A stretch of 45,766 nucleotides of DNA from Flavobacteriales bacterium (GCA_947487175.1 CANKVM010000010.1:1-45766), one strand, 5' to 3'. Counted from the stretch's first letter, positions 1-45,766 are shown. Notes: generated from the letters alone by a model not told the origin. Made by a program: numbers and translations.

Positions 1-187
1 GTTTTCATTTGGTTAGCAGCTCTCCCACTTGGGGATCACGAGCGAAGCGAGTAATCCCGTTTATATGCAGAGCCAAGCTCCGCTTGAGCGAAAGCATGGA
101 AACAAAAAAAACTAAAACCGCGTGAGCGGTTTGGTTTTTCATTTGGGCAAGTAGCGTTATTTTTGACATACGCGGTTAAAAATTTAT
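1..187. other. Non-coding left edge with hairpin-forming sequence
   Basis: No convincing gene is seen here. The minus-strand ORF across 36-308 runs through repeats and the promoter of the next gene and has no recognisable content. The segment holds several small inverted repeats. One is GGGAT (about 35-39) with ATCCC (about 54-58). A stronger one is AAACCGC (115-121) with GCGGTTT (126-132) around a GTGA loop, followed by a T-rich run to 139. The second could act as a plus-strand terminator for a gene left of the window; this is inference. Confidence 0.4.
115..139 (+). terminator. Possible rho-independent terminator
   Basis: A perfect 7-bp stem (115-121 with 126-132) encloses a 4-nt loop and is followed by GGTTTTT. 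It has the shape of an intrinsic terminator. No upstream gene is visible inside the window, so its client is unknown. Confidence 0.35.
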
Positions 188-217
188 TTTGGACAGGTGT
201 GAGTTTATATATATTTG
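188..217 (+). promoter_or_regulatory. Bacteroidota-type sigma-A promoter for the 274-1950 pair
   Basis: A TTTTGG -33 region (188-192) is followed after about 18 nt by TATATTTG (210-217), matching the TAnnTTTG -7 element typical of Bacteroidota. The expected transcription start is near 224, leaving a leader of about 50 nt before the ATG at 274. The call rests on motif match and spacing only. Confidence 0.55.
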
Positions 218-273
218 CAAAGTTAAAAAATGAAAAGTACCCTTTTTTATAATAGAATAAAAAACAAAATGAA

Positions 274-714
274 ATGAAAAAACCATTCATGTATTTATTA
301 GTTTTCAAAAAACCTACTGAAGATCAAATTGATAGTATTCGGAGTACATTTTCAGATTTTGACTGGGCTCCTGGATTTGCAGTAGAAGAAATTGTAGCTG
401 ATGATTTGGTAAGTAAGAATTTATTGATTCAATTCGTGAGTTTCAAAGAGTTCTTTCAGAAAGATATAAATTCTGATGAAATAATTATTTTTTCAACCTC
501 TGTGGATTCGGCGCTTACAGGAAAAGGACAATTCTTTGGTACCCTATATAGCCTAGAACAAAATATAGAAAATCTGGATACTTATTTTTGCTATTTAGGA
601 GAGGCATCCCAAAGCAGAGATATCGGAAACGAAACTTTTTACAAAGTTGAATATAGCAAATACAGCATATTGAATAAAATAGATACAACTTTAGAAAATC
701 TTAGAATAATGTAA
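274..714 (+). CDS. Hypothetical protein, 146 aa
   Basis: I do not recognise this protein. It is acidic and soluble, with no signal peptide or membrane segment and no metal-binding or catalytic motif that I can identify. It alternates hydrophobic strands (YLLVFKK, LLIQFVSF, EIIIFSTS) with short helices, suggesting a small alpha/beta fold. Its TAA stop abuts the ATG of the next gene with no gap, so the two are almost certainly co-transcribed and perhaps translationally coupled. A good TAnnTTTG promoter lies about 60 nt upstream. The pair sits beside decayed gene fragments, which suggests an accessory region. A partner or immunity-like role for the 411-aa protein is possible but is only a guess. 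Confidence 0.75.
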   Translation: MKKPFMYLLVFKKPTEDQIDSIRSTFSDFDWAPGFAVEEIVADDLVSKNLLIQFVSFKEFFQKDINSDEIIIFSTSVDSALTGKGQFFGTLYSLEQNIENLDTYFCYLGEASQSRDIGNETFYKVEYSKYSILNKIDTTLENLRIM

Positions 715-1950
715 ATGAAAATGGAGAACAAAAAAATGAATTCAGATAACAAAATGTCAACATTTATTCAAAGTGAAGTAAATTTCAACTTGGAGGATTT
801 AAAAATTATAGATATAAATTTATTGAACTCCTTTTTAGGTAAACTCGAAAAACTTCGTAATGACACTCGGGCTTTTTTTAATTTTTTCATAACACAATAT
901 GCTAATATCAAAATAGAACTTTTTGACAAGCAAAAAGCAGATGAAATTTTAAAGGAGACAAACTTCAATGATGTCATTGGCATGTTAGAAAATGGTTGGA
1001 TACTTGGAAGAAATGAAGTGAACTTTTATTTTGGAAATGAACACGATTTTTCAATTTCATATAAAGGCATGGCAAACGTTGAATGGTCGAAGGTTAATAA
1101 ATTTTTTAGTTCAGTCTGTAGTTTTAAAAACCCAGATGGTTTGCATGTCGGAATACCATGTGATAAAATGGATTCATACAAGTTTTTTTTTAAAGCATTA
1201 CATGAAGCACAGATAAATTGGGAAAATGAAATACGAAATAATATCCTAAGATTTGAGAATGAAATAAAATTGAGAATTGAAAATAAATTAACTCTATCAA
1301 AAAATAATTATTTGAATAATTTGGATAAAGATTCTGACGGAAATATAGATCTTGTTGAAAATGATTTCAATAAACTATTAAGCAAAAATCAGAAACAAAT
1401 AATTGAATTGGATAAAAATTATATTCATCAATTTGTGAAGATTTCCAACTTTATTAAAACAAAAAAAGGAAATACACAAAAAATATTTGAATCAATTAGA
1501 GACACCAGTAGTCAACAGGAACTTGAAGAAAGAGTCAGTTTATTAAAAAATCAGATTCATACATACGAGCTTCTTGTCTTTCACTCAATAAATATGCTGG
1601 GATCATTAGTTTCTCAAGATTTAATTTCTTTCTATGAAATCTACGAGTCCTTTGACAAACTCGGTGTTTTAAATTCAAATTGGGAAAACGAAGTTTCAGA
1701 GAAGCTAACGGACATTGGTGAAAAACTAGATGATTTAATGTATTCAATTTACAATATGGAACAAAATATTGTAAATGAATTAAGCCGTTTAAGCTATGTT
1801 ACCCAAGAGTCATTTGAAGATTTAAATAGTTCAGTTACAAGCCAATTGAAAGATGTTGAATCTTCAATAAATACAAATAATTTATTGACAGGTATTCAGG
1901 CATATCAATTGTATAAAATCAATAAAAACACAAAAGGATTACGTTCGTGA
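715..1950 (+). CDS. Helical/coiled-coil protein with EF-hand-like loop, 411 aa
   Basis: The function is unknown. The protein is rich in Lys, Glu and Asn, has no signal peptide or transmembrane segment, and is predicted mostly helical, with coiled-coil-like stretches around residues 165-200 and 275-390. Residues 204-215 (DKDSDGNIDLVE) fit the 12-residue EF-hand calcium loop, with acidic residues at loop positions 1, 3, 5, 9 and 12 and Gly at 6. The helices on both sides make a true single EF-hand plausible. Four in-frame Met codons lie within the first 14 residues (715, 721, 736, 754), so the exact start is uncertain. The gene follows the 146-aa gene with zero spacing. A structural or scaffolding role is inference. 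Confidence 0.75.
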   Translation: MKMENKKMNSDNKMSTFIQSEVNFNLEDLKIIDINLLNSFLGKLEKLRNDTRAFFNFFITQYANIKIELFDKQKADEILKETNFNDVIGMLENGWILGRNEVNFYFGNEHDFSISYKGMANVEWSKVNKFFSSVCSFKNPDGLHVGIPCDKMDSYKFFFKALHEAQINWENEIRNNILRFENEIKLRIENKLTLSKNNYLNNLDKDSDGNIDLVENDFNKLLSKNQKQIIELDKNYIHQFVKISNFIKTKKGNTQKIFESIRDTSSQQELEERVSLLKNQIHTYELLVFHSINMLGSLVSQDLISFYEIYESFDKLGVLNSNWENEVSEKLTDIGEKLDDLMYSIYNMEQNIVNELSRLSYVTQESFEDLNSSVTSQLKDVESSINTNNLLTGIQAYQLYKINKNTKGLRS

Positions 1951-2047
1951 GTTGTGTGTAAAAATCGGCAGCCAATTATACATTTAAAAGATTGCCGAAT
2001 TCAAGAATTAAATGCATAAAAAAATCTGCGCTCGATTATTTGAATAA

Positions 2048-2073
2048 TTTACAAATTATGCCAAATTTGTAAA
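2048..2073. repeat. 10-bp inverted repeat abutting a start codon
   Basis: TTTACAAATT (2048-2057) and AATTTGTAAA (2064-2073) are perfect reverse complements separated by 6 nt. The right arm ends exactly before the ATG at 2074. It could be an operator or an mRNA hairpin over the translation start. Being all A/T, it would be a weak RNA structure. Confidence 0.4.
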
Positions 2074-2406
2074 ATGGATAAAATTGAATTTGATTATGAG
2101 AAGTATCCTGATGGAATATCAGAGACATTGAATTTTCTTGATCACGAGGAGTTGGTATGGAATCGGGGTTATTTCTGCGAAGTAGAAGATGGTTGTTGGT
2201 ATGAGTTATATGTAAATGACTCAGTCAAAGTTACTTTTCCCGCTCTTAATGGAGATATTAATGATGAAAATGCAGTTATTTATGCCTTTAGAGGATTTAA
2301 AGGCTTATGGTTAGGTGATTACGAAGAAAATAATCAAATAACTTTCTTTGAGCCAAAAAATGAAAATATCTGGCGATATGAGGAGATGACGGATATTTTC
2401 CTTTAA
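2074..2406 (+). CDS. Small acidic hypothetical protein, 110 aa
   Basis: I do not recognise a family. The protein is strongly acidic (many Asp and Glu) and rich in Trp and Tyr, with no signal peptide and no membrane segment. Its size, acidity and aromatic content resemble small cytosolic immunity or anti-toxin-like proteins, but no motif supports that. It is separated from the upstream 411-aa gene by about 120 nt and is preceded by an inverted repeat touching its ATG. Base composition is like that of its neighbours. The reading frame is open throughout with a plausible start, so I believe it is real. Confidence 0.6.
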   Translation: MDKIEFDYEKYPDGISETLNFLDHEELVWNRGYFCEVEDGCWYELYVNDSVKVTFPALNGDINDENAVIYAFRGFKGLWLGDYEENNQITFFEPKNENIWRYEEMTDIFL

Positions 2407-2466
2407 AAATTAATAATTTCAATAAAATCGAGTCTAAACAGTAATATGCCAAAACTATGTCAATTA

Positions 2467-2509
2467 TAATACTCCCTAAAACTTGGACCAAAAGCTTTAG
2501 GGAGTATTA
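2467..2509. repeat. 14-bp perfect inverted repeat
   Basis: The arms 2467-2480 (TAATACTCCCTAAA) and 2496-2509 are exact reverse complements around a 15-nt loop, which itself contains a small CTTGG/CCAAA pairing. No U-tract follows on either side. It lies between the 110-aa gene and the decayed VWA fragment. It may be a bidirectional terminator, a regulator site or a small repeat element. Confidence 0.5.
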
Positions 2510-2559
2510 CATACCTCACACGTTGGTAAAAAAATATTTAGTATTGGATTAGCTTTTGG

Positions 2560-3095
2560 TCAAATGTAAGCCATGGCCACTTTTTTGGCGGGGGTGATGC
2601 GATCTTCGCCGTACAAAATCATAGAATGACTGATATCAATCATCAGCACGGTGCTCATTTGGGCTTTGTGCTTGGTATCATCTACCACCAAGTCGTCTTC
2701 AGTTAGTTTCATCTCAGAAATCCCATGGTTGATTTGGGCGTTTTTGAGGCTTTCCGACATATTGATTTGCGACATTTCGTCGCCAAATTGGAAATTACGT
2801 ATTTCACCATCGCGTTCATCGCCCACAACGAGTTTGTTGGTTCGATGGTTTCCCGCACCGCTTTTTTTAAGTTTGCCGAAAATTTGGTCGAGGGCGTGCT
2901 CTCTCAAAGCTGCTTCAAGCTTGGCCGTGAGCAGATTTTTTCCTTTCCCATTTTTATCCGAATCCTCTTCCCCATCTTGGTTTGGCAGAATTTCTTCTTT
3001 GATGTAGCCCCGTTTTCTGAGATCTTCCTCAAAATCGTGAATCGTATACTCAGCGGTGAAAATGCTATATTCTTTATCTGTAAATCTTGGCCTTA
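2560..3095 (-). pseudogene. VWA-domain protein fragment (truncated at both ends)
   Basis: The minus-strand reading frame, which is open as far as 3204, carries a piece of a von Willebrand factor A protein. A charged central region is followed, near the C-terminus, by STVLMIDISHSM and then GEDRITPAKKVAMA. DISHS is the DxSxS part of the MIDAS metal site. In intact VWA domains this motif begins a domain of about 180 residues. Here the frame ends seven codons after the ITPAKK motif, so nearly the whole VWA fold is missing. The N-terminal side stops resembling the family near 3095 and runs antisense into a metallopeptidase fragment. This is a remnant rather than a working gene; the family assignment is by motif. 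Confidence 0.7.
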
Positions 3096-3112
3096 TGCCT
3101 GTTAATGATATA

Positions 3113-3406
3113 TCTTTCAAGAAATTGCAAAGCCTTTGCTTAGAAGCTGGCGTGAAGGTTGTAAAGACACCGTCCCTCAATAACGCACCCATTAGCGGCG
3201 CCACCCGCTGGCTCAGCGATACCCCTTTGATTCAATTGACTGACAATGCAAACCAAATTGATCATTTTGGGTTCACATTCTTCCACGAAGCCGGACATAT
3301 TTTGTTGCACGGCAAAAAGGACGTCTTTTTAGAGAATTTGGAATACTCAGACAAAGACAATCAAAAGGAAATTGAAGCAGATGAGTTCGCCAGAAAGTGG
3401 GCTTAA
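3113..3406 (+). pseudogene. ImmA/IrrE-type metallopeptidase fragment
   Basis: The frame encodes the C-terminal part of an ImmA/IrrE-family zinc peptidase, as found in XRE/HigA-like antitoxin proteins. It contains GATRWLSDTPLIQLT, then FTFFHEAGHILLHGKK with the HEXXH zinc motif (HEAGH), then EIEADEFAR with the third-ligand Glu region. The N-terminal DNA-binding half is absent. Upstream of about 3113 the frame (open from 3056) shows unrelated sequence antisense to the VWA fragment. The C-terminus stops a few residues after ADEFAR, earlier than is usual. The catalytic motif is intact but the gene is truncated, so I call it a pseudogene fragment. Confidence 0.7.
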
Positions 3407-3408
3407 AA

Positions 3409-3472
3409 GTGCCAAAATATCTGGTGATAAAAAAGCTGACTAATACGAGGAAGGTAGCAATGATTTCAAAAC
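3409..3472 (+). pseudogene. Degraded duplicate of the SOUL haem-protein gene
   Basis: This short segment matches the intact SOUL gene downstream in two blocks. The first is 3409-3438 against 7461-7490 (27 of 30 identical by eye). The second is 3439-3473 against 7555-7589 (29 of 35). The intervening 64 nt of the intact gene are missing here. The deletion boundary shares the triplet CTG, as expected for a microhomology deletion, and its length would shift the frame. The piece is in the same orientation as the intact gene about 4 kb away. Confidence 0.8.
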
Positions 3473-3478
3473 CATTTT

Positions 3479-4378
3479 TTATTTGTGCGGTGTCATAATG
3501 CCATCTTTGTTTCTTTGCAGTTTAAGATTTACTAAGATTTCGTGCAAAGTTTCAGCAGCCAATCCATGCAAAACCAGACGGTAAGCTGCGCTATATGTTG
3601 TTTCAGGCACCATTGGGTGTTTATTGTTAACCAATCCCAAATGACCTGGAGTGCCTAATATTTGTGCGGTATAGATAGCTATTGTTTCATCCAATTGCAA
3701 TGAATTTGAAGCCCTAACAAAATCGTTAGACGTTAAAAACAACTGGTAAAATGGGGTAAACAATTCAATGGCCGACCTTAAGTCTAATGTGTTTCTAAAC
3801 TTATTTGGAAACGCAATGTGATTGAATTGGTCAGTTGTTATCATATCTAAGTTTAAAGGACTTTTTCCAACAATAGGAATTCCCTTTTCCTTTAAATCCT
3901 TGTTTAACTTTATTACAAAATTGTACAAATTTAAATCGTGTTTCAAAAATAAATCATCCTTAATATCCTCAAAATCGTAAGGCTTTAACGGCGATGTTTT
4001 AATTTCAATATTCTCAATATTTGCAGCAATAAATTCCATTATTTCACTGCCTACGTGAAAATGTCTGAAGATAAGTAGGTTTGCATCGGGACTTACATAA
4101 CGCTTCAATCCCCACGCTAAAATTTGATGTAATATTTTTGATGAGTTAATTAATTTTGGAAAAAAGAACTTAAAAATATGGATGAAAAACATCGTTATTT
4201 TTGAAGTAACTTTAATTACCGGCAACAAATATTTTGCCGACCTTGAGTCATTGTCCCTCATCAATGACAATTTTGTTGTATTGTTTATTGGTATGCTCAA
4301 ATCGAGGTACATAGCCAACCAAGGATTGGGGTCTCTTTCATCGTGAGCATCTAGAAGTTCGGATATGTTTTCTTTCAT
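3479..4378 (-). CDS. Conserved-looking hypothetical protein in a lipid-type cluster, 299 aa
   Basis: I do not recognise a named family. There is no signal peptide. A hydrophobic stretch around residues 55-75 (ITMFFIHIFKFFF) could be a membrane-associated helix. The protein contains scattered His and acidic residues (HDERDPNPW near the N-terminus, FRHFHVGSE near 105), but I cannot assign a catalytic site. It is the last gene of a minus-strand run of three, 73 nt after the ketosynthase fusion, so a role in the same lipid-like pathway is inferred from context only. Its 3' end lies only a few bases from the decayed SOUL copy, which marks the boundary of the cluster. Confidence 0.7.
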   Translation of the reverse strand: MKENISELLDAHDERDPNPWLAMYLDLSIPINNTTKLSLMRDNDSRSAKYLLPVIKVTSKITMFFIHIFKFFFPKLINSSKILHQILAWGLKRYVSPDANLLIFRHFHVGSEIMEFIAANIENIEIKTSPLKPYDFEDIKDDLFLKHDLNLYNFVIKLNKDLKEKGIPIVGKSPLNLDMITTDQFNHIAFPNKFRNTLDLRSAIELFTPFYQLFLTSNDFVRASNSLQLDETIAIYTAQILGTPGHLGLVNNKHPMVPETTYSAAYRLVLHGLAAETLHEILVNLKLQRNKDGIMTPHK

Positions 4379-4451
4379 AATTGATTTTTTAAATTGTTAT
4401 TGCCATTGGTTTGAATAAGTCTTTTAGATTTCCAAATAAACAAAATTTAAT

Positions 4452-6302
4452 TTAATAATTGCCAATTTCTTCTAATTGCATTTTCCATAATTTGGCTGTT
4501 GTTTTAGCGGTTTTGGCAATTTTCTTGGCTATTTCTAAATTCATTTTTGGATGATTTAAAGCTTCTTCAAGTTTATGAAAATGATTTTCATCGGCTACAC
4601 CATGATAGGTAAAAAACGAAACCTGTTCGTCAGTCAATTGAAGTTGCTCTTTGATCATCAAACCCCAATAACTTGCCAAGCGTTTACCGATTCCCTCAAT
4701 AATAAACATAGCACCTAATAAATCAATCGGGTTCTGCTTACTTGCTTGCTGAAACATAAACCCTGACAACGCCATGCTACCAATGTTCTTTTCGTTGGTT
4801 TGAATGGCAGATAATTCTTCACCTAAATTTACAAAATTGCGCTCTAACATTTGATAGTCTTTGTGCTCCGCGGCGGTATGCTTTATAAATGCTGAACGCA
4901 AATCGAACAGTTCTATATCGATATTTGAAGCAGCCCTAGAAATCCACTGTGAACCGTCAATGACTTGTTGACGTAGGTCGTGCAACAATAATTTATAATC
5001 AGCCAAACTGAGTTTCCCCGCATGAATTTTAGTTATTATTGGAACTTTTAACAATTCGGTTTCAAAGTCAATCCAAATTTGAGCCAACTGCCTAATTAGC
5101 CATTCCGAAGTATCTGATTGATTTATAACCAATTCAGGGGTTTCTACCTTTCTAAATGGAAAACTAATTTCATTTTTGTGATCTGGCATTTCCACTTTTA
5201 GTTGCATAAAGGAAGTGATAAACCTTCCACTTTCTGGAACCATACATAAAATGGTATCGCCTTGTTTTAATTTGCCAGAATACATCAATTCTTCTAACAT
5301 AATAAAAATGGAAGCAGAACCGGTATTGCCTTTTGACGACAGGTTGTTAAACCATTTTTCTTCGGATATGGTGCCACCGCCTTTTTCCATTAAATCCTGA
5401 ATGGGCTTTTTAAACACCGCAGAAGAGTAATGGCAACAAAACCAGTCAATGCTATCTTTTTTGATTTTCCCTTCGTCTATGAGTTCAAAATAATGTGCTA
5501 CGCCCGTTTGAACCATTTTGTCGAGTAATCGAACATCTTGTTGTAAATTTATTGCACCTGCTTTTGAAGCTTCTTCATAACTTGGGTAATCAAGCCAGGT
5601 TTTCTCATTTTCGTTTTGATTGTCGGTTTTACCCGTGTACATGCAAACTGGAAATTCATTGGCATGCGATTTAAGTTCTATCCAATCAATTTTTAATGAA
5701 ACTTGTTTTTGGCTTTTTTTATTTTCCAATACAAATGCACCAGCACCATCGGAAAGCATCCATCTCAAAAATTCTGTATCAAAAGGCATCGATTTTACTT
5801 GTTGTGCTTCAAACCTCGATGCTTTAAACAACCTACTTGACAATTCACTTCCCACACAAACGGCATTTTCTTTTTCATCGCTTTTGATTTGGGCATAGGC
5901 ATTTTTCAATGCCATCATACCACTCGCACAAACACTCTGAAAACTAGCCACTTCACATCTGTTAAAATCAAGTCCAGCATGAACCATACTCCCAAAACCA
6001 GGTATTGGCAAATCGCCTTGAGTTGTACCCGTGCTTAAAAGCGTAATTTCTTTTGACCGCAATTCACTTTTCGCAATTGCCGCTTCAATCGCTTTTATGG
6101 CAAGTTCGGCATTTGAGTGGGTGGTTTCTTGGTTTTTATTCAGTGCATAATACCTATTTATAATGCCATTCTGTTTTAGAATACGTGGTTTTAATGCACT
6201 TTCTTTTCCATATACCTTACCTAAATAATCTTCCATTTCATCATTCGAAACAGGGTTATTTGGCAAAAACACACCGGCACTTGTTATATAAATATTTTTC
6301 AT
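4452..6302 (-). CDS. KAS III-type ketosynthase fused to a haem-oxygenase-like metal-binding domain, 616 aa
   Basis: Residues 1-370 form a thiolase-fold KAS III (FabH-like) domain. The Cys-His-Asn triad is visible as Cys125 (SVCASG), His291 (FCCHYSS) and Asn326 (SKGNTGSAS), so condensation activity on acyl thioesters is expected. Residues about 395-616 are all-helical and look like the haem-oxygenase/TenA-like superfamily that includes iron-containing redox enzymes. Candidate ligands are His475, Glu479 and His480 (HTAAEH), Glu536, and His567, Asp571 and His574 (HGVADENH). A usual KAS III has about 330-370 residues, so the C-terminal domain is a true addition. The start overlaps the upstream hydroxylase stop in ATGA, indicating coupling. 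Product and substrate are unknown; a modified fatty acid or polyketide-like lipid is inference. Confidence 0.85.
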   Translation of the reverse strand: MKNIYITSAGVFLPNNPVSNDEMEDYLGKVYGKESALKPRILKQNGIINRYYALNKNQETTHSNAELAIKAIEAAIAKSELRSKEITLLSTGTTQGDLPIPGFGSMVHAGLDFNRCEVASFQSVCASGMMALKNAYAQIKSDEKENAVCVGSELSSRLFKASRFEAQQVKSMPFDTEFLRWMLSDGAGAFVLENKKSQKQVSLKIDWIELKSHANEFPVCMYTGKTDNQNENEKTWLDYPSYEEASKAGAINLQQDVRLLDKMVQTGVAHYFELIDEGKIKKDSIDWFCCHYSSAVFKKPIQDLMEKGGGTISEEKWFNNLSSKGNTGSASIFIMLEELMYSGKLKQGDTILCMVPESGRFITSFMQLKVEMPDHKNEISFPFRKVETPELVINQSDTSEWLIRQLAQIWIDFETELLKVPIITKIHAGKLSLADYKLLLHDLRQQVIDGSQWISRAASNIDIELFDLRSAFIKHTAAEHKDYQMLERNFVNLGEELSAIQTNEKNIGSMALSGFMFQQASKQNPIDLLGAMFIIEGIGKRLASYWGLMIKEQLQLTDEQVSFFTYHGVADENHFHKLEEALNHPKMNLEIAKKIAKTAKTTAKLWKMQLEEIGNY

Positions 6303-7018
6303 TTTTGTTTTGTTATTAAATAGTCTAAAAAGGGAGATAGAAAACCATAATTATTTTTATATTTAAAATGATGATCGTTATGGTTTGTGCCAAAAAGACT
6401 CCAAGATTTACCAGTGCCATTTCCAAATCGGTAATTACAATGACCTGAATAGTTTATCAAAATGCTAGATAATGGATAAAGGGCAATGGCCATGGGCGAA
6501 AAAGGTATAAATAGCGATATAGTTAGAGGAACTGTGCTCAGTAATAAAGCTTCTAACCAATGAAAACTGTATACTGAGTATACTGTAGGAACTTTAGATT
6601 TATGGTGAATGTAATGCACATTTCTCATAAAAAATGGCAAATGCATTGTTCTATGAACAATAAAAAAGTGAATTTCATTCCAAACGTTTAAAATCACCAA
6701 ACCCACCAAAATATTGAAAATAGTATTTGGCAATAATGTAATTACTCCCATTCGTATGAAATAAATAACAGGGAAAATTGAAGTTCCAAAAATGAGTATC
6801 GATTGTATAGAGTTTTTTATTTCAAATACAATTTGCTTTTGGGCAACTTCTTTCTCAACTATTTTATGTGCTATTTTTTTTGAATAAAGTAGTTTACATA
6901 CGCCATCAAAGATTGGGGCTAGTCCGAAATACAAGGCAATGAAATAGGCAAAACTCAACCCGTATAAGGTAAAGTAAGAGTAACTGTAAAGAAAATTATG
7001 TAGTTGTTCTTGAATCAT
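6299..7018 (-). CDS. Sterol desaturase / fatty acid hydroxylase family membrane protein
   Basis: This 239-aa integral membrane protein has about four hydrophobic segments (residues 15-35, 70-92, 95-115, 155-190). It carries the diiron histidine boxes of the fatty acid hydroxylase superfamily: HFFIVH (117-122), HYIHH (135-139), an isolated His193 and HNDHH (213-217). Members use O2 and a diiron centre to hydroxylate or desaturate lipids. It is the first gene of the minus-strand cluster and overlaps the ketosynthase fusion by four bases (ATGA). The arrangement suggests that a lipid made or elongated by the fusion protein is oxidised here, or the reverse. The substrate cannot be read from sequence. 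Confidence 0.87.
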   Translation of the reverse strand: MIQEQLHNFLYSYSYFTLYGLSFAYFIALYFGLAPIFDGVCKLLYSKKIAHKIVEKEVAQKQIVFEIKNSIQSILIFGTSIFPVIYFIRMGVITLLPNTIFNILVGLVILNVWNEIHFFIVHRTMHLPFFMRNVHYIHHKSKVPTVYSVYSFHWLEALLLSTVPLTISLFIPFSPMAIALYPLSSILINYSGHCNYRFGNGTGKSWSLFGTNHNDHHFKYKNNYGFLSPFLDYLITKQK

Positions 7019-7373
7019 TTTTTATGGTTTTTATTTGACTTTTTCAAACTTGCATGCAACTTGATAATAAACGAATATAAATCAAAATTATTCATATAAA
7101 AATATTTATGAAAGCCCAAGCATTGAATGAATTGACAGTTGTGCTGAGGTTTCTTTTGAAATTAAATTGCATGAACCCAAAATTATTTTAATTCTTATAA
7201 CACGAATTTAGCAACATAATCAAGATTAACATGTTGCATAAATCCGTAATTTGAAATCTATGTTTATCGAAAATTGCAAATATGCAAGTTCATCTACTAA
7301 AACCGCAGATTGAATTGAAAACAAAAATATCACCCACCCTGAAACAATTTATCTATATGATTGTTAATAAAAT
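7019..7373. other. Divergent intergenic region, 355 nt
   Basis: AT-rich spacer between the minus-strand hydroxylase and the plus-strand SOUL gene. It contains the palindrome TTGCATGCAA (7050-7059) and two short open frames of about 27-31 codons (from about 7108 and 7280) that resemble nothing I know. Promoters for both flanking genes should be here, but I see no clear TTG-N19-TAnnTTTG pair. Confidence 0.5.
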
Positions 7374-7964
7374 ATGAAACCTTGGGCAATAATTACAATT
7401 GTGATATCCGTAATTTTGATCGGATTATTATTATATTCATTTAAATTGAGGGACATTGAAATGCCGAAATATCGGGTGATAAAAAAGCTGGGCGAGGTTG
7501 AAATTCGCGAGTATCCAAGTTTGATCCTTGCGCAAACATCCCTCAAAAAATCTGACTACGACGAGGAAGGCAGCAATGGTTTCAGAACTGTGGCGGGTTA
7601 TATTTTCGGGGGAAATCAATCGCAACAGAAAATTGCCATGACGGCCCCTGTGATCATGACAATGGGCGATTCTGCATCGATGTCGTTCGTGATGCCCAGC
7701 GAATACAAAATGCAAGACCTTCCCACGCCATCGAGCAATCAGGTAAAATTGATTCAAGAAAACGCTAAAATTTTGGCTGTGATTCGTTTTGGGGGATATT
7801 CGAGCTCTGAAAAGATTCAGAAGTATGCAGACCAGCTTTACTTGGAACTAAAAAACAACAAGTTAGAAACCCGTGGCAAACTACTTTACTTGGGTTACAA
7901 CGCCCCATGGGACGTTACCAACCGCCGCAACGAAGTTGCCATTGAATTGGTGAAGGCTGAGTAA
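7374..7964 (+). CDS. SOUL-family haem-binding protein, membrane anchored
   Basis: This 196-aa protein has an N-terminal hydrophobic helix (residues 4-21) that probably anchors it in the inner membrane. A SOUL/HBP domain follows: YRVIKKLGEVEIREYP, then GFRTVAGYIFGGN, then KIAMTAPVIM, and a C-terminal GYNAPWDVTNRRNEVAIEL. These are the usual SOUL landmarks and the length is normal. SOUL proteins bind haem or related tetrapyrroles; their bacterial role is poorly known. A broken copy of codons 30-72 lies at 3409-3472, on the far side of the lipid cluster. The word TTGAGGGAC occurs at 7446-7454, encoding Leu-Arg-Asp with a rare AGG codon. The gene converges with the TPM genes downstream. Confidence 0.88.
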   Translation: MKPWAIITIVISVILIGLLLYSFKLRDIEMPKYRVIKKLGEVEIREYPSLILAQTSLKKSDYDEEGSNGFRTVAGYIFGGNQSQQKIAMTAPVIMTMGDSASMSFVMPSEYKMQDLPTPSSNQVKLIQENAKILAVIRFGGYSSSEKIQKYADQLYLELKNNKLETRGKLLYLGYNAPWDVTNRRNEVAIELVKAE

Positions 7965-8038
7965 TTGCTAACTTATCTAATTCGCGGCCACATCCGCCTC
8001 GAAAGTTGCAAAGCCATTTGGAACATTTTAAATCGGAA

Positions 8039-8521
8039 TTACCAGCTGGCTCCTGCCCCGCCGCCGTCGAAACCGCCTCCGCTTCCAGAACTTGAATCTG
8101 AATCATCAGATGAGCTAGAACCAGAAGTAGAACGGCTTTCTCGCGCTTCCCTTTCTCGTTCTTCAATGCGGTTTTGTCTGCGCTGCTCTCTCTCATAATC
8201 AGAAATTGTGGTATCGTTATCGTAATCGTCTTGCTCTTTTTTAACTCTCATGGCTTCCATTTGCATTGCAGCAACATCAACACCCATGTTTTTAAGCATT
8301 TCCATTTGGACTTCTTGTTTTAAGGTTGGATCATTTTCTTCCAAACGCAATAAACTTTTGATTACATTTAAATCAACATCTTTTTCTCTCAAATCCTTTA
8401 CAGAATTTAAATTCAAACTCAAGAATTTGGCTTTGTTTTTTTTGCGCAAAGTGGTTGCCCAAAATCCCAAAAGCGTAATTGCGGCAATCTCTGTTACCAA
8501 AGTTATTTCTGAAAAACTCAT
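8039..8521 (-). CDS. C-terminal half of a split TPM/YgcG-type protein, 160 aa
   Basis: The N-terminus has one hydrophobic helix (residues 5-23). A charged helical region follows, with Glu/Arg-rich coiled coil to about residue 130. The Ser/Asp/Gly-rich tail ends in GGGFDGGGAGASW. Such a Gly-rich tail finishing in Ser-Trp is typical of the C-terminus of TPM-domain (YgcG-like) proteins, which are usually one polypeptide. Here it is a separate ORF whose ATG overlaps the TGA of the TPM gene (ATGA, 8518-8521). The two are probably translationally coupled and may act together at the inner membrane. Function beyond that is unknown. Confidence 0.75.
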   Translation of the reverse strand: MSFSEITLVTEIAAITLLGFWATTLRKKNKAKFLSLNLNSVKDLREKDVDLNVIKSLLRLEENDPTLKQEVQMEMLKNMGVDVAAMQMEAMRVKKEQDDYDNDTTISDYEREQRRQNRIEEREREARESRSTSGSSSSDDSDSSSGSGGGFDGGGAGASW

Positions 8522-9177
8522 AATATCAATTCTCCTTTCTCAACTTGATTTAATTTTTTAGCCCCTCTAAGATCGGTGCGCAATGAATAAATTTGGATTG
8601 CAATGATAATCCATAAAATTAAATGGATAAAAAATGGAATTTGAAATCCGTTGTCTTCTTTTGGCGCTGGAGCTTGATCCATCAATTCAACTTTCGGTGG
8701 CTCCTTCCCTTCAACTACACTCATAAAGGCCGAAACAGTGGCAATTATGCCCTTATAATAGTTGTCGATCTTGGCATAAGGAACCCAATAGGTACGTAAA
8801 ATTTCTCCAGTTTTGCCATCAGGCAAAACGCCTTGGAGTTTATTTGCTACTTGCACAAATGCTTTTCGCTGGTTCACATTGATATAAAATACAATTCCAT
8901 TGTTTGAATCTTTGGTACCTACTTGCCAAGTTCTGGCATATTTTAAGGATCTGTCAAAAGGATCATCTTTTGAATCTTCTTCAATTACAACGGCAATTTT
9001 TGCTGTAGTTCTTTTGAAATACATTTTAAGCATTGCATTTAAAGTATCCTTTTGTGGCTGATTTAACTTATTGGCAAAATCGTGCACATGTCCTTTGGCT
9101 ATGGGAATGTCAGAGGTAGCGAATGCAGCTAAAGCAAATACTATGTTTAAGGCAACTGTGAGAAGTATTTTTTTCAT
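8518..9177 (-). CDS. TPM-domain protein (YgcG-like), N-terminal half of a split gene
   Basis: I choose the ATG at 9177 (MKKILLTVALNIVFALAAFA) because it begins a clean Sec signal peptide; the frame extends upstream to 9222 without one. The mature protein has a TPM domain at about residues 25-160: the fold opens with VHDFANKLNQPQKDTLNAML, continues with KIAVVIEEDS and NNGIVFYINVNQRKAFVQVA, and ends near TVSAFMSVVEG. A transmembrane helix follows near residues 178-196. TPM domains occur in periplasmic or membrane-anchored proteins and in the photosystem II repair factor TLP18.3. The role in bacteria is largely unknown. The usual Gly-rich Ser-Trp tail is absent and is encoded by the next, overlapping ORF. 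Confidence 0.85.
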   Translation of the reverse strand: MKKILLTVALNIVFALAAFATSDIPIAKGHVHDFANKLNQPQKDTLNAMLKMYFKRTTAKIAVVIEEDSKDDPFDRSLKYARTWQVGTKDSNNGIVFYINVNQRKAFVQVANKLQGVLPDGKTGEILRTYWVPYAKIDNYYKGIIATVSAFMSVVEGKEPPKVELMDQAPAPKEDNGFQIPFFIHLILWIIIAIQIYSLRTDLRGAKKLNQVEKGELIL

Positions 9178-9317
9178 TCTGTTATTGAATATTGGAACAA
9201 GGATAACGATAAACTTTAACAATATAATTATCAGGTATTTATTATTAAGTTAACCTTATTTTGAAAGGTGTATTTAGATAGTTGAGCGTAATTTAGCGAA
9301 TTTATTCGTTACAAAGC

Positions 9318-12300
9318 TTATCGTAACAAATAAAACACCAATGATTTGTTCTCTACAACATCGCGGTAGGCCGATTTGTACTGATATTGGTAGTTCAAAA
9401 TATAGGCGCCATTCATTGCCTTATCCCCATTTGCATTCCCATCCCAACCAGGTGAACTTAAATCACCTTTAAACAAGATTTCGCCCCAGCGATTTATAAC
9501 TTGATATTTCAACCAAGTAACATCGGTAGTTACCGGTTTGTAAAAATCATTTAAACCGTCACCGTTAGGTGTAAATGCAGTTGGAACCACAATATGACAA
9601 TCTTCGTCGAGATAACCCACACGAATGGTATCAGAAATGGCCCCACAAATATTGGTGACATCTATAATGTATGTCCCCGCTTTGTTAATTCTGCGCACCG
9701 GAGAAGTTATTCCATCTCTCCATGAATATGTAGAATTCCAGGATTTAACTTCAAATTCTAAAATTTCATTTTTGCAAATTGTGGTATCATTGCCCAAATC
9801 AACCGTTGGCTTTGGATAAACCTGGGTATATTGAATGCTGCTATCGGAACATCCGTTTACGGTTATTCTATATTTCACAGTATCGCCCCACAATACCATT
9901 GGAACAAACAAATTCCCCTGCATATTATGTCCCTCAAAAACACCACCTTGCGTATTTGGTACAATGGTTTCAAAAGGATTTCCTTGGCAATAATATGTTC
10001 TCAACTTTGCAAAAACCGGATCCGGCATTGGCTTCACATAAACCAATTTGTACAAAGTGTCAAAGCAATCAAAAACGTTCGACTGCACCAAAACAATTTT
10101 CTTAAATCCGGTATCTCTGAATTTATAATTCACAGAATTCGGATCTGTAAAGTTGTTATTTTCTATGCTCCAATAAGTATTTTTCAATCCAAAACTATCA
10201 GTACTTACATTGGTAAATAAGTAATCATTTTGTCTTACACATTGGGCACTGTCATTGATAAGCATTTTTGCCTTGGGTTTCGGATGAATATGAATTAACC
10301 TTTTCGTACTGTCAATACAACCGCTGTCTGAATAAGTATAAAGGGTGATGGTTTCAATACCAGTATAATTATAGTTTTTGCTATGTTTGAATCCATTTCT
10401 AATGTCATTTCGCCCTAAATTGAAGATATATTGTACAATATTTCCTTTCACAATGTTACTGGTAGATTGGAATACAAACAAAGGATTTGGCTCACATTGA
10501 CCCGTGTCGTTGATTTGGAAGGACGGCTTCGAATTTGGATTTACCCAAACCTGTTTATTCATAGAATCTTTGCAACCAAAGTCGGAAGTGGAAACCAATT
10601 TGATTCTGTAATTGCCAATGCGAACATAGGAATGCGTTGTATTTGCAATTGATGAAGCCGTTGAATCTCCAAAATCCCATGCCGTTGAAAGCGTACCTTT
10701 TTTAAGTTTTGTAAGATCCTGCAGCTGGAAGTCTTGTGTTTTGAAACATTTTCCAGCGGTATCGATTGAAAAGTTCACTTTGGGCATAGACATAACCTCC
10801 ACAATTTTAGAAATGGTATCGGTACATCCAAAATTGGTAATGGTAGATAGTAGTACAACGTAGGTAGTATCCTTTAAATAAAAATGAGAAGCATTTGGTG
10901 CGTTCATTGAGGCTCCATTGCCAAATTCCCATTTGTGGGCCATTGAACCATATTTCACCGTAGTTTTATTGGTGAACACATATTTATTTTGATACAAACA
11001 TTGCTTAACGGCGTTTATATCAAAGTTTTCCATTGGTTTTGGATAGGTTACAAACTGTTCTGTAACAGAATCCATGCAACCAAAGTTTGTTTTTTCTACC
11101 AATTTTATATCATAAATGGTATCTTTAGGGAAGAAACGAGTAAATGTTTTCAGGTTGCTATTGAACCCATCACTGATTACCCAACTAGAAGCGAAACTTC
11201 CTTCGCCAATAGTTGACAATGATTTAAACACAAAGGATTGGTTATTTACGCACTGGGTTGAATCGTTGGTATTTAAATCAACCAATGGCATGTCGTTTAC
11301 TTTGATCAAACGCCCAAATGTGTCTGTACATCCTTTTTCGGAAGTTGCCCTTAAAACGGGTCTATAAAAGGCCCATTTTTTGTATTTATGGGTTGGAGAT
11401 ATGGTTGTTGATGTTGTAAAATCGTTAAACGACCAATTATAGGTTAATGTGCCTTTTCGGATACCAGAAGTATTGGTGAAAATATAATTATTTTGACGGA
11501 GACATTGCGCACTGTCGTTCAGCGTGAAATTTGGTGTCGGTTTTGAATGCACCGTAATGATTCTCAAAGCGGTATCCAAACATCCCTTATTCGAAGTTTC
11601 AATTAGGGTTATGAGATGATTTGTATCTGGGGTAAAGGTATACGTAGTTGGGGATGCCACATTATTTGTACCTGAAAAAATCCAACGACGCGCATTGCTT
11701 CCCAACGCAATGGTAGATATATCTGTAAAAACAAAATTCTGATTGTTAATACACTGAGCGGTATCGTTGATGGTAAACTTTGCCTTCGGCATTGGGTGAA
11801 CCACTGTTTGATTAAAGAATGTATCGATACACTGGTTATTTGAGGTTGTAACAAAGGCCAACTTGTAGGTTCCATAACTCGGATAAACGTGATTCAATAC
11901 CGATGTGGCAGCTTGAATGGTATCGCCCCAAGTGGTCATATAGGTCATACTTCCATAATTGATTGTAGACTTTGGCGTTAATGTAAATGCATTGGTTCGA
12001 TAACATTGTGCACTGTCTTTCACCGCGTACTTCGAAACTGGCATTGGCCAAACAATCATGGTTTTCTTAATTGAATCTATGCAGCCATAGTTGGTGGTTG
12101 TAATTAACTGAGCAAAGTGGGTGTTAAAATTGGGATACTTGTTATTTCCATTCACCGAAGTTTGGGATTTTCCATCTGAATATTTCCAACTATTCTTGGT
12201 GATGGTGCCATATTTCACTTTTGATTTGTTTGTGAATTGGAAGTTGTTGTATCGCAAACATTGATCGCTATCGTTGGTTGTGTATGAAGGATAAGGCTTC

Positions 12301-15300
12301 GGATAAACTTCAATAGATAAAGTAAGTGAGTCCATACATCCATATTGGCTAGTCGTTACCAATTTCACTTTGAAAAAGGTGTCTTTGGCGTATTTTCTTG
12401 AGGGACTTTTTACCGTTGAGGTAGAATCTTGGAACTTCCATTTTCTGGCATACGTTCCATACGAAACCGTTGACAAATCGTTGAATGTGAAAAGTTGTTG
12501 ATTTACACACTGGGTAGAATCATTAATGCCAATCTTGGTTTTTGGCATTGGCCTTACATAAGTGGTTTTACTAAAGGAATCTTTACACCCTTTTTCTGAG
12601 GTAGCAACAAGTTTAACGAGATAAGTCCCAAAGGAAGCAAACACGTGGGTTGGACTTTTTGCTGTGTCTGATTTTGTATCGGCATAGGTCCATTTGTAAG
12701 ATAATTTTCCTTTGCGAATTCCAGATTTGTTTGTGTACGTGAATGTATTTTGGGTAAAGCACATTGAACTATCTGAAGGGGTATAAAGCACTTTCGGCAT
12801 TGAATGCACAGTAACTTTATTTTTAAAGGTATCTAAACATCCAAAGTTGGACGTGATCACTAAAGTAATATAATGGGTGGTATCGGGAGTGAATTTTCGG
12901 GTAACGATAGATCGGTTGGAATTTGAATCTGCAAACATCCATTTCCTCGTATAACTTCCTGATGAAATACTTGAGATATCCGTGAACACAAAACTCTGAT
13001 TCGCAAGGCATTGTGCAGAATCATTCACTTTGTATTTGCTTACTGGCATTGGAAAAGCAATTGTTTTTTTGATCAGTGTATCAATGCAATTATTGTCTGT
13101 AGTTGCAATGTTTATAACATTGTAAGTTCCAGAAGTTGCATATTTATTTACATTGCTATTTCCAGTGTAGGTTTTCCCATCTCCCCAGAACCCTTTATTG
13201 GTAACGGTGCCGGAGCTTACCGTTGAACTGGCGGTTACGGTGAATGAATTGTATCTCACACATTGGTCACTGTCGTTAAATGTAATTTTAGAAACGGGCA
13301 TTGGAAAAGTAATGGCCTTTCTGCTGAAAGAATCTACACATCCATTGTTACTGGTAACAATAATTTTGGGATAAAAGTTTCCAACCAAGGCGTGTTTATA
13401 GGTGCCTTTTGAAGTATTTTGAGTGGTGTTGTTTGGATATTTCCATTTATATGAAAACGAACCATTTTTAATAGTTGTGGTTGATGTTAAAATGAAGGTA
13501 TTCCAACGTAAACATTGGTCGGAGTCGTTCAAGGTATATGAAGGATTGGGTTTGGTAAAGATGATCATTTTTCTGCGTGCAGAATCAATACATCCGTATT
13601 GGCTTGTTTTAATTAATTTCACAAAATAAAACGTGTCCTTCGGGTATGTCCTATTCACTACCCCATTCACAGAACTTGAATCGTGGAACATCCATTTTCT
13701 GATTGTGCTGCCATAAGGTATTGTGCTTATGTCGGTAAATACAAATTTCTGTTGGTTGATACATTGATCGGTATCGTTCACTTGTATTTTAACAACGGGC
13801 ATTGGGTATACAATAATGCTTTTTGTAATGCTGTCGGTACAACCATAATTAGAGACGGCGCGTAATTTGGCTATGTAATTTCCATATACTGGATAAGTAT
13901 AAGTGGGATTGTACGTTGTGCTGTTATTTCCGTTTCCAAAGCTCCATTTTGCGGTTACCGTTCCTGTGGTGATGGTGCTCGTATTGGTAAATTTGAATAC
14001 ATTTTGGCTGTAACATTGGTCGGAGTCGTTTACTGTGAAACTTGGCTTCGCCATCACATTTACCCTAAAATATTGTGAGGTTGTATCGCCGCAACCGAAG
14101 TTTGATTTTGCATACAATGTAACCAAGTATCGGCCTATGGCTGCATATGATTTTGAGGGACTATAAACTGAGGAATTTGATCCATCACCGAATGTCCAAT
14201 ATGCAGATAATTTGCCCCAATTGATTGTTGTATTGTTGCTAATGTTATACTTGTTGGTACTCAAGCACTGGTTTGTATCGGGAACAGAGAACTTTGCCTT
14301 AGGCATTGGTAAAACCCTAACGGTTTTAATCATGGTATCTAAACAGTTCAAGTTCGTTTTTGTAATCAAACGAACATAAAAGAGTCCCGTGTCTGTATAG
14401 CGATGTTTTACCGTTTTGCCAGAATCTTTGTTGCCATCACCATATTCCCAGCGGTAGGTGTAGGTTCCTTTATTCAGGGTACTCCCTTCGGTGAATGTAA
14501 ATTGATTTACATTAAAACATTGAGGGATATTATTTACAGTGTAATCGGGAATTACAGAAGGTTTCACTCTAATTGGAAAGATTACAGAATCTTTGCAGCC
14601 ATAATTAGAAATACTTACAAGTTTAGAGGTATAATATCCATCCAAAACAAACCGATATTTAAATAATTTAGATGTACTGGTAACGCCATTGCTTAATGTC
14701 CATTTAGAACTCAAATTTGTCCATGGAATAGTAGAAACATCTTTCATATTAAAAGTATGTTGCGTTAAGCACTGAGCACTATCGTCTACCGATGCCTTTG
14801 CCGTTGGATTGGGGTAAACAGTTGTTGTTTTAGAAAGAGAATCCTTACACCCTTTTTCAGTGGTTACAACCAATTTTGTTGTATAAAACCCATGACTGGC
14901 ATACAAATGGGTGTCGTTATAGGTTATGGCTTTGGTATTGTCGCCACGGTACCAAATTTGCGATGCCAAGGCTTGTTTCCCGGTTGAGTTATTGATAAAA
15001 GATATGGTATTCTTATCACATTTGGGATTATTCGCAAATAACACTACAGGTCTTGACCAAATAGTGTATTCTTTGCTAATATTCTCGGTACATCCTGCCG
15101 TATTCGATACATAGAGCCTCACCGTATAGGTTTTATCGGTCAAATATTTTTCTGAGGGATTTTGAGATCCCGAGGCAATACCATTGCCTAAATCCCAGTA
15201 CCAATATTGAATTTTATCACCAACTGATATAGATTGATCTGTAAATTGCGATGTTTCACCAATGCAATTTGAAGTAACCGTAAAACTAGGTACAGGTGCA

Positions 15301-18300
15301 AAAGAAACCTTTACATATTTCACAATGGTATCGGAGCAGCCTTTGTCGGAATATACTGTGAGTTTTACCCTGTAATAACCGGTGTCTTTCCATTGATGGA
15401 ATGGGTTTTCCTTTGTGCTTGAAGTACCATCTCCAAATTCCCAAATAAAACTCTTCAGATAACCTGTTTTAATGGTGGTATAGTTATAAAAACTTGTAGC
15501 AAGCTGTTTACAGTCTGTATACCAGTAAAAGTTCATTTTCTGCAATTCCCAAACTGTAATTTTATGTTTAAATGCCAAACTGGTATCCGGATAAATCGTA
15601 GAGCAAACATTGGTTGAACCATTTATTGTAAATGTACCTCGTGCAACCAAGTATGGGTAAAAATCTCCATAACCCGTATATTTCAAACTTACTGAAGTGT
15701 CGCTGGTGGTATTTAAGTTATTGTTATTAATGTCATTGAATTGCCAAATATAATTTGTGCCATAGGTTGATTTATTCTTGAACACTACATTTAACGGACT
15801 GCAACCAATACTGTCGCTAATAATTTCATATTTCGCAGTTGGACCCACTACCATTATCGTTTTTTTGAAACTATCAATACATCCCCTATTATTCCTTACT
15901 GTTTGGGTAATTTTATAGGTGCCTGTATTTAAAAATTTGGTGGGATTTGGGAATTTGATTTTGGCAAATTGTGGACCTAAATCATATGTATAATCGTTTA
16001 TAATATCTCCAGACAATGTTCTTTTTGAAGTATCTGTGGTAGATGCTGTTGAAGTAAGTTTTACAGATTGTGGGCAAAGGAAAGTATCTGCAGGGGATGT
16101 AAATCCAGCATACAATCCAGATACCTGCACTTGTTGGATATTCTGAAAGGTATCATAACAACCCGCACTATCCTTGGCAATTAACGAAAGATTATAAATT
16201 CCCGGACTGTTGTAGACAACCTTAAAGTTCGAAGCAATGTAGTTATACCCTTTTCCATCGTCGAGGTTGTACCAACATTTTTCTTTTCCTGCAGTTGCTC
16301 TGGCAGTGTTACTAAATAAACCGGATGGAGATGATCCTGTTGGGTAATAACGGCAATCTTCTTGAAAAGCAATAGTGTCCCTCACACAAACGAATTTTCT
16401 ACTTAAATACATGTCCATTTTAAATCCAACATGTATGAATTGAGTATCTTCTAGCAAGCAGCCTGAAGGATTAACAACTCTGAGAATTATCCGATAATCA
16501 CCGGCTTTAGTATATGTATGAAATTTAAAATGTTGAATTGTGTCAGAAACTACAGACCCATCGCCAAAATTCCAGGTAAATTTCGTGCCTTTTGTTTGGT
16601 TTGAATCGGCAAGGTAAAAGAGTATTTTCGTGTTTTTACAAATATATTTATTGGGGTTATAGGTAGAAGTGAATTTGGAACTCATTCTTACAATTCGAAT
16701 CACTCTTGGAAACCAGGCAGTGTCTCTACAAACCACACCATTTGTATCCGTACCATTTTCTACAATCAAACCTGTAGTCACATATCCCAAAGAGTCTCCA
16801 GCCAGCGGGGTAAGTGCATAGTTATGTGTAAATTTATTAAAAGACCAATAGTTATTAAAACTTCCACTTTTGGCAGCCTGCAGAGAATCCCACATAATCC
16901 ACATTGCATACTTTAGGCAACTAGGTTTAGGCCGGGTCGAGTCAAACCAAACGGTTTTGTTTTGAAGTACCGAACTTGGACCTGGGCATGCCAATGTATC
17001 TGACGGGGTAAAACTCCCTTTAGCCATAGGCTTCATTAGGGGAAGCTGGGCATAGGTAATATCTGTGCACCCAAGGGCTGTATCTGTAACCCTTAAAGAA
17101 GCGTTGTAGCATTTGTCAACCAAACGCGGGTAAAAATGCTTAAATTTCAGCGAATCTTTCGAATAGTTACAATTGCTGTTGGCATTTATTCGGGCTTTGG
17201 TATCGGTGGTGCAGGTATATGTTAAATCGTCGGCATTCCAAAAAGAAACCAATTTTTTATTTTTATAGGAATAAGATCCATTTTCAAAGTACACAGTGTC
17301 GTGTGCTTGACATTGGAATTGGTTTTGAATTTGTTTAAAACGAGCTATCGGACCAGTAATTACAATTGAATCTAGCTTGCGAATACTGTCGCACCCATTT
17401 TTACTGATGGTCACATAAGGATAAAACACTCCAGTTTTGCTATAATGGTAACTTCCTGAAAATATATTGCTTGTGGTTGGCCCAATAAAACTCCATGTAA
17501 TTTTCGAATTGGCAATAACAGTTTGAGCAAAATCAAATTTATTGTCACTATAGCAACTGCTGTAAATTTTTGTAATTTTGGCATCTACCGGGAAACTTGT
17601 ATTTCTAACCCTATTTTTTGTTAGAAAGGTATCGGTACAACCATTAATATCGGTAATTGCCAATTTGGTGTAAAAATCTCCATCTTTCGAATACAAATGG
17701 GTAGTCTTTGTCCAATTTGTAGTATCAATACTTCCATCGTCGAAAATCCAGGTGAATTTTTTTATTTTGGAAAAAGAGATATTCGAGCTATTTGTAAAAG
17801 AACCTGTTGTACCAAAACAACCCGATATAATCGAATTATCAAGTTTGGCAGTAACAATTGGACGAATGAAAACCACACTGTCTTTGGTAATTTGGGCACT
17901 ACAATTACTCGAATCAACCATTTCAACTGTAATGTTGTAGATACCACCGTTTTTATCAAGATAAGCATGGCAAATGAGTGTGTCTTTGAATGCGCTAAAA
18001 TCATCAGTATAACCATCATCAAAGATTATTTTTCGAGATTTTAATGATTTGTTTTTTGAGGATAATTTGATGCAAACATTGTTATTGCGGAAACACTGAG
18101 TGTCTTTAATAACGGTGAATGTTGCGTCAGGCGTATTGTTAATTAAGACCGAAGGAACAACTACGGTGCAAGAAGTGGTAGCAAATGCTACAGTTAATTT
18201 GGGATAAACTTTTTTGCCTACCGTATACACATGTTTTGATGTTTGTCCAGAACCCGTTGTTGAATCACCATAATTCCAAGTGTAGCTTTTTGCTGCTGAT

Positions 18301-18989
18301 AAAGTATCGGCAATAAATGTGAGTGAAATTCTTTCGCAGATGCTTGTATCCGAAACACGCCCAACAGGTGTTGGATAAACTGTGATTATTTTGGTGAAAG
18401 AATCAATACAACCAGATTTCGAAATCACCACCAATTTGATGGTGTCGGTTCCTGAAGCGGTGTAGGTATGTTTTGGGTTTTTTATTGAATATTTAGATCC
18501 ATTTCCAAAATCCCATTTCCATTGAGCAACAGAATCAAGTGTATTTTCAGTAGATGTATTTATGGTTTTTAACGCCAAATTTTTACAGGAATTGTCAATT
18601 GTAAAACTAGCGGTTGGTTTGTCGTAAACGGTTACACTCTGTATGAGTGAATCAACGCAGCCTATTGAAGTATCTTTAACAATAAGTCGAACTTTATATG
18701 TGCCCGCTTTGTTAAAAATATGTTTGGGATTATAAGTGAATGCAAAATTGGCAGCACCAGAAGTTGGGTCACCGAAATTCCAATCGTAAGTAATCTTTGA
18801 ACCAGTAGTAGATGCTGTAAATTGTTTTTGTTCCCCTTTACATGAAGTTTTAGGATAAGAAAAAGAAGGACTACATTGTGCATTCAAATTAAAAATTTGA
18901 AATAAAAAAGAGAACGTAATCAAAAGTTTTTGCACAGTGTTTCTTTGGTTTTGAATGATACAATTTTTAATTAAACGAATCAATTTCAT
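9318..18989 (-). CDS. Giant secreted PKD-repeat protein with CHU_C (T9SS type B) C-terminus, 3223 aa
   Basis: A signal peptide (to about residue 38, ending LNAQ) is followed by a long series of PKD/Ig-like domains recognisable by W.FGDG, H.Y...G.Y.V.L and GC.DS. From about residue 1400 to 2910 at least 19 units of about 80 residues begin with variants of NDSxQC..N.F.FTN.S. The last 90 residues (from VVPTAFTPNGDGLND) are the gliding-motility-associated C-terminal domain that marks proteins for T9SS export. The product is therefore expected on the cell surface or outside, most likely as an adhesin. The Cys pairs in each repeat suggest disulfides. The frame is intact over 9.7 kb, which argues for selection. 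I see no clear terminator downstream. Confidence 0.9.
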   Translation of the reverse strand: MKLIRLIKNCIIQNQRNTVQKLLITFSFLFQIFNLNAQCSPSFSYPKTSCKGEQKQFTASTTGSKITYDWNFGDPTSGAANFAFTYNPKHIFNKAGTYKVRLIVKDTSIGCVDSLIQSVTVYDKPTASFTIDNSCKNLALKTINTSTENTLDSVAQWKWDFGNGSKYSIKNPKHTYTASGTDTIKLVVISKSGCIDSFTKIITVYPTPVGRVSDTSICERISLTFIADTLSAAKSYTWNYGDSTTGSGQTSKHVYTVGKKVYPKLTVAFATTSCTVVVPSVLINNTPDATFTVIKDTQCFRNNNVCIKLSSKNKSLKSRKIIFDDGYTDDFSAFKDTLICHAYLDKNGGIYNITVEMVDSSNCSAQITKDSVVFIRPIVTAKLDNSIISGCFGTTGSFTNSSNISFSKIKKFTWIFDDGSIDTTNWTKTTHLYSKDGDFYTKLAITDINGCTDTFLTKNRVRNTSFPVDAKITKIYSSCYSDNKFDFAQTVIANSKITWSFIGPTTSNIFSGSYHYSKTGVFYPYVTISKNGCDSIRKLDSIVITGPIARFKQIQNQFQCQAHDTVYFENGSYSYKNKKLVSFWNADDLTYTCTTDTKARINANSNCNYSKDSLKFKHFYPRLVDKCYNASLRVTDTALGCTDITYAQLPLMKPMAKGSFTPSDTLACPGPSSVLQNKTVWFDSTRPKPSCLKYAMWIMWDSLQAAKSGSFNNYWSFNKFTHNYALTPLAGDSLGYVTTGLIVENGTDTNGVVCRDTAWFPRVIRIVRMSSKFTSTYNPNKYICKNTKILFYLADSNQTKGTKFTWNFGDGSVVSDTIQHFKFHTYTKAGDYRIILRVVNPSGCLLEDTQFIHVGFKMDMYLSRKFVCVRDTIAFQEDCRYYPTGSSPSGLFSNTARATAGKEKCWYNLDDGKGYNYIASNFKVVYNSPGIYNLSLIAKDSAGCYDTFQNIQQVQVSGLYAGFTSPADTFLCPQSVKLTSTASTTDTSKRTLSGDIINDYTYDLGPQFAKIKFPNPTKFLNTGTYKITQTVRNNRGCIDSFKKTIMVVGPTAKYEIISDSIGCSPLNVVFKNKSTYGTNYIWQFNDINNNNLNTTSDTSVSLKYTGYGDFYPYLVARGTFTINGSTNVCSTIYPDTSLAFKHKITVWELQKMNFYWYTDCKQLATSFYNYTTIKTGYLKSFIWEFGDGTSSTKENPFHQWKDTGYYRVKLTVYSDKGCSDTIVKYVKVSFAPVPSFTVTSNCIGETSQFTDQSISVGDKIQYWYWDLGNGIASGSQNPSEKYLTDKTYTVRLYVSNTAGCTENISKEYTIWSRPVVLFANNPKCDKNTISFINNSTGKQALASQIWYRGDNTKAITYNDTHLYASHGFYTTKLVVTTEKGCKDSLSKTTTVYPNPTAKASVDDSAQCLTQHTFNMKDVSTIPWTNLSSKWTLSNGVTSTSKLFKYRFVLDGYYTSKLVSISNYGCKDSVIFPIRVKPSVIPDYTVNNIPQCFNVNQFTFTEGSTLNKGTYTYRWEYGDGNKDSGKTVKHRYTDTGLFYVRLITKTNLNCLDTMIKTVRVLPMPKAKFSVPDTNQCLSTNKYNISNNTTINWGKLSAYWTFGDGSNSSVYSPSKSYAAIGRYLVTLYAKSNFGCGDTTSQYFRVNVMAKPSFTVNDSDQCYSQNVFKFTNTSTITTGTVTAKWSFGNGNNSTTYNPTYTYPVYGNYIAKLRAVSNYGCTDSITKSIIVYPMPVVKIQVNDTDQCINQQKFVFTDISTIPYGSTIRKWMFHDSSSVNGVVNRTYPKDTFYFVKLIKTSQYGCIDSARRKMIIFTKPNPSYTLNDSDQCLRWNTFILTSTTTIKNGSFSYKWKYPNNTTQNTSKGTYKHALVGNFYPKIIVTSNNGCVDSFSRKAITFPMPVSKITFNDSDQCVRYNSFTVTASSTVSSGTVTNKGFWGDGKTYTGNSNVNKYATSGTYNVINIATTDNNCIDTLIKKTIAFPMPVSKYKVNDSAQCLANQSFVFTDISSISSGSYTRKWMFADSNSNRSIVTRKFTPDTTHYITLVITSNFGCLDTFKNKVTVHSMPKVLYTPSDSSMCFTQNTFTYTNKSGIRKGKLSYKWTYADTKSDTAKSPTHVFASFGTYLVKLVATSEKGCKDSFSKTTYVRPMPKTKIGINDSTQCVNQQLFTFNDLSTVSYGTYARKWKFQDSTSTVKSPSRKYAKDTFFKVKLVTTSQYGCMDSLTLSIEVYPKPYPSYTTNDSDQCLRYNNFQFTNKSKVKYGTITKNSWKYSDGKSQTSVNGNNKYPNFNTHFAQLITTTNYGCIDSIKKTMIVWPMPVSKYAVKDSAQCYRTNAFTLTPKSTINYGSMTYMTTWGDTIQAATSVLNHVYPSYGTYKLAFVTTSNNQCIDTFFNQTVVHPMPKAKFTINDTAQCINNQNFVFTDISTIALGSNARRWIFSGTNNVASPTTYTFTPDTNHLITLIETSNKGCLDTALRIITVHSKPTPNFTLNDSAQCLRQNNYIFTNTSGIRKGTLTYNWSFNDFTTSTTISPTHKYKKWAFYRPVLRATSEKGCTDTFGRLIKVNDMPLVDLNTNDSTQCVNNQSFVFKSLSTIGEGSFASSWVISDGFNSNLKTFTRFFPKDTIYDIKLVEKTNFGCMDSVTEQFVTYPKPMENFDINAVKQCLYQNKYVFTNKTTVKYGSMAHKWEFGNGASMNAPNASHFYLKDTTYVVLLSTITNFGCTDTISKIVEVMSMPKVNFSIDTAGKCFKTQDFQLQDLTKLKKGTLSTAWDFGDSTASSIANTTHSYVRIGNYRIKLVSTSDFGCKDSMNKQVWVNPNSKPSFQINDTGQCEPNPLFVFQSTSNIVKGNIVQYIFNLGRNDIRNGFKHSKNYNYTGIETITLYTYSDSGCIDSTKRLIHIHPKPKAKMLINDSAQCVRQNDYLFTNVSTDSFGLKNTYWSIENNNFTDPNSVNYKFRDTGFKKIVLVQSNVFDCFDTLYKLVYVKPMPDPVFAKLRTYYCQGNPFETIVPNTQGGVFEGHNMQGNLFVPMVLWGDTVKYRITVNGCSDSSIQYTQVYPKPTVDLGNDTTICKNEILEFEVKSWNSTYSWRDGITSPVRRINKAGTYIIDVTNICGAISDTIRVGYLDEDCHIVVPTAFTPNGDGLNDFYKPVTTDVTWLKYQVINRWGEILFKGDLSSPGWDGNANGDKAMNGAYILNYQYQYKSAYRDVVENKSLVFYLLR

Positions 18990-19210
18990 TTTCAGTCAAT
19001 TATAAAATTGATTGCATTTGGCAACTTTTTGTAGGAATTGCAAAAAATAGTTCATTTATTTTTTATGATATATGCAAATATAATAGACATAATATTTATA
19101 AACAACAATTTAAGTTGATGTAAAAAATAAAAATTCCAAGTTGAGTAAGGTAATTAAATGGCTTAAATCACTTAACAAAACGAATAGCATAAATGCTCAC
19201 TATAATAAAA

Positions 19211-19237
19211 ACAAAAAACCCCAGCAAGCTGGGGTTT
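19211..19237 (-). terminator. Rho-independent terminator of the PorT-like barrel gene
   Basis: A 10-bp GC-rich stem (19216-19225 with 19228-19237, AAACCCCAGC) is followed on the minus strand by TTTGTTTTTAT. It lies about 26 nt downstream of the stop codon of the minus-strand gene ending at 19263. Confidence 0.85.
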
Positions 19238-19262
19238 CTGTAAATCAAATATTATTAATTTT

Positions 19263-19934
19263 TTATAATTTAAACTTATAACCCAATGTGAGTTGTAAGC
19301 TTATGTGCTTATTGGCATTTTCGGCAAGTTTGCCATATAAGTTTTGTGCACTCATTTGACCATGAAGTCCCATTATGAAATTATTAAGTTCAACTTGTGT
19401 TCCTAAAATCAAACCGAAGTCAGATCGGTTTAATCCATTAATTACTTCTTTTTCCATAAAATAAGGTTCAGAATTTGAATCATACTCTTCATTATAATAT
19501 TCGCTTTTATAAGAACTTTGGGCTCTCACTTCTAATGCATAACCGACATACGGACCAAAATTGTAGGTGATTTTCATTTTCCTGTAAGTGGTATTGAAAT
19601 TTACTAAAATTGGCATTTCAATAACCGACAATTTATATGACGCTTTTTGAACAAATTCTAAATCCATGTAATCCAATCCTGTTATTGCGGTTGTCCACCC
19701 TTTTTGATTGAAGCGCAAAATGGGTTCTAGTGAAATCTTCCGGCTCAGAGGGATATCGATTCCCGCGCCAAATTGAATTCCAGCAAGTGGATTGAAAAAG
19801 TCATTTACTTCTTGATTGTCAAAATCTTGAACACTGTTTAAGTTTCCTCCAATAAAAGGATGTAAAGAGATTTGCGCTTGTGATTTATTCCAAATCATGG
19901 CAAACATAACGATGAATAAAGTTTTAAAGTTCAT
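19263..19934 (-). CDS. PorT-like outer-membrane beta-barrel protein, 223 aa
   Basis: The protein has an N-terminal signal peptide (residues 1-20, ending SQA before QISLHPFIGG). Alternating amphipathic strands follow, typical of the Bacteroidota outer-membrane barrel family that includes PorT: FGAGIDIPLSRKISLEPILRFN, YNFGPYVGYALEV and a terminal LQLTLGYKFKL ending in an aromatic-hydrophobic strand. The length fits the family. It stands alone between two giant genes, with a strong terminator after it. A cluster of TTGCAA palindromes lies 35-80 nt upstream. PorT itself works in T9SS, but many family members do not, so the exact role is open. Confidence 0.8.
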   Translation of the reverse strand: MNFKTLFIVMFAMIWNKSQAQISLHPFIGGNLNSVQDFDNQEVNDFFNPLAGIQFGAGIDIPLSRKISLEPILRFNQKGWTTAITGLDYMDLEFVQKASYKLSVIEMPILVNFNTTYRKMKITYNFGPYVGYALEVRAQSSYKSEYYNEEYDSNSEPYFMEKEVINGLNRSDFGLILGTQVELNNFIMGLHGQMSAQNLYGKLAENANKHISLQLTLGYKFKL

Positions 19935-19969
19935 GCCACAATATTAGTGGGGCTGAATACAGAGTTCCT

Positions 19970-20015
19970 TTGCAAAAAACGCAAATTGAACATTGCAAAA
20001 TTGCAATTATTGCAA
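19970..20015. repeat. Cluster of four TTGCAA palindromes upstream of the barrel gene
   Basis: TTGCAA occurs at 19970, 19993, 20001 and 20010, the last three spaced 8-9 bp. The cluster sits upstream of the barrel gene starting at 19934 and could be a regulator-binding array. Confidence 0.35.
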
Positions 20016-20040
20016 CCAATCAAAAAATGGAAACGCAAAA

Positions 20041-20070
20041 AAAAGGTCAGAAATAAATTTCTGACCTTTT
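20041..20070 (-). terminator. Rho-independent terminator of the phytase/PhoX gene
   Basis: A 14-bp stem (20041-20054 with 20057-20070, containing GGTCAGAAAT) is followed on the minus strand by a run of T. It lies 20 nt past the stop of the minus-strand gene ending at 20091. Confidence 0.85.
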
Positions 20071-20090
20071 TGAAAATTACTTATTTAAAA

Positions 20091-23000
20091 TTAATGCTGA
20101 ATAATGAATTTACTTGAATAAACCTTGTTTTGAGATTTTACATTTACGATATAAAATCCTGAAGGATAATTCATAGTTGAAATTTCAATTTTATTCAGTT
20201 GATCTTGATTGTTTACGAAAATTTTCTTACCAGCCAAATCAACAATTTCTACAGATTGAATGTTAGAATTAGATTCAATAAACAATTGATTGTTTACTGG
20301 ATTAGGATAAACTTTAACTACATCTTTAGAAATAGTATTCACATTACTTGGAACAACGCCATTGGCAGAAATTGCAAACGTATATAACGGGTTTTTAAAA
20401 TCGTTAGAATACATTTTCACTGTTGCATTTGCTTTAGCCAAAGTTGCAGTTCCAAACTGGATCATTAAGTTTTCAGATTTTCCAGGTTTAATTGAGAATG
20501 ATTTAGATGTTGGATAAACGATTTCAAAATCAGATTTACTTGACCCTGAAATTGCAATTGAATCAATATTCAAATAGTCTTTTCCTGTGTTTTCCATTTG
20601 GAAAACTCTCATTTTTTGGCTACCAATACCTACATTTCCAAAATCAGTATGATTAAATACATTGCTCAATAAATCACCACTTGCAATTGGATTTGTATTT
20701 CCTGAAATAGTTAATTTAGGAGCAATTGCTTCAGCTGTAACGTTGAATGTATATATAGAATCAGCAGCATCAGAAGTTATTGTAACAACATCTGTGAAAA
20801 TTCCTGGCAAAGCAGAAGTAAATTCAACTGTAACTGTATTTTTAGAAGAAGAACTTACAACCATTGGGAAATTCACATTTTTGATAATGAAATTACCAGA
20901 ATTTCCAACTTTGATGTTTTTTACATTCAAAGTAGAAAGTCCATTGTTCACAATTTCAAAAGATTGAGAAGCAGTCTTTTTAATTGCAACTTCACCCAAG
21001 TGAGTTCCATTCATTGCTGAAGTTACTGTTTCACCATTAGAAATTTCATAACTATTGCTAAGAACTTTAATGTCAGATCCTTCAACAGTTGCCTTGATTT
21101 TGAAATCAAAATCTGATTCGTCAACATCATTCGAATTGATAGTAACAAGTCCCTCAAAAACACCAAGTTTTGTTGGGTTGAATTTAACTGATATCACCAA
21201 TACAGAATCAACATTTACTTTTGCTGATTTAGCAGAAACGATTTCAAAACCTGCAGATTGACAATCAACGTTTTTAACTACCAATTTACCTTTACCTGTG
21301 TTTTTAATCGTAAAGTTTGCAAACAAAGGATTTTGTAATCCAGTTACACCCATATCAGTACCATTAGAAGTTTGGGTAGCAGCAGCGTGATTTAAGATTT
21401 CAATTTTATTTCCAGCACAGTTAATTTCAGGAGAGTTATTGAAAGTTGTAGGATTAAACATTGCCAAAATTTGACCACCTTCAACTACTTCACCCGCGAT
21501 AGGATAATGAGCTTGATCAACCAATAAGAACATTCCAGGACCTAAAATTGATTGTGCATCCATCATTCCACTTGATTCTTCATCTAATGTCAAGAAATTA
21601 CTTCCGTTGCTTTCAAAACGTGAAGGATCGTGTTGTGCTAATTGAGTCAATTTGTCTGTTTCAACATTATATTGATGAATTTTACCATTGTGAACGTTAT
21701 TTCCAACATCTTCCTGAACCAAAAGATTACCAGTATTGTCGAACCCAATATTATCCATCATTTTTTGTCCCTCAGTACCATCTAAAACAGCGGTAATAGA
21801 TCCACCTTTTTCAGGGTTTTGGATATCGTCAAAATGTAATTTCCACAATCTACTAGGAGCAGTAAATGAATTGGTAGTTACAAAATAGAAATCATTTAAA
21901 TTATTTGGATCCCAAGCTCCATCTTCTGGTCTCAAGAAATTTGTTACTCCTTTAAGATTTGAAAATCTGTTTAATTGAAATCCTGTAGAATCAACAATAT
22001 TACCTAAATCAACGAGCGTAACAGCAGTATTCGGGGTAGGAATAGAAAGGCTAGTTTCAGTTGTTAAACCATTAACCGCAACACCGTATAACTTACCATT
22101 TGTTAAACCCGCTTTATCAACTTCTGTTCCGGTAGTTGTTTTATTACCAACATAAACATACACTTGACCTGGAGTAGCATCGTCTGTTCCAATTACAATC
22201 GTTTTATCTTGCTCTAAAGGATTAGCAATCGCGTTTTCCCAGCTAAATTTACCCATCCATGGCAATTCGTAAGAATTTCCATTTTCAGAACCGGTTAATA
22301 CGTGTGCGAAAGCTCTTCCTTCAGCACCTGATTCTTCACCATTCAAATAAATGCGGCTTGTTGAACCTTTTCCAGTTTTAATATTATAGAACGCAGAAAT
22401 TGGAGCTAAGTCACCTGAACAAAATCTATTGAATGCAGATCTTGAAATTGAGTTCGAAGAATTATACAAACCATAGCTTTTAGAATCCCACAAATACACA
22501 TTTTTAATTTGATCAGCACCAGAAATGACAGATAAATTAGATTTGTTAATATTCCATCTAGAAACAAATGAACCTCTATTTCCATGTGCGTGAGTTGCAC
22601 CTACAGCACTTCCAAATTCATGATTGATAACCATGGTAAATGTGCCATCATTATTATCAAAAGCACCAGCACCATCAGGTGTTCCTGCCATTATATAATT
22701 ACCAACAACATCGCCTGCTGTTAAAATAGATGTAAACGATACACCCGGAGCAGTACCAAGTAAATAAGGTGAACTTGAAGAACTTATTCCAGTTGAGCCT
22801 TGTACATATCCTAAACCTGATAATGCAAAGTCATATCTACCTTCATTATTGTCATTGTTAAAGAATGCAATATTAGCTTTCTTAAATCCAACAGACTTAG
22901 GTAAGAATTTAATTGTTAAAGAATAAACACCATTAGGTGCAATAGTTAACGGGAAACTAGGAGCAGAAAGCAAACTAAAATTAGGGGCATCAATACCTGT

Positions 23001-25904
23001 AATTTGAATGTTTGAAACAATTAAATTACCAATACCCGTATTTTTAATGTTGAAAGTTTTCACTACAAAATTAGAAAGGCTAGAACCACCAAAATCAGAA
23101 TTATCTGAAACAGATGGCATAGAATCACCTAAAGCAATTTCTACGTTATTACCCAAAACAGAAACTTCTGGGTTGCTTTTAAATGTTTCAGGGATAAATA
23201 CTTTCAACAATTGGCCACCTTCAACTACTTCTCCACCAATTGCGTAATGCGCTTGATCAACCAATAAGAAATTACCATTTCCTAAAATAGATTGCACATC
23301 AATGATTCCGCTTGATTCTTCATCAATTGTTAAGAAATTAGTTGCTCCAGTTTCAAATCTATTTGGATCATGTTTTGCGATTAATTCAAGTTTGTCTGTT
23401 GCAATGGTGTACTGCCAAATTTTACCATTGTGATTTTGGCTTCCAACATCTTCTTGTAACATAATGTGACCAGAATTATCAATAGTTAAATTATCAACCA
23501 TTTTTTGACCTTCTGTACCATCTAAAACAGCAGTAATAGTTCCACCTTTTTCAGGAGAATTAATATCACTAAATCTTAATCTCCATAATCTACTTGGAGC
23601 AGTAAATGAATTCGTTGTAGCAAAATAAAAATCATTTAAATTGTTTGGATCCCAAGCACAATCTTCAGGTCTCAAGAAATTGGTAACACTTTTTGCAATG
23701 CTTAATTTATTTAAACCTGCACCAGTTGAATCTATAATTGAACCAAGATCTGCCAAAGTAAAGGCAGTATTTGCAGCAGGAAAAGATGTGCTCACTTCAG
23801 CCGTTAAACCAGCAACTGCAACACCATATAATTTTCCATTTGTTAAACCAGCTTTATCAATATCATTTCCTGTGCTATTTTTAGTTCCAACGTAAACATA
23901 AACTTGACCTGGGGTAGCGTCATCAGTACCCACAACAATAGTTTTGTTTGAAATATTAGGATTGGCAACTGCATTTTCAAATGAATATTTACCCATTAAT
24001 GGCAATTCATACGATGAACCAGCAGCAGCTCCAGTAACGATGTTAGCGAACGCACGTCCCTCAGAACCAGATTCTTCTCCAGCCATGAAGATTTTCTCTT
24101 TTGTACCTAAACCTGTTACAGGATTATAAAATGCATAAACTGAAGGCAAATCAGCTGAACAGAATCTATTAAATTGACCTTTAGAATTTAAGTTGGCACT
24201 GTTATACAAAACATAGCCAGTTGGTGTCCAAGCGTACACATTCTTAATCATATCTTCACCGCTTACAACAGATAAATCTGACTTGTTTATGATCCATTTA
24301 CTTATAAATGCACCAGCCGTACCATGTGCCCTAGGAATACCAACGGAAGTATTCAATTCATGGACCAAAACCACTGAAAATGTACCATTGTTGTTATCAA
24401 ATGCACCCATTCCATCAGGAATACCTACCATTTTGTAGCCATTCACTGACTCTCCAGCTGTTAAAATAGATGTAAAACTTACACCATCAGCTGTTGGTAT
24501 CAAATACGGTGTATTATTTGTACTTGGACCAGTTAAACCACCAATTAACAATTGTTTATTCGGCACTAAATTTTTCAATTTATCTGCACCTTTTAAGTTA
24601 AAAGTTACAACATGCGAAACTGTTGATGTAGCAATTGCAATACCATTTCCATTTGGACAAGTTTGCGCAAAATCATTGTCATTACAAATTGCAATTGTAC
24701 TATCGTTAATAATGGCAATACCTTCCGCTTTATCATAAGCAGCAGGCCATCCTTTAGCCAATAAATCCATAGCCAATTTTTTTCTTACTGGTGTAATACC
24801 CTCAACTCTCAAACCGGCTGAGTCAACCAAACCTTCTAAAGTTTTTGTATTTGTAGCATATGATATACCACTTTTTACAGCGGTTGCGCCGTTGATGTTT
24901 ATTGTATACATACGTTTGATATCCGTAGTACCTCTTGCAGCAGCCTCTAATACTAAAAACGTACTGTCATTGATAGCAGCCATATCACCCGTTTTCCAAT
25001 CTCTCAAACGAATTTGATTTCCGCCAGTTCCAATAATACCATCATTTAAATACACATACATTTTTTGTGTATTTGAAATAGGATCAATTTCAAGAATTCT
25101 ATGAACTCTAGAATTATCACCTACTGCAGCAGTAGGATACAAAATAGGACTTTGAATCATTGCATAAATTTTACCGTTTGGTGTAATTGCAATATTTTCA
25201 AAACCTCTGTTATTTTTACGATATTTAAAACATGTATCAATTTGAACATCTTCAATTTGAGCGCCTGCTAAATTTGCATATGGAGTGTATCTGCGCATTA
25301 CAACACCATTTGGACTTACTTTCCAAATTGTTGGTCCGCCTTCTTCACAAATCCAGAAGTTACCATCAGCGTCAACAATGATTCCCTCACTGTCAATTCC
25401 CCAAATGTCTTTCGCCGCCGTTTTCTTCAAGAAATTTGCACAATTCATAACGGTGTCAGTACTTACCATTTCAGCAGCAGTACTACCAAATCCAGTTGGA
25501 TTTAATACCCCTGATGCGCCAGTTCCATTAGGACGTTTGATTGTAATTGATTGCAAAATTTGCACTGAATCACCTTGAATTCTAATTCTGTGAATTTTAG
25601 GTATGTATGATGCGAAAGCATACATCTTGTCGTAAGTTGGTCTGCATAATGCTGTGTTCGCGTTACCACAATCAACGTTTACACCACGATCAGTTAACGT
25701 CCAAAATTCTTTTCCCCCTGTGTTGGGAATTGGAAACAACCCTGAAAATCCTGCCTCTCGAAACTTAACACCCTGAAAAGTTCCAATAGGCGCCGATGTT
25801 TTGTTGGAATAATCTTTTTGAACGGTAATTTGAGAAATCCCTTTTCCGCAAAAAATCAAAAATCCAATTAAAACAAGGCTTTTGTTTAAATTTTTTAAAT
25901 TCAT
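20091..25904 (-). CDS. Giant secreted protein: phytase-esterase-like domain plus two PhoX-like domains, T9SS type A
   Basis: I prefer the ATG at 25904 (MNLKNLNKSLVLIGFLIF), which begins the signal peptide; the frame extends to 25928. Numbered from there (1937 aa), residues about 25-430 resemble the esterase-like domain of phytase (GFSGLFPIP, FWTLTDRG, DSEGIIVDADGNFWICEEGGP, RGFENIAI). Two homologous blocks (about 465-900 and 1045-1480) look like PhoX-type alkaline phosphatases, with RFCSADLP/RFCSGDLA, EESGSEGRAF/EESGAEGRAF, DDATPGQVYVYVG and FLRPED.AWDPN. Between and after them are choice-of-anchor D/ASH-like beta domains. The last about 75 residues (VKVYPNPVNNQLFIES to SSKFIIQH) are a T9SS type A sorting domain. 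Release of phosphate from organic phosphates outside the cell is the likely role. Confidence 0.85.
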   Translation of the reverse strand: MNLKNLNKSLVLIGFLIFCGKGISQITVQKDYSNKTSAPIGTFQGVKFREAGFSGLFPIPNTGGKEFWTLTDRGVNVDCGNANTALCRPTYDKMYAFASYIPKIHRIRIQGDSVQILQSITIKRPNGTGASGVLNPTGFGSTAAEMVSTDTVMNCANFLKKTAAKDIWGIDSEGIIVDADGNFWICEEGGPTIWKVSPNGVVMRRYTPYANLAGAQIEDVQIDTCFKYRKNNRGFENIAITPNGKIYAMIQSPILYPTAAVGDNSRVHRILEIDPISNTQKMYVYLNDGIIGTGGNQIRLRDWKTGDMAAINDSTFLVLEAAARGTTDIKRMYTININGATAVKSGISYATNTKTLEGLVDSAGLRVEGITPVRKKLAMDLLAKGWPAAYDKAEGIAIINDSTIAICNDNDFAQTCPNGNGIAIATSTVSHVVTFNLKGADKLKNLVPNKQLLIGGLTGPSTNNTPYLIPTADGVSFTSILTAGESVNGYKMVGIPDGMGAFDNNNGTFSVVLVHELNTSVGIPRAHGTAGAFISKWIINKSDLSVVSGEDMIKNVYAWTPTGYVLYNSANLNSKGQFNRFCSADLPSVYAFYNPVTGLGTKEKIFMAGEESGSEGRAFANIVTGAAAGSSYELPLMGKYSFENAVANPNISNKTIVVGTDDATPGQVYVYVGTKNSTGNDIDKAGLTNGKLYGVAVAGLTAEVSTSFPAANTAFTLADLGSIIDSTGAGLNKLSIAKSVTNFLRPEDCAWDPNNLNDFYFATTNSFTAPSRLWRLRFSDINSPEKGGTITAVLDGTEGQKMVDNLTIDNSGHIMLQEDVGSQNHNGKIWQYTIATDKLELIAKHDPNRFETGATNFLTIDEESSGIIDVQSILGNGNFLLVDQAHYAIGGEVVEGGQLLKVFIPETFKSNPEVSVLGNNVEIALGDSMPSVSDNSDFGGSSLSNFVVKTFNIKNTGIGNLIVSNIQITGIDAPNFSLLSAPSFPLTIAPNGVYSLTIKFLPKSVGFKKANIAFFNNDNNEGRYDFALSGLGYVQGSTGISSSSSPYLLGTAPGVSFTSILTAGDVVGNYIMAGTPDGAGAFDNNDGTFTMVINHEFGSAVGATHAHGNRGSFVSRWNINKSNLSVISGADQIKNVYLWDSKSYGLYNSSNSISRSAFNRFCSGDLAPISAFYNIKTGKGSTSRIYLNGEESGAEGRAFAHVLTGSENGNSYELPWMGKFSWENAIANPLEQDKTIVIGTDDATPGQVYVYVGNKTTTGTEVDKAGLTNGKLYGVAVNGLTTETSLSIPTPNTAVTLVDLGNIVDSTGFQLNRFSNLKGVTNFLRPEDGAWDPNNLNDFYFVTTNSFTAPSRLWKLHFDDIQNPEKGGSITAVLDGTEGQKMMDNIGFDNTGNLLVQEDVGNNVHNGKIHQYNVETDKLTQLAQHDPSRFESNGSNFLTLDEESSGMMDAQSILGPGMFLLVDQAHYPIAGEVVEGGQILAMFNPTTFNNSPEINCAGNKIEILNHAAATQTSNGTDMGVTGLQNPLFANFTIKNTGKGKLVVKNVDCQSAGFEIVSAKSAKVNVDSVLVISVKFNPTKLGVFEGLVTINSNDVDESDFDFKIKATVEGSDIKVLSNSYEISNGETVTSAMNGTHLGEVAIKKTASQSFEIVNNGLSTLNVKNIKVGNSGNFIIKNVNFPMVVSSSSKNTVTVEFTSALPGIFTDVVTITSDAADSIYTFNVTAEAIAPKLTISGNTNPIASGDLLSNVFNHTDFGNVGIGSQKMRVFQMENTGKDYLNIDSIAISGSSKSDFEIVYPTSKSFSIKPGKSENLMIQFGTATLAKANATVKMYSNDFKNPLYTFAISANGVVPSNVNTISKDVVKVYPNPVNNQLFIESNSNIQSVEIVDLAGKKIFVNNQDQLNKIEISTMNYPSGFYIVNVKSQNKVYSSKFIIQH

Positions 25905-26207
25905 ATAGTTTTTTGTTTGTGATTTCAAAACAAGGCTACATGCATTAAGGACTAATTATTTTAATGAGATGTTAATATGATGATTCACATTCATACATTA
26001 TGAAATTGTGGTCAAAATATTTATTTGGAATGATTTTAAATTAACATAAATAAAATACCGAAAGAAGTAATGCTTTCTAAAATATTCAATTTAACTAGCC
26101 TAAAAAAAATCAGCAACACCTACTCTCACTTCTTTTACCTATCTTTACTTATTCGATAACATTTGAAGCCATTGTTTCTTCTGCGTTGGATTTTAAAAAT
26201 CACTGAT

Positions 26208-26324
26208 ATGGCAAAAGAAAAAGAGGGGAAAAAAAAGTCTGACAAGACAGCCCCAACAAAAACACCAAAAGAGAAAAAAGCCGAAAAAGCTTTGAAAAAG
26301 ATTTCAAAAGGTAAAGGCGATTAA
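26208..26324 (+). CDS. Tiny lysine-rich protein, 38 aa
   Basis: ATG at 26208 opens a 38-codon frame ending in TAA at 26322-26324. Over 40 percent of residues are Lys, with Ala, Glu, Pro and Thr (MAKEKEGKKKSDKT at the start, KKISKGKGD at the end). It is alanine/lysine histone-tail-like and strongly basic, so nucleic-acid binding is possible but unproven. Support for a real gene comes from the clean start, the biased composition and the strong terminator 40 nt downstream, which it shares with the convergent methyltransferase gene. Confidence 0.6.
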   Translation: MAKEKEGKKKSDKTAPTKTPKEKKAEKALKKISKGKGD

Positions 26325-26360
26325 ATCAGTCCTACTTTCACATTTGATTACTTTCTAAGC

Positions 26361-26389
26361 AAAAAGTTCACTCGTGAACTTTTTTGCTT
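26361..26389. terminator. Bidirectional rho-independent terminator
   Basis: An 11-bp stem AAAAAGTTCAC (26361-26371) with GTGAACTTTTT (26374-26384) has T-runs on both strands. It lies between the plus-strand Lys-rich gene and the minus-strand methyltransferase, whose stop codon is only a few bases away. Confidence 0.8.
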
Positions 26390-26986
26390 TTATGCCTTTT
26401 TTATCCAAAACTTCAAATATGTTTTGAATAACGAATCCTTCAATTGATAAGTACTTGGAATTTCTGGTCCAGAACTGTGATAAGTGACAACCCTCGTGCC
26501 AACAGGCATTTGTTCGAGCTGCTTATGCACATAGGCCGAATATTCTAAATACAACTCATCATCTAAAAAAACAGTTTGATCTAAGGCAGATTCAGGCGAT
26601 AAGTTTTCAAAAAAGGGATTAAATAAATAAAAGGCATTGAAATCTTTGAATTTAATACGATCAATATTGGTATTCAAAAAACTCACATTATCAATGCTGT
26701 ATTTATTGGCAATTTCATCGCCACATTTGCAATAATTGGCTCTCTGCTCCACCCCAGTGAAATGAGCATCAGTGGTTAACGCACCTACAAAACAAAATTT
26801 ACCGGCGCCTGAACCAACATCCAAAATTCTAATGTTTGGCTCTGTTGCCAAAAATTGCGCCGCTGCTTTGGCAATTTTAATGGGAGTAAAATGGGTAGCC
26901 GACTTTCGGCGAATTTCAAGTGGAAATATCAAATCGAACTCTTCATCCGTTAAATCGTGTAAGTTTTTTAATTTTGAGGGATGCAT
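26390..26986 (-). CDS. Class I SAM-dependent methyltransferase, 198 aa
   Basis: The Rossmann-type motif I is clear as ILDVGSGAGKFCFVGAL (about residues 54-70). It is followed by FTGVEQR (acidic residue after beta 2) and FNAFYLFNPFFEN, an NPF-like motif at the position of the substrate-proximal NPPY/DPPY loop. The N-terminal part contains ATHFTPIKIAKAAAQFL, as often seen before the SAM domain in RNA or protein methyltransferases. The substrate is not identifiable. The gene lies just downstream of xseB on the same strand with a gap of about 26 nt, so it is likely in the xse operon. It carries a near-match to the TGAGGGAC word near its start. Confidence 0.8.
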   Translation of the reverse strand: MHPSKLKNLHDLTDEEFDLIFPLEIRRKSATHFTPIKIAKAAAQFLATEPNIRILDVGSGAGKFCFVGALTTDAHFTGVEQRANYCKCGDEIANKYSIDNVSFLNTNIDRIKFKDFNAFYLFNPFFENLSPESALDQTVFLDDELYLEYSAYVHKQLEQMPVGTRVVTYHSSGPEIPSTYQLKDSLFKTYLKFWIKKA

Positions 26987-27012
26987 GGTTATGAAGATGA
27001 ATTCCTTATCTA

Positions 27013-27219
27013 TTAATCTGATTCTAATTCTTTTAGAATTTGATTTACATCGTCTTCAGTTTTGAAGAGTTTTTCTTTGCAAACCGCAATTAAAACAGAT
27101 GCCCTCTTTACCTTTTCAGACAGTTCATCTACAGAAATTTCTCCCGATTCAATTTCTTCTACTATTTGTTGAAGCTCTTCAAACGCTGCTGTGTATTTTA
27201 TTTCCTTTTCGTTGCTCAT
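27013..27219 (-). CDS. xseB: Exodeoxyribonuclease VII small subunit
   Basis: The 68-aa protein has the standard XseB layout of two helices. YTAAFEELQQIVEEIESGEISVDELSEKVKRA is the family hallmark, followed by a C-terminal helix rich in Lys and Glu. XseB subunits assemble in several copies on the coiled coil of XseA to form exonuclease VII, which degrades single-stranded DNA from either end. It starts 3 nt after the xseA stop, the usual order. Length is normal (60-80 aa). Confidence 0.93.
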   Translation of the reverse strand: MSNEKEIKYTAAFEELQQIVEEIESGEISVDELSEKVKRASVLIAVCKEKLFKTEDDVNQILKELESD

Positions 27220-27222
27220 AAC

Positions 27223-28548
27223 TTATTGTTGGATAGGTTTTTTTGATATTACTTCACTGTCTACGGCTCCGTCTACAAATTGACTTTGAATGATTTGCCC
27301 TTCTTTAATTTCGGCAATTGACTTCACAATTTTTCCATCTAGCAGGGTCAAACTATACCCCCTTTTTAACAAATTGAGTGGATTTAAAAGATTCACCACT
27401 TTCTCTTGTCCCTCAATATTAGAAAAATGAGTTTTGAGGGACAATTTAGCTGCCCTTATCAAATTCAATTTCAGTTGGTTTTCAATGATTTCGTGCTGCC
27501 CTTGAACAATGTTCAATGACGAAGTAGACAATGTAGCCTTAAAGTTGGTTAATGTATGCCGTGACTCTTGCAATTGCAACTTCACATGGGCTTTCAACAG
27601 ATTAACCTCGTTGGTTAAATTGCGCTTGGAATACAAAAAGATATCGGCTGATTTACGGAGAATGGTTTCTTGGAATTTCTGAATGGGTACCCAAAAATTA
27701 TGAAATTCTTGAATTAAGAAATCGGCCAATTCTGTGGGCGTAATTGCGTTACGAAACGACACCATCTCTGAAACGGTTTCATTGGTTGAGTGCCCTATTC
27801 CTGAAAATACAGGCAACGGGAACTCCGCTATTTCTTTAGACAATAAATAATTGTTGTAACACGACAATCCTACATCTCCTCCTCCGCCGCGAATAATGGC
27901 AACCGCATCAAAATGTTGTTTTACACTATCAATTCGGCGCAGCTGTGCAATGATGGTAGGTGCAGCATTGTCGCCTTGCAAAATGGCAGGAAAGAGCATG
28001 GTAAAAAACTGGTATTTCCATTGATTTCGGGTAATGACTTGCATGAAATCTGAATACCCTTTGCTAGACTCAACTGAAATTATTGCAATACGTTTTGGCA
28101 ACAACGCCAATTTGTGTTGTTTATTTTTCATGAACAAGCCTTCGGCTTTGAGCTTTGCAATACTCTCTTGCTTTTCCCTTTCTAATTCGCCTAAGGTAAA
28201 AGACGCATCGATGTCAGAAATTTTGAGCGTGAGACCAAATGTTGGATGAAAATCTATCATTACAAACAACAAAACCGTAATACCATCTTTGAGGGGTTCA
28301 CCTAAGGTTTTTTGGAAATTCTGATTAATTCTTGAAAAGTCTGAATTCCAAATGGTTGAACGCATTTCGGCAACCACTTTGCCATTGTTTTTCTCAACCA
28401 ACTCAGGAAAACAGTGTCCAGTATGGGCGTAAAAATTGAGTTTGTTAATTTCAGCTTTTACCCAAAATCCAGTTTTAAAAACCTGATTTACCACCTTTTG
28501 AATATTGAGTGTAACTTGTTGCAGGGTAAAAAACGATGGTTGTGCCAT
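27223..28548 (-). CDS. xseA: Exodeoxyribonuclease VII large subunit
   Basis: This 441-aa protein has an N-terminal OB-fold domain (FWVKAEINKLNFYAHTGHCFPEL). The catalytic domain contains the conserved RGGGGDVGLSCYNN (near 221) and GIGHSTNETVSEMVSFRNAITPTELADF (from about 251). A long helical region follows, then the C-terminal NPLNLLKRGYSLTLLDGKIVKS motif. These are diagnostic for XseA. Many bacteria have GHETD in the GHSTN position, so this is a variant within the motif. Two copies of TGAGGGAC/GTCCCTCA lie within 35 bp of each other at 27408-27442, in opposite orientations. On the minus strand, TATATTTG (28559-28566) close to the ATG could be a -7 element. Confidence 0.95.
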   Translation of the reverse strand: MAQPSFFTLQQVTLNIQKVVNQVFKTGFWVKAEINKLNFYAHTGHCFPELVEKNNGKVVAEMRSTIWNSDFSRINQNFQKTLGEPLKDGITVLLFVMIDFHPTFGLTLKISDIDASFTLGELEREKQESIAKLKAEGLFMKNKQHKLALLPKRIAIISVESSKGYSDFMQVITRNQWKYQFFTMLFPAILQGDNAAPTIIAQLRRIDSVKQHFDAVAIIRGGGGDVGLSCYNNYLLSKEIAEFPLPVFSGIGHSTNETVSEMVSFRNAITPTELADFLIQEFHNFWVPIQKFQETILRKSADIFLYSKRNLTNEVNLLKAHVKLQLQESRHTLTNFKATLSTSSLNIVQGQHEIIENQLKLNLIRAAKLSLKTHFSNIEGQEKVVNLLNPLNLLKRGYSLTLLDGKIVKSIAEIKEGQIIQSQFVDGAVDSEVISKKPIQQ

Positions 28549-28613
28549 TTGAGAACAACAAATATAAGAATAGAGTTATTAAATATCTTTGCAAAAAATG
28601 CAAATAAAGAAAA

Positions 28614-30842
28614 TCAAATTAAGGTAGCTCTGGCAATTTTAATTTCGAAATAATCGAATTTATCGTTCAGTTTGGCTTTGATTTCACTTAATTTATCTCC
28701 TGCATTTGAAATTTCGGCACAAATTTCATTGAGGGTAAGTTCATGCATAAAATCAGTTGCTTTTAACTGTTTTAATTCTACGCATTTTACCAAATGGGTT
28801 TCTACGGTAGATCGCGATAAATCTCTTTCCAATGCAGTTTTCTCAACCGATTTTAATTGCTCATAAACCTGTTTTGTTAATAGAATATTTTCAGGAATTT
28901 TGATTTCGCTGCCTTTGGTTTTTGCAGTTTTCTCTTTGGGCAACTCCCCTGTTTTTTGTCCCTCAGAATCTTTTTTATTTGTCTGCACAGAAACTGTATT
29001 CCCGACAGACAATTCTAATGGAATTTCGCCTTCAAACAACCGAATACTTCTATATGAAACCTGAATCAATTGTTGGCGTTTGGCAAACAACACATTCGAA
29101 ACAGCTTCAATTTCTTTGCGCCATTTCTTTTGCTTGTTTTTTAATGTGTAGGCATCAAGCATCAACTTCAATTCCTTTGCACTTCTCACATCCATTTGAT
29201 TCACAAAATAAACCGTTGCCTTAGAACAGCGCTCTGTTAAAGTTGGCAACAAGTCGGAATTGGATTTACATTCGGCAAAAGTTTGGTTGATTTGATATTG
29301 AAACTTCTCTGCAACTTTTTGAATATCAAACAACACAGAAATCGTTTTTTCAGACCAATCGTTAATGTCTTGAGGGAATTCAAGCCCGAACTTAGCTAAT
29401 AATCTATGTTTCCAATTGTAAACAAAGACTCGAATTGGGTCAAATTCATAAATACGCAACAACTTATCTTGTCCAAATTGTCTTTTTTCCTGTTCTAAAA
29501 TTTCAGGCAGCTGATCGGTAGATACATGATTTTGAGAATATTCAACAATACGGGGATCAATTAAAATGTTTCGGCCATTGATACCCGACTTCAAATACAA
29601 ACCTTCGAGGGTAACGCACCTACTCAAGGCAACATAAACTTGACCTGGAGCAAATGAACGTTCCGCATCAATGATTACTTTTTCAAGGGTTAATCCTTGA
29701 CTTTTATGAATAGTTATAGCCCAAGCCAATTTCAACGGAAAATGCTTAAAGCTTCCCACCTCATTTTGCATTACCCTATCTTCTACTTCGTCGTAATTAT
29801 ATTTTAAGTTCTGCCAAATATCTTTCTCTACTTCTATAATTTCTCTAGAATTGGGAATTACGACCTCAATTTTATCATTTGAAATAGACGATACAACGGC
29901 AATCTTTCCGTTGTAGTATCTCTTTTCACCGGAAATATCGTTTTTAATAAACATAACCTGAGCCCCTTCTTTGAGTTCTAAAATGGGCTCTGCAGGATAT
30001 TGACTTTCAAAGAAATCGCCTTTTATTTCTGCGGCAAATTTGAAAGAAACTCCAGCTAGTTTTGCAAGTTTGTCTTTATTTATATGATCTGCCGTTGAAT
30101 TGTGGCTACAAAGGGTAACAAATCCCTCCTCATCGGGTTCAAAATGAGGTTGATAGCGTTCTTGCAATATTTCATAGTCGCCTTCATTTAACTGCGCATT
30201 CCTTACATTATTGAGCAATGAAATAAAAGTTCGGTTGCTTTGTCTGTAAACCTTATTCAATTGCATTTGCATCACATTCAAGGCTTGATATGCCCTGGAT
30301 GAGAAGAAATACTCAGAATCATAGTATGAATCAAGGAGCATTTTTTCGTCTTGCTTCACTACCGGAGGTAGCTGAAACAAATCGCCAATGAGCAAAACCT
30401 GTACCCCACCGAAAGGCAAATGGCTACGTCTGGAGAAACGCAGAGAATTGTCAATGGCGTCGAACAAATCGGCCCTCACCATTGAAATTTCATCGATGAT
30501 TAATAAGTCGAAATTCTTAAATAAATCCAGTTTTGGTTTTGGATAATGAAAATGCGATTGCAGCATTGGAATATTCTGCGATACATTTGGGTCAACCACG
30601 CTGGTTGTCGGTAAAAACATTCTGGTTGGAAGTCCAAACATCGAATGAATGGTGCTTCCGCCGGCATTGATTGCGGCAACACCTGTTGGTGCCACAACAA
30701 TGCACTTCTTGTCACTTTCCCTCAAAACACGCTTTAGAAACGTTGTTTTACCTGTACCAGCTTCACCCGTAAGGAACATATTTCGCCTTGTATTTTCTAC
30801 AATATCGAAAGCAACGTCGGCAATATCTAAATCGTTATTCAA
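28614..30842 (-). CDS. PIF1/RecD-like helicase with C-terminal HTH domain, 742 aa
   Basis: Walker A is FLTGEAGTGKTT (residues 23-34). VVAPTGVAAINAGGSTIHSMFGLP is the Ia-type motif, LLIIDEISMV is Walker B, and GGVQVLLIGDLFQLPPV and FPLKLAWAITIHKSQGLTLEKV complete the SF1B set. A C-terminal region (about 650-720, KQVYEQLKSVEKTALERDLSRSTVETHL) looks like the HTH domain often attached to RecQ/Pif1 proteins in Bacteroidota. The role is DNA unwinding in repair or recombination, and neighbouring xseA fits this. The start is TTG at 30842: the next Met is residue 22, directly before Walker A, too late to keep the family's N-terminal helix. A TAnnTTTG box (30850-30857) just upstream would make the mRNA almost leaderless. 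Confidence 0.9.
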   Translation of the reverse strand: MNNDLDIADVAFDIVENTRRNMFLTGEAGTGKTTFLKRVLRESDKKCIVVAPTGVAAINAGGSTIHSMFGLPTRMFLPTTSVVDPNVSQNIPMLQSHFHYPKPKLDLFKNFDLLIIDEISMVRADLFDAIDNSLRFSRRSHLPFGGVQVLLIGDLFQLPPVVKQDEKMLLDSYYDSEYFFSSRAYQALNVMQMQLNKVYRQSNRTFISLLNNVRNAQLNEGDYEILQERYQPHFEPDEEGFVTLCSHNSTADHINKDKLAKLAGVSFKFAAEIKGDFFESQYPAEPILELKEGAQVMFIKNDISGEKRYYNGKIAVVSSISNDKIEVVIPNSREIIEVEKDIWQNLKYNYDEVEDRVMQNEVGSFKHFPLKLAWAITIHKSQGLTLEKVIIDAERSFAPGQVYVALSRCVTLEGLYLKSGINGRNILIDPRIVEYSQNHVSTDQLPEILEQEKRQFGQDKLLRIYEFDPIRVFVYNWKHRLLAKFGLEFPQDINDWSEKTISVLFDIQKVAEKFQYQINQTFAECKSNSDLLPTLTERCSKATVYFVNQMDVRSAKELKLMLDAYTLKNKQKKWRKEIEAVSNVLFAKRQQLIQVSYRSIRLFEGEIPLELSVGNTVSVQTNKKDSEGQKTGELPKEKTAKTKGSEIKIPENILLTKQVYEQLKSVEKTALERDLSRSTVETHLVKCVELKQLKATDFMHELTLNEICAEISNAGDKLSEIKAKLNDKFDYFEIKIARATLI

Positions 30843-30941
30843 AGGAGCACAAAGTTACATATTAATGCTAAACGAGATTGATATTCAGACAAATTGTTGA
30901 AATAAATATCTAACTCGAAATATTGATTAAAAATGTGATAA

Positions 30942-30972
30942 TTGGAATGATAAAGTGTTTGCTTTATGTTTG
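30942..30972 (+). promoter_or_regulatory. Bacteroidota-type promoter for the 31006-38288 operon
   Basis: TTGG (30942-30945) and TATGTTTG (30965-30972) match TTG-N20-TAnnTTTG. Transcription would begin near 30979, about 27 nt before the ATG at 31006. Confidence 0.5.
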
Positions 30973-31005
30973 TAGATACGAGAAAAAATATACTCGAATA
31001 GCAAA

Positions 31006-34000
31006 ATGAAAAATCAACCCATTCATCAATTACATAAATTAAAATACGTAATATTTTTCATATTGTTTTTTGCACAATTTGCAAATGCACAAGTGAGCAG
31101 CACGGATACAATATCAAATTGGAAATGGGTAAATTTAATGCTATCAGAAAGACCCAATTATTTTGAGGTTAAAAAGGCATTTGACAGTCAATTCAACGGA
31201 ATTTATCCTACAAAAGGATCCGGATACAAAGTATTTAAACGTTGGGAAAGCAGAATTCTCCAGTACGTAGATGATTCTGGTTATGTGAATTGGCCAAAAG
31301 AACAAATCAATGAATTTTTAAGTGCACATGGAACACCCACTTCAAAAAGTGGAACAACTGGCAGCTCTGGCTTGATGCCAGGAGGTGTTGTATATCCAGC
31401 AACCTATTGCGCTGAATGGGGGCGTTGGCAGGCTGTGGGTCCAAATTATGGGCCATACAATCAATCTACCCAGCCAACAGGAATCGGTAGAATTTCAGGC
31501 ATTGCTTTTCATCCGAAGGATACGAATACATTTTTCGCGTTGGCACCCCAAGGAGGGGTATGGAAAACCACCGATTATGGTAAAAATTGGAAACATTTGT
31601 GGACTGCCGGCACGAATAATGCTTTTGTAACGCTCGGTGCCAGCACCATGGTACTTTCATATAATAATCCCGATACTTTTTATATTGGAACCGGCGACAG
31701 GGATGCTGGCGATGCAGCGGGTTATGGGGTTATTTACTCTATGAATGGTGGCGCTACTTTTAGTGCCCGAAATACGGGAATGGGAAATGTAACGGTGTCT
31801 AAAATTCTCATGCATCCTAAAAACTCAGCCATCATAATTGCGGCTACAAATTCAGGTATTTTTAGATCTACCAATAGTGGTGCACTTTGGACAAAAACGA
31901 CGGGTACTTTGAACTTTTCAGATATTGATTTTCATCCTAACAATCCATCTATAGTTTATGCAACTTCCAATGGTTTGTTTTACAGAAGTTCAAATGGTGG
32001 AACATCATTTTCGCAAATTACCAATGGAGTTCCTAGTTCAGGAATGCAACGTGGCCAAATTGCAGTTACGAAAGCCGACCGAGGACGAGTTTACTTTTTA
32101 GTTTCAATAAATTCTAAATTTGGGGGATTTTATGTTTCTCTGGATAGTGGTTTGTCGTTTACAAACGCAAATTCAAGTCCTGCAAATATTTTAGGCTATT
32201 CTGAGTTAGGAACGGATGGATCTGGTCAAGGATGGTATGATTTGGATGTGGCTGCCGATCCTTACAACAAAAACACCGTTTATGCTTATGGTGTAAACAT
32301 TTGGAAATCGACCAACGCCGGAGCAACATTTACCGTTTGTGGACATTGGGTTGGCGCGGGAAATGCCGACGATGTTCACGCCGACCATCATGCTGGTGAA
32401 TTCAATTCAACGGGTCGTACCTTGTTCTCGGGGAACGATGGGGGTATTTATTTCTCTCAAAACGCAGGAAAAACTTGGAATAACATTTCAAATGGAATAC
32501 AAAATTCTCAGATTTATAGAATGTCTGTTGCCCAAACTGTTCAGAACATGAGCACGCAAGGTTACCAAGACAATGGATCTGCTCAGCAAAATAGAGATCG
32601 TTTTTACACTTACTACGGCGGCGATGGAATGGATTGTGTTGTTGACCCAACCGATGAAAAATATGTGTATGGTTCTTATATTATGGGTTCTATTTATCGT
32701 TCCCAAGATAGAAAAGATGTGGTTGGTATATGTTCGAATGGATCAAATGGCATCACCGAAGGTGGTGGTTGGTTAACTCCTTTTGTATTACAAGAAGGAA
32801 ATCCAAATAGAATGTTCGCTGGTTTTTCTAACATATGGCGCTGCGACAGTGTAAAAAAATCGTCTGGATTTACTTTTACAAAAATATCGTCTGGTTTTCC
32901 AGGAACAGTCCAATATATCAAAAGCAGCATTGCCAAAAACAGTATTTTATATGTAATTCGGGGGGATGGTAAACTTTTTAGATCCAACAACGTAAATGCT
33001 GCAAATCCTACTTGGACAGATATTTCAGCCAATATTCCGGCGGGAGTTGCATTAAGGGCAATTGAAACCCATCCGAAAGATAGCAATATTTTGTATATGG
33101 CAGGTTACACCACGTTATATAAAAGCACTAACAAGGGAGGTAGCTGGACGGCAATAGGAAACTTTGGAAATACGGCACCTGTAGCCGGATTTAATTATGG
33201 AATAATCAATTGCTTGAAATACGATACTTCAAGTATCTATGAAGAAATATACATTGGTTCAGACCGAGGCGTTTATGTTTATTTAAACGGTACTTCGGGA
33301 GCCGCTGGTATTAATGAATTTTCATCGGGATTTCCAATGTGGGCCGATGTTTCTGATTTGGATATTTACCATTATCCCAAAAACCGAATGAAAAGCACAA
33401 TTTATGCGTCTACATATGGCAGAGGTGTTTGGCGGAGCAATTTGGTCGATTATGGAAGCTTTAGTACCCCTAAATTGAATGTGAGTTTTTATGCTTTCGA
33501 TTCGATTTTTACCGTGGGTGGAAAAGCAAAGTTTTATGAAAATGTGGAGGGATCTGTAACCAGTTTAAAATGGGTTGTAAAACCATCAACATTCAGTTGG
33601 ATAAACAACGACAGTGTGGGTAAAAGTCCAGAAATTCAATTCAAAGCACCCGGTGTTTATACAGTTTCGTTAACCGCTTGGTGCTGCGGAACAGTAAAAA
33701 CATTTACAAAGAAATTATGGATAAAAGTATTTCCAGTTCCTTCAACAATGAATTGCCGAAACACAACCACTTATTCAACCGTGAACTACGGCATTGGACA
33801 TATTAAAGTGGCACTTAGCGATAATCAAAACGAAACAGGAATGTATTTCGATGACGGTGAGTATAATTCTTATACCAACAACAAAGTTTTTAGAATCAAA
33901 CCCAATGTTGTGCAAACATTAAAGGTAACAGGAGGATCGAGTTACCCCGATAATATTCGCGTTTTTATTGATTATAACAACAATGGAAAATTTGAAAACT

Positions 34001-36288
34001 GGAAAAGTGAAGTATTGAGTCCCAAAGTTGCCAATGGACTAACCGACGCTGTATTAACATTTACTCCGCCCTCTGCTATCCCTCGAAATAAGTCTTTTAC
34101 AATGAGAATATTGAGTGACTATTATTCCATTGACACAACGCCTTGTAAAAATTTGGGTTATGGAAAAGGTGAAGATTATTCTTTGGTTTATGATATTTCC
34201 GTTCCTGATTTCACAGCAAACAAAAGCAAAGTTTGTTCAGGCTCGATTGTTGTTTTTAGAGACACTTCTGAAGGTGTTATTGGAGAATGGAATTGGGATT
34301 TTGGGGTTGGCGCAGTGCCAAATAAAGTTTCAGGGAAGGGTCCACATTACGTTATTTACTCCTCCGGCGGAAATAAAAATGTAAAGTTGAAAATCAACGG
34401 AACCGATAGTATAACCAAAACATCATTTATACAGGTAACGCAAAAACCAACCGCCATATCAACTATTAAATTGGGTAGTTCACCGAGTTGTGAAGGAAGT
34501 AATATTACTTTAAACGTAAGTGAATCAAATAGAATTACCGTTACCAGCAATTGGTATAATGCCAATTGGAATTTGAAAAATGCAGACTCATTATTTACAA
34601 TTTCTAATTTAACAATAAAAGACACGGGGATTTATTATGGCATTGTAAACAATGCGGGTTGCTTGGATACCTCTGATGCAATAAAAATCGAAATGTTTGC
34701 TAAGCCAAAAGCCGCATTTACATTGGATAATAGTGCTCAATGTTTAAAGGGCAATAATTTCAGCTGCACCAATCAATCAACAATTGCATTTAACACCATT
34801 TCAAATTATCAATGGCAGGTATTGAAAACTGCAATCAAAGGCAATACTTTAAATTTCAAAACAACGTTAAATCAATCAGGAAATTACACGGTACAATTGA
34901 TTGTAAAAAGCGATAAAAACTGTATTGATAGCATGAACAAACAAATCCAAATTTATGCCCAGCCCAAAGCAAATTTCCAATTTGTTGATTCCATTCAATG
35001 CGATAAAAACAACAGTTTTATTGTTACGAACAAAAGCACCATAATACCAAACGAAACTATCTATAGCAATTGGATATGGGCAGATGGTAAAATAGAAAAT
35101 GGGGCAACACCGCTACCCCATTCATTTGCAGGTTTTGGCGAATTTAAAAATATCTTGATTGTAAAAACAATTCGCAATTGTGCCGATACCATTTCTAAAA
35201 TTGCCCGAATTTATGAAACTGCAAAACCAAGTTTTGATATCCTAAACAGCAAAACACTCTTGACCGATTCCGTATTTTGCGAAAATGAATTGTTTAAAAT
35301 ATCCAATTCAACAATCATAAAAGACATTGGCTCTTACGTTTATACTTTAAACAACGTTTCATTTACAGGTATTAGCCAAGACCTATCTTTCTATAAATTT
35401 GGCAAGAAAAACATGACACTTAAGGTAAATCACCTCCCTAAAGGATGTGTTGATTCACTTATTAAAACAGTAACAATTTTATCCAATCCTACTGCCTTGT
35501 TTTCTGCCAAACCAAATCCAATTTGCGCAGTTCAACAAACATTGAATTTAACCAACTTATCAATAAATCCTGATGGAAATCCTTTACACTATCATTGGAA
35601 TATTGGGCAATTCGATACTTCCAATCTTAAAAGCCCAGTCTATGTTTTTGCCAATTCAGGAGATTTCAAAATCAATTTAACAGTTAACAATAATGGCTGT
35701 TATAATAGCTCTTCAACCGATACCATTCTTGTGGTACCTGCTGTGAAAAGCGATTTCTATTCGGTGGTTGATTGGAACAAAAATCTTCATCCGAACCGAT
35801 ACGGTGTAATTTTCAAGGCAATCGATACGCTGATTGCAGGATATACTTACAGCTGGTTTTTTGATACTGCAAAAGCGTCCTTAGGCAAAACGGTTGTTCA
35901 TTATTTTAATTCCAACAAAACCTCACCTGTTAGGTTGATTGTGAGAAATTCAATGGGTTGTGCCGATACTACAGTTAAAAATGTAGTAACTGAAACACCC
36001 GCATTAAAAACGCAAAATAATGTGCTCAGTTTTTATATTTATCCGAACCCAACCAATAATAAAACTACTTTTACTTTCAAAGCCAATAAGGGTGATGAAA
36101 TTGATGTGAAAATTACAACCATATTAGGGCAACAATTCATATATAAGAGGCATTGGAACATTGAAGAATCCGGCAATTATTTTGAAACCATTAATTTCGA
36201 TGATTTCCATGTTTCAGCTGGCGTTTATCCAATTGAAATTAGCAGAGGAACCGATATTCTAAACGCCAAAATCGTTTATGCGCCTTAA
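31006..36288 (+). CDS. Secreted BNR/VPS10-like propeller protein with GEVED, PKD and T9SS type A domains, 1760 aa
   Basis: A signal peptide ends at about residue 29 (FANAQ). Residues about 150-820 form a beta-propeller region with BNR/sortilin-like repeats (GGVWKTTDYGKNWKHLW, GIFRSTNSGALWTK, GGIYFSQNAGKTWNN, TLYKSTNKGGSWTAIG). This fold is shared by VPS10 domains, GH74 enzymes and sialidases. Residues about 916-1062 resemble a GEVED domain (VFIDYNNNGKFENW, GYGKGEDYSLVY). Then come PKD/Ig-like domains, including two SxQC units like those in the giant 9318-18989 protein. The C-terminal FYIYPNPTNNKTTFTF is a T9SS type A sorting domain. It leads an operon with a secreted protein and a GH53 galactanase, so polysaccharide binding or cleavage outside the cell is a fair inference. 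Confidence 0.85.
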   Translation: MKNQPIHQLHKLKYVIFFILFFAQFANAQVSSTDTISNWKWVNLMLSERPNYFEVKKAFDSQFNGIYPTKGSGYKVFKRWESRILQYVDDSGYVNWPKEQINEFLSAHGTPTSKSGTTGSSGLMPGGVVYPATYCAEWGRWQAVGPNYGPYNQSTQPTGIGRISGIAFHPKDTNTFFALAPQGGVWKTTDYGKNWKHLWTAGTNNAFVTLGASTMVLSYNNPDTFYIGTGDRDAGDAAGYGVIYSMNGGATFSARNTGMGNVTVSKILMHPKNSAIIIAATNSGIFRSTNSGALWTKTTGTLNFSDIDFHPNNPSIVYATSNGLFYRSSNGGTSFSQITNGVPSSGMQRGQIAVTKADRGRVYFLVSINSKFGGFYVSLDSGLSFTNANSSPANILGYSELGTDGSGQGWYDLDVAADPYNKNTVYAYGVNIWKSTNAGATFTVCGHWVGAGNADDVHADHHAGEFNSTGRTLFSGNDGGIYFSQNAGKTWNNISNGIQNSQIYRMSVAQTVQNMSTQGYQDNGSAQQNRDRFYTYYGGDGMDCVVDPTDEKYVYGSYIMGSIYRSQDRKDVVGICSNGSNGITEGGGWLTPFVLQEGNPNRMFAGFSNIWRCDSVKKSSGFTFTKISSGFPGTVQYIKSSIAKNSILYVIRGDGKLFRSNNVNAANPTWTDISANIPAGVALRAIETHPKDSNILYMAGYTTLYKSTNKGGSWTAIGNFGNTAPVAGFNYGIINCLKYDTSSIYEEIYIGSDRGVYVYLNGTSGAAGINEFSSGFPMWADVSDLDIYHYPKNRMKSTIYASTYGRGVWRSNLVDYGSFSTPKLNVSFYAFDSIFTVGGKAKFYENVEGSVTSLKWVVKPSTFSWINNDSVGKSPEIQFKAPGVYTVSLTAWCCGTVKTFTKKLWIKVFPVPSTMNCRNTTTYSTVNYGIGHIKVALSDNQNETGMYFDDGEYNSYTNNKVFRIKPNVVQTLKVTGGSSYPDNIRVFIDYNNNGKFENWKSEVLSPKVANGLTDAVLTFTPPSAIPRNKSFTMRILSDYYSIDTTPCKNLGYGKGEDYSLVYDISVPDFTANKSKVCSGSIVVFRDTSEGVIGEWNWDFGVGAVPNKVSGKGPHYVIYSSGGNKNVKLKINGTDSITKTSFIQVTQKPTAISTIKLGSSPSCEGSNITLNVSESNRITVTSNWYNANWNLKNADSLFTISNLTIKDTGIYYGIVNNAGCLDTSDAIKIEMFAKPKAAFTLDNSAQCLKGNNFSCTNQSTIAFNTISNYQWQVLKTAIKGNTLNFKTTLNQSGNYTVQLIVKSDKNCIDSMNKQIQIYAQPKANFQFVDSIQCDKNNSFIVTNKSTIIPNETIYSNWIWADGKIENGATPLPHSFAGFGEFKNILIVKTIRNCADTISKIARIYETAKPSFDILNSKTLLTDSVFCENELFKISNSTIIKDIGSYVYTLNNVSFTGISQDLSFYKFGKKNMTLKVNHLPKGCVDSLIKTVTILSNPTALFSAKPNPICAVQQTLNLTNLSINPDGNPLHYHWNIGQFDTSNLKSPVYVFANSGDFKINLTVNNNGCYNSSSTDTILVVPAVKSDFYSVVDWNKNLHPNRYGVIFKAIDTLIAGYTYSWFFDTAKASLGKTVVHYFNSNKTSPVRLIVRNSMGCADTTVKNVVTETPALKTQNNVLSFYIYPNPTNNKTTFTFKANKGDEIDVKITTILGQQFIYKRHWNIEESGNYFETINFDDFHVSAGVYPIEISRGTDILNAKIVYAP

Positions 36289-36321
36289 AATTAAAATCGT
36301 GAAGATGCATACAGCAACCTA

Positions 36322-37206
36322 ATGAAAAAGTTGATTTTTAGTTTGGTTTTTCTTTCTATTTTGTCTCTTGAGGGACAGAATAATATACGAAATTTTTCGC
36401 ACATTTCCAAATCAAAATACACTTTTGAACAGTTTATACTGCTCCCTAAGGGCATTTCTGAAACCTCAGGATTATATTTCGATGGAACTACAGTGTGGAC
36501 AATGAACGATGGTGGCAATCCCTCGGAAATCTTTGGATTGTTTAATCTCTATGACTCAACAGTTAGGCTAAATGACGATAATATCATCAAAACCCAATTC
36601 CCCCTTCCACTGAAAAATATTGATTGGGAAGCCATAACTGGAGATTCTGATTTTATATACATTGGCGACTTTGGAAACAACCCAGGCAATAGGAAAAATC
36701 TGTGTATTTATAAGATTTCAAAAAAACAAATTCAAAATAACCGCGTTGAAGTTGTTGATACCATTCAATTCAATTACCCCGAACAAACCAATTTCGAATC
36801 TAGGTTTTTTCATAATTTCGATTGTGAATCCATGTTTATCAATGGCGATTCTATTTATTTACTCACTAAAAATTGGCAAAATAGGCACTCTGAAATCTAC
36901 CGATTACCAAAGAAAAATGGCACTTATCCTGCGCAATTAATTGGAAGTTTCAAACCGAATTTCTTAATCACCGATGCTTGTTTGGTAAAGAGCAAAATTT
37001 ATGTAACTGGATACAATTTCAAGGGAAAACAATTTATAGGCAGCCTTAATTTTGGAAGTTGGGATGGATTTGAAAAGCAAAAAATAAAAATGAAACACGG
37101 TCAAATTGAAGGCATTTGCTTTGTTCCAAATAAAGGTTTTATTTTGAGTACCGAACAACGAAAAACCCGCTGTGCCGGAATTTTCTCAATTAAATCAAAA
37201 GAATGA
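36322..37206 (+). CDS. Secreted beta-propeller-like protein, 294 aa
   Basis: A signal peptide (about residues 1-19, LSILSLEGQ) precedes repeated beta-rich blades such as SETSGLYFDGTTVWTMNDGGNPSEIF, NIDWEAITGDSDFIYIGDFGNN, FNFDCESMFINGDSIYLLTKNW-like and HGQIEGICFVPNKGFILSTEQ. This pattern (ExIxxDxxxIYIxDxGNN) resembles uncharacterised secreted propeller proteins related to the esterase-like phytase fold. No catalytic residues can be named. It lies 33 nt after the BNR protein and overlaps the GH53 gene by four bases (ATGA), so it belongs to the same operon. The word TTGAGGGAC (36368-36376) encodes part of the signal peptide end (Leu-Glu-Gly). Confidence 0.75.
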   Translation: MKKLIFSLVFLSILSLEGQNNIRNFSHISKSKYTFEQFILLPKGISETSGLYFDGTTVWTMNDGGNPSEIFGLFNLYDSTVRLNDDNIIKTQFPLPLKNIDWEAITGDSDFIYIGDFGNNPGNRKNLCIYKISKKQIQNNRVEVVDTIQFNYPEQTNFESRFFHNFDCESMFINGDSIYLLTKNWQNRHSEIYRLPKKNGTYPAQLIGSFKPNFLITDACLVKSKIYVTGYNFKGKQFIGSLNFGSWDGFEKQKIKMKHGQIEGICFVPNKGFILSTEQRKTRCAGIFSIKSKE

Positions 37207-38288
37207 AAAAGGATTGGCAATTTATTTTGGCTTTTTTAATGGCAATCACGTTAATTGCCTGTAAACAAGAACCTACAAAAACAATTGAAATTCCAAAAAC
37301 AACTACAGATCCATACATTGCTGGAATTGATATCAGCGCCCAAGTACTTATCAATAAAACCAACACCCAATTTTATGATAGTTTGGGTAGACCAATCAAT
37401 GTATTAGACTTTTTGAGGGACAATGGAATAAATACCATCCGTTTGCGCACTTGGTATGGCAACAACAATGAATATTCGTTGCAAACGATGTCACAATTTG
37501 CCAAGGAAATTGAAAGTAAATCTTTGAGAACATGGATAGACATCCATTATTCTGAAACCTGGGCTGATCCGGGTAACCAAGCCATTCCCTCAACCTGGAA
37601 AAACAAGCCATTCAATGAAATTATTGACAGTTTAAAAAGCTACACCGATTTGGTTTGTAAAACTACCAAACCCTATATCATTCAAATAGGCAATGAAATA
37701 AACAATGGATTTATTTGGCCAACGGCTTCAACCAACGATTCCCTTAAATTTTTTCAATCACTTAGGGCATGCTGCAATCAGGCTAGAATTTCAAGTCCAA
37801 CATCAAAAATCTTGATTCATTATGCTGGTTATCGCAACGCGTTGAACTTCTTTTGGTGGTTAAGAGACCACAACGTTGATTTCGACATCGCAGGTATTTC
37901 TTATTACCCTAAGTGGCATGGTAAATCATTAGATAGTTTGTATTCAACCATGCAGTCTATCAATTATTATCTCAACAAGCAAAGCATTGTTGCCGAAACC
38001 AGTTATCCTTTTATTGATGGTTGGAACGATTATACATTTAATCCAATTGGATCAACCGCCGCAGAATTATTATCACCATACACAGCAACGCCAACTGGAC
38101 AATATCAGTTTTTTAGAGACCTTGTAAATAGAAGTAAGAAACTCAGCTTTGCCTCAGGCGTTTGTTATTGGGAAGGCACATGGGTTGCTTACCGCGGCAA
38201 AACCGCCACGGATGGTTCACCTTGGGAAAATCAAGCCTGGTTTGACTTCAATAACAAAGCACTACCCATTATAAACGCGTTCAAATAA
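37203..38288 (+). CDS. GH53 arabinogalactan endo-beta-1,4-galactanase, lipoprotein
   Basis: Residues 1-20 form a lipoprotein signal with lipobox LIAC (Cys20), placing it on a membrane surface. The catalytic domain matches glycoside hydrolase family 53: YIAGIDIS, GINTIRLRTWYGN, WIDIHYSETWADPGNQ, IIQIGNEINNGFIWP with the expected acid/base Glu165, and SIVAETSYPF with nucleophile Glu265. Family members cut beta-1,4-galactan side chains of pectin. The length (361 aa) is typical. It overlaps the upstream secreted protein by four bases. Its TAA ends 1 nt before the stop of the convergent AAA gene, leaving no room for a terminator. TTGAGGGACA occurs at 37413-37422. Confidence 0.92.
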   Translation: MKKDWQFILAFLMAITLIACKQEPTKTIEIPKTTTDPYIAGIDISAQVLINKTNTQFYDSLGRPINVLDFLRDNGINTIRLRTWYGNNNEYSLQTMSQFAKEIESKSLRTWIDIHYSETWADPGNQAIPSTWKNKPFNEIIDSLKSYTDLVCKTTKPYIIQIGNEINNGFIWPTASTNDSLKFFQSLRACCNQARISSPTSKILIHYAGYRNALNFFWWLRDHNVDFDIAGISYYPKWHGKSLDSLYSTMQSINYYLNKQSIVAETSYPFIDGWNDYTFNPIGSTAAELLSPYTATPTGQYQFFRDLVNRSKKLSFASGVCYWEGTWVAYRGKTATDGSPWENQAWFDFNNKALPIINAFK

Positions 38289-38289
38289 G

Positions 38290-40917
38290 TTAAACCCTGA
38301 AACCAATACCACTGCTGGCGATATTTGGTTTTACCTCAGTTGAGAATTCTTCTACATCTTCAAAAGTTAAGGTAGCCACCGCTTTTTGCGTTCGTTTGGC
38401 ATCAGTTAACTCACTCAAACGCAAATGTTGATTTCTGATAGCCTCTTCAATTACTTTTCTTATGCTTCTGCCATTCCCGAAATATTTGTCGCGGGTTTTA
38501 TACATAAATTCCACGTATTTCATCAAATGATCTGACGCTTTTGGTTCAGGAGTAATGGAGTGTTCTAGCAATTGATTGATAGCAATTGTATATAAATCAT
38601 CGGCATTGAAATCTTTGAAATTAAACACCCTATCGAACCTAGATTTTAACCCAGGATTAGACTCCATGAATTTATCCATGTTTTGTGTATATCCTGCTGC
38701 TATTACTATAAATTCTCCGCGTTTGTCTTCCATACGCTTTAACAAAGTTTCAATAGCTTCTCTTCCAAAGTCATTTGATCCGCCATCGGATAAGCTATAA
38801 GCTTCATCTATAAATAAAACTCCGCCCATTGCTTTGTTGATTAATTCAGAAGTTTTGATTGCTGTTTGACCAACATATCCTCCTACCAAACTTTGACGGT
38901 CACATTCTACCAAATGTCCTCTTTCAAGAATCCCTAAGGCTTTATAAATGGTAGCCAAAATTCTAGCTACTGTAGTTTTACCGGTACCAGGATTACCGCT
39001 AAACACACTGTGCAAAGAAAATGTTTTGCGAATGTCTTTGCCTTGGCTTTTATAAAATCGAACCAACTTCACCAACTCTTCAATGTCTTGTTTCACTTGA
39101 TCAAGTCCTATCATACCCCTCAACTTAGCCAAGGTGTCTTTTAATAGTTCTTCATCGATTGGTATTTCGGGTAAAATTCTATTTTTCTGTGCAAATATTT
39201 TGTTTAAATCTGATTCATCTATTGTAGATAGGGCAATTTTATCCAAATCTTGAGGATGTTCGGTTTTCATGATTCTCAAGCCCAAATTAATTTTGGCTTC
39301 ATCGAGCATAGAATTTACCAAACGTGCATTCCCAAAGTACTTATCTCGGTCTCTATATCTATCAACCAAAAACTTATTCAAAACCACATGTGCCTTTTCA
39401 GACAATTCAACTCCGCGTTTTAGAGAGGCGTAATCTGCAATCTGACCCAATTCCTGTGGTGTATAATCAGGAAAATCGTATTGCACAACGAACCGTGACT
39501 TCAAACCAGGATTGGATTCTAAAAATACATCCATTTCTTCGGGATAGCCTGCAACCACAATTGCTATATCAGTTGAATCGCTTAATTCTTTTAACAATAC
39601 CTCAATGGCTTCTTTTCCAAAATCTTTGTTGTCATCATCTTTTCTTGCTAAAGAATAGGCTTCATCGATAAATAAAACGCCATCTTTTGCTTTTTTAATG
39701 GCTTCTTTGGTTTTGGGTGCAGTTTGGCCAATATACTCAGCAACCAAATCGGCCCTATCTACTTCATAAACGTGACCTTTTTTAAGAAGCCCCATTTCTT
39801 TATAAATTTTACCTAATAAACGAGCAACCGTTGTTTTGCCAGTGCCCGGGTTTCCTTTAAAAACAGCATGTAAATTAATTTTATCGGATTCTTCAAAGCC
39901 TTTTTCTTTTCTGAGTGCAACAAATCTTAAATAATCTGAATACTCTCTAATTTTCTGTTTTATTGGAGCTAGCCCAATTAGACCGTCCAACTCTACCATT
40001 ACGCCCTCAAAACCAACAGTTTCCTCTATATGGATTTCCGGTTCTGGTTCTGGATGAACAATTTCTTCGCCGTCTTTATCGTAAAACTCAAATTGAGTCA
40101 TTGGCAAAAAGTCAGATTCATGGGCTTCCACAAAATCATCACCAATTTCAAATGGAATATTTGCAAGCAACTCACCCATGAAAACGATTTCCACATAATA
40201 ATCTCCTCTTGCCCATGTTCCAATAATATCAGAGCCCCACCCTATAGTTGCAGTAAAATCATCTTCAGAAGGTTTTACAAAATACAATTTGGAAATCCTA
40301 CCTTTTAAATAACCACTGAGCGTTCTGAAATTAAACATCAACTCTATAGGTAAATCGCCTGATTTACGGGTTAAATTCTTGGCATTCATTTCAACCCAAA
40401 TGTATTTTGTGCTCATTACGTTGAACACAGTATAGTATTTGCGTTGTTCAATTTCTACATTATCGTCGGGGCCTTCATACAATTTTACCGTTTCAATTTT
40501 GAAAAACGGATTCTTACCAGGAACAATAAGACCCACATTCTCTACATAAAACGTTTTTGAAGCAATTAATTCATCACCAACCCAAGCTTCCCATTTATAA
40601 ACACCAGGTTTCCAATATTTTCCGGGGGTTTTCACTCCCCAACCTTCTCTTATATATGAAACATTATCAGATTTAGAAATTAATCTATCACAATTTAAAT
40701 TACAAATTTCATTGTTTTTTTCATCAATACATTTCATTTGCAAACGCAATGTCCAATCTTCCTCATCGAACATTTTGTTGTAAATGCTTACCTCACAATA
40801 TACATAGGCAAGTTCAAGTTCATCAAAAACACACCTGTATTTCTTGGTATTATTAGCCAACCATTCTGTACTACAGAAGGTTTTAATGTCTTTGAATTTA
40901 AAAAATCTATTGTCCAT
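38290..40917 (-). CDS. Double-AAA CbxX/CfqX-type ATPase with N-terminal beta domain, 875 aa
   Basis: I use the ATG at 40917 (MDNRFFKFKD); the frame also opens with TTG at 40923. Residues 1-300 are beta-rich with no recognised domain. Two AAA modules of the CbxX/CfqX (CbbX-like) family follow. Each has Walker A GNPGTGKTT (near 355 and 640), Walker B GVLFIDEAYSL, an FGKEAIEVLL/FGREAIETLL helix, and the NPGLKSRF arginine-finger motif. CbbX proteins are hexameric remodelling ATPases (Rubisco activase in red-type systems), but this phylum lacks that Rubisco context here, so the client is unknown. There is no signal peptide, so it acts in the cytoplasm. AGCAAT/ATTGCT inverted repeats (40919-40937) lie just upstream. 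Confidence 0.88.
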   Translation of the reverse strand: MDNRFFKFKDIKTFCSTEWLANNTKKYRCVFDELELAYVYCEVSIYNKMFDEEDWTLRLQMKCIDEKNNEICNLNCDRLISKSDNVSYIREGWGVKTPGKYWKPGVYKWEAWVGDELIASKTFYVENVGLIVPGKNPFFKIETVKLYEGPDDNVEIEQRKYYTVFNVMSTKYIWVEMNAKNLTRKSGDLPIELMFNFRTLSGYLKGRISKLYFVKPSEDDFTATIGWGSDIIGTWARGDYYVEIVFMGELLANIPFEIGDDFVEAHESDFLPMTQFEFYDKDGEEIVHPEPEPEIHIEETVGFEGVMVELDGLIGLAPIKQKIREYSDYLRFVALRKEKGFEESDKINLHAVFKGNPGTGKTTVARLLGKIYKEMGLLKKGHVYEVDRADLVAEYIGQTAPKTKEAIKKAKDGVLFIDEAYSLARKDDDNKDFGKEAIEVLLKELSDSTDIAIVVAGYPEEMDVFLESNPGLKSRFVVQYDFPDYTPQELGQIADYASLKRGVELSEKAHVVLNKFLVDRYRDRDKYFGNARLVNSMLDEAKINLGLRIMKTEHPQDLDKIALSTIDESDLNKIFAQKNRILPEIPIDEELLKDTLAKLRGMIGLDQVKQDIEELVKLVRFYKSQGKDIRKTFSLHSVFSGNPGTGKTTVARILATIYKALGILERGHLVECDRQSLVGGYVGQTAIKTSELINKAMGGVLFIDEAYSLSDGGSNDFGREAIETLLKRMEDKRGEFIVIAAGYTQNMDKFMESNPGLKSRFDRVFNFKDFNADDLYTIAINQLLEHSITPEPKASDHLMKYVEFMYKTRDKYFGNGRSIRKVIEEAIRNQHLRLSELTDAKRTQKAVATLTFEDVEEFSTEVKPNIASSGIGFRV

Positions 40918-40997
40918 AAGCAATGCTATGTATTGCTAACAAACTTAAATAAAAGCAATGAAACTTGAGGCTATCCCTCAAAAAAAAAGAAATATTT

Positions 40998-41678
40998 CTA
41001 CAAAGTCCAATTAATGCCCGATGTAAGGCCAATTGAATTAAATCCCACTCCAAAATTCGCAAACCAACCGAAGCCTTTCAGAGCTTCCATTGAGTGCTTT
41101 ACCCCAATTACTGTAAGCTGCAATGCCTTAGACGTTACATTTAAATTTAAATCCTCAACCCCATTTCCTGTTCCACTGGTAATTTCTCGAGAACCGGTTA
41201 GATTAAATAAACCAAGAGAAATACCACTATGGAAAGCAAATGTAGATTTTGGACGTTTTATTTTTTTCCAAAAAACATCAACTGAAGTCATTAAAGATGT
41301 TAGCGCTATGTTGTAGTAAAATTCAGAATTTTGACCAACATTTTGGAAATCAGGCATGATCTTTTTATCACTTGTTACACTAGATGAACAATATACCATG
41401 CCAATGCTAAATTTATCTCTTACATGGTATTGATATCCAATGATGAATGGACTTGAAACATTCATATTCGCTTCAGGGAAACTATTTAATAGATTTTTCT
41501 TTACTGCATCTCCAAGTGTATCCAAAATAGGCATATTCCCTGACCCCATATAAAAGGTAATTGCCTCCTTTTTGAACAAATCCTTCTTTTCAAGTGGTGC
41601 AATTTGTGCATTTTGAGCATTTACTGAAGAAAAACCATAAGTTAAGAGCAACAAGAATAAATATTTTTTAACGTTCAT
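40998..41678 (-). CDS. Outer-membrane beta-barrel-like secreted protein, 226 aa
   Basis: The ATG at 41678 (MNVKKYLFLLLLTYGFSSVNAQ) gives a clean signal peptide; the frame continues upstream to 41735 into the SIMPL gene. The mature part has amphipathic strands such as FIIGYQYHVRDKFSIGMVYCSS, FAFHSGISLGLFNLTG and GWFANFGVGFNSIGLTSGINWTL, with a C-terminal aromatic-hydrophobic strand typical of barrels. The exact family is not clear. It follows the SIMPL gene after about 43 nt, likely in one operon. Confidence 0.72.
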   Translation of the reverse strand: MNVKKYLFLLLLTYGFSSVNAQNAQIAPLEKKDLFKKEAITFYMGSGNMPILDTLGDAVKKNLLNSFPEANMNVSSPFIIGYQYHVRDKFSIGMVYCSSSVTSDKKIMPDFQNVGQNSEFYYNIALTSLMTSVDVFWKKIKRPKSTFAFHSGISLGLFNLTGSREITSGTGNGVEDLNLNVTSKALQLTVIGVKHSMEALKGFGWFANFGVGFNSIGLTSGINWTL

Positions 41679-41721
41679 AAAGGCAAAATAATAGAAAAAA
41701 GCGAATAGAAAAAAAAGAAAG

Positions 41722-42441
41722 TTATTTAATTTCAAATTTTACAGTAACCTGATATTCCAATTTCATGGATTCAAAATCAACTGCGTTTGCTGCGTTGTCC
41801 TCTAAATCTGATTCACTAATTGACCATTTCGACTTTTTATCGCTCATACCAGCAAGGTAATTAAATGTTCTTGAAATACTTAAATCTTGAATATCAGAAA
41901 CATATAAAACACTTCCAATAGATTTGCCTAACGGCGCTAATAGATAAGTTGCCTTTTCTTGGGCATTCTTTACTGCCATGATTTGGCCTTGTTTTTTCAA
42001 ACTATCAATTTTAGAATGATCCACTTTTTCAATCCAGGCTTTATACACCATCCAACGATCTAACTTGGAAAATAACGTATTCAATTGTTTTACGTTTTGC
42101 AATTCAATCAAATATGTTTTATGCGCAATGACTGATTTTCCGAGCTTTCTAACCTGCATATAGTCGGTACCAGCATCCTTCATTTCAATTTTGCTTTTTG
42201 GAATTTGCATTGTTTTCATGAGGGACAATAAACTGTCTTCTTGTTGTTTGTAGGTGTATGTATGCTTTACATCGGTGCGTTCATCTAATGTAACCGAAAC
42301 AAAAACTCTGTCTGGAATGATTTCCATTTTAGAGTTACCAGTTACATCAATTGCATTGATATTGGTAAAATTTTGAGCTTGAATTGTATTGGCTTGATAG
42401 ATCAGAGCCAAGCAAAAAATAATTCTATATATATTTCTCAT
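41722..42441 (-). CDS. SIMPL-domain periplasmic protein (DUF541), 239 aa
   Basis: I choose ATG 42441 (MRNIYRIIFCLALIYQANTIQAQ), which opens a signal peptide; the frame extends to 42531 without one. The mature protein begins INAIDVTGNSKMEIIPDRVFVSVTLDE, the characteristic SIMPL opening, followed by YTYKQQEDSLLSLMKTMQIPKSKIEMKDAGTDY. A long helix (KKQGQIMAVKNAQEKATYLLAPLG) and the final strand KLEYQVTVKFEIK complete the fold. SIMPL proteins are periplasmic or secreted and of uncertain role, with links to oxidative stress in some species. TGAGGGAC lies at 42219-42226, read antisense as Ser-Leu-Met. Confidence 0.85.
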   Translation of the reverse strand: MRNIYRIIFCLALIYQANTIQAQNFTNINAIDVTGNSKMEIIPDRVFVSVTLDERTDVKHTYTYKQQEDSLLSLMKTMQIPKSKIEMKDAGTDYMQVRKLGKSVIAHKTYLIELQNVKQLNTLFSKLDRWMVYKAWIEKVDHSKIDSLKKQGQIMAVKNAQEKATYLLAPLGKSIGSVLYVSDIQDLSISRTFNYLAGMSDKKSKWSISESDLEDNAANAVDFESMKLEYQVTVKFEIK

Positions 42442-42607
42442 ACAAAGTGAATACGAAAGTAGGCAAAAAAGTAAATTACCATAAAACAGATTATTGCAAA
42501 TTTGAATTATCAGATCGATTTGAAAAAGCAATCAATTATTTTTAATATTTAATACAAACATTCACAACATCTTATGTTATGTTTATTGATAATTATTGAA
42601 TCAGAAC

Positions 42608-42637
42608 TTGTAAATATAAAAAATAATCTTACCTTTG
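42608..42637 (+). promoter_or_regulatory. Promoter of the tRNA-Arg/tRNA-Pro unit
   Basis: TTG (42608-42610), a 19-nt spacer and TACCTTTG (42630-42637) match the Bacteroidota TTG-N19-TAnnTTTG consensus exactly. The start would be near 42644, ten bases before the first tRNA. Confidence 0.8.
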
Positions 42638-42653
42638 CAATCCGTTTTACAAT

Positions 42654-42727
<74 letters not shown>

Positions 42728-42750
42728 CACCGTTAAGTCGGCATATTGTA

Positions 42751-42860
<110 letters not shown>

Positions 42861-42881
42861 GCTTCATAAAATCCAAAGGCT

Positions 42882-42898
42882 TTGGCACAGTTTTTGAA
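42882..42898 (+). promoter_or_regulatory. Sigma-54 (RpoN) promoter, secreted-protein gene 1
   Basis: TTGGCACAGTTTTTGAA carries the -24 element TGGCAC (42883-42888) and, after 5 nt, the -12 element TTGAA (42894-42898). The known consensus is TGGCAC-N5-TTGCW. Expected start near 42908, about 13 nt before the ATG at 42921. Confidence 0.75.
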
Positions 42899-42920
42899 TA
42901 ATGAATTCAAAATTAACAAT

Positions 42921-43349
42921 ATGAAAAAACTATTCTTATTCTTACTCAGCGTAATTGCGCTTAATCAATACGCCGGTGCACAAATTATTTCAGACCCTAA
43001 TGAATTTTATGATAATCCAGCAAAATTTAATGGACGCACAATCATTTTAAAAGATATTAAAGTTCGTAAACGCACAAATACAAATTTATCCATTGGTTCT
43101 GGTGTTCAAGTTAATCCTGGCTCCGGAAATCCTTCAAATACTACATCAAATTCAGTAAGATGTAACGCTCCTAGAAACTATGAAATATTGGAAGTTATTT
43201 TCCCTAATGGTAAATCAAAAGGATGCTTTGTTTTATTGAGTAAAATGGCAAATCCAATTCCTTCTGATAAGGATGTGACTGCTACAATTACCTTCAAAGC
43301 AGATAGCCGCACAATAAATAAAATTTCCATGATTAAATTTATACCTTAA
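42921..43349 (+). CDS. Small secreted protein, sigma-54 family member 1, 142 aa
   Basis: I choose ATG 42921 (MKKLFLFLLSVIALNQYAGAQ, a signal peptide). A TTG at 42882 in frame lies inside the sigma-54 promoter and cannot be the start. The mature protein of about 120 residues has the family pattern: EFYDNPAKFNGRTIILKDIKV, a variable Ser/Gly/Asn stretch, RCNAPRNYEILEVIFPNGKSKGCFVLL, and ATITFKADSRTINKISMI. The two Cys could form a disulfide; the extra Cys of the other three copies is missing. The K.[YF].G[RK]TI.[VI] start and beta-rich pattern might be a small OB-like fold, which is speculative. Function unknown. Confidence 0.8.
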   Translation: MKKLFLFLLSVIALNQYAGAQIISDPNEFYDNPAKFNGRTIILKDIKVRKRTNTNLSIGSGVQVNPGSGNPSNTTSNSVRCNAPRNYEILEVIFPNGKSKGCFVLLSKMANPIPSDKDVTATITFKADSRTINKISMIKFIP

Positions 43350-43377
43350 ATCATCAAATCAGAACTATTTTGGGAAT

Positions 43378-43394
43378 TTGGCACAGAAATTGAA
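43378..43394 (+). promoter_or_regulatory. Sigma-54 promoter, secreted-protein gene 2
   Basis: TTGGCACAGAAATTGAA: TGGCAC (43379-43384), 5 nt, TTGAA (43390-43394). The predicted start is only about 5 nt before the ATG at 43409, giving a very short leader. Confidence 0.65.
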
Positions 43395-43408
43395 AGGAAT
43401 TATATGTT

Positions 43409-43774
43409 ATGAAAAAGTTATTGTTTATTCTTATTAGTGCTTTCTTTATTATGAATACCACTAATGCACAAGCAGCGGAATTGGTTGATGCGGATACATA
43501 TTGCAATAGCCCATCTAAATATAATGGAAAAACAATCACGGTAAAAAATGTAATTATTAAAAGCAAAAGTAATACACCAACAACTGCAAATTGCAAACCA
43601 CCGCAAGGATATAAATTTTTACCCATTGAATTTCCAAATCCAACATATTTAGGATGCTTTATAATTTCTCAATCATTATCAAACAATATTACATCTGGTA
43701 GAGATTTAAGGGTTACAATCACATTCAAATCTGATCCCAACAACATAAATACAATCACCCAAATTCAACAATAA
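43409..43774 (+). CDS. Small secreted protein, sigma-54 family member 2, 121 aa
   Basis: A signal peptide (MKKLLFILISAFFIMNTTNAQA) precedes a mature domain of about 100 residues. It follows the same plan as its neighbours: DTYCNSPSKYNGKTITVKNVIIK, NCKPPQGYKFLPIEFPNPTYLGCFIIS, LRVTITFKSDPNNINTITQI. Three Cys match those of genes 3 and 4. It is the shortest copy because the loop between the first strands and the second Cys is reduced. It has its own sigma-54 promoter and no visible terminator before gene 3. No known family is recognised with confidence. Confidence 0.8.
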   Translation: MKKLLFILISAFFIMNTTNAQAAELVDADTYCNSPSKYNGKTITVKNVIIKSKSNTPTTANCKPPQGYKFLPIEFPNPTYLGCFIISQSLSNNITSGRDLRVTITFKSDPNNINTITQIQQ

Positions 43775-43778
43775 GTTT

Positions 43779-43795
43779 TTGGCACAGTATTTGCA
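43779..43795 (+). promoter_or_regulatory. Sigma-54 promoter, secreted-protein gene 3
   Basis: TTGGCACAGTATTTGCA: TGGCAC (43780-43785), 5 nt, TTGCA (43791-43795). It is a full match to TGGCAC-N5-TTGCW. Predicted start near 43805, leader about 38 nt. Confidence 0.85.
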
Positions 43796-43842
43796 AACAA
43801 ATAATCATAATTAAACAAACAAATAAAAACAAATAAAAAACT

Positions 43843-44265
43843 ATGAAAAAAATTACTGTATTCGTATTAAGCATCGTAGCATTGGCTAGCGCTGCTTCAG
43901 CTCAAATTGTTACAAAACAAAATGATTTCACTAACAATTGTGATGCTTTCAAAGGGCGGACAATTATTATTGACGGTGTTAACTTACGCCCTAAACAAGC
44001 GGTAACAGCTATTGCTGTTGGTGCTCCTGCTGTAGTTACTGTTGGTAAAGGTTCTACTGCAAATGTAGTTGCTTCATGCAAAGTAATCAGAGGTTACAAA
44101 TCTATTGATGTTGATTTCACATCAAACCCAACTTTCGCTGCATGTTTCTACATGCAAGACGCTATGTTCAAAACTCTTCCTATTCAAGAAACCATCAAAG
44201 GTCAACTTACTTTCAAAGGTGAAAAATCTACTGGTTTCATTATCAATTTGTTTAAAATGCAATAA
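43843..44265 (+). CDS. Small secreted protein, sigma-54 family member 3, 140 aa
   Basis: The signal peptide is MKKITVFVLSIVALASAASA, cleaved before QIVTKQ. The mature part contains NNCDAFKGRTIIIDGVNLRP, an Ala/Val/Gly-rich segment (VGAPAVVTVGKGSTA), ASCKVIRGYKSIDVDF, FAACFYMQD and GQLTFKGEKSTGFIINLF. It differs from gene 4 at only five residues (R39Q, T55K, A56V, N95S, T111S). A sigma-54 promoter precedes it and an intrinsic terminator follows. Its codon usage is more GC-rich and uniform than its neighbours, as in highly expressed genes. Function unknown. Confidence 0.85.
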   Translation: MKKITVFVLSIVALASAASAQIVTKQNDFTNNCDAFKGRTIIIDGVNLRPKQAVTAIAVGAPAVVTVGKGSTANVVASCKVIRGYKSIDVDFTSNPTFAACFYMQDAMFKTLPIQETIKGQLTFKGEKSTGFIINLFKMQ

Positions 44266-44285
44266 TTAAAACCTTTAATTCAAAA

Positions 44286-44317
44286 AAAAGCTACAGATTT
44301 CTGTGGCTTTTTTTTTT
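44286..44317 (+). terminator. Rho-independent terminator after gene 3
   Basis: AGCTACAG-ATTT-CTGTGGCT with flanking A/T pairs and a long T-run. Almost the same sequence follows gene 4. Confidence 0.9.
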
Positions 44318-44400
44318 GTTCATCAACCTCAAAACTATAAGTATCTATCAAAGTAGCATAAAAACAAAAAACTTAGGACAAAATAGAGCACAATAATTTC

Positions 44401-44417
44401 TTGGCACAGTATTTGCA
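44401..44417 (+). promoter_or_regulatory. Sigma-54 promoter, secreted-protein gene 4
   Basis: TTGGCACAGTATTTGCA: TGGCAC (44402-44407), 5 nt, TTGCA (44413-44417). Identical to the promoter of gene 3 over 17 bases. Predicted start near 44427. Confidence 0.85.
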
Positions 44418-44453
44418 AATCTATAATCACAATAAAACAACCAAATAAAAACT

Positions 44454-44876
44454 ATGAAAAAAATTACTGTATTCGTATTAAGCATCGTAGCATTGGCTAG
44501 CGCTGCTTCAGCTCAAATTGTTACAAAACAAAATGATTTCACTAACAATTGTGATGCTTTCAAAGGGCAGACAATTATTATTGACGGTGTTAACTTACGC
44601 CCTAAACAAGCTGTAAAAGTTATTGCTGTTGGCGCTCCTGCTGTAGTTACAGTTGGTAAAGGTTCTACTGCAAATGTAGTTGCTTCATGCAAAGTAATCA
44701 GAGGTTACAAATCTATTGATGTTGACTTCACATCAAGCCCAACTTTCGCTGCATGTTTCTATATGCAAGACGCTATGTTCAAATCTCTACCTATTCAAGA
44801 AACCATCAAAGGTCAACTTACTTTTAAAGGTGAAAAATCTACTGGTTTCATTATCAATTTGTTTAAAATGCAATAA
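44454..44876 (+). CDS. Small secreted protein, sigma-54 family member 4, 140 aa
   Basis: This is a near-identical copy of gene 3: same length, same signal peptide, and five amino-acid differences. The promoter core and the 3' region, including the terminator, are also repeated, so the whole transcription unit was duplicated. The spacer between gene 3's terminator and this promoter (about 44320-44400) is unrelated to the spacer before gene 3. The three Cys are kept. The protein is expected in the periplasm or outside. Function unknown. Confidence 0.85.
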   Translation: MKKITVFVLSIVALASAASAQIVTKQNDFTNNCDAFKGQTIIIDGVNLRPKQAVKVIAVGAPAVVTVGKGSTANVVASCKVIRGYKSIDVDFTSSPTFAACFYMQDAMFKSLPIQETIKGQLTFKGEKSTGFIINLFKMQ

Positions 44877-44896
44877 TTAAAACCTTTAATTCAAAA

Positions 44897-44928
44897 AAAA
44901 AGCTACAGATTTCTGTGGCTTTTTTTTT
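44897..44928 (+). terminator. Rho-independent terminator after gene 4
   Basis: AGCTACAG (44901-44908), loop ATTT, CTGTGGCT (44913-44920), followed by eight T. It is a duplicate of the gene 3 terminator. Confidence 0.9.
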
Positions 44929-44989
44929 GATTATCTCTCGTCCTTAAACAAGTTGTCACATAAACAACTTATTCTTCGAAGAAACTAGA

Positions 44990-45190
44990 GAACCAAACAG
45001 AGATGCCGTCAAACAGAATACAGTTTAGCCTTTAAATTATAAGTAGTATCAGCGATAGAAAAATGCGAATTAAGTTTAAATCCAGCTCAAAGGAAGTATG
45101 GGATTCAAGGAAGAAGTACTGTGTTGATTTGGTTAAGAAAATATAGAGTATTGGACTGAAAAGAAATACAAATAATGAGTCATAAAAAAA
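44990..45190 (+). pseudogene. Decayed IS3-type transposase orfA fragment
   Basis: The frame running through 45010 reads QTEYSLAFKL, stop, VVSAIEKCELSLNPAQRKYG, then IQGRSTVLIWLRKYRVLD, stop, KEIQIMS. This is the helix-turn-helix part of IS3-family OrfA, in which KYGI.G.STV..WLRKYG.LDW is a hallmark. The first stop is TAA at 45040-45042. The second, TGA at 45157-45159, stands where the conserved Trp codon TGG would be, a single-base change. No orfB or terminal inverted repeats are seen nearby, so only a scar of the element remains. Confidence 0.78.
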
Positions 45191-45369
45191 ATGTATTATC
45201 CCCCATTAACAAGGCCGGTTAAACTGATAAAACTATTTAAGAGAAAGATTCATAGATACAATACATGATTATTATTGTTATCATTCTAATGTGTGAATTT
45301 TTAAACTTATTAATTCAACAAACTATCGGATTTTCTGAATTTTAAAAAATTATTATTATATTGCAACCT
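45191..45369. other. Non-coding spacer
   Basis: AT-rich sequence between the transposase remnant and the lipoprotein gene. I see no gene and no clear promoter. Confidence 0.5.
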
Positions 45370-45766
45370 ATGAATAAAATATTAAGCAATGTATTTCTTA
45401 CTACTTTTGTTTTAATTTCTGGAGTCGCATTTTTAGGTTGTAATTCTGAAAAAAACAATAAAACCGTTGTACTCGAAAACATAGAGTTTGTATTGGAAGG
45501 ACCATTATATAGTGGCTCTAACCCTGCCCAATATAAATATGAAGTTGATTTAAAGTCAATTTTAGGAAAAGATTATAAAGAAGGAGCAACAATCAATTCC
45601 GCCACTTTGAAAAATGCAAAAATTGAATCGGCAGATTCGAATACAAATTTCAACAAAATTAACTCGTTTGTATTGAGCTTAGCATCCGACAACAAAGATG
45701 TTAAAATGCAAGAATTAGCGCTTCTTAATCCTATTTTGGCAAATTCAAAAGTTGCAGACTTAAAGC
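45370..45766 (+). CDS. Putative lipoprotein, N-terminal part (cut by window edge)
   Basis: ATG at 45370 opens a frame that continues to the window end (132 codons). Residues 1-24 form a lipoprotein signal with lipobox FLGC (Cys24). The mature part (EFVLEGPLYSGSNPAQYKYEVDL, then ILGKDYKEGATINSATLKNAKIE) is beta-rich, with the feel of a surface lipoprotein. No family is recognised from the visible portion. There is no stop before the edge, so length and C-terminal domains are unknown. Confidence 0.75.
   Translation, partial: MNKILSNVFLTTFVLISGVAFLGCNSEKNNKTVVLENIEFVLEGPLYSGSNPAQYKYEVDLKSILGKDYKEGATINSATLKNAKIESADSNTNFNKINSFVLSLASDNKDVKMQELALLNPILANSKVADLK

Follow-up and report, generated by a model that had tools for sequence, protein, structure and literature searches.

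The window, the whole 45,766-nucleotide stretch analysed here, is located on contig C10 of a Flavobacteriales genome and has a GC content of 35.2%, close to the 36% estimated in the initial annotation. It carries 16 exact copies of the octamer TGAGGGAC, every one at the coordinate read by eye in that annotation, with seven on the plus strand and nine on the minus strand as had been reported, and all 16 fall inside open reading frames. In 100 dinucleotide shuffles the mean was 0.46 copies and the maximum 3, which bears out the low chance expectation of about 0.6 given beforehand. The related words TGAGGGA[A/T], put at about ten, numbered exactly ten in the window versus 2.3 expected. The claim that most copies extend to TTGAGGGACA was too strong, and only six of the 16 do so.

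The named relatives found via the exonuclease VII gene are all MAGs, and the titles name a pond for L029 and a lake (Erken) for L031. The first exact copies lie at 3172..3179 (minus strand, score 16.4) and 4253..4260 (minus, 13.0), followed by a TTGAGGGACA copy at 7447..7454 (plus, 17.7) and by the top-scoring site of the window, which has the full consensus TTTTTGAGGGACAT, at 9929..9936 (minus, 21.3). The copies at 12399..12406 (plus, 20.5) and 16377..16384 (minus, 12.2) are kept in L029, which has TGAGGGAT instead of the copy at 14154..14161 (plus, 19.8). L030 keeps those at 21149..21156 (minus, 20.9) and 21767..21774 (minus) and does not keep that at 24056..24063 (minus, 18.2). The copy at 21767 lies in a repeat protein of two PhoX stretches, where the TEGQ codons at 21765 carry the word and the paralogous TEGQ at 23505 (TTGACCTTCTGT) does not, so the natural control pointed out earlier holds. 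Two divergent TTGAGGGACA copies occupy the gene for the exonuclease VII large subunit, one at 27408..27415 (minus), kept in L029 and L030, and the other at 27435..27442 (plus), kept in L029, L030 and L031; pairing of the two as an inverted repeat or terminator was rejected, as no 12-base inverted repeat surrounds them. Three further copies are kept in both L029 and L030, namely those in a PIF1-like helicase gene at 28958..28965 (minus), at 36369..36376 (plus, TTGAGGGACA) and in a GH53 gene at 37414..37421 (plus, TTGAGGGACA), and the last exact copy lies at 42219..42226 (plus, 17.2).

Variant sites were scored in the same window: TGAGGGAA at 4691..4698 (minus, 16.9), TTTTTGAGGGAT at 7538..7545 (minus, 19.3) and again at 40973..40980 (minus, 20.0), TTTTGGGGGAT at 7790..7797 (plus, 17.8), TTGAGGGATAT at 14521..14528 (plus, 12.5), TGAGGGAT at 15153..15160 (plus, 19.1), TTTTGAGGGAT at 26975..26982 (plus, 17.7), TTGAGGGAA at 29371..29378 (plus, 14.3) and TTTTGAGGGAA at 30717..30724 (minus, 17.3).

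Enrichment, shape and maintenance of the motif

In the 2.42-Mb genome of 156 contigs, TGAGGGAC occurs 414 times (212 on the plus and 202 on the minus strand) versus 10 (3 and 7) for its reversed control, and TTGAGGGACA occurs 169 times (88 and 81) versus none. A count against a Markov model, as proposed in the initial annotation, left the enrichment standing: 439 kb of the genome held 77 copies of TGAGGGAC versus 8.6 expected under an order-4 model (about 9-fold) and 32 copies of the 11-mer TTTTGAGGGAC versus 0.56 (more than 50-fold), figures that are conservative because the model was trained on the same 439 kb that it scores. The top words at each length from 8 to 12 in these 439 kb are pieces of one motif, and the spacing of TTTTGAGGGAC is about one per 1.5 kb genome-wide. 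The density of TGAGGGAC in the window is about twice the genome mean (35 versus 17 per 100 kb).

Around the TGAGGGAC core, which is not self-complementary, the degenerate motif reads TTTTGAGGGA[C/T][A/T]T. An iterated matrix, rich in T over -8 to 0 and continuing as G A G G G A, largely C/T, and A/T, found about 62 sites above background per 100 kb, or about 1500 in the genome. The T-rich 5' flank is graded and the 3' end degenerate. Information stops about 9 bases 5' and about 3 bases 3' of the core, giving a conserved stretch of at most about 14 bases, and a long repeat or insertion element was rejected on this ground.

The copies are maintained at orthologous positions far above control 8-mers of the same GC content, as measured on about 28-29 kb per close relative. 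Of 11 copies in the window's genome, 9 remain intact in G007 (85.9% identity), as do 9 of 9 in the reverse direction, and in G011 (about 86% identity) the figure is 10 of 11 in both directions; at this distance 80-100% of the copies of the word are intact versus 25-28% of the controls. In G006 and G004 (71-73% identity), 3 of 7 and 3 of 3 copies are kept, versus 6-9% for the controls. Between dialects of the motif, none of eight copies is kept (G000 versus G013). The alignments are ungapped across nearly all sites, and the variants are substitutions, not insertions.

The word is independent of the proteins that it crosses. When codons were shuffled synonymously with proteins and codon usage kept, TGAGGGAC fell from 74 copies to 4.2 +/- 1.7, in agreement with the earlier statement that protein sequence does not explain it, and the copies in the window do fall, as described, in differing frames and peptides (LRD, MRD, VRD, FEG, SEG, TEG, IEG, SPS and LSL). 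Copies occupy all frames save the one that would place TGA in frame, 42 with the direction of the gene and 32 against it. Outside open reading frames lie 7 of 145 TTGAGGGA and 7 of 75 TTTTGAGGGA sites, with non-coding DNA making up about 5%; the uptake sequences described elsewhere are sparse in coding sequence, rRNA genes and recently acquired DNA, whereas no strong concentration outside genes was found for the sites here. Hence neither a count at the Markov level nor codon usage or a repeated protein motif, the outcomes that would have spoken against the word, was found.

Dialects and competence genes in the genus

One genus holds four related dialects, TTTTGAGGGAY, TTTTGGGGGAT, TTTCKGGGGAT and YGGGGGAAG. 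Among its 14 genomes, TGAGGGAC is abundant in six (G000, G004, G006, G007, G009 and G011; 245-491 copies), and the count in related genomes that had been suggested put it at a weak or near-background level in the eight other congeners, as in each of 43 genomes from further afield. Most of the other congeners carry related words, TTTTGGGGGAT in G013, TTTCGGGGGAT and TTTCTGGGGAT in G012 and G002, and YGGGGGAAG in G005 and G010. Whole-genome counts of TTTYNGGGGA, with the reversed control in brackets, were 455 (47) in G013, 373 (42) in G002, 312 (35) in G012, 287 (50) in G005 and 160 (35) in G010, and those of YGGGGGAAG were 190 (28) in G005 and 131 (13) in G010. Motif density is alike across the dialects, at 46-71 per 100 kb. 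No enriched word was found in G001 (98% complete), G008 holds a remnant at most, and G003 showed no word with the patterns used; in four other genera of the family, covered by 80-100 kb each, no such word was found.

The dialects are congruent with the ComEC tree, in which one clade unites the TGAGGGAC genomes and a second joins G002 to G012, both with full support, and G010 groups with G008; the tree is without a placement of G005. Only this tree was used, since the exonuclease VII tree misplaced two rows whose longest open frame was something other than the gene.

Cytoplasmic and inner-membrane competence genes are present in the genus. ComEC was detected in 12 of the 14 genomes and was not found in the motif-bearing G005 (96% complete). 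DprA was detected in 11 of the 14, among them each of the seven genomes that bear the motif and reach 90% completeness or more, and is absent from the motif-less G001; dprA of G008 has an internal stop codon, and G003 has DprA and no detected word. The correlation between DprA and the motif is only suggestive, with one, at most two, motif-less genomes (losses) behind it. A type IV pilus or type II secretion ATPase (PF00437) scored above the cut-off in none of the 14 genomes versus 13 of 14 controls, and a ComP-type pilin receptor is therefore not expected.

A comF-like gene (TIGR00201, E 5e-23, under the NCBI cut-off) lies directly upstream of a gene for a 1060-residue surface protein that carries Calx-beta repeats as well as a type IX secretion tail; across the whole family, 20 of 23 loci retain the pair. 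The surface protein gave a borderline DUF5689 score in one search, and hmmscan did not list this domain; when its profile was compared with solved structures, only Calx-beta and sorting domains were convincing. In Riemerella anatipestifer, DUF5689 occurs in one of the envelope proteins that transformation requires (PMC8459023). Based on its link to comF and the borderline match to this Riemerella envelope domain, the type-IX-secreted protein is a candidate component of an uptake machine. It is also present in genera without a detected motif, so its presence alone does not account for the motif.

Possible roles of the word

A Chi site, at which a helicase-nuclease of the AddAB/RecBCD type reads one strand and switches from degradation to recombination so that self DNA is protected, would likewise be G-rich, short, non-palindromic, abundant and genic. 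Chi words vary between species, and a PDDEXK_1 (AddB/RecB-type) nuclease is encoded in all 14 genomes. However, these include the motif-less G001, and the Chi words known from model bacteria favour the leading strand, whereas the motif does not: its orientations stood at 57:52 over a 400-kb stretch of G007 and at 40:37 in 280 kb of constant-sign GC skew, so that the proposed check for strand bias gave no skew against the direction of replication. Adjacent sites shared an orientation in 51 of 136 and 49 of 108 cases in two data sets, and the Markov enrichment of the 8-mer and the 11-mer is large for Chi. We regard this role as unlikely.

A chromosome-organisation signal, such as FtsK-orienting KOPS/SRS or nucleoid and terminus sites, or a HIP1-like word of no known role, would be compatible with a genome-wide, G-rich and position-conserved word, and HIP1 is also patchy among relatives. 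KOPS/SRS are expected to have a strong replichore polarity, which the motif lacks; HIP1 is a palindrome and the word here is not; and the spacing of the motif is random (CV 0.96-1.0). Both forms of this explanation appear improbable. A search for islands devoid of the motif, which might have marked mobile DNA, was uninformative, as none was long and the largest gap, 9.1 kb, matches the roughly 9.0 kb given by random spacing. A viral carrier of the motif was not found either: at least 120 viral stretches held one 14-mer copy each and otherwise about one TGAGGGAC per 100 kb.

Targets of a DNA methyltransferase or a self-marking defence system need not be palindromic and may vary from one close relative to the next, which is compatible with the word here, and the dialects would then be changes of specificity. 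Restriction targets, however, are normally avoided and not enriched 9- to 50-fold, and the graded T-rich flank with a degenerate 3' end is atypical of a methyltransferase target, so this role seems very improbable. The idea that the word simply follows from codon usage, from amino-acid motifs or from an insertion element can be dismissed almost entirely, though most copies are genic, given the synonymous shuffles (4 versus 74), at least five peptide contexts, the differing codons of the paralogous TEGQ and the end of conserved sequence at about 14 bases.

Uptake sequences, Chi and HIP1 had been offered in the initial annotation as analogues without a choice; the results support a DNA-level signal and favour the uptake-sequence reading. 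A strand-neutral, substitution-borne and dialect-conserved word at about one per 1.5 kb matches the clearly testable features of uptake sequences. We consider that TTTTGAGGGA[C/T][A/T]T is quite probably an uptake sequence of independent origin, which naturally transformable freshwater Bacteroidota read with a machine other than a pilus. On balance, we also lean towards a third, independent family of uptake sequences, with at least four dialects in one GTDB genus and a pilus-independent reader that may include the type-IX-secreted protein co-encoded with comF. The function in uptake and the identity of the receptor are what we infer from the sequence data, and the motif is filed as working like an uptake sequence, most likely in a new form that needs no pilus, rather than as an established case of one.

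For such an uptake sequence, the cell surface would bind and import double-stranded DNA with a preference for molecules that carry the motif. After conversion to single strands the DNA would cross via ComEC, DprA (with ComF) would protect it and RecA would recombine it into the chromosome. Imports enriched in the motif would, through recombination, restore and spread it, and this molecular drive would give genic density on both strands, orthologous conservation and drift of the dialects together with the receptor. Biased uptake with recombination is the known route to such accumulation (PMC7811141). Since no ATPase of a type IV pilus was found in the genus, some other surface machine would read the motif.

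Sequence-specific uptake has been described for Pasteurellaceae and Neisseriaceae only, both with type IV pili (PMC7811141). Transformation in those competent Bacteroidota examined to date does not involve a known pilus. R. anatipestifer does so using ComEC, DprA, ComF, RecA and novel envelope proteins (PMC8459023), and in R. columbina own DNA outcompetes foreign DNA (PMC7965970). Competent P. gingivalis has no preference for the source of DNA (PMC5907639), which counts against an uptake sequence here. The one search for uptake sequences in Flavobacteriaceae that was found listed A-rich words and drew no conclusion (PMC7965970). No report of the motif in bacteria was found in the literature searched, in one case among the best 20 of 984 papers; the coverage excludes most subscription journals and preprints.

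It is likely that these words are tags of the self-recognition type in a phylum, and without a pilus, where none were known. If the uptake sequence is real, this third case would show that uptake motifs for self-recognition have arisen repeatedly and do not depend on pilins, the motif would become a sequence probe for the missing DNA receptor of Bacteroidota, and uncultured freshwater bacteria would be sexually structured by it. With four dialects in one genus, the co-evolution of receptor and motif is directly testable.

Comparison with known systems

Cyanobacterial HIP1 is, like the word here, an octamer with extreme and patchy over-representation, but it is the palindrome GCGATCGC, whereas the present word is oriented and flanked by a T-tract. 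Chi resembles the word in being short, G-rich, non-palindromic, over-represented and located in genes; the word differs in having no replication-strand bias and in being missing from a congener that keeps the nuclease. Transformation in Riemerella (PMC8459023, PMC7965970) shares with this genus the phylum Bacteroidota, ComEC, DprA, ComF, RecA and, as proposed here, a non-standard envelope machine, though the words reported there were all A-rich and none was identified as an uptake sequence (PMC7965970).

The USS of Pasteurellaceae (Hin and Apl types; PMC12616744) have a G-rich core, a degenerate A/T-rich flank and a frequency of about one per 1-2 kb, as here, and occur as two or more types per family, comparable to the dialects. 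They differ in sequence, phylum and the position of the A/T tract, which here is mainly 5' of the core, and no pilus ATPase was detected in this genus. The DUS of Neisseriaceae, with eight dialects (PMC3630211), are unrelated in sequence to TTTTGAGGGAY, which has a Bacteroidota host with the pilus ATPase in 0 of 14 genomes and is known from sequence alone; both are nevertheless abundant 10-12-mers on both strands, with an invariant core and dialects that follow phylogeny.

Orientation of neighbouring motif sites

In the 439-kb sample of the window's own genome, neighbouring TTGAGGGA sites shared the same orientation in 51/136 cases, which is below half, and the same was seen for neighbouring sites scored with the iterated position matrix (162/363, p 0.046). 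The deficit of like-oriented neighbours was not significant in the close relative G007 (49/108).

Short repeats with no relation to the motif were found in clusters in the samples of two congeners; those of G002 resemble GTCTCTAGTCTCTAG, and those of G012 resemble CGGTGATCGGTGATCGG.

Competence genes in the window's genome and its congeners

A clear uptake-like word is absent from both congeners G001 and G008. DprA was looked for in G001 (98% complete) and not found, and that of G008 is interrupted by an in-frame TAA (G008:C12:55911-56513).

On contig C3 of the window's genome (G000), the gene immediately downstream of a comF-like gene encodes a large surface protein of the Calx-beta type that is secreted by the type IX system (locus L017:5347-9326, equal to G000:C3:45347-49326). 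This pairing is kept across the family and may represent an unrecognised transformation operon of Bacteroidota.

Two MAG records, CAMAQS010000130.1 (locus L032) and CAMDUE010000001.1 (locus L035), are titled Chitinophaga pinensis, a species name that was probably given as a placeholder or by mistake.

Proteins encoded in the window

Two large proteins carry type IX secretion signatures. One (window:9318-18989) is built of PKD repeats, is 3223 aa long and has a type IX secretion domain of the CHU_C kind. The other (window:20091-25928) is a secreted protein of 1945 aa in which phytase-like, PhoX-like and ASH/HYDIN-type Ig domains are fused, and it bears a type IX sorting tail. A 616-aa ORF (window:4452-6302) combines ketoacyl-synthase III domains with a C-terminal haem-oxygenase-2-like domain and adjoins a fatty-acid hydroxylase (window:6299-7018); this possibly points to an unusual lipid pathway.
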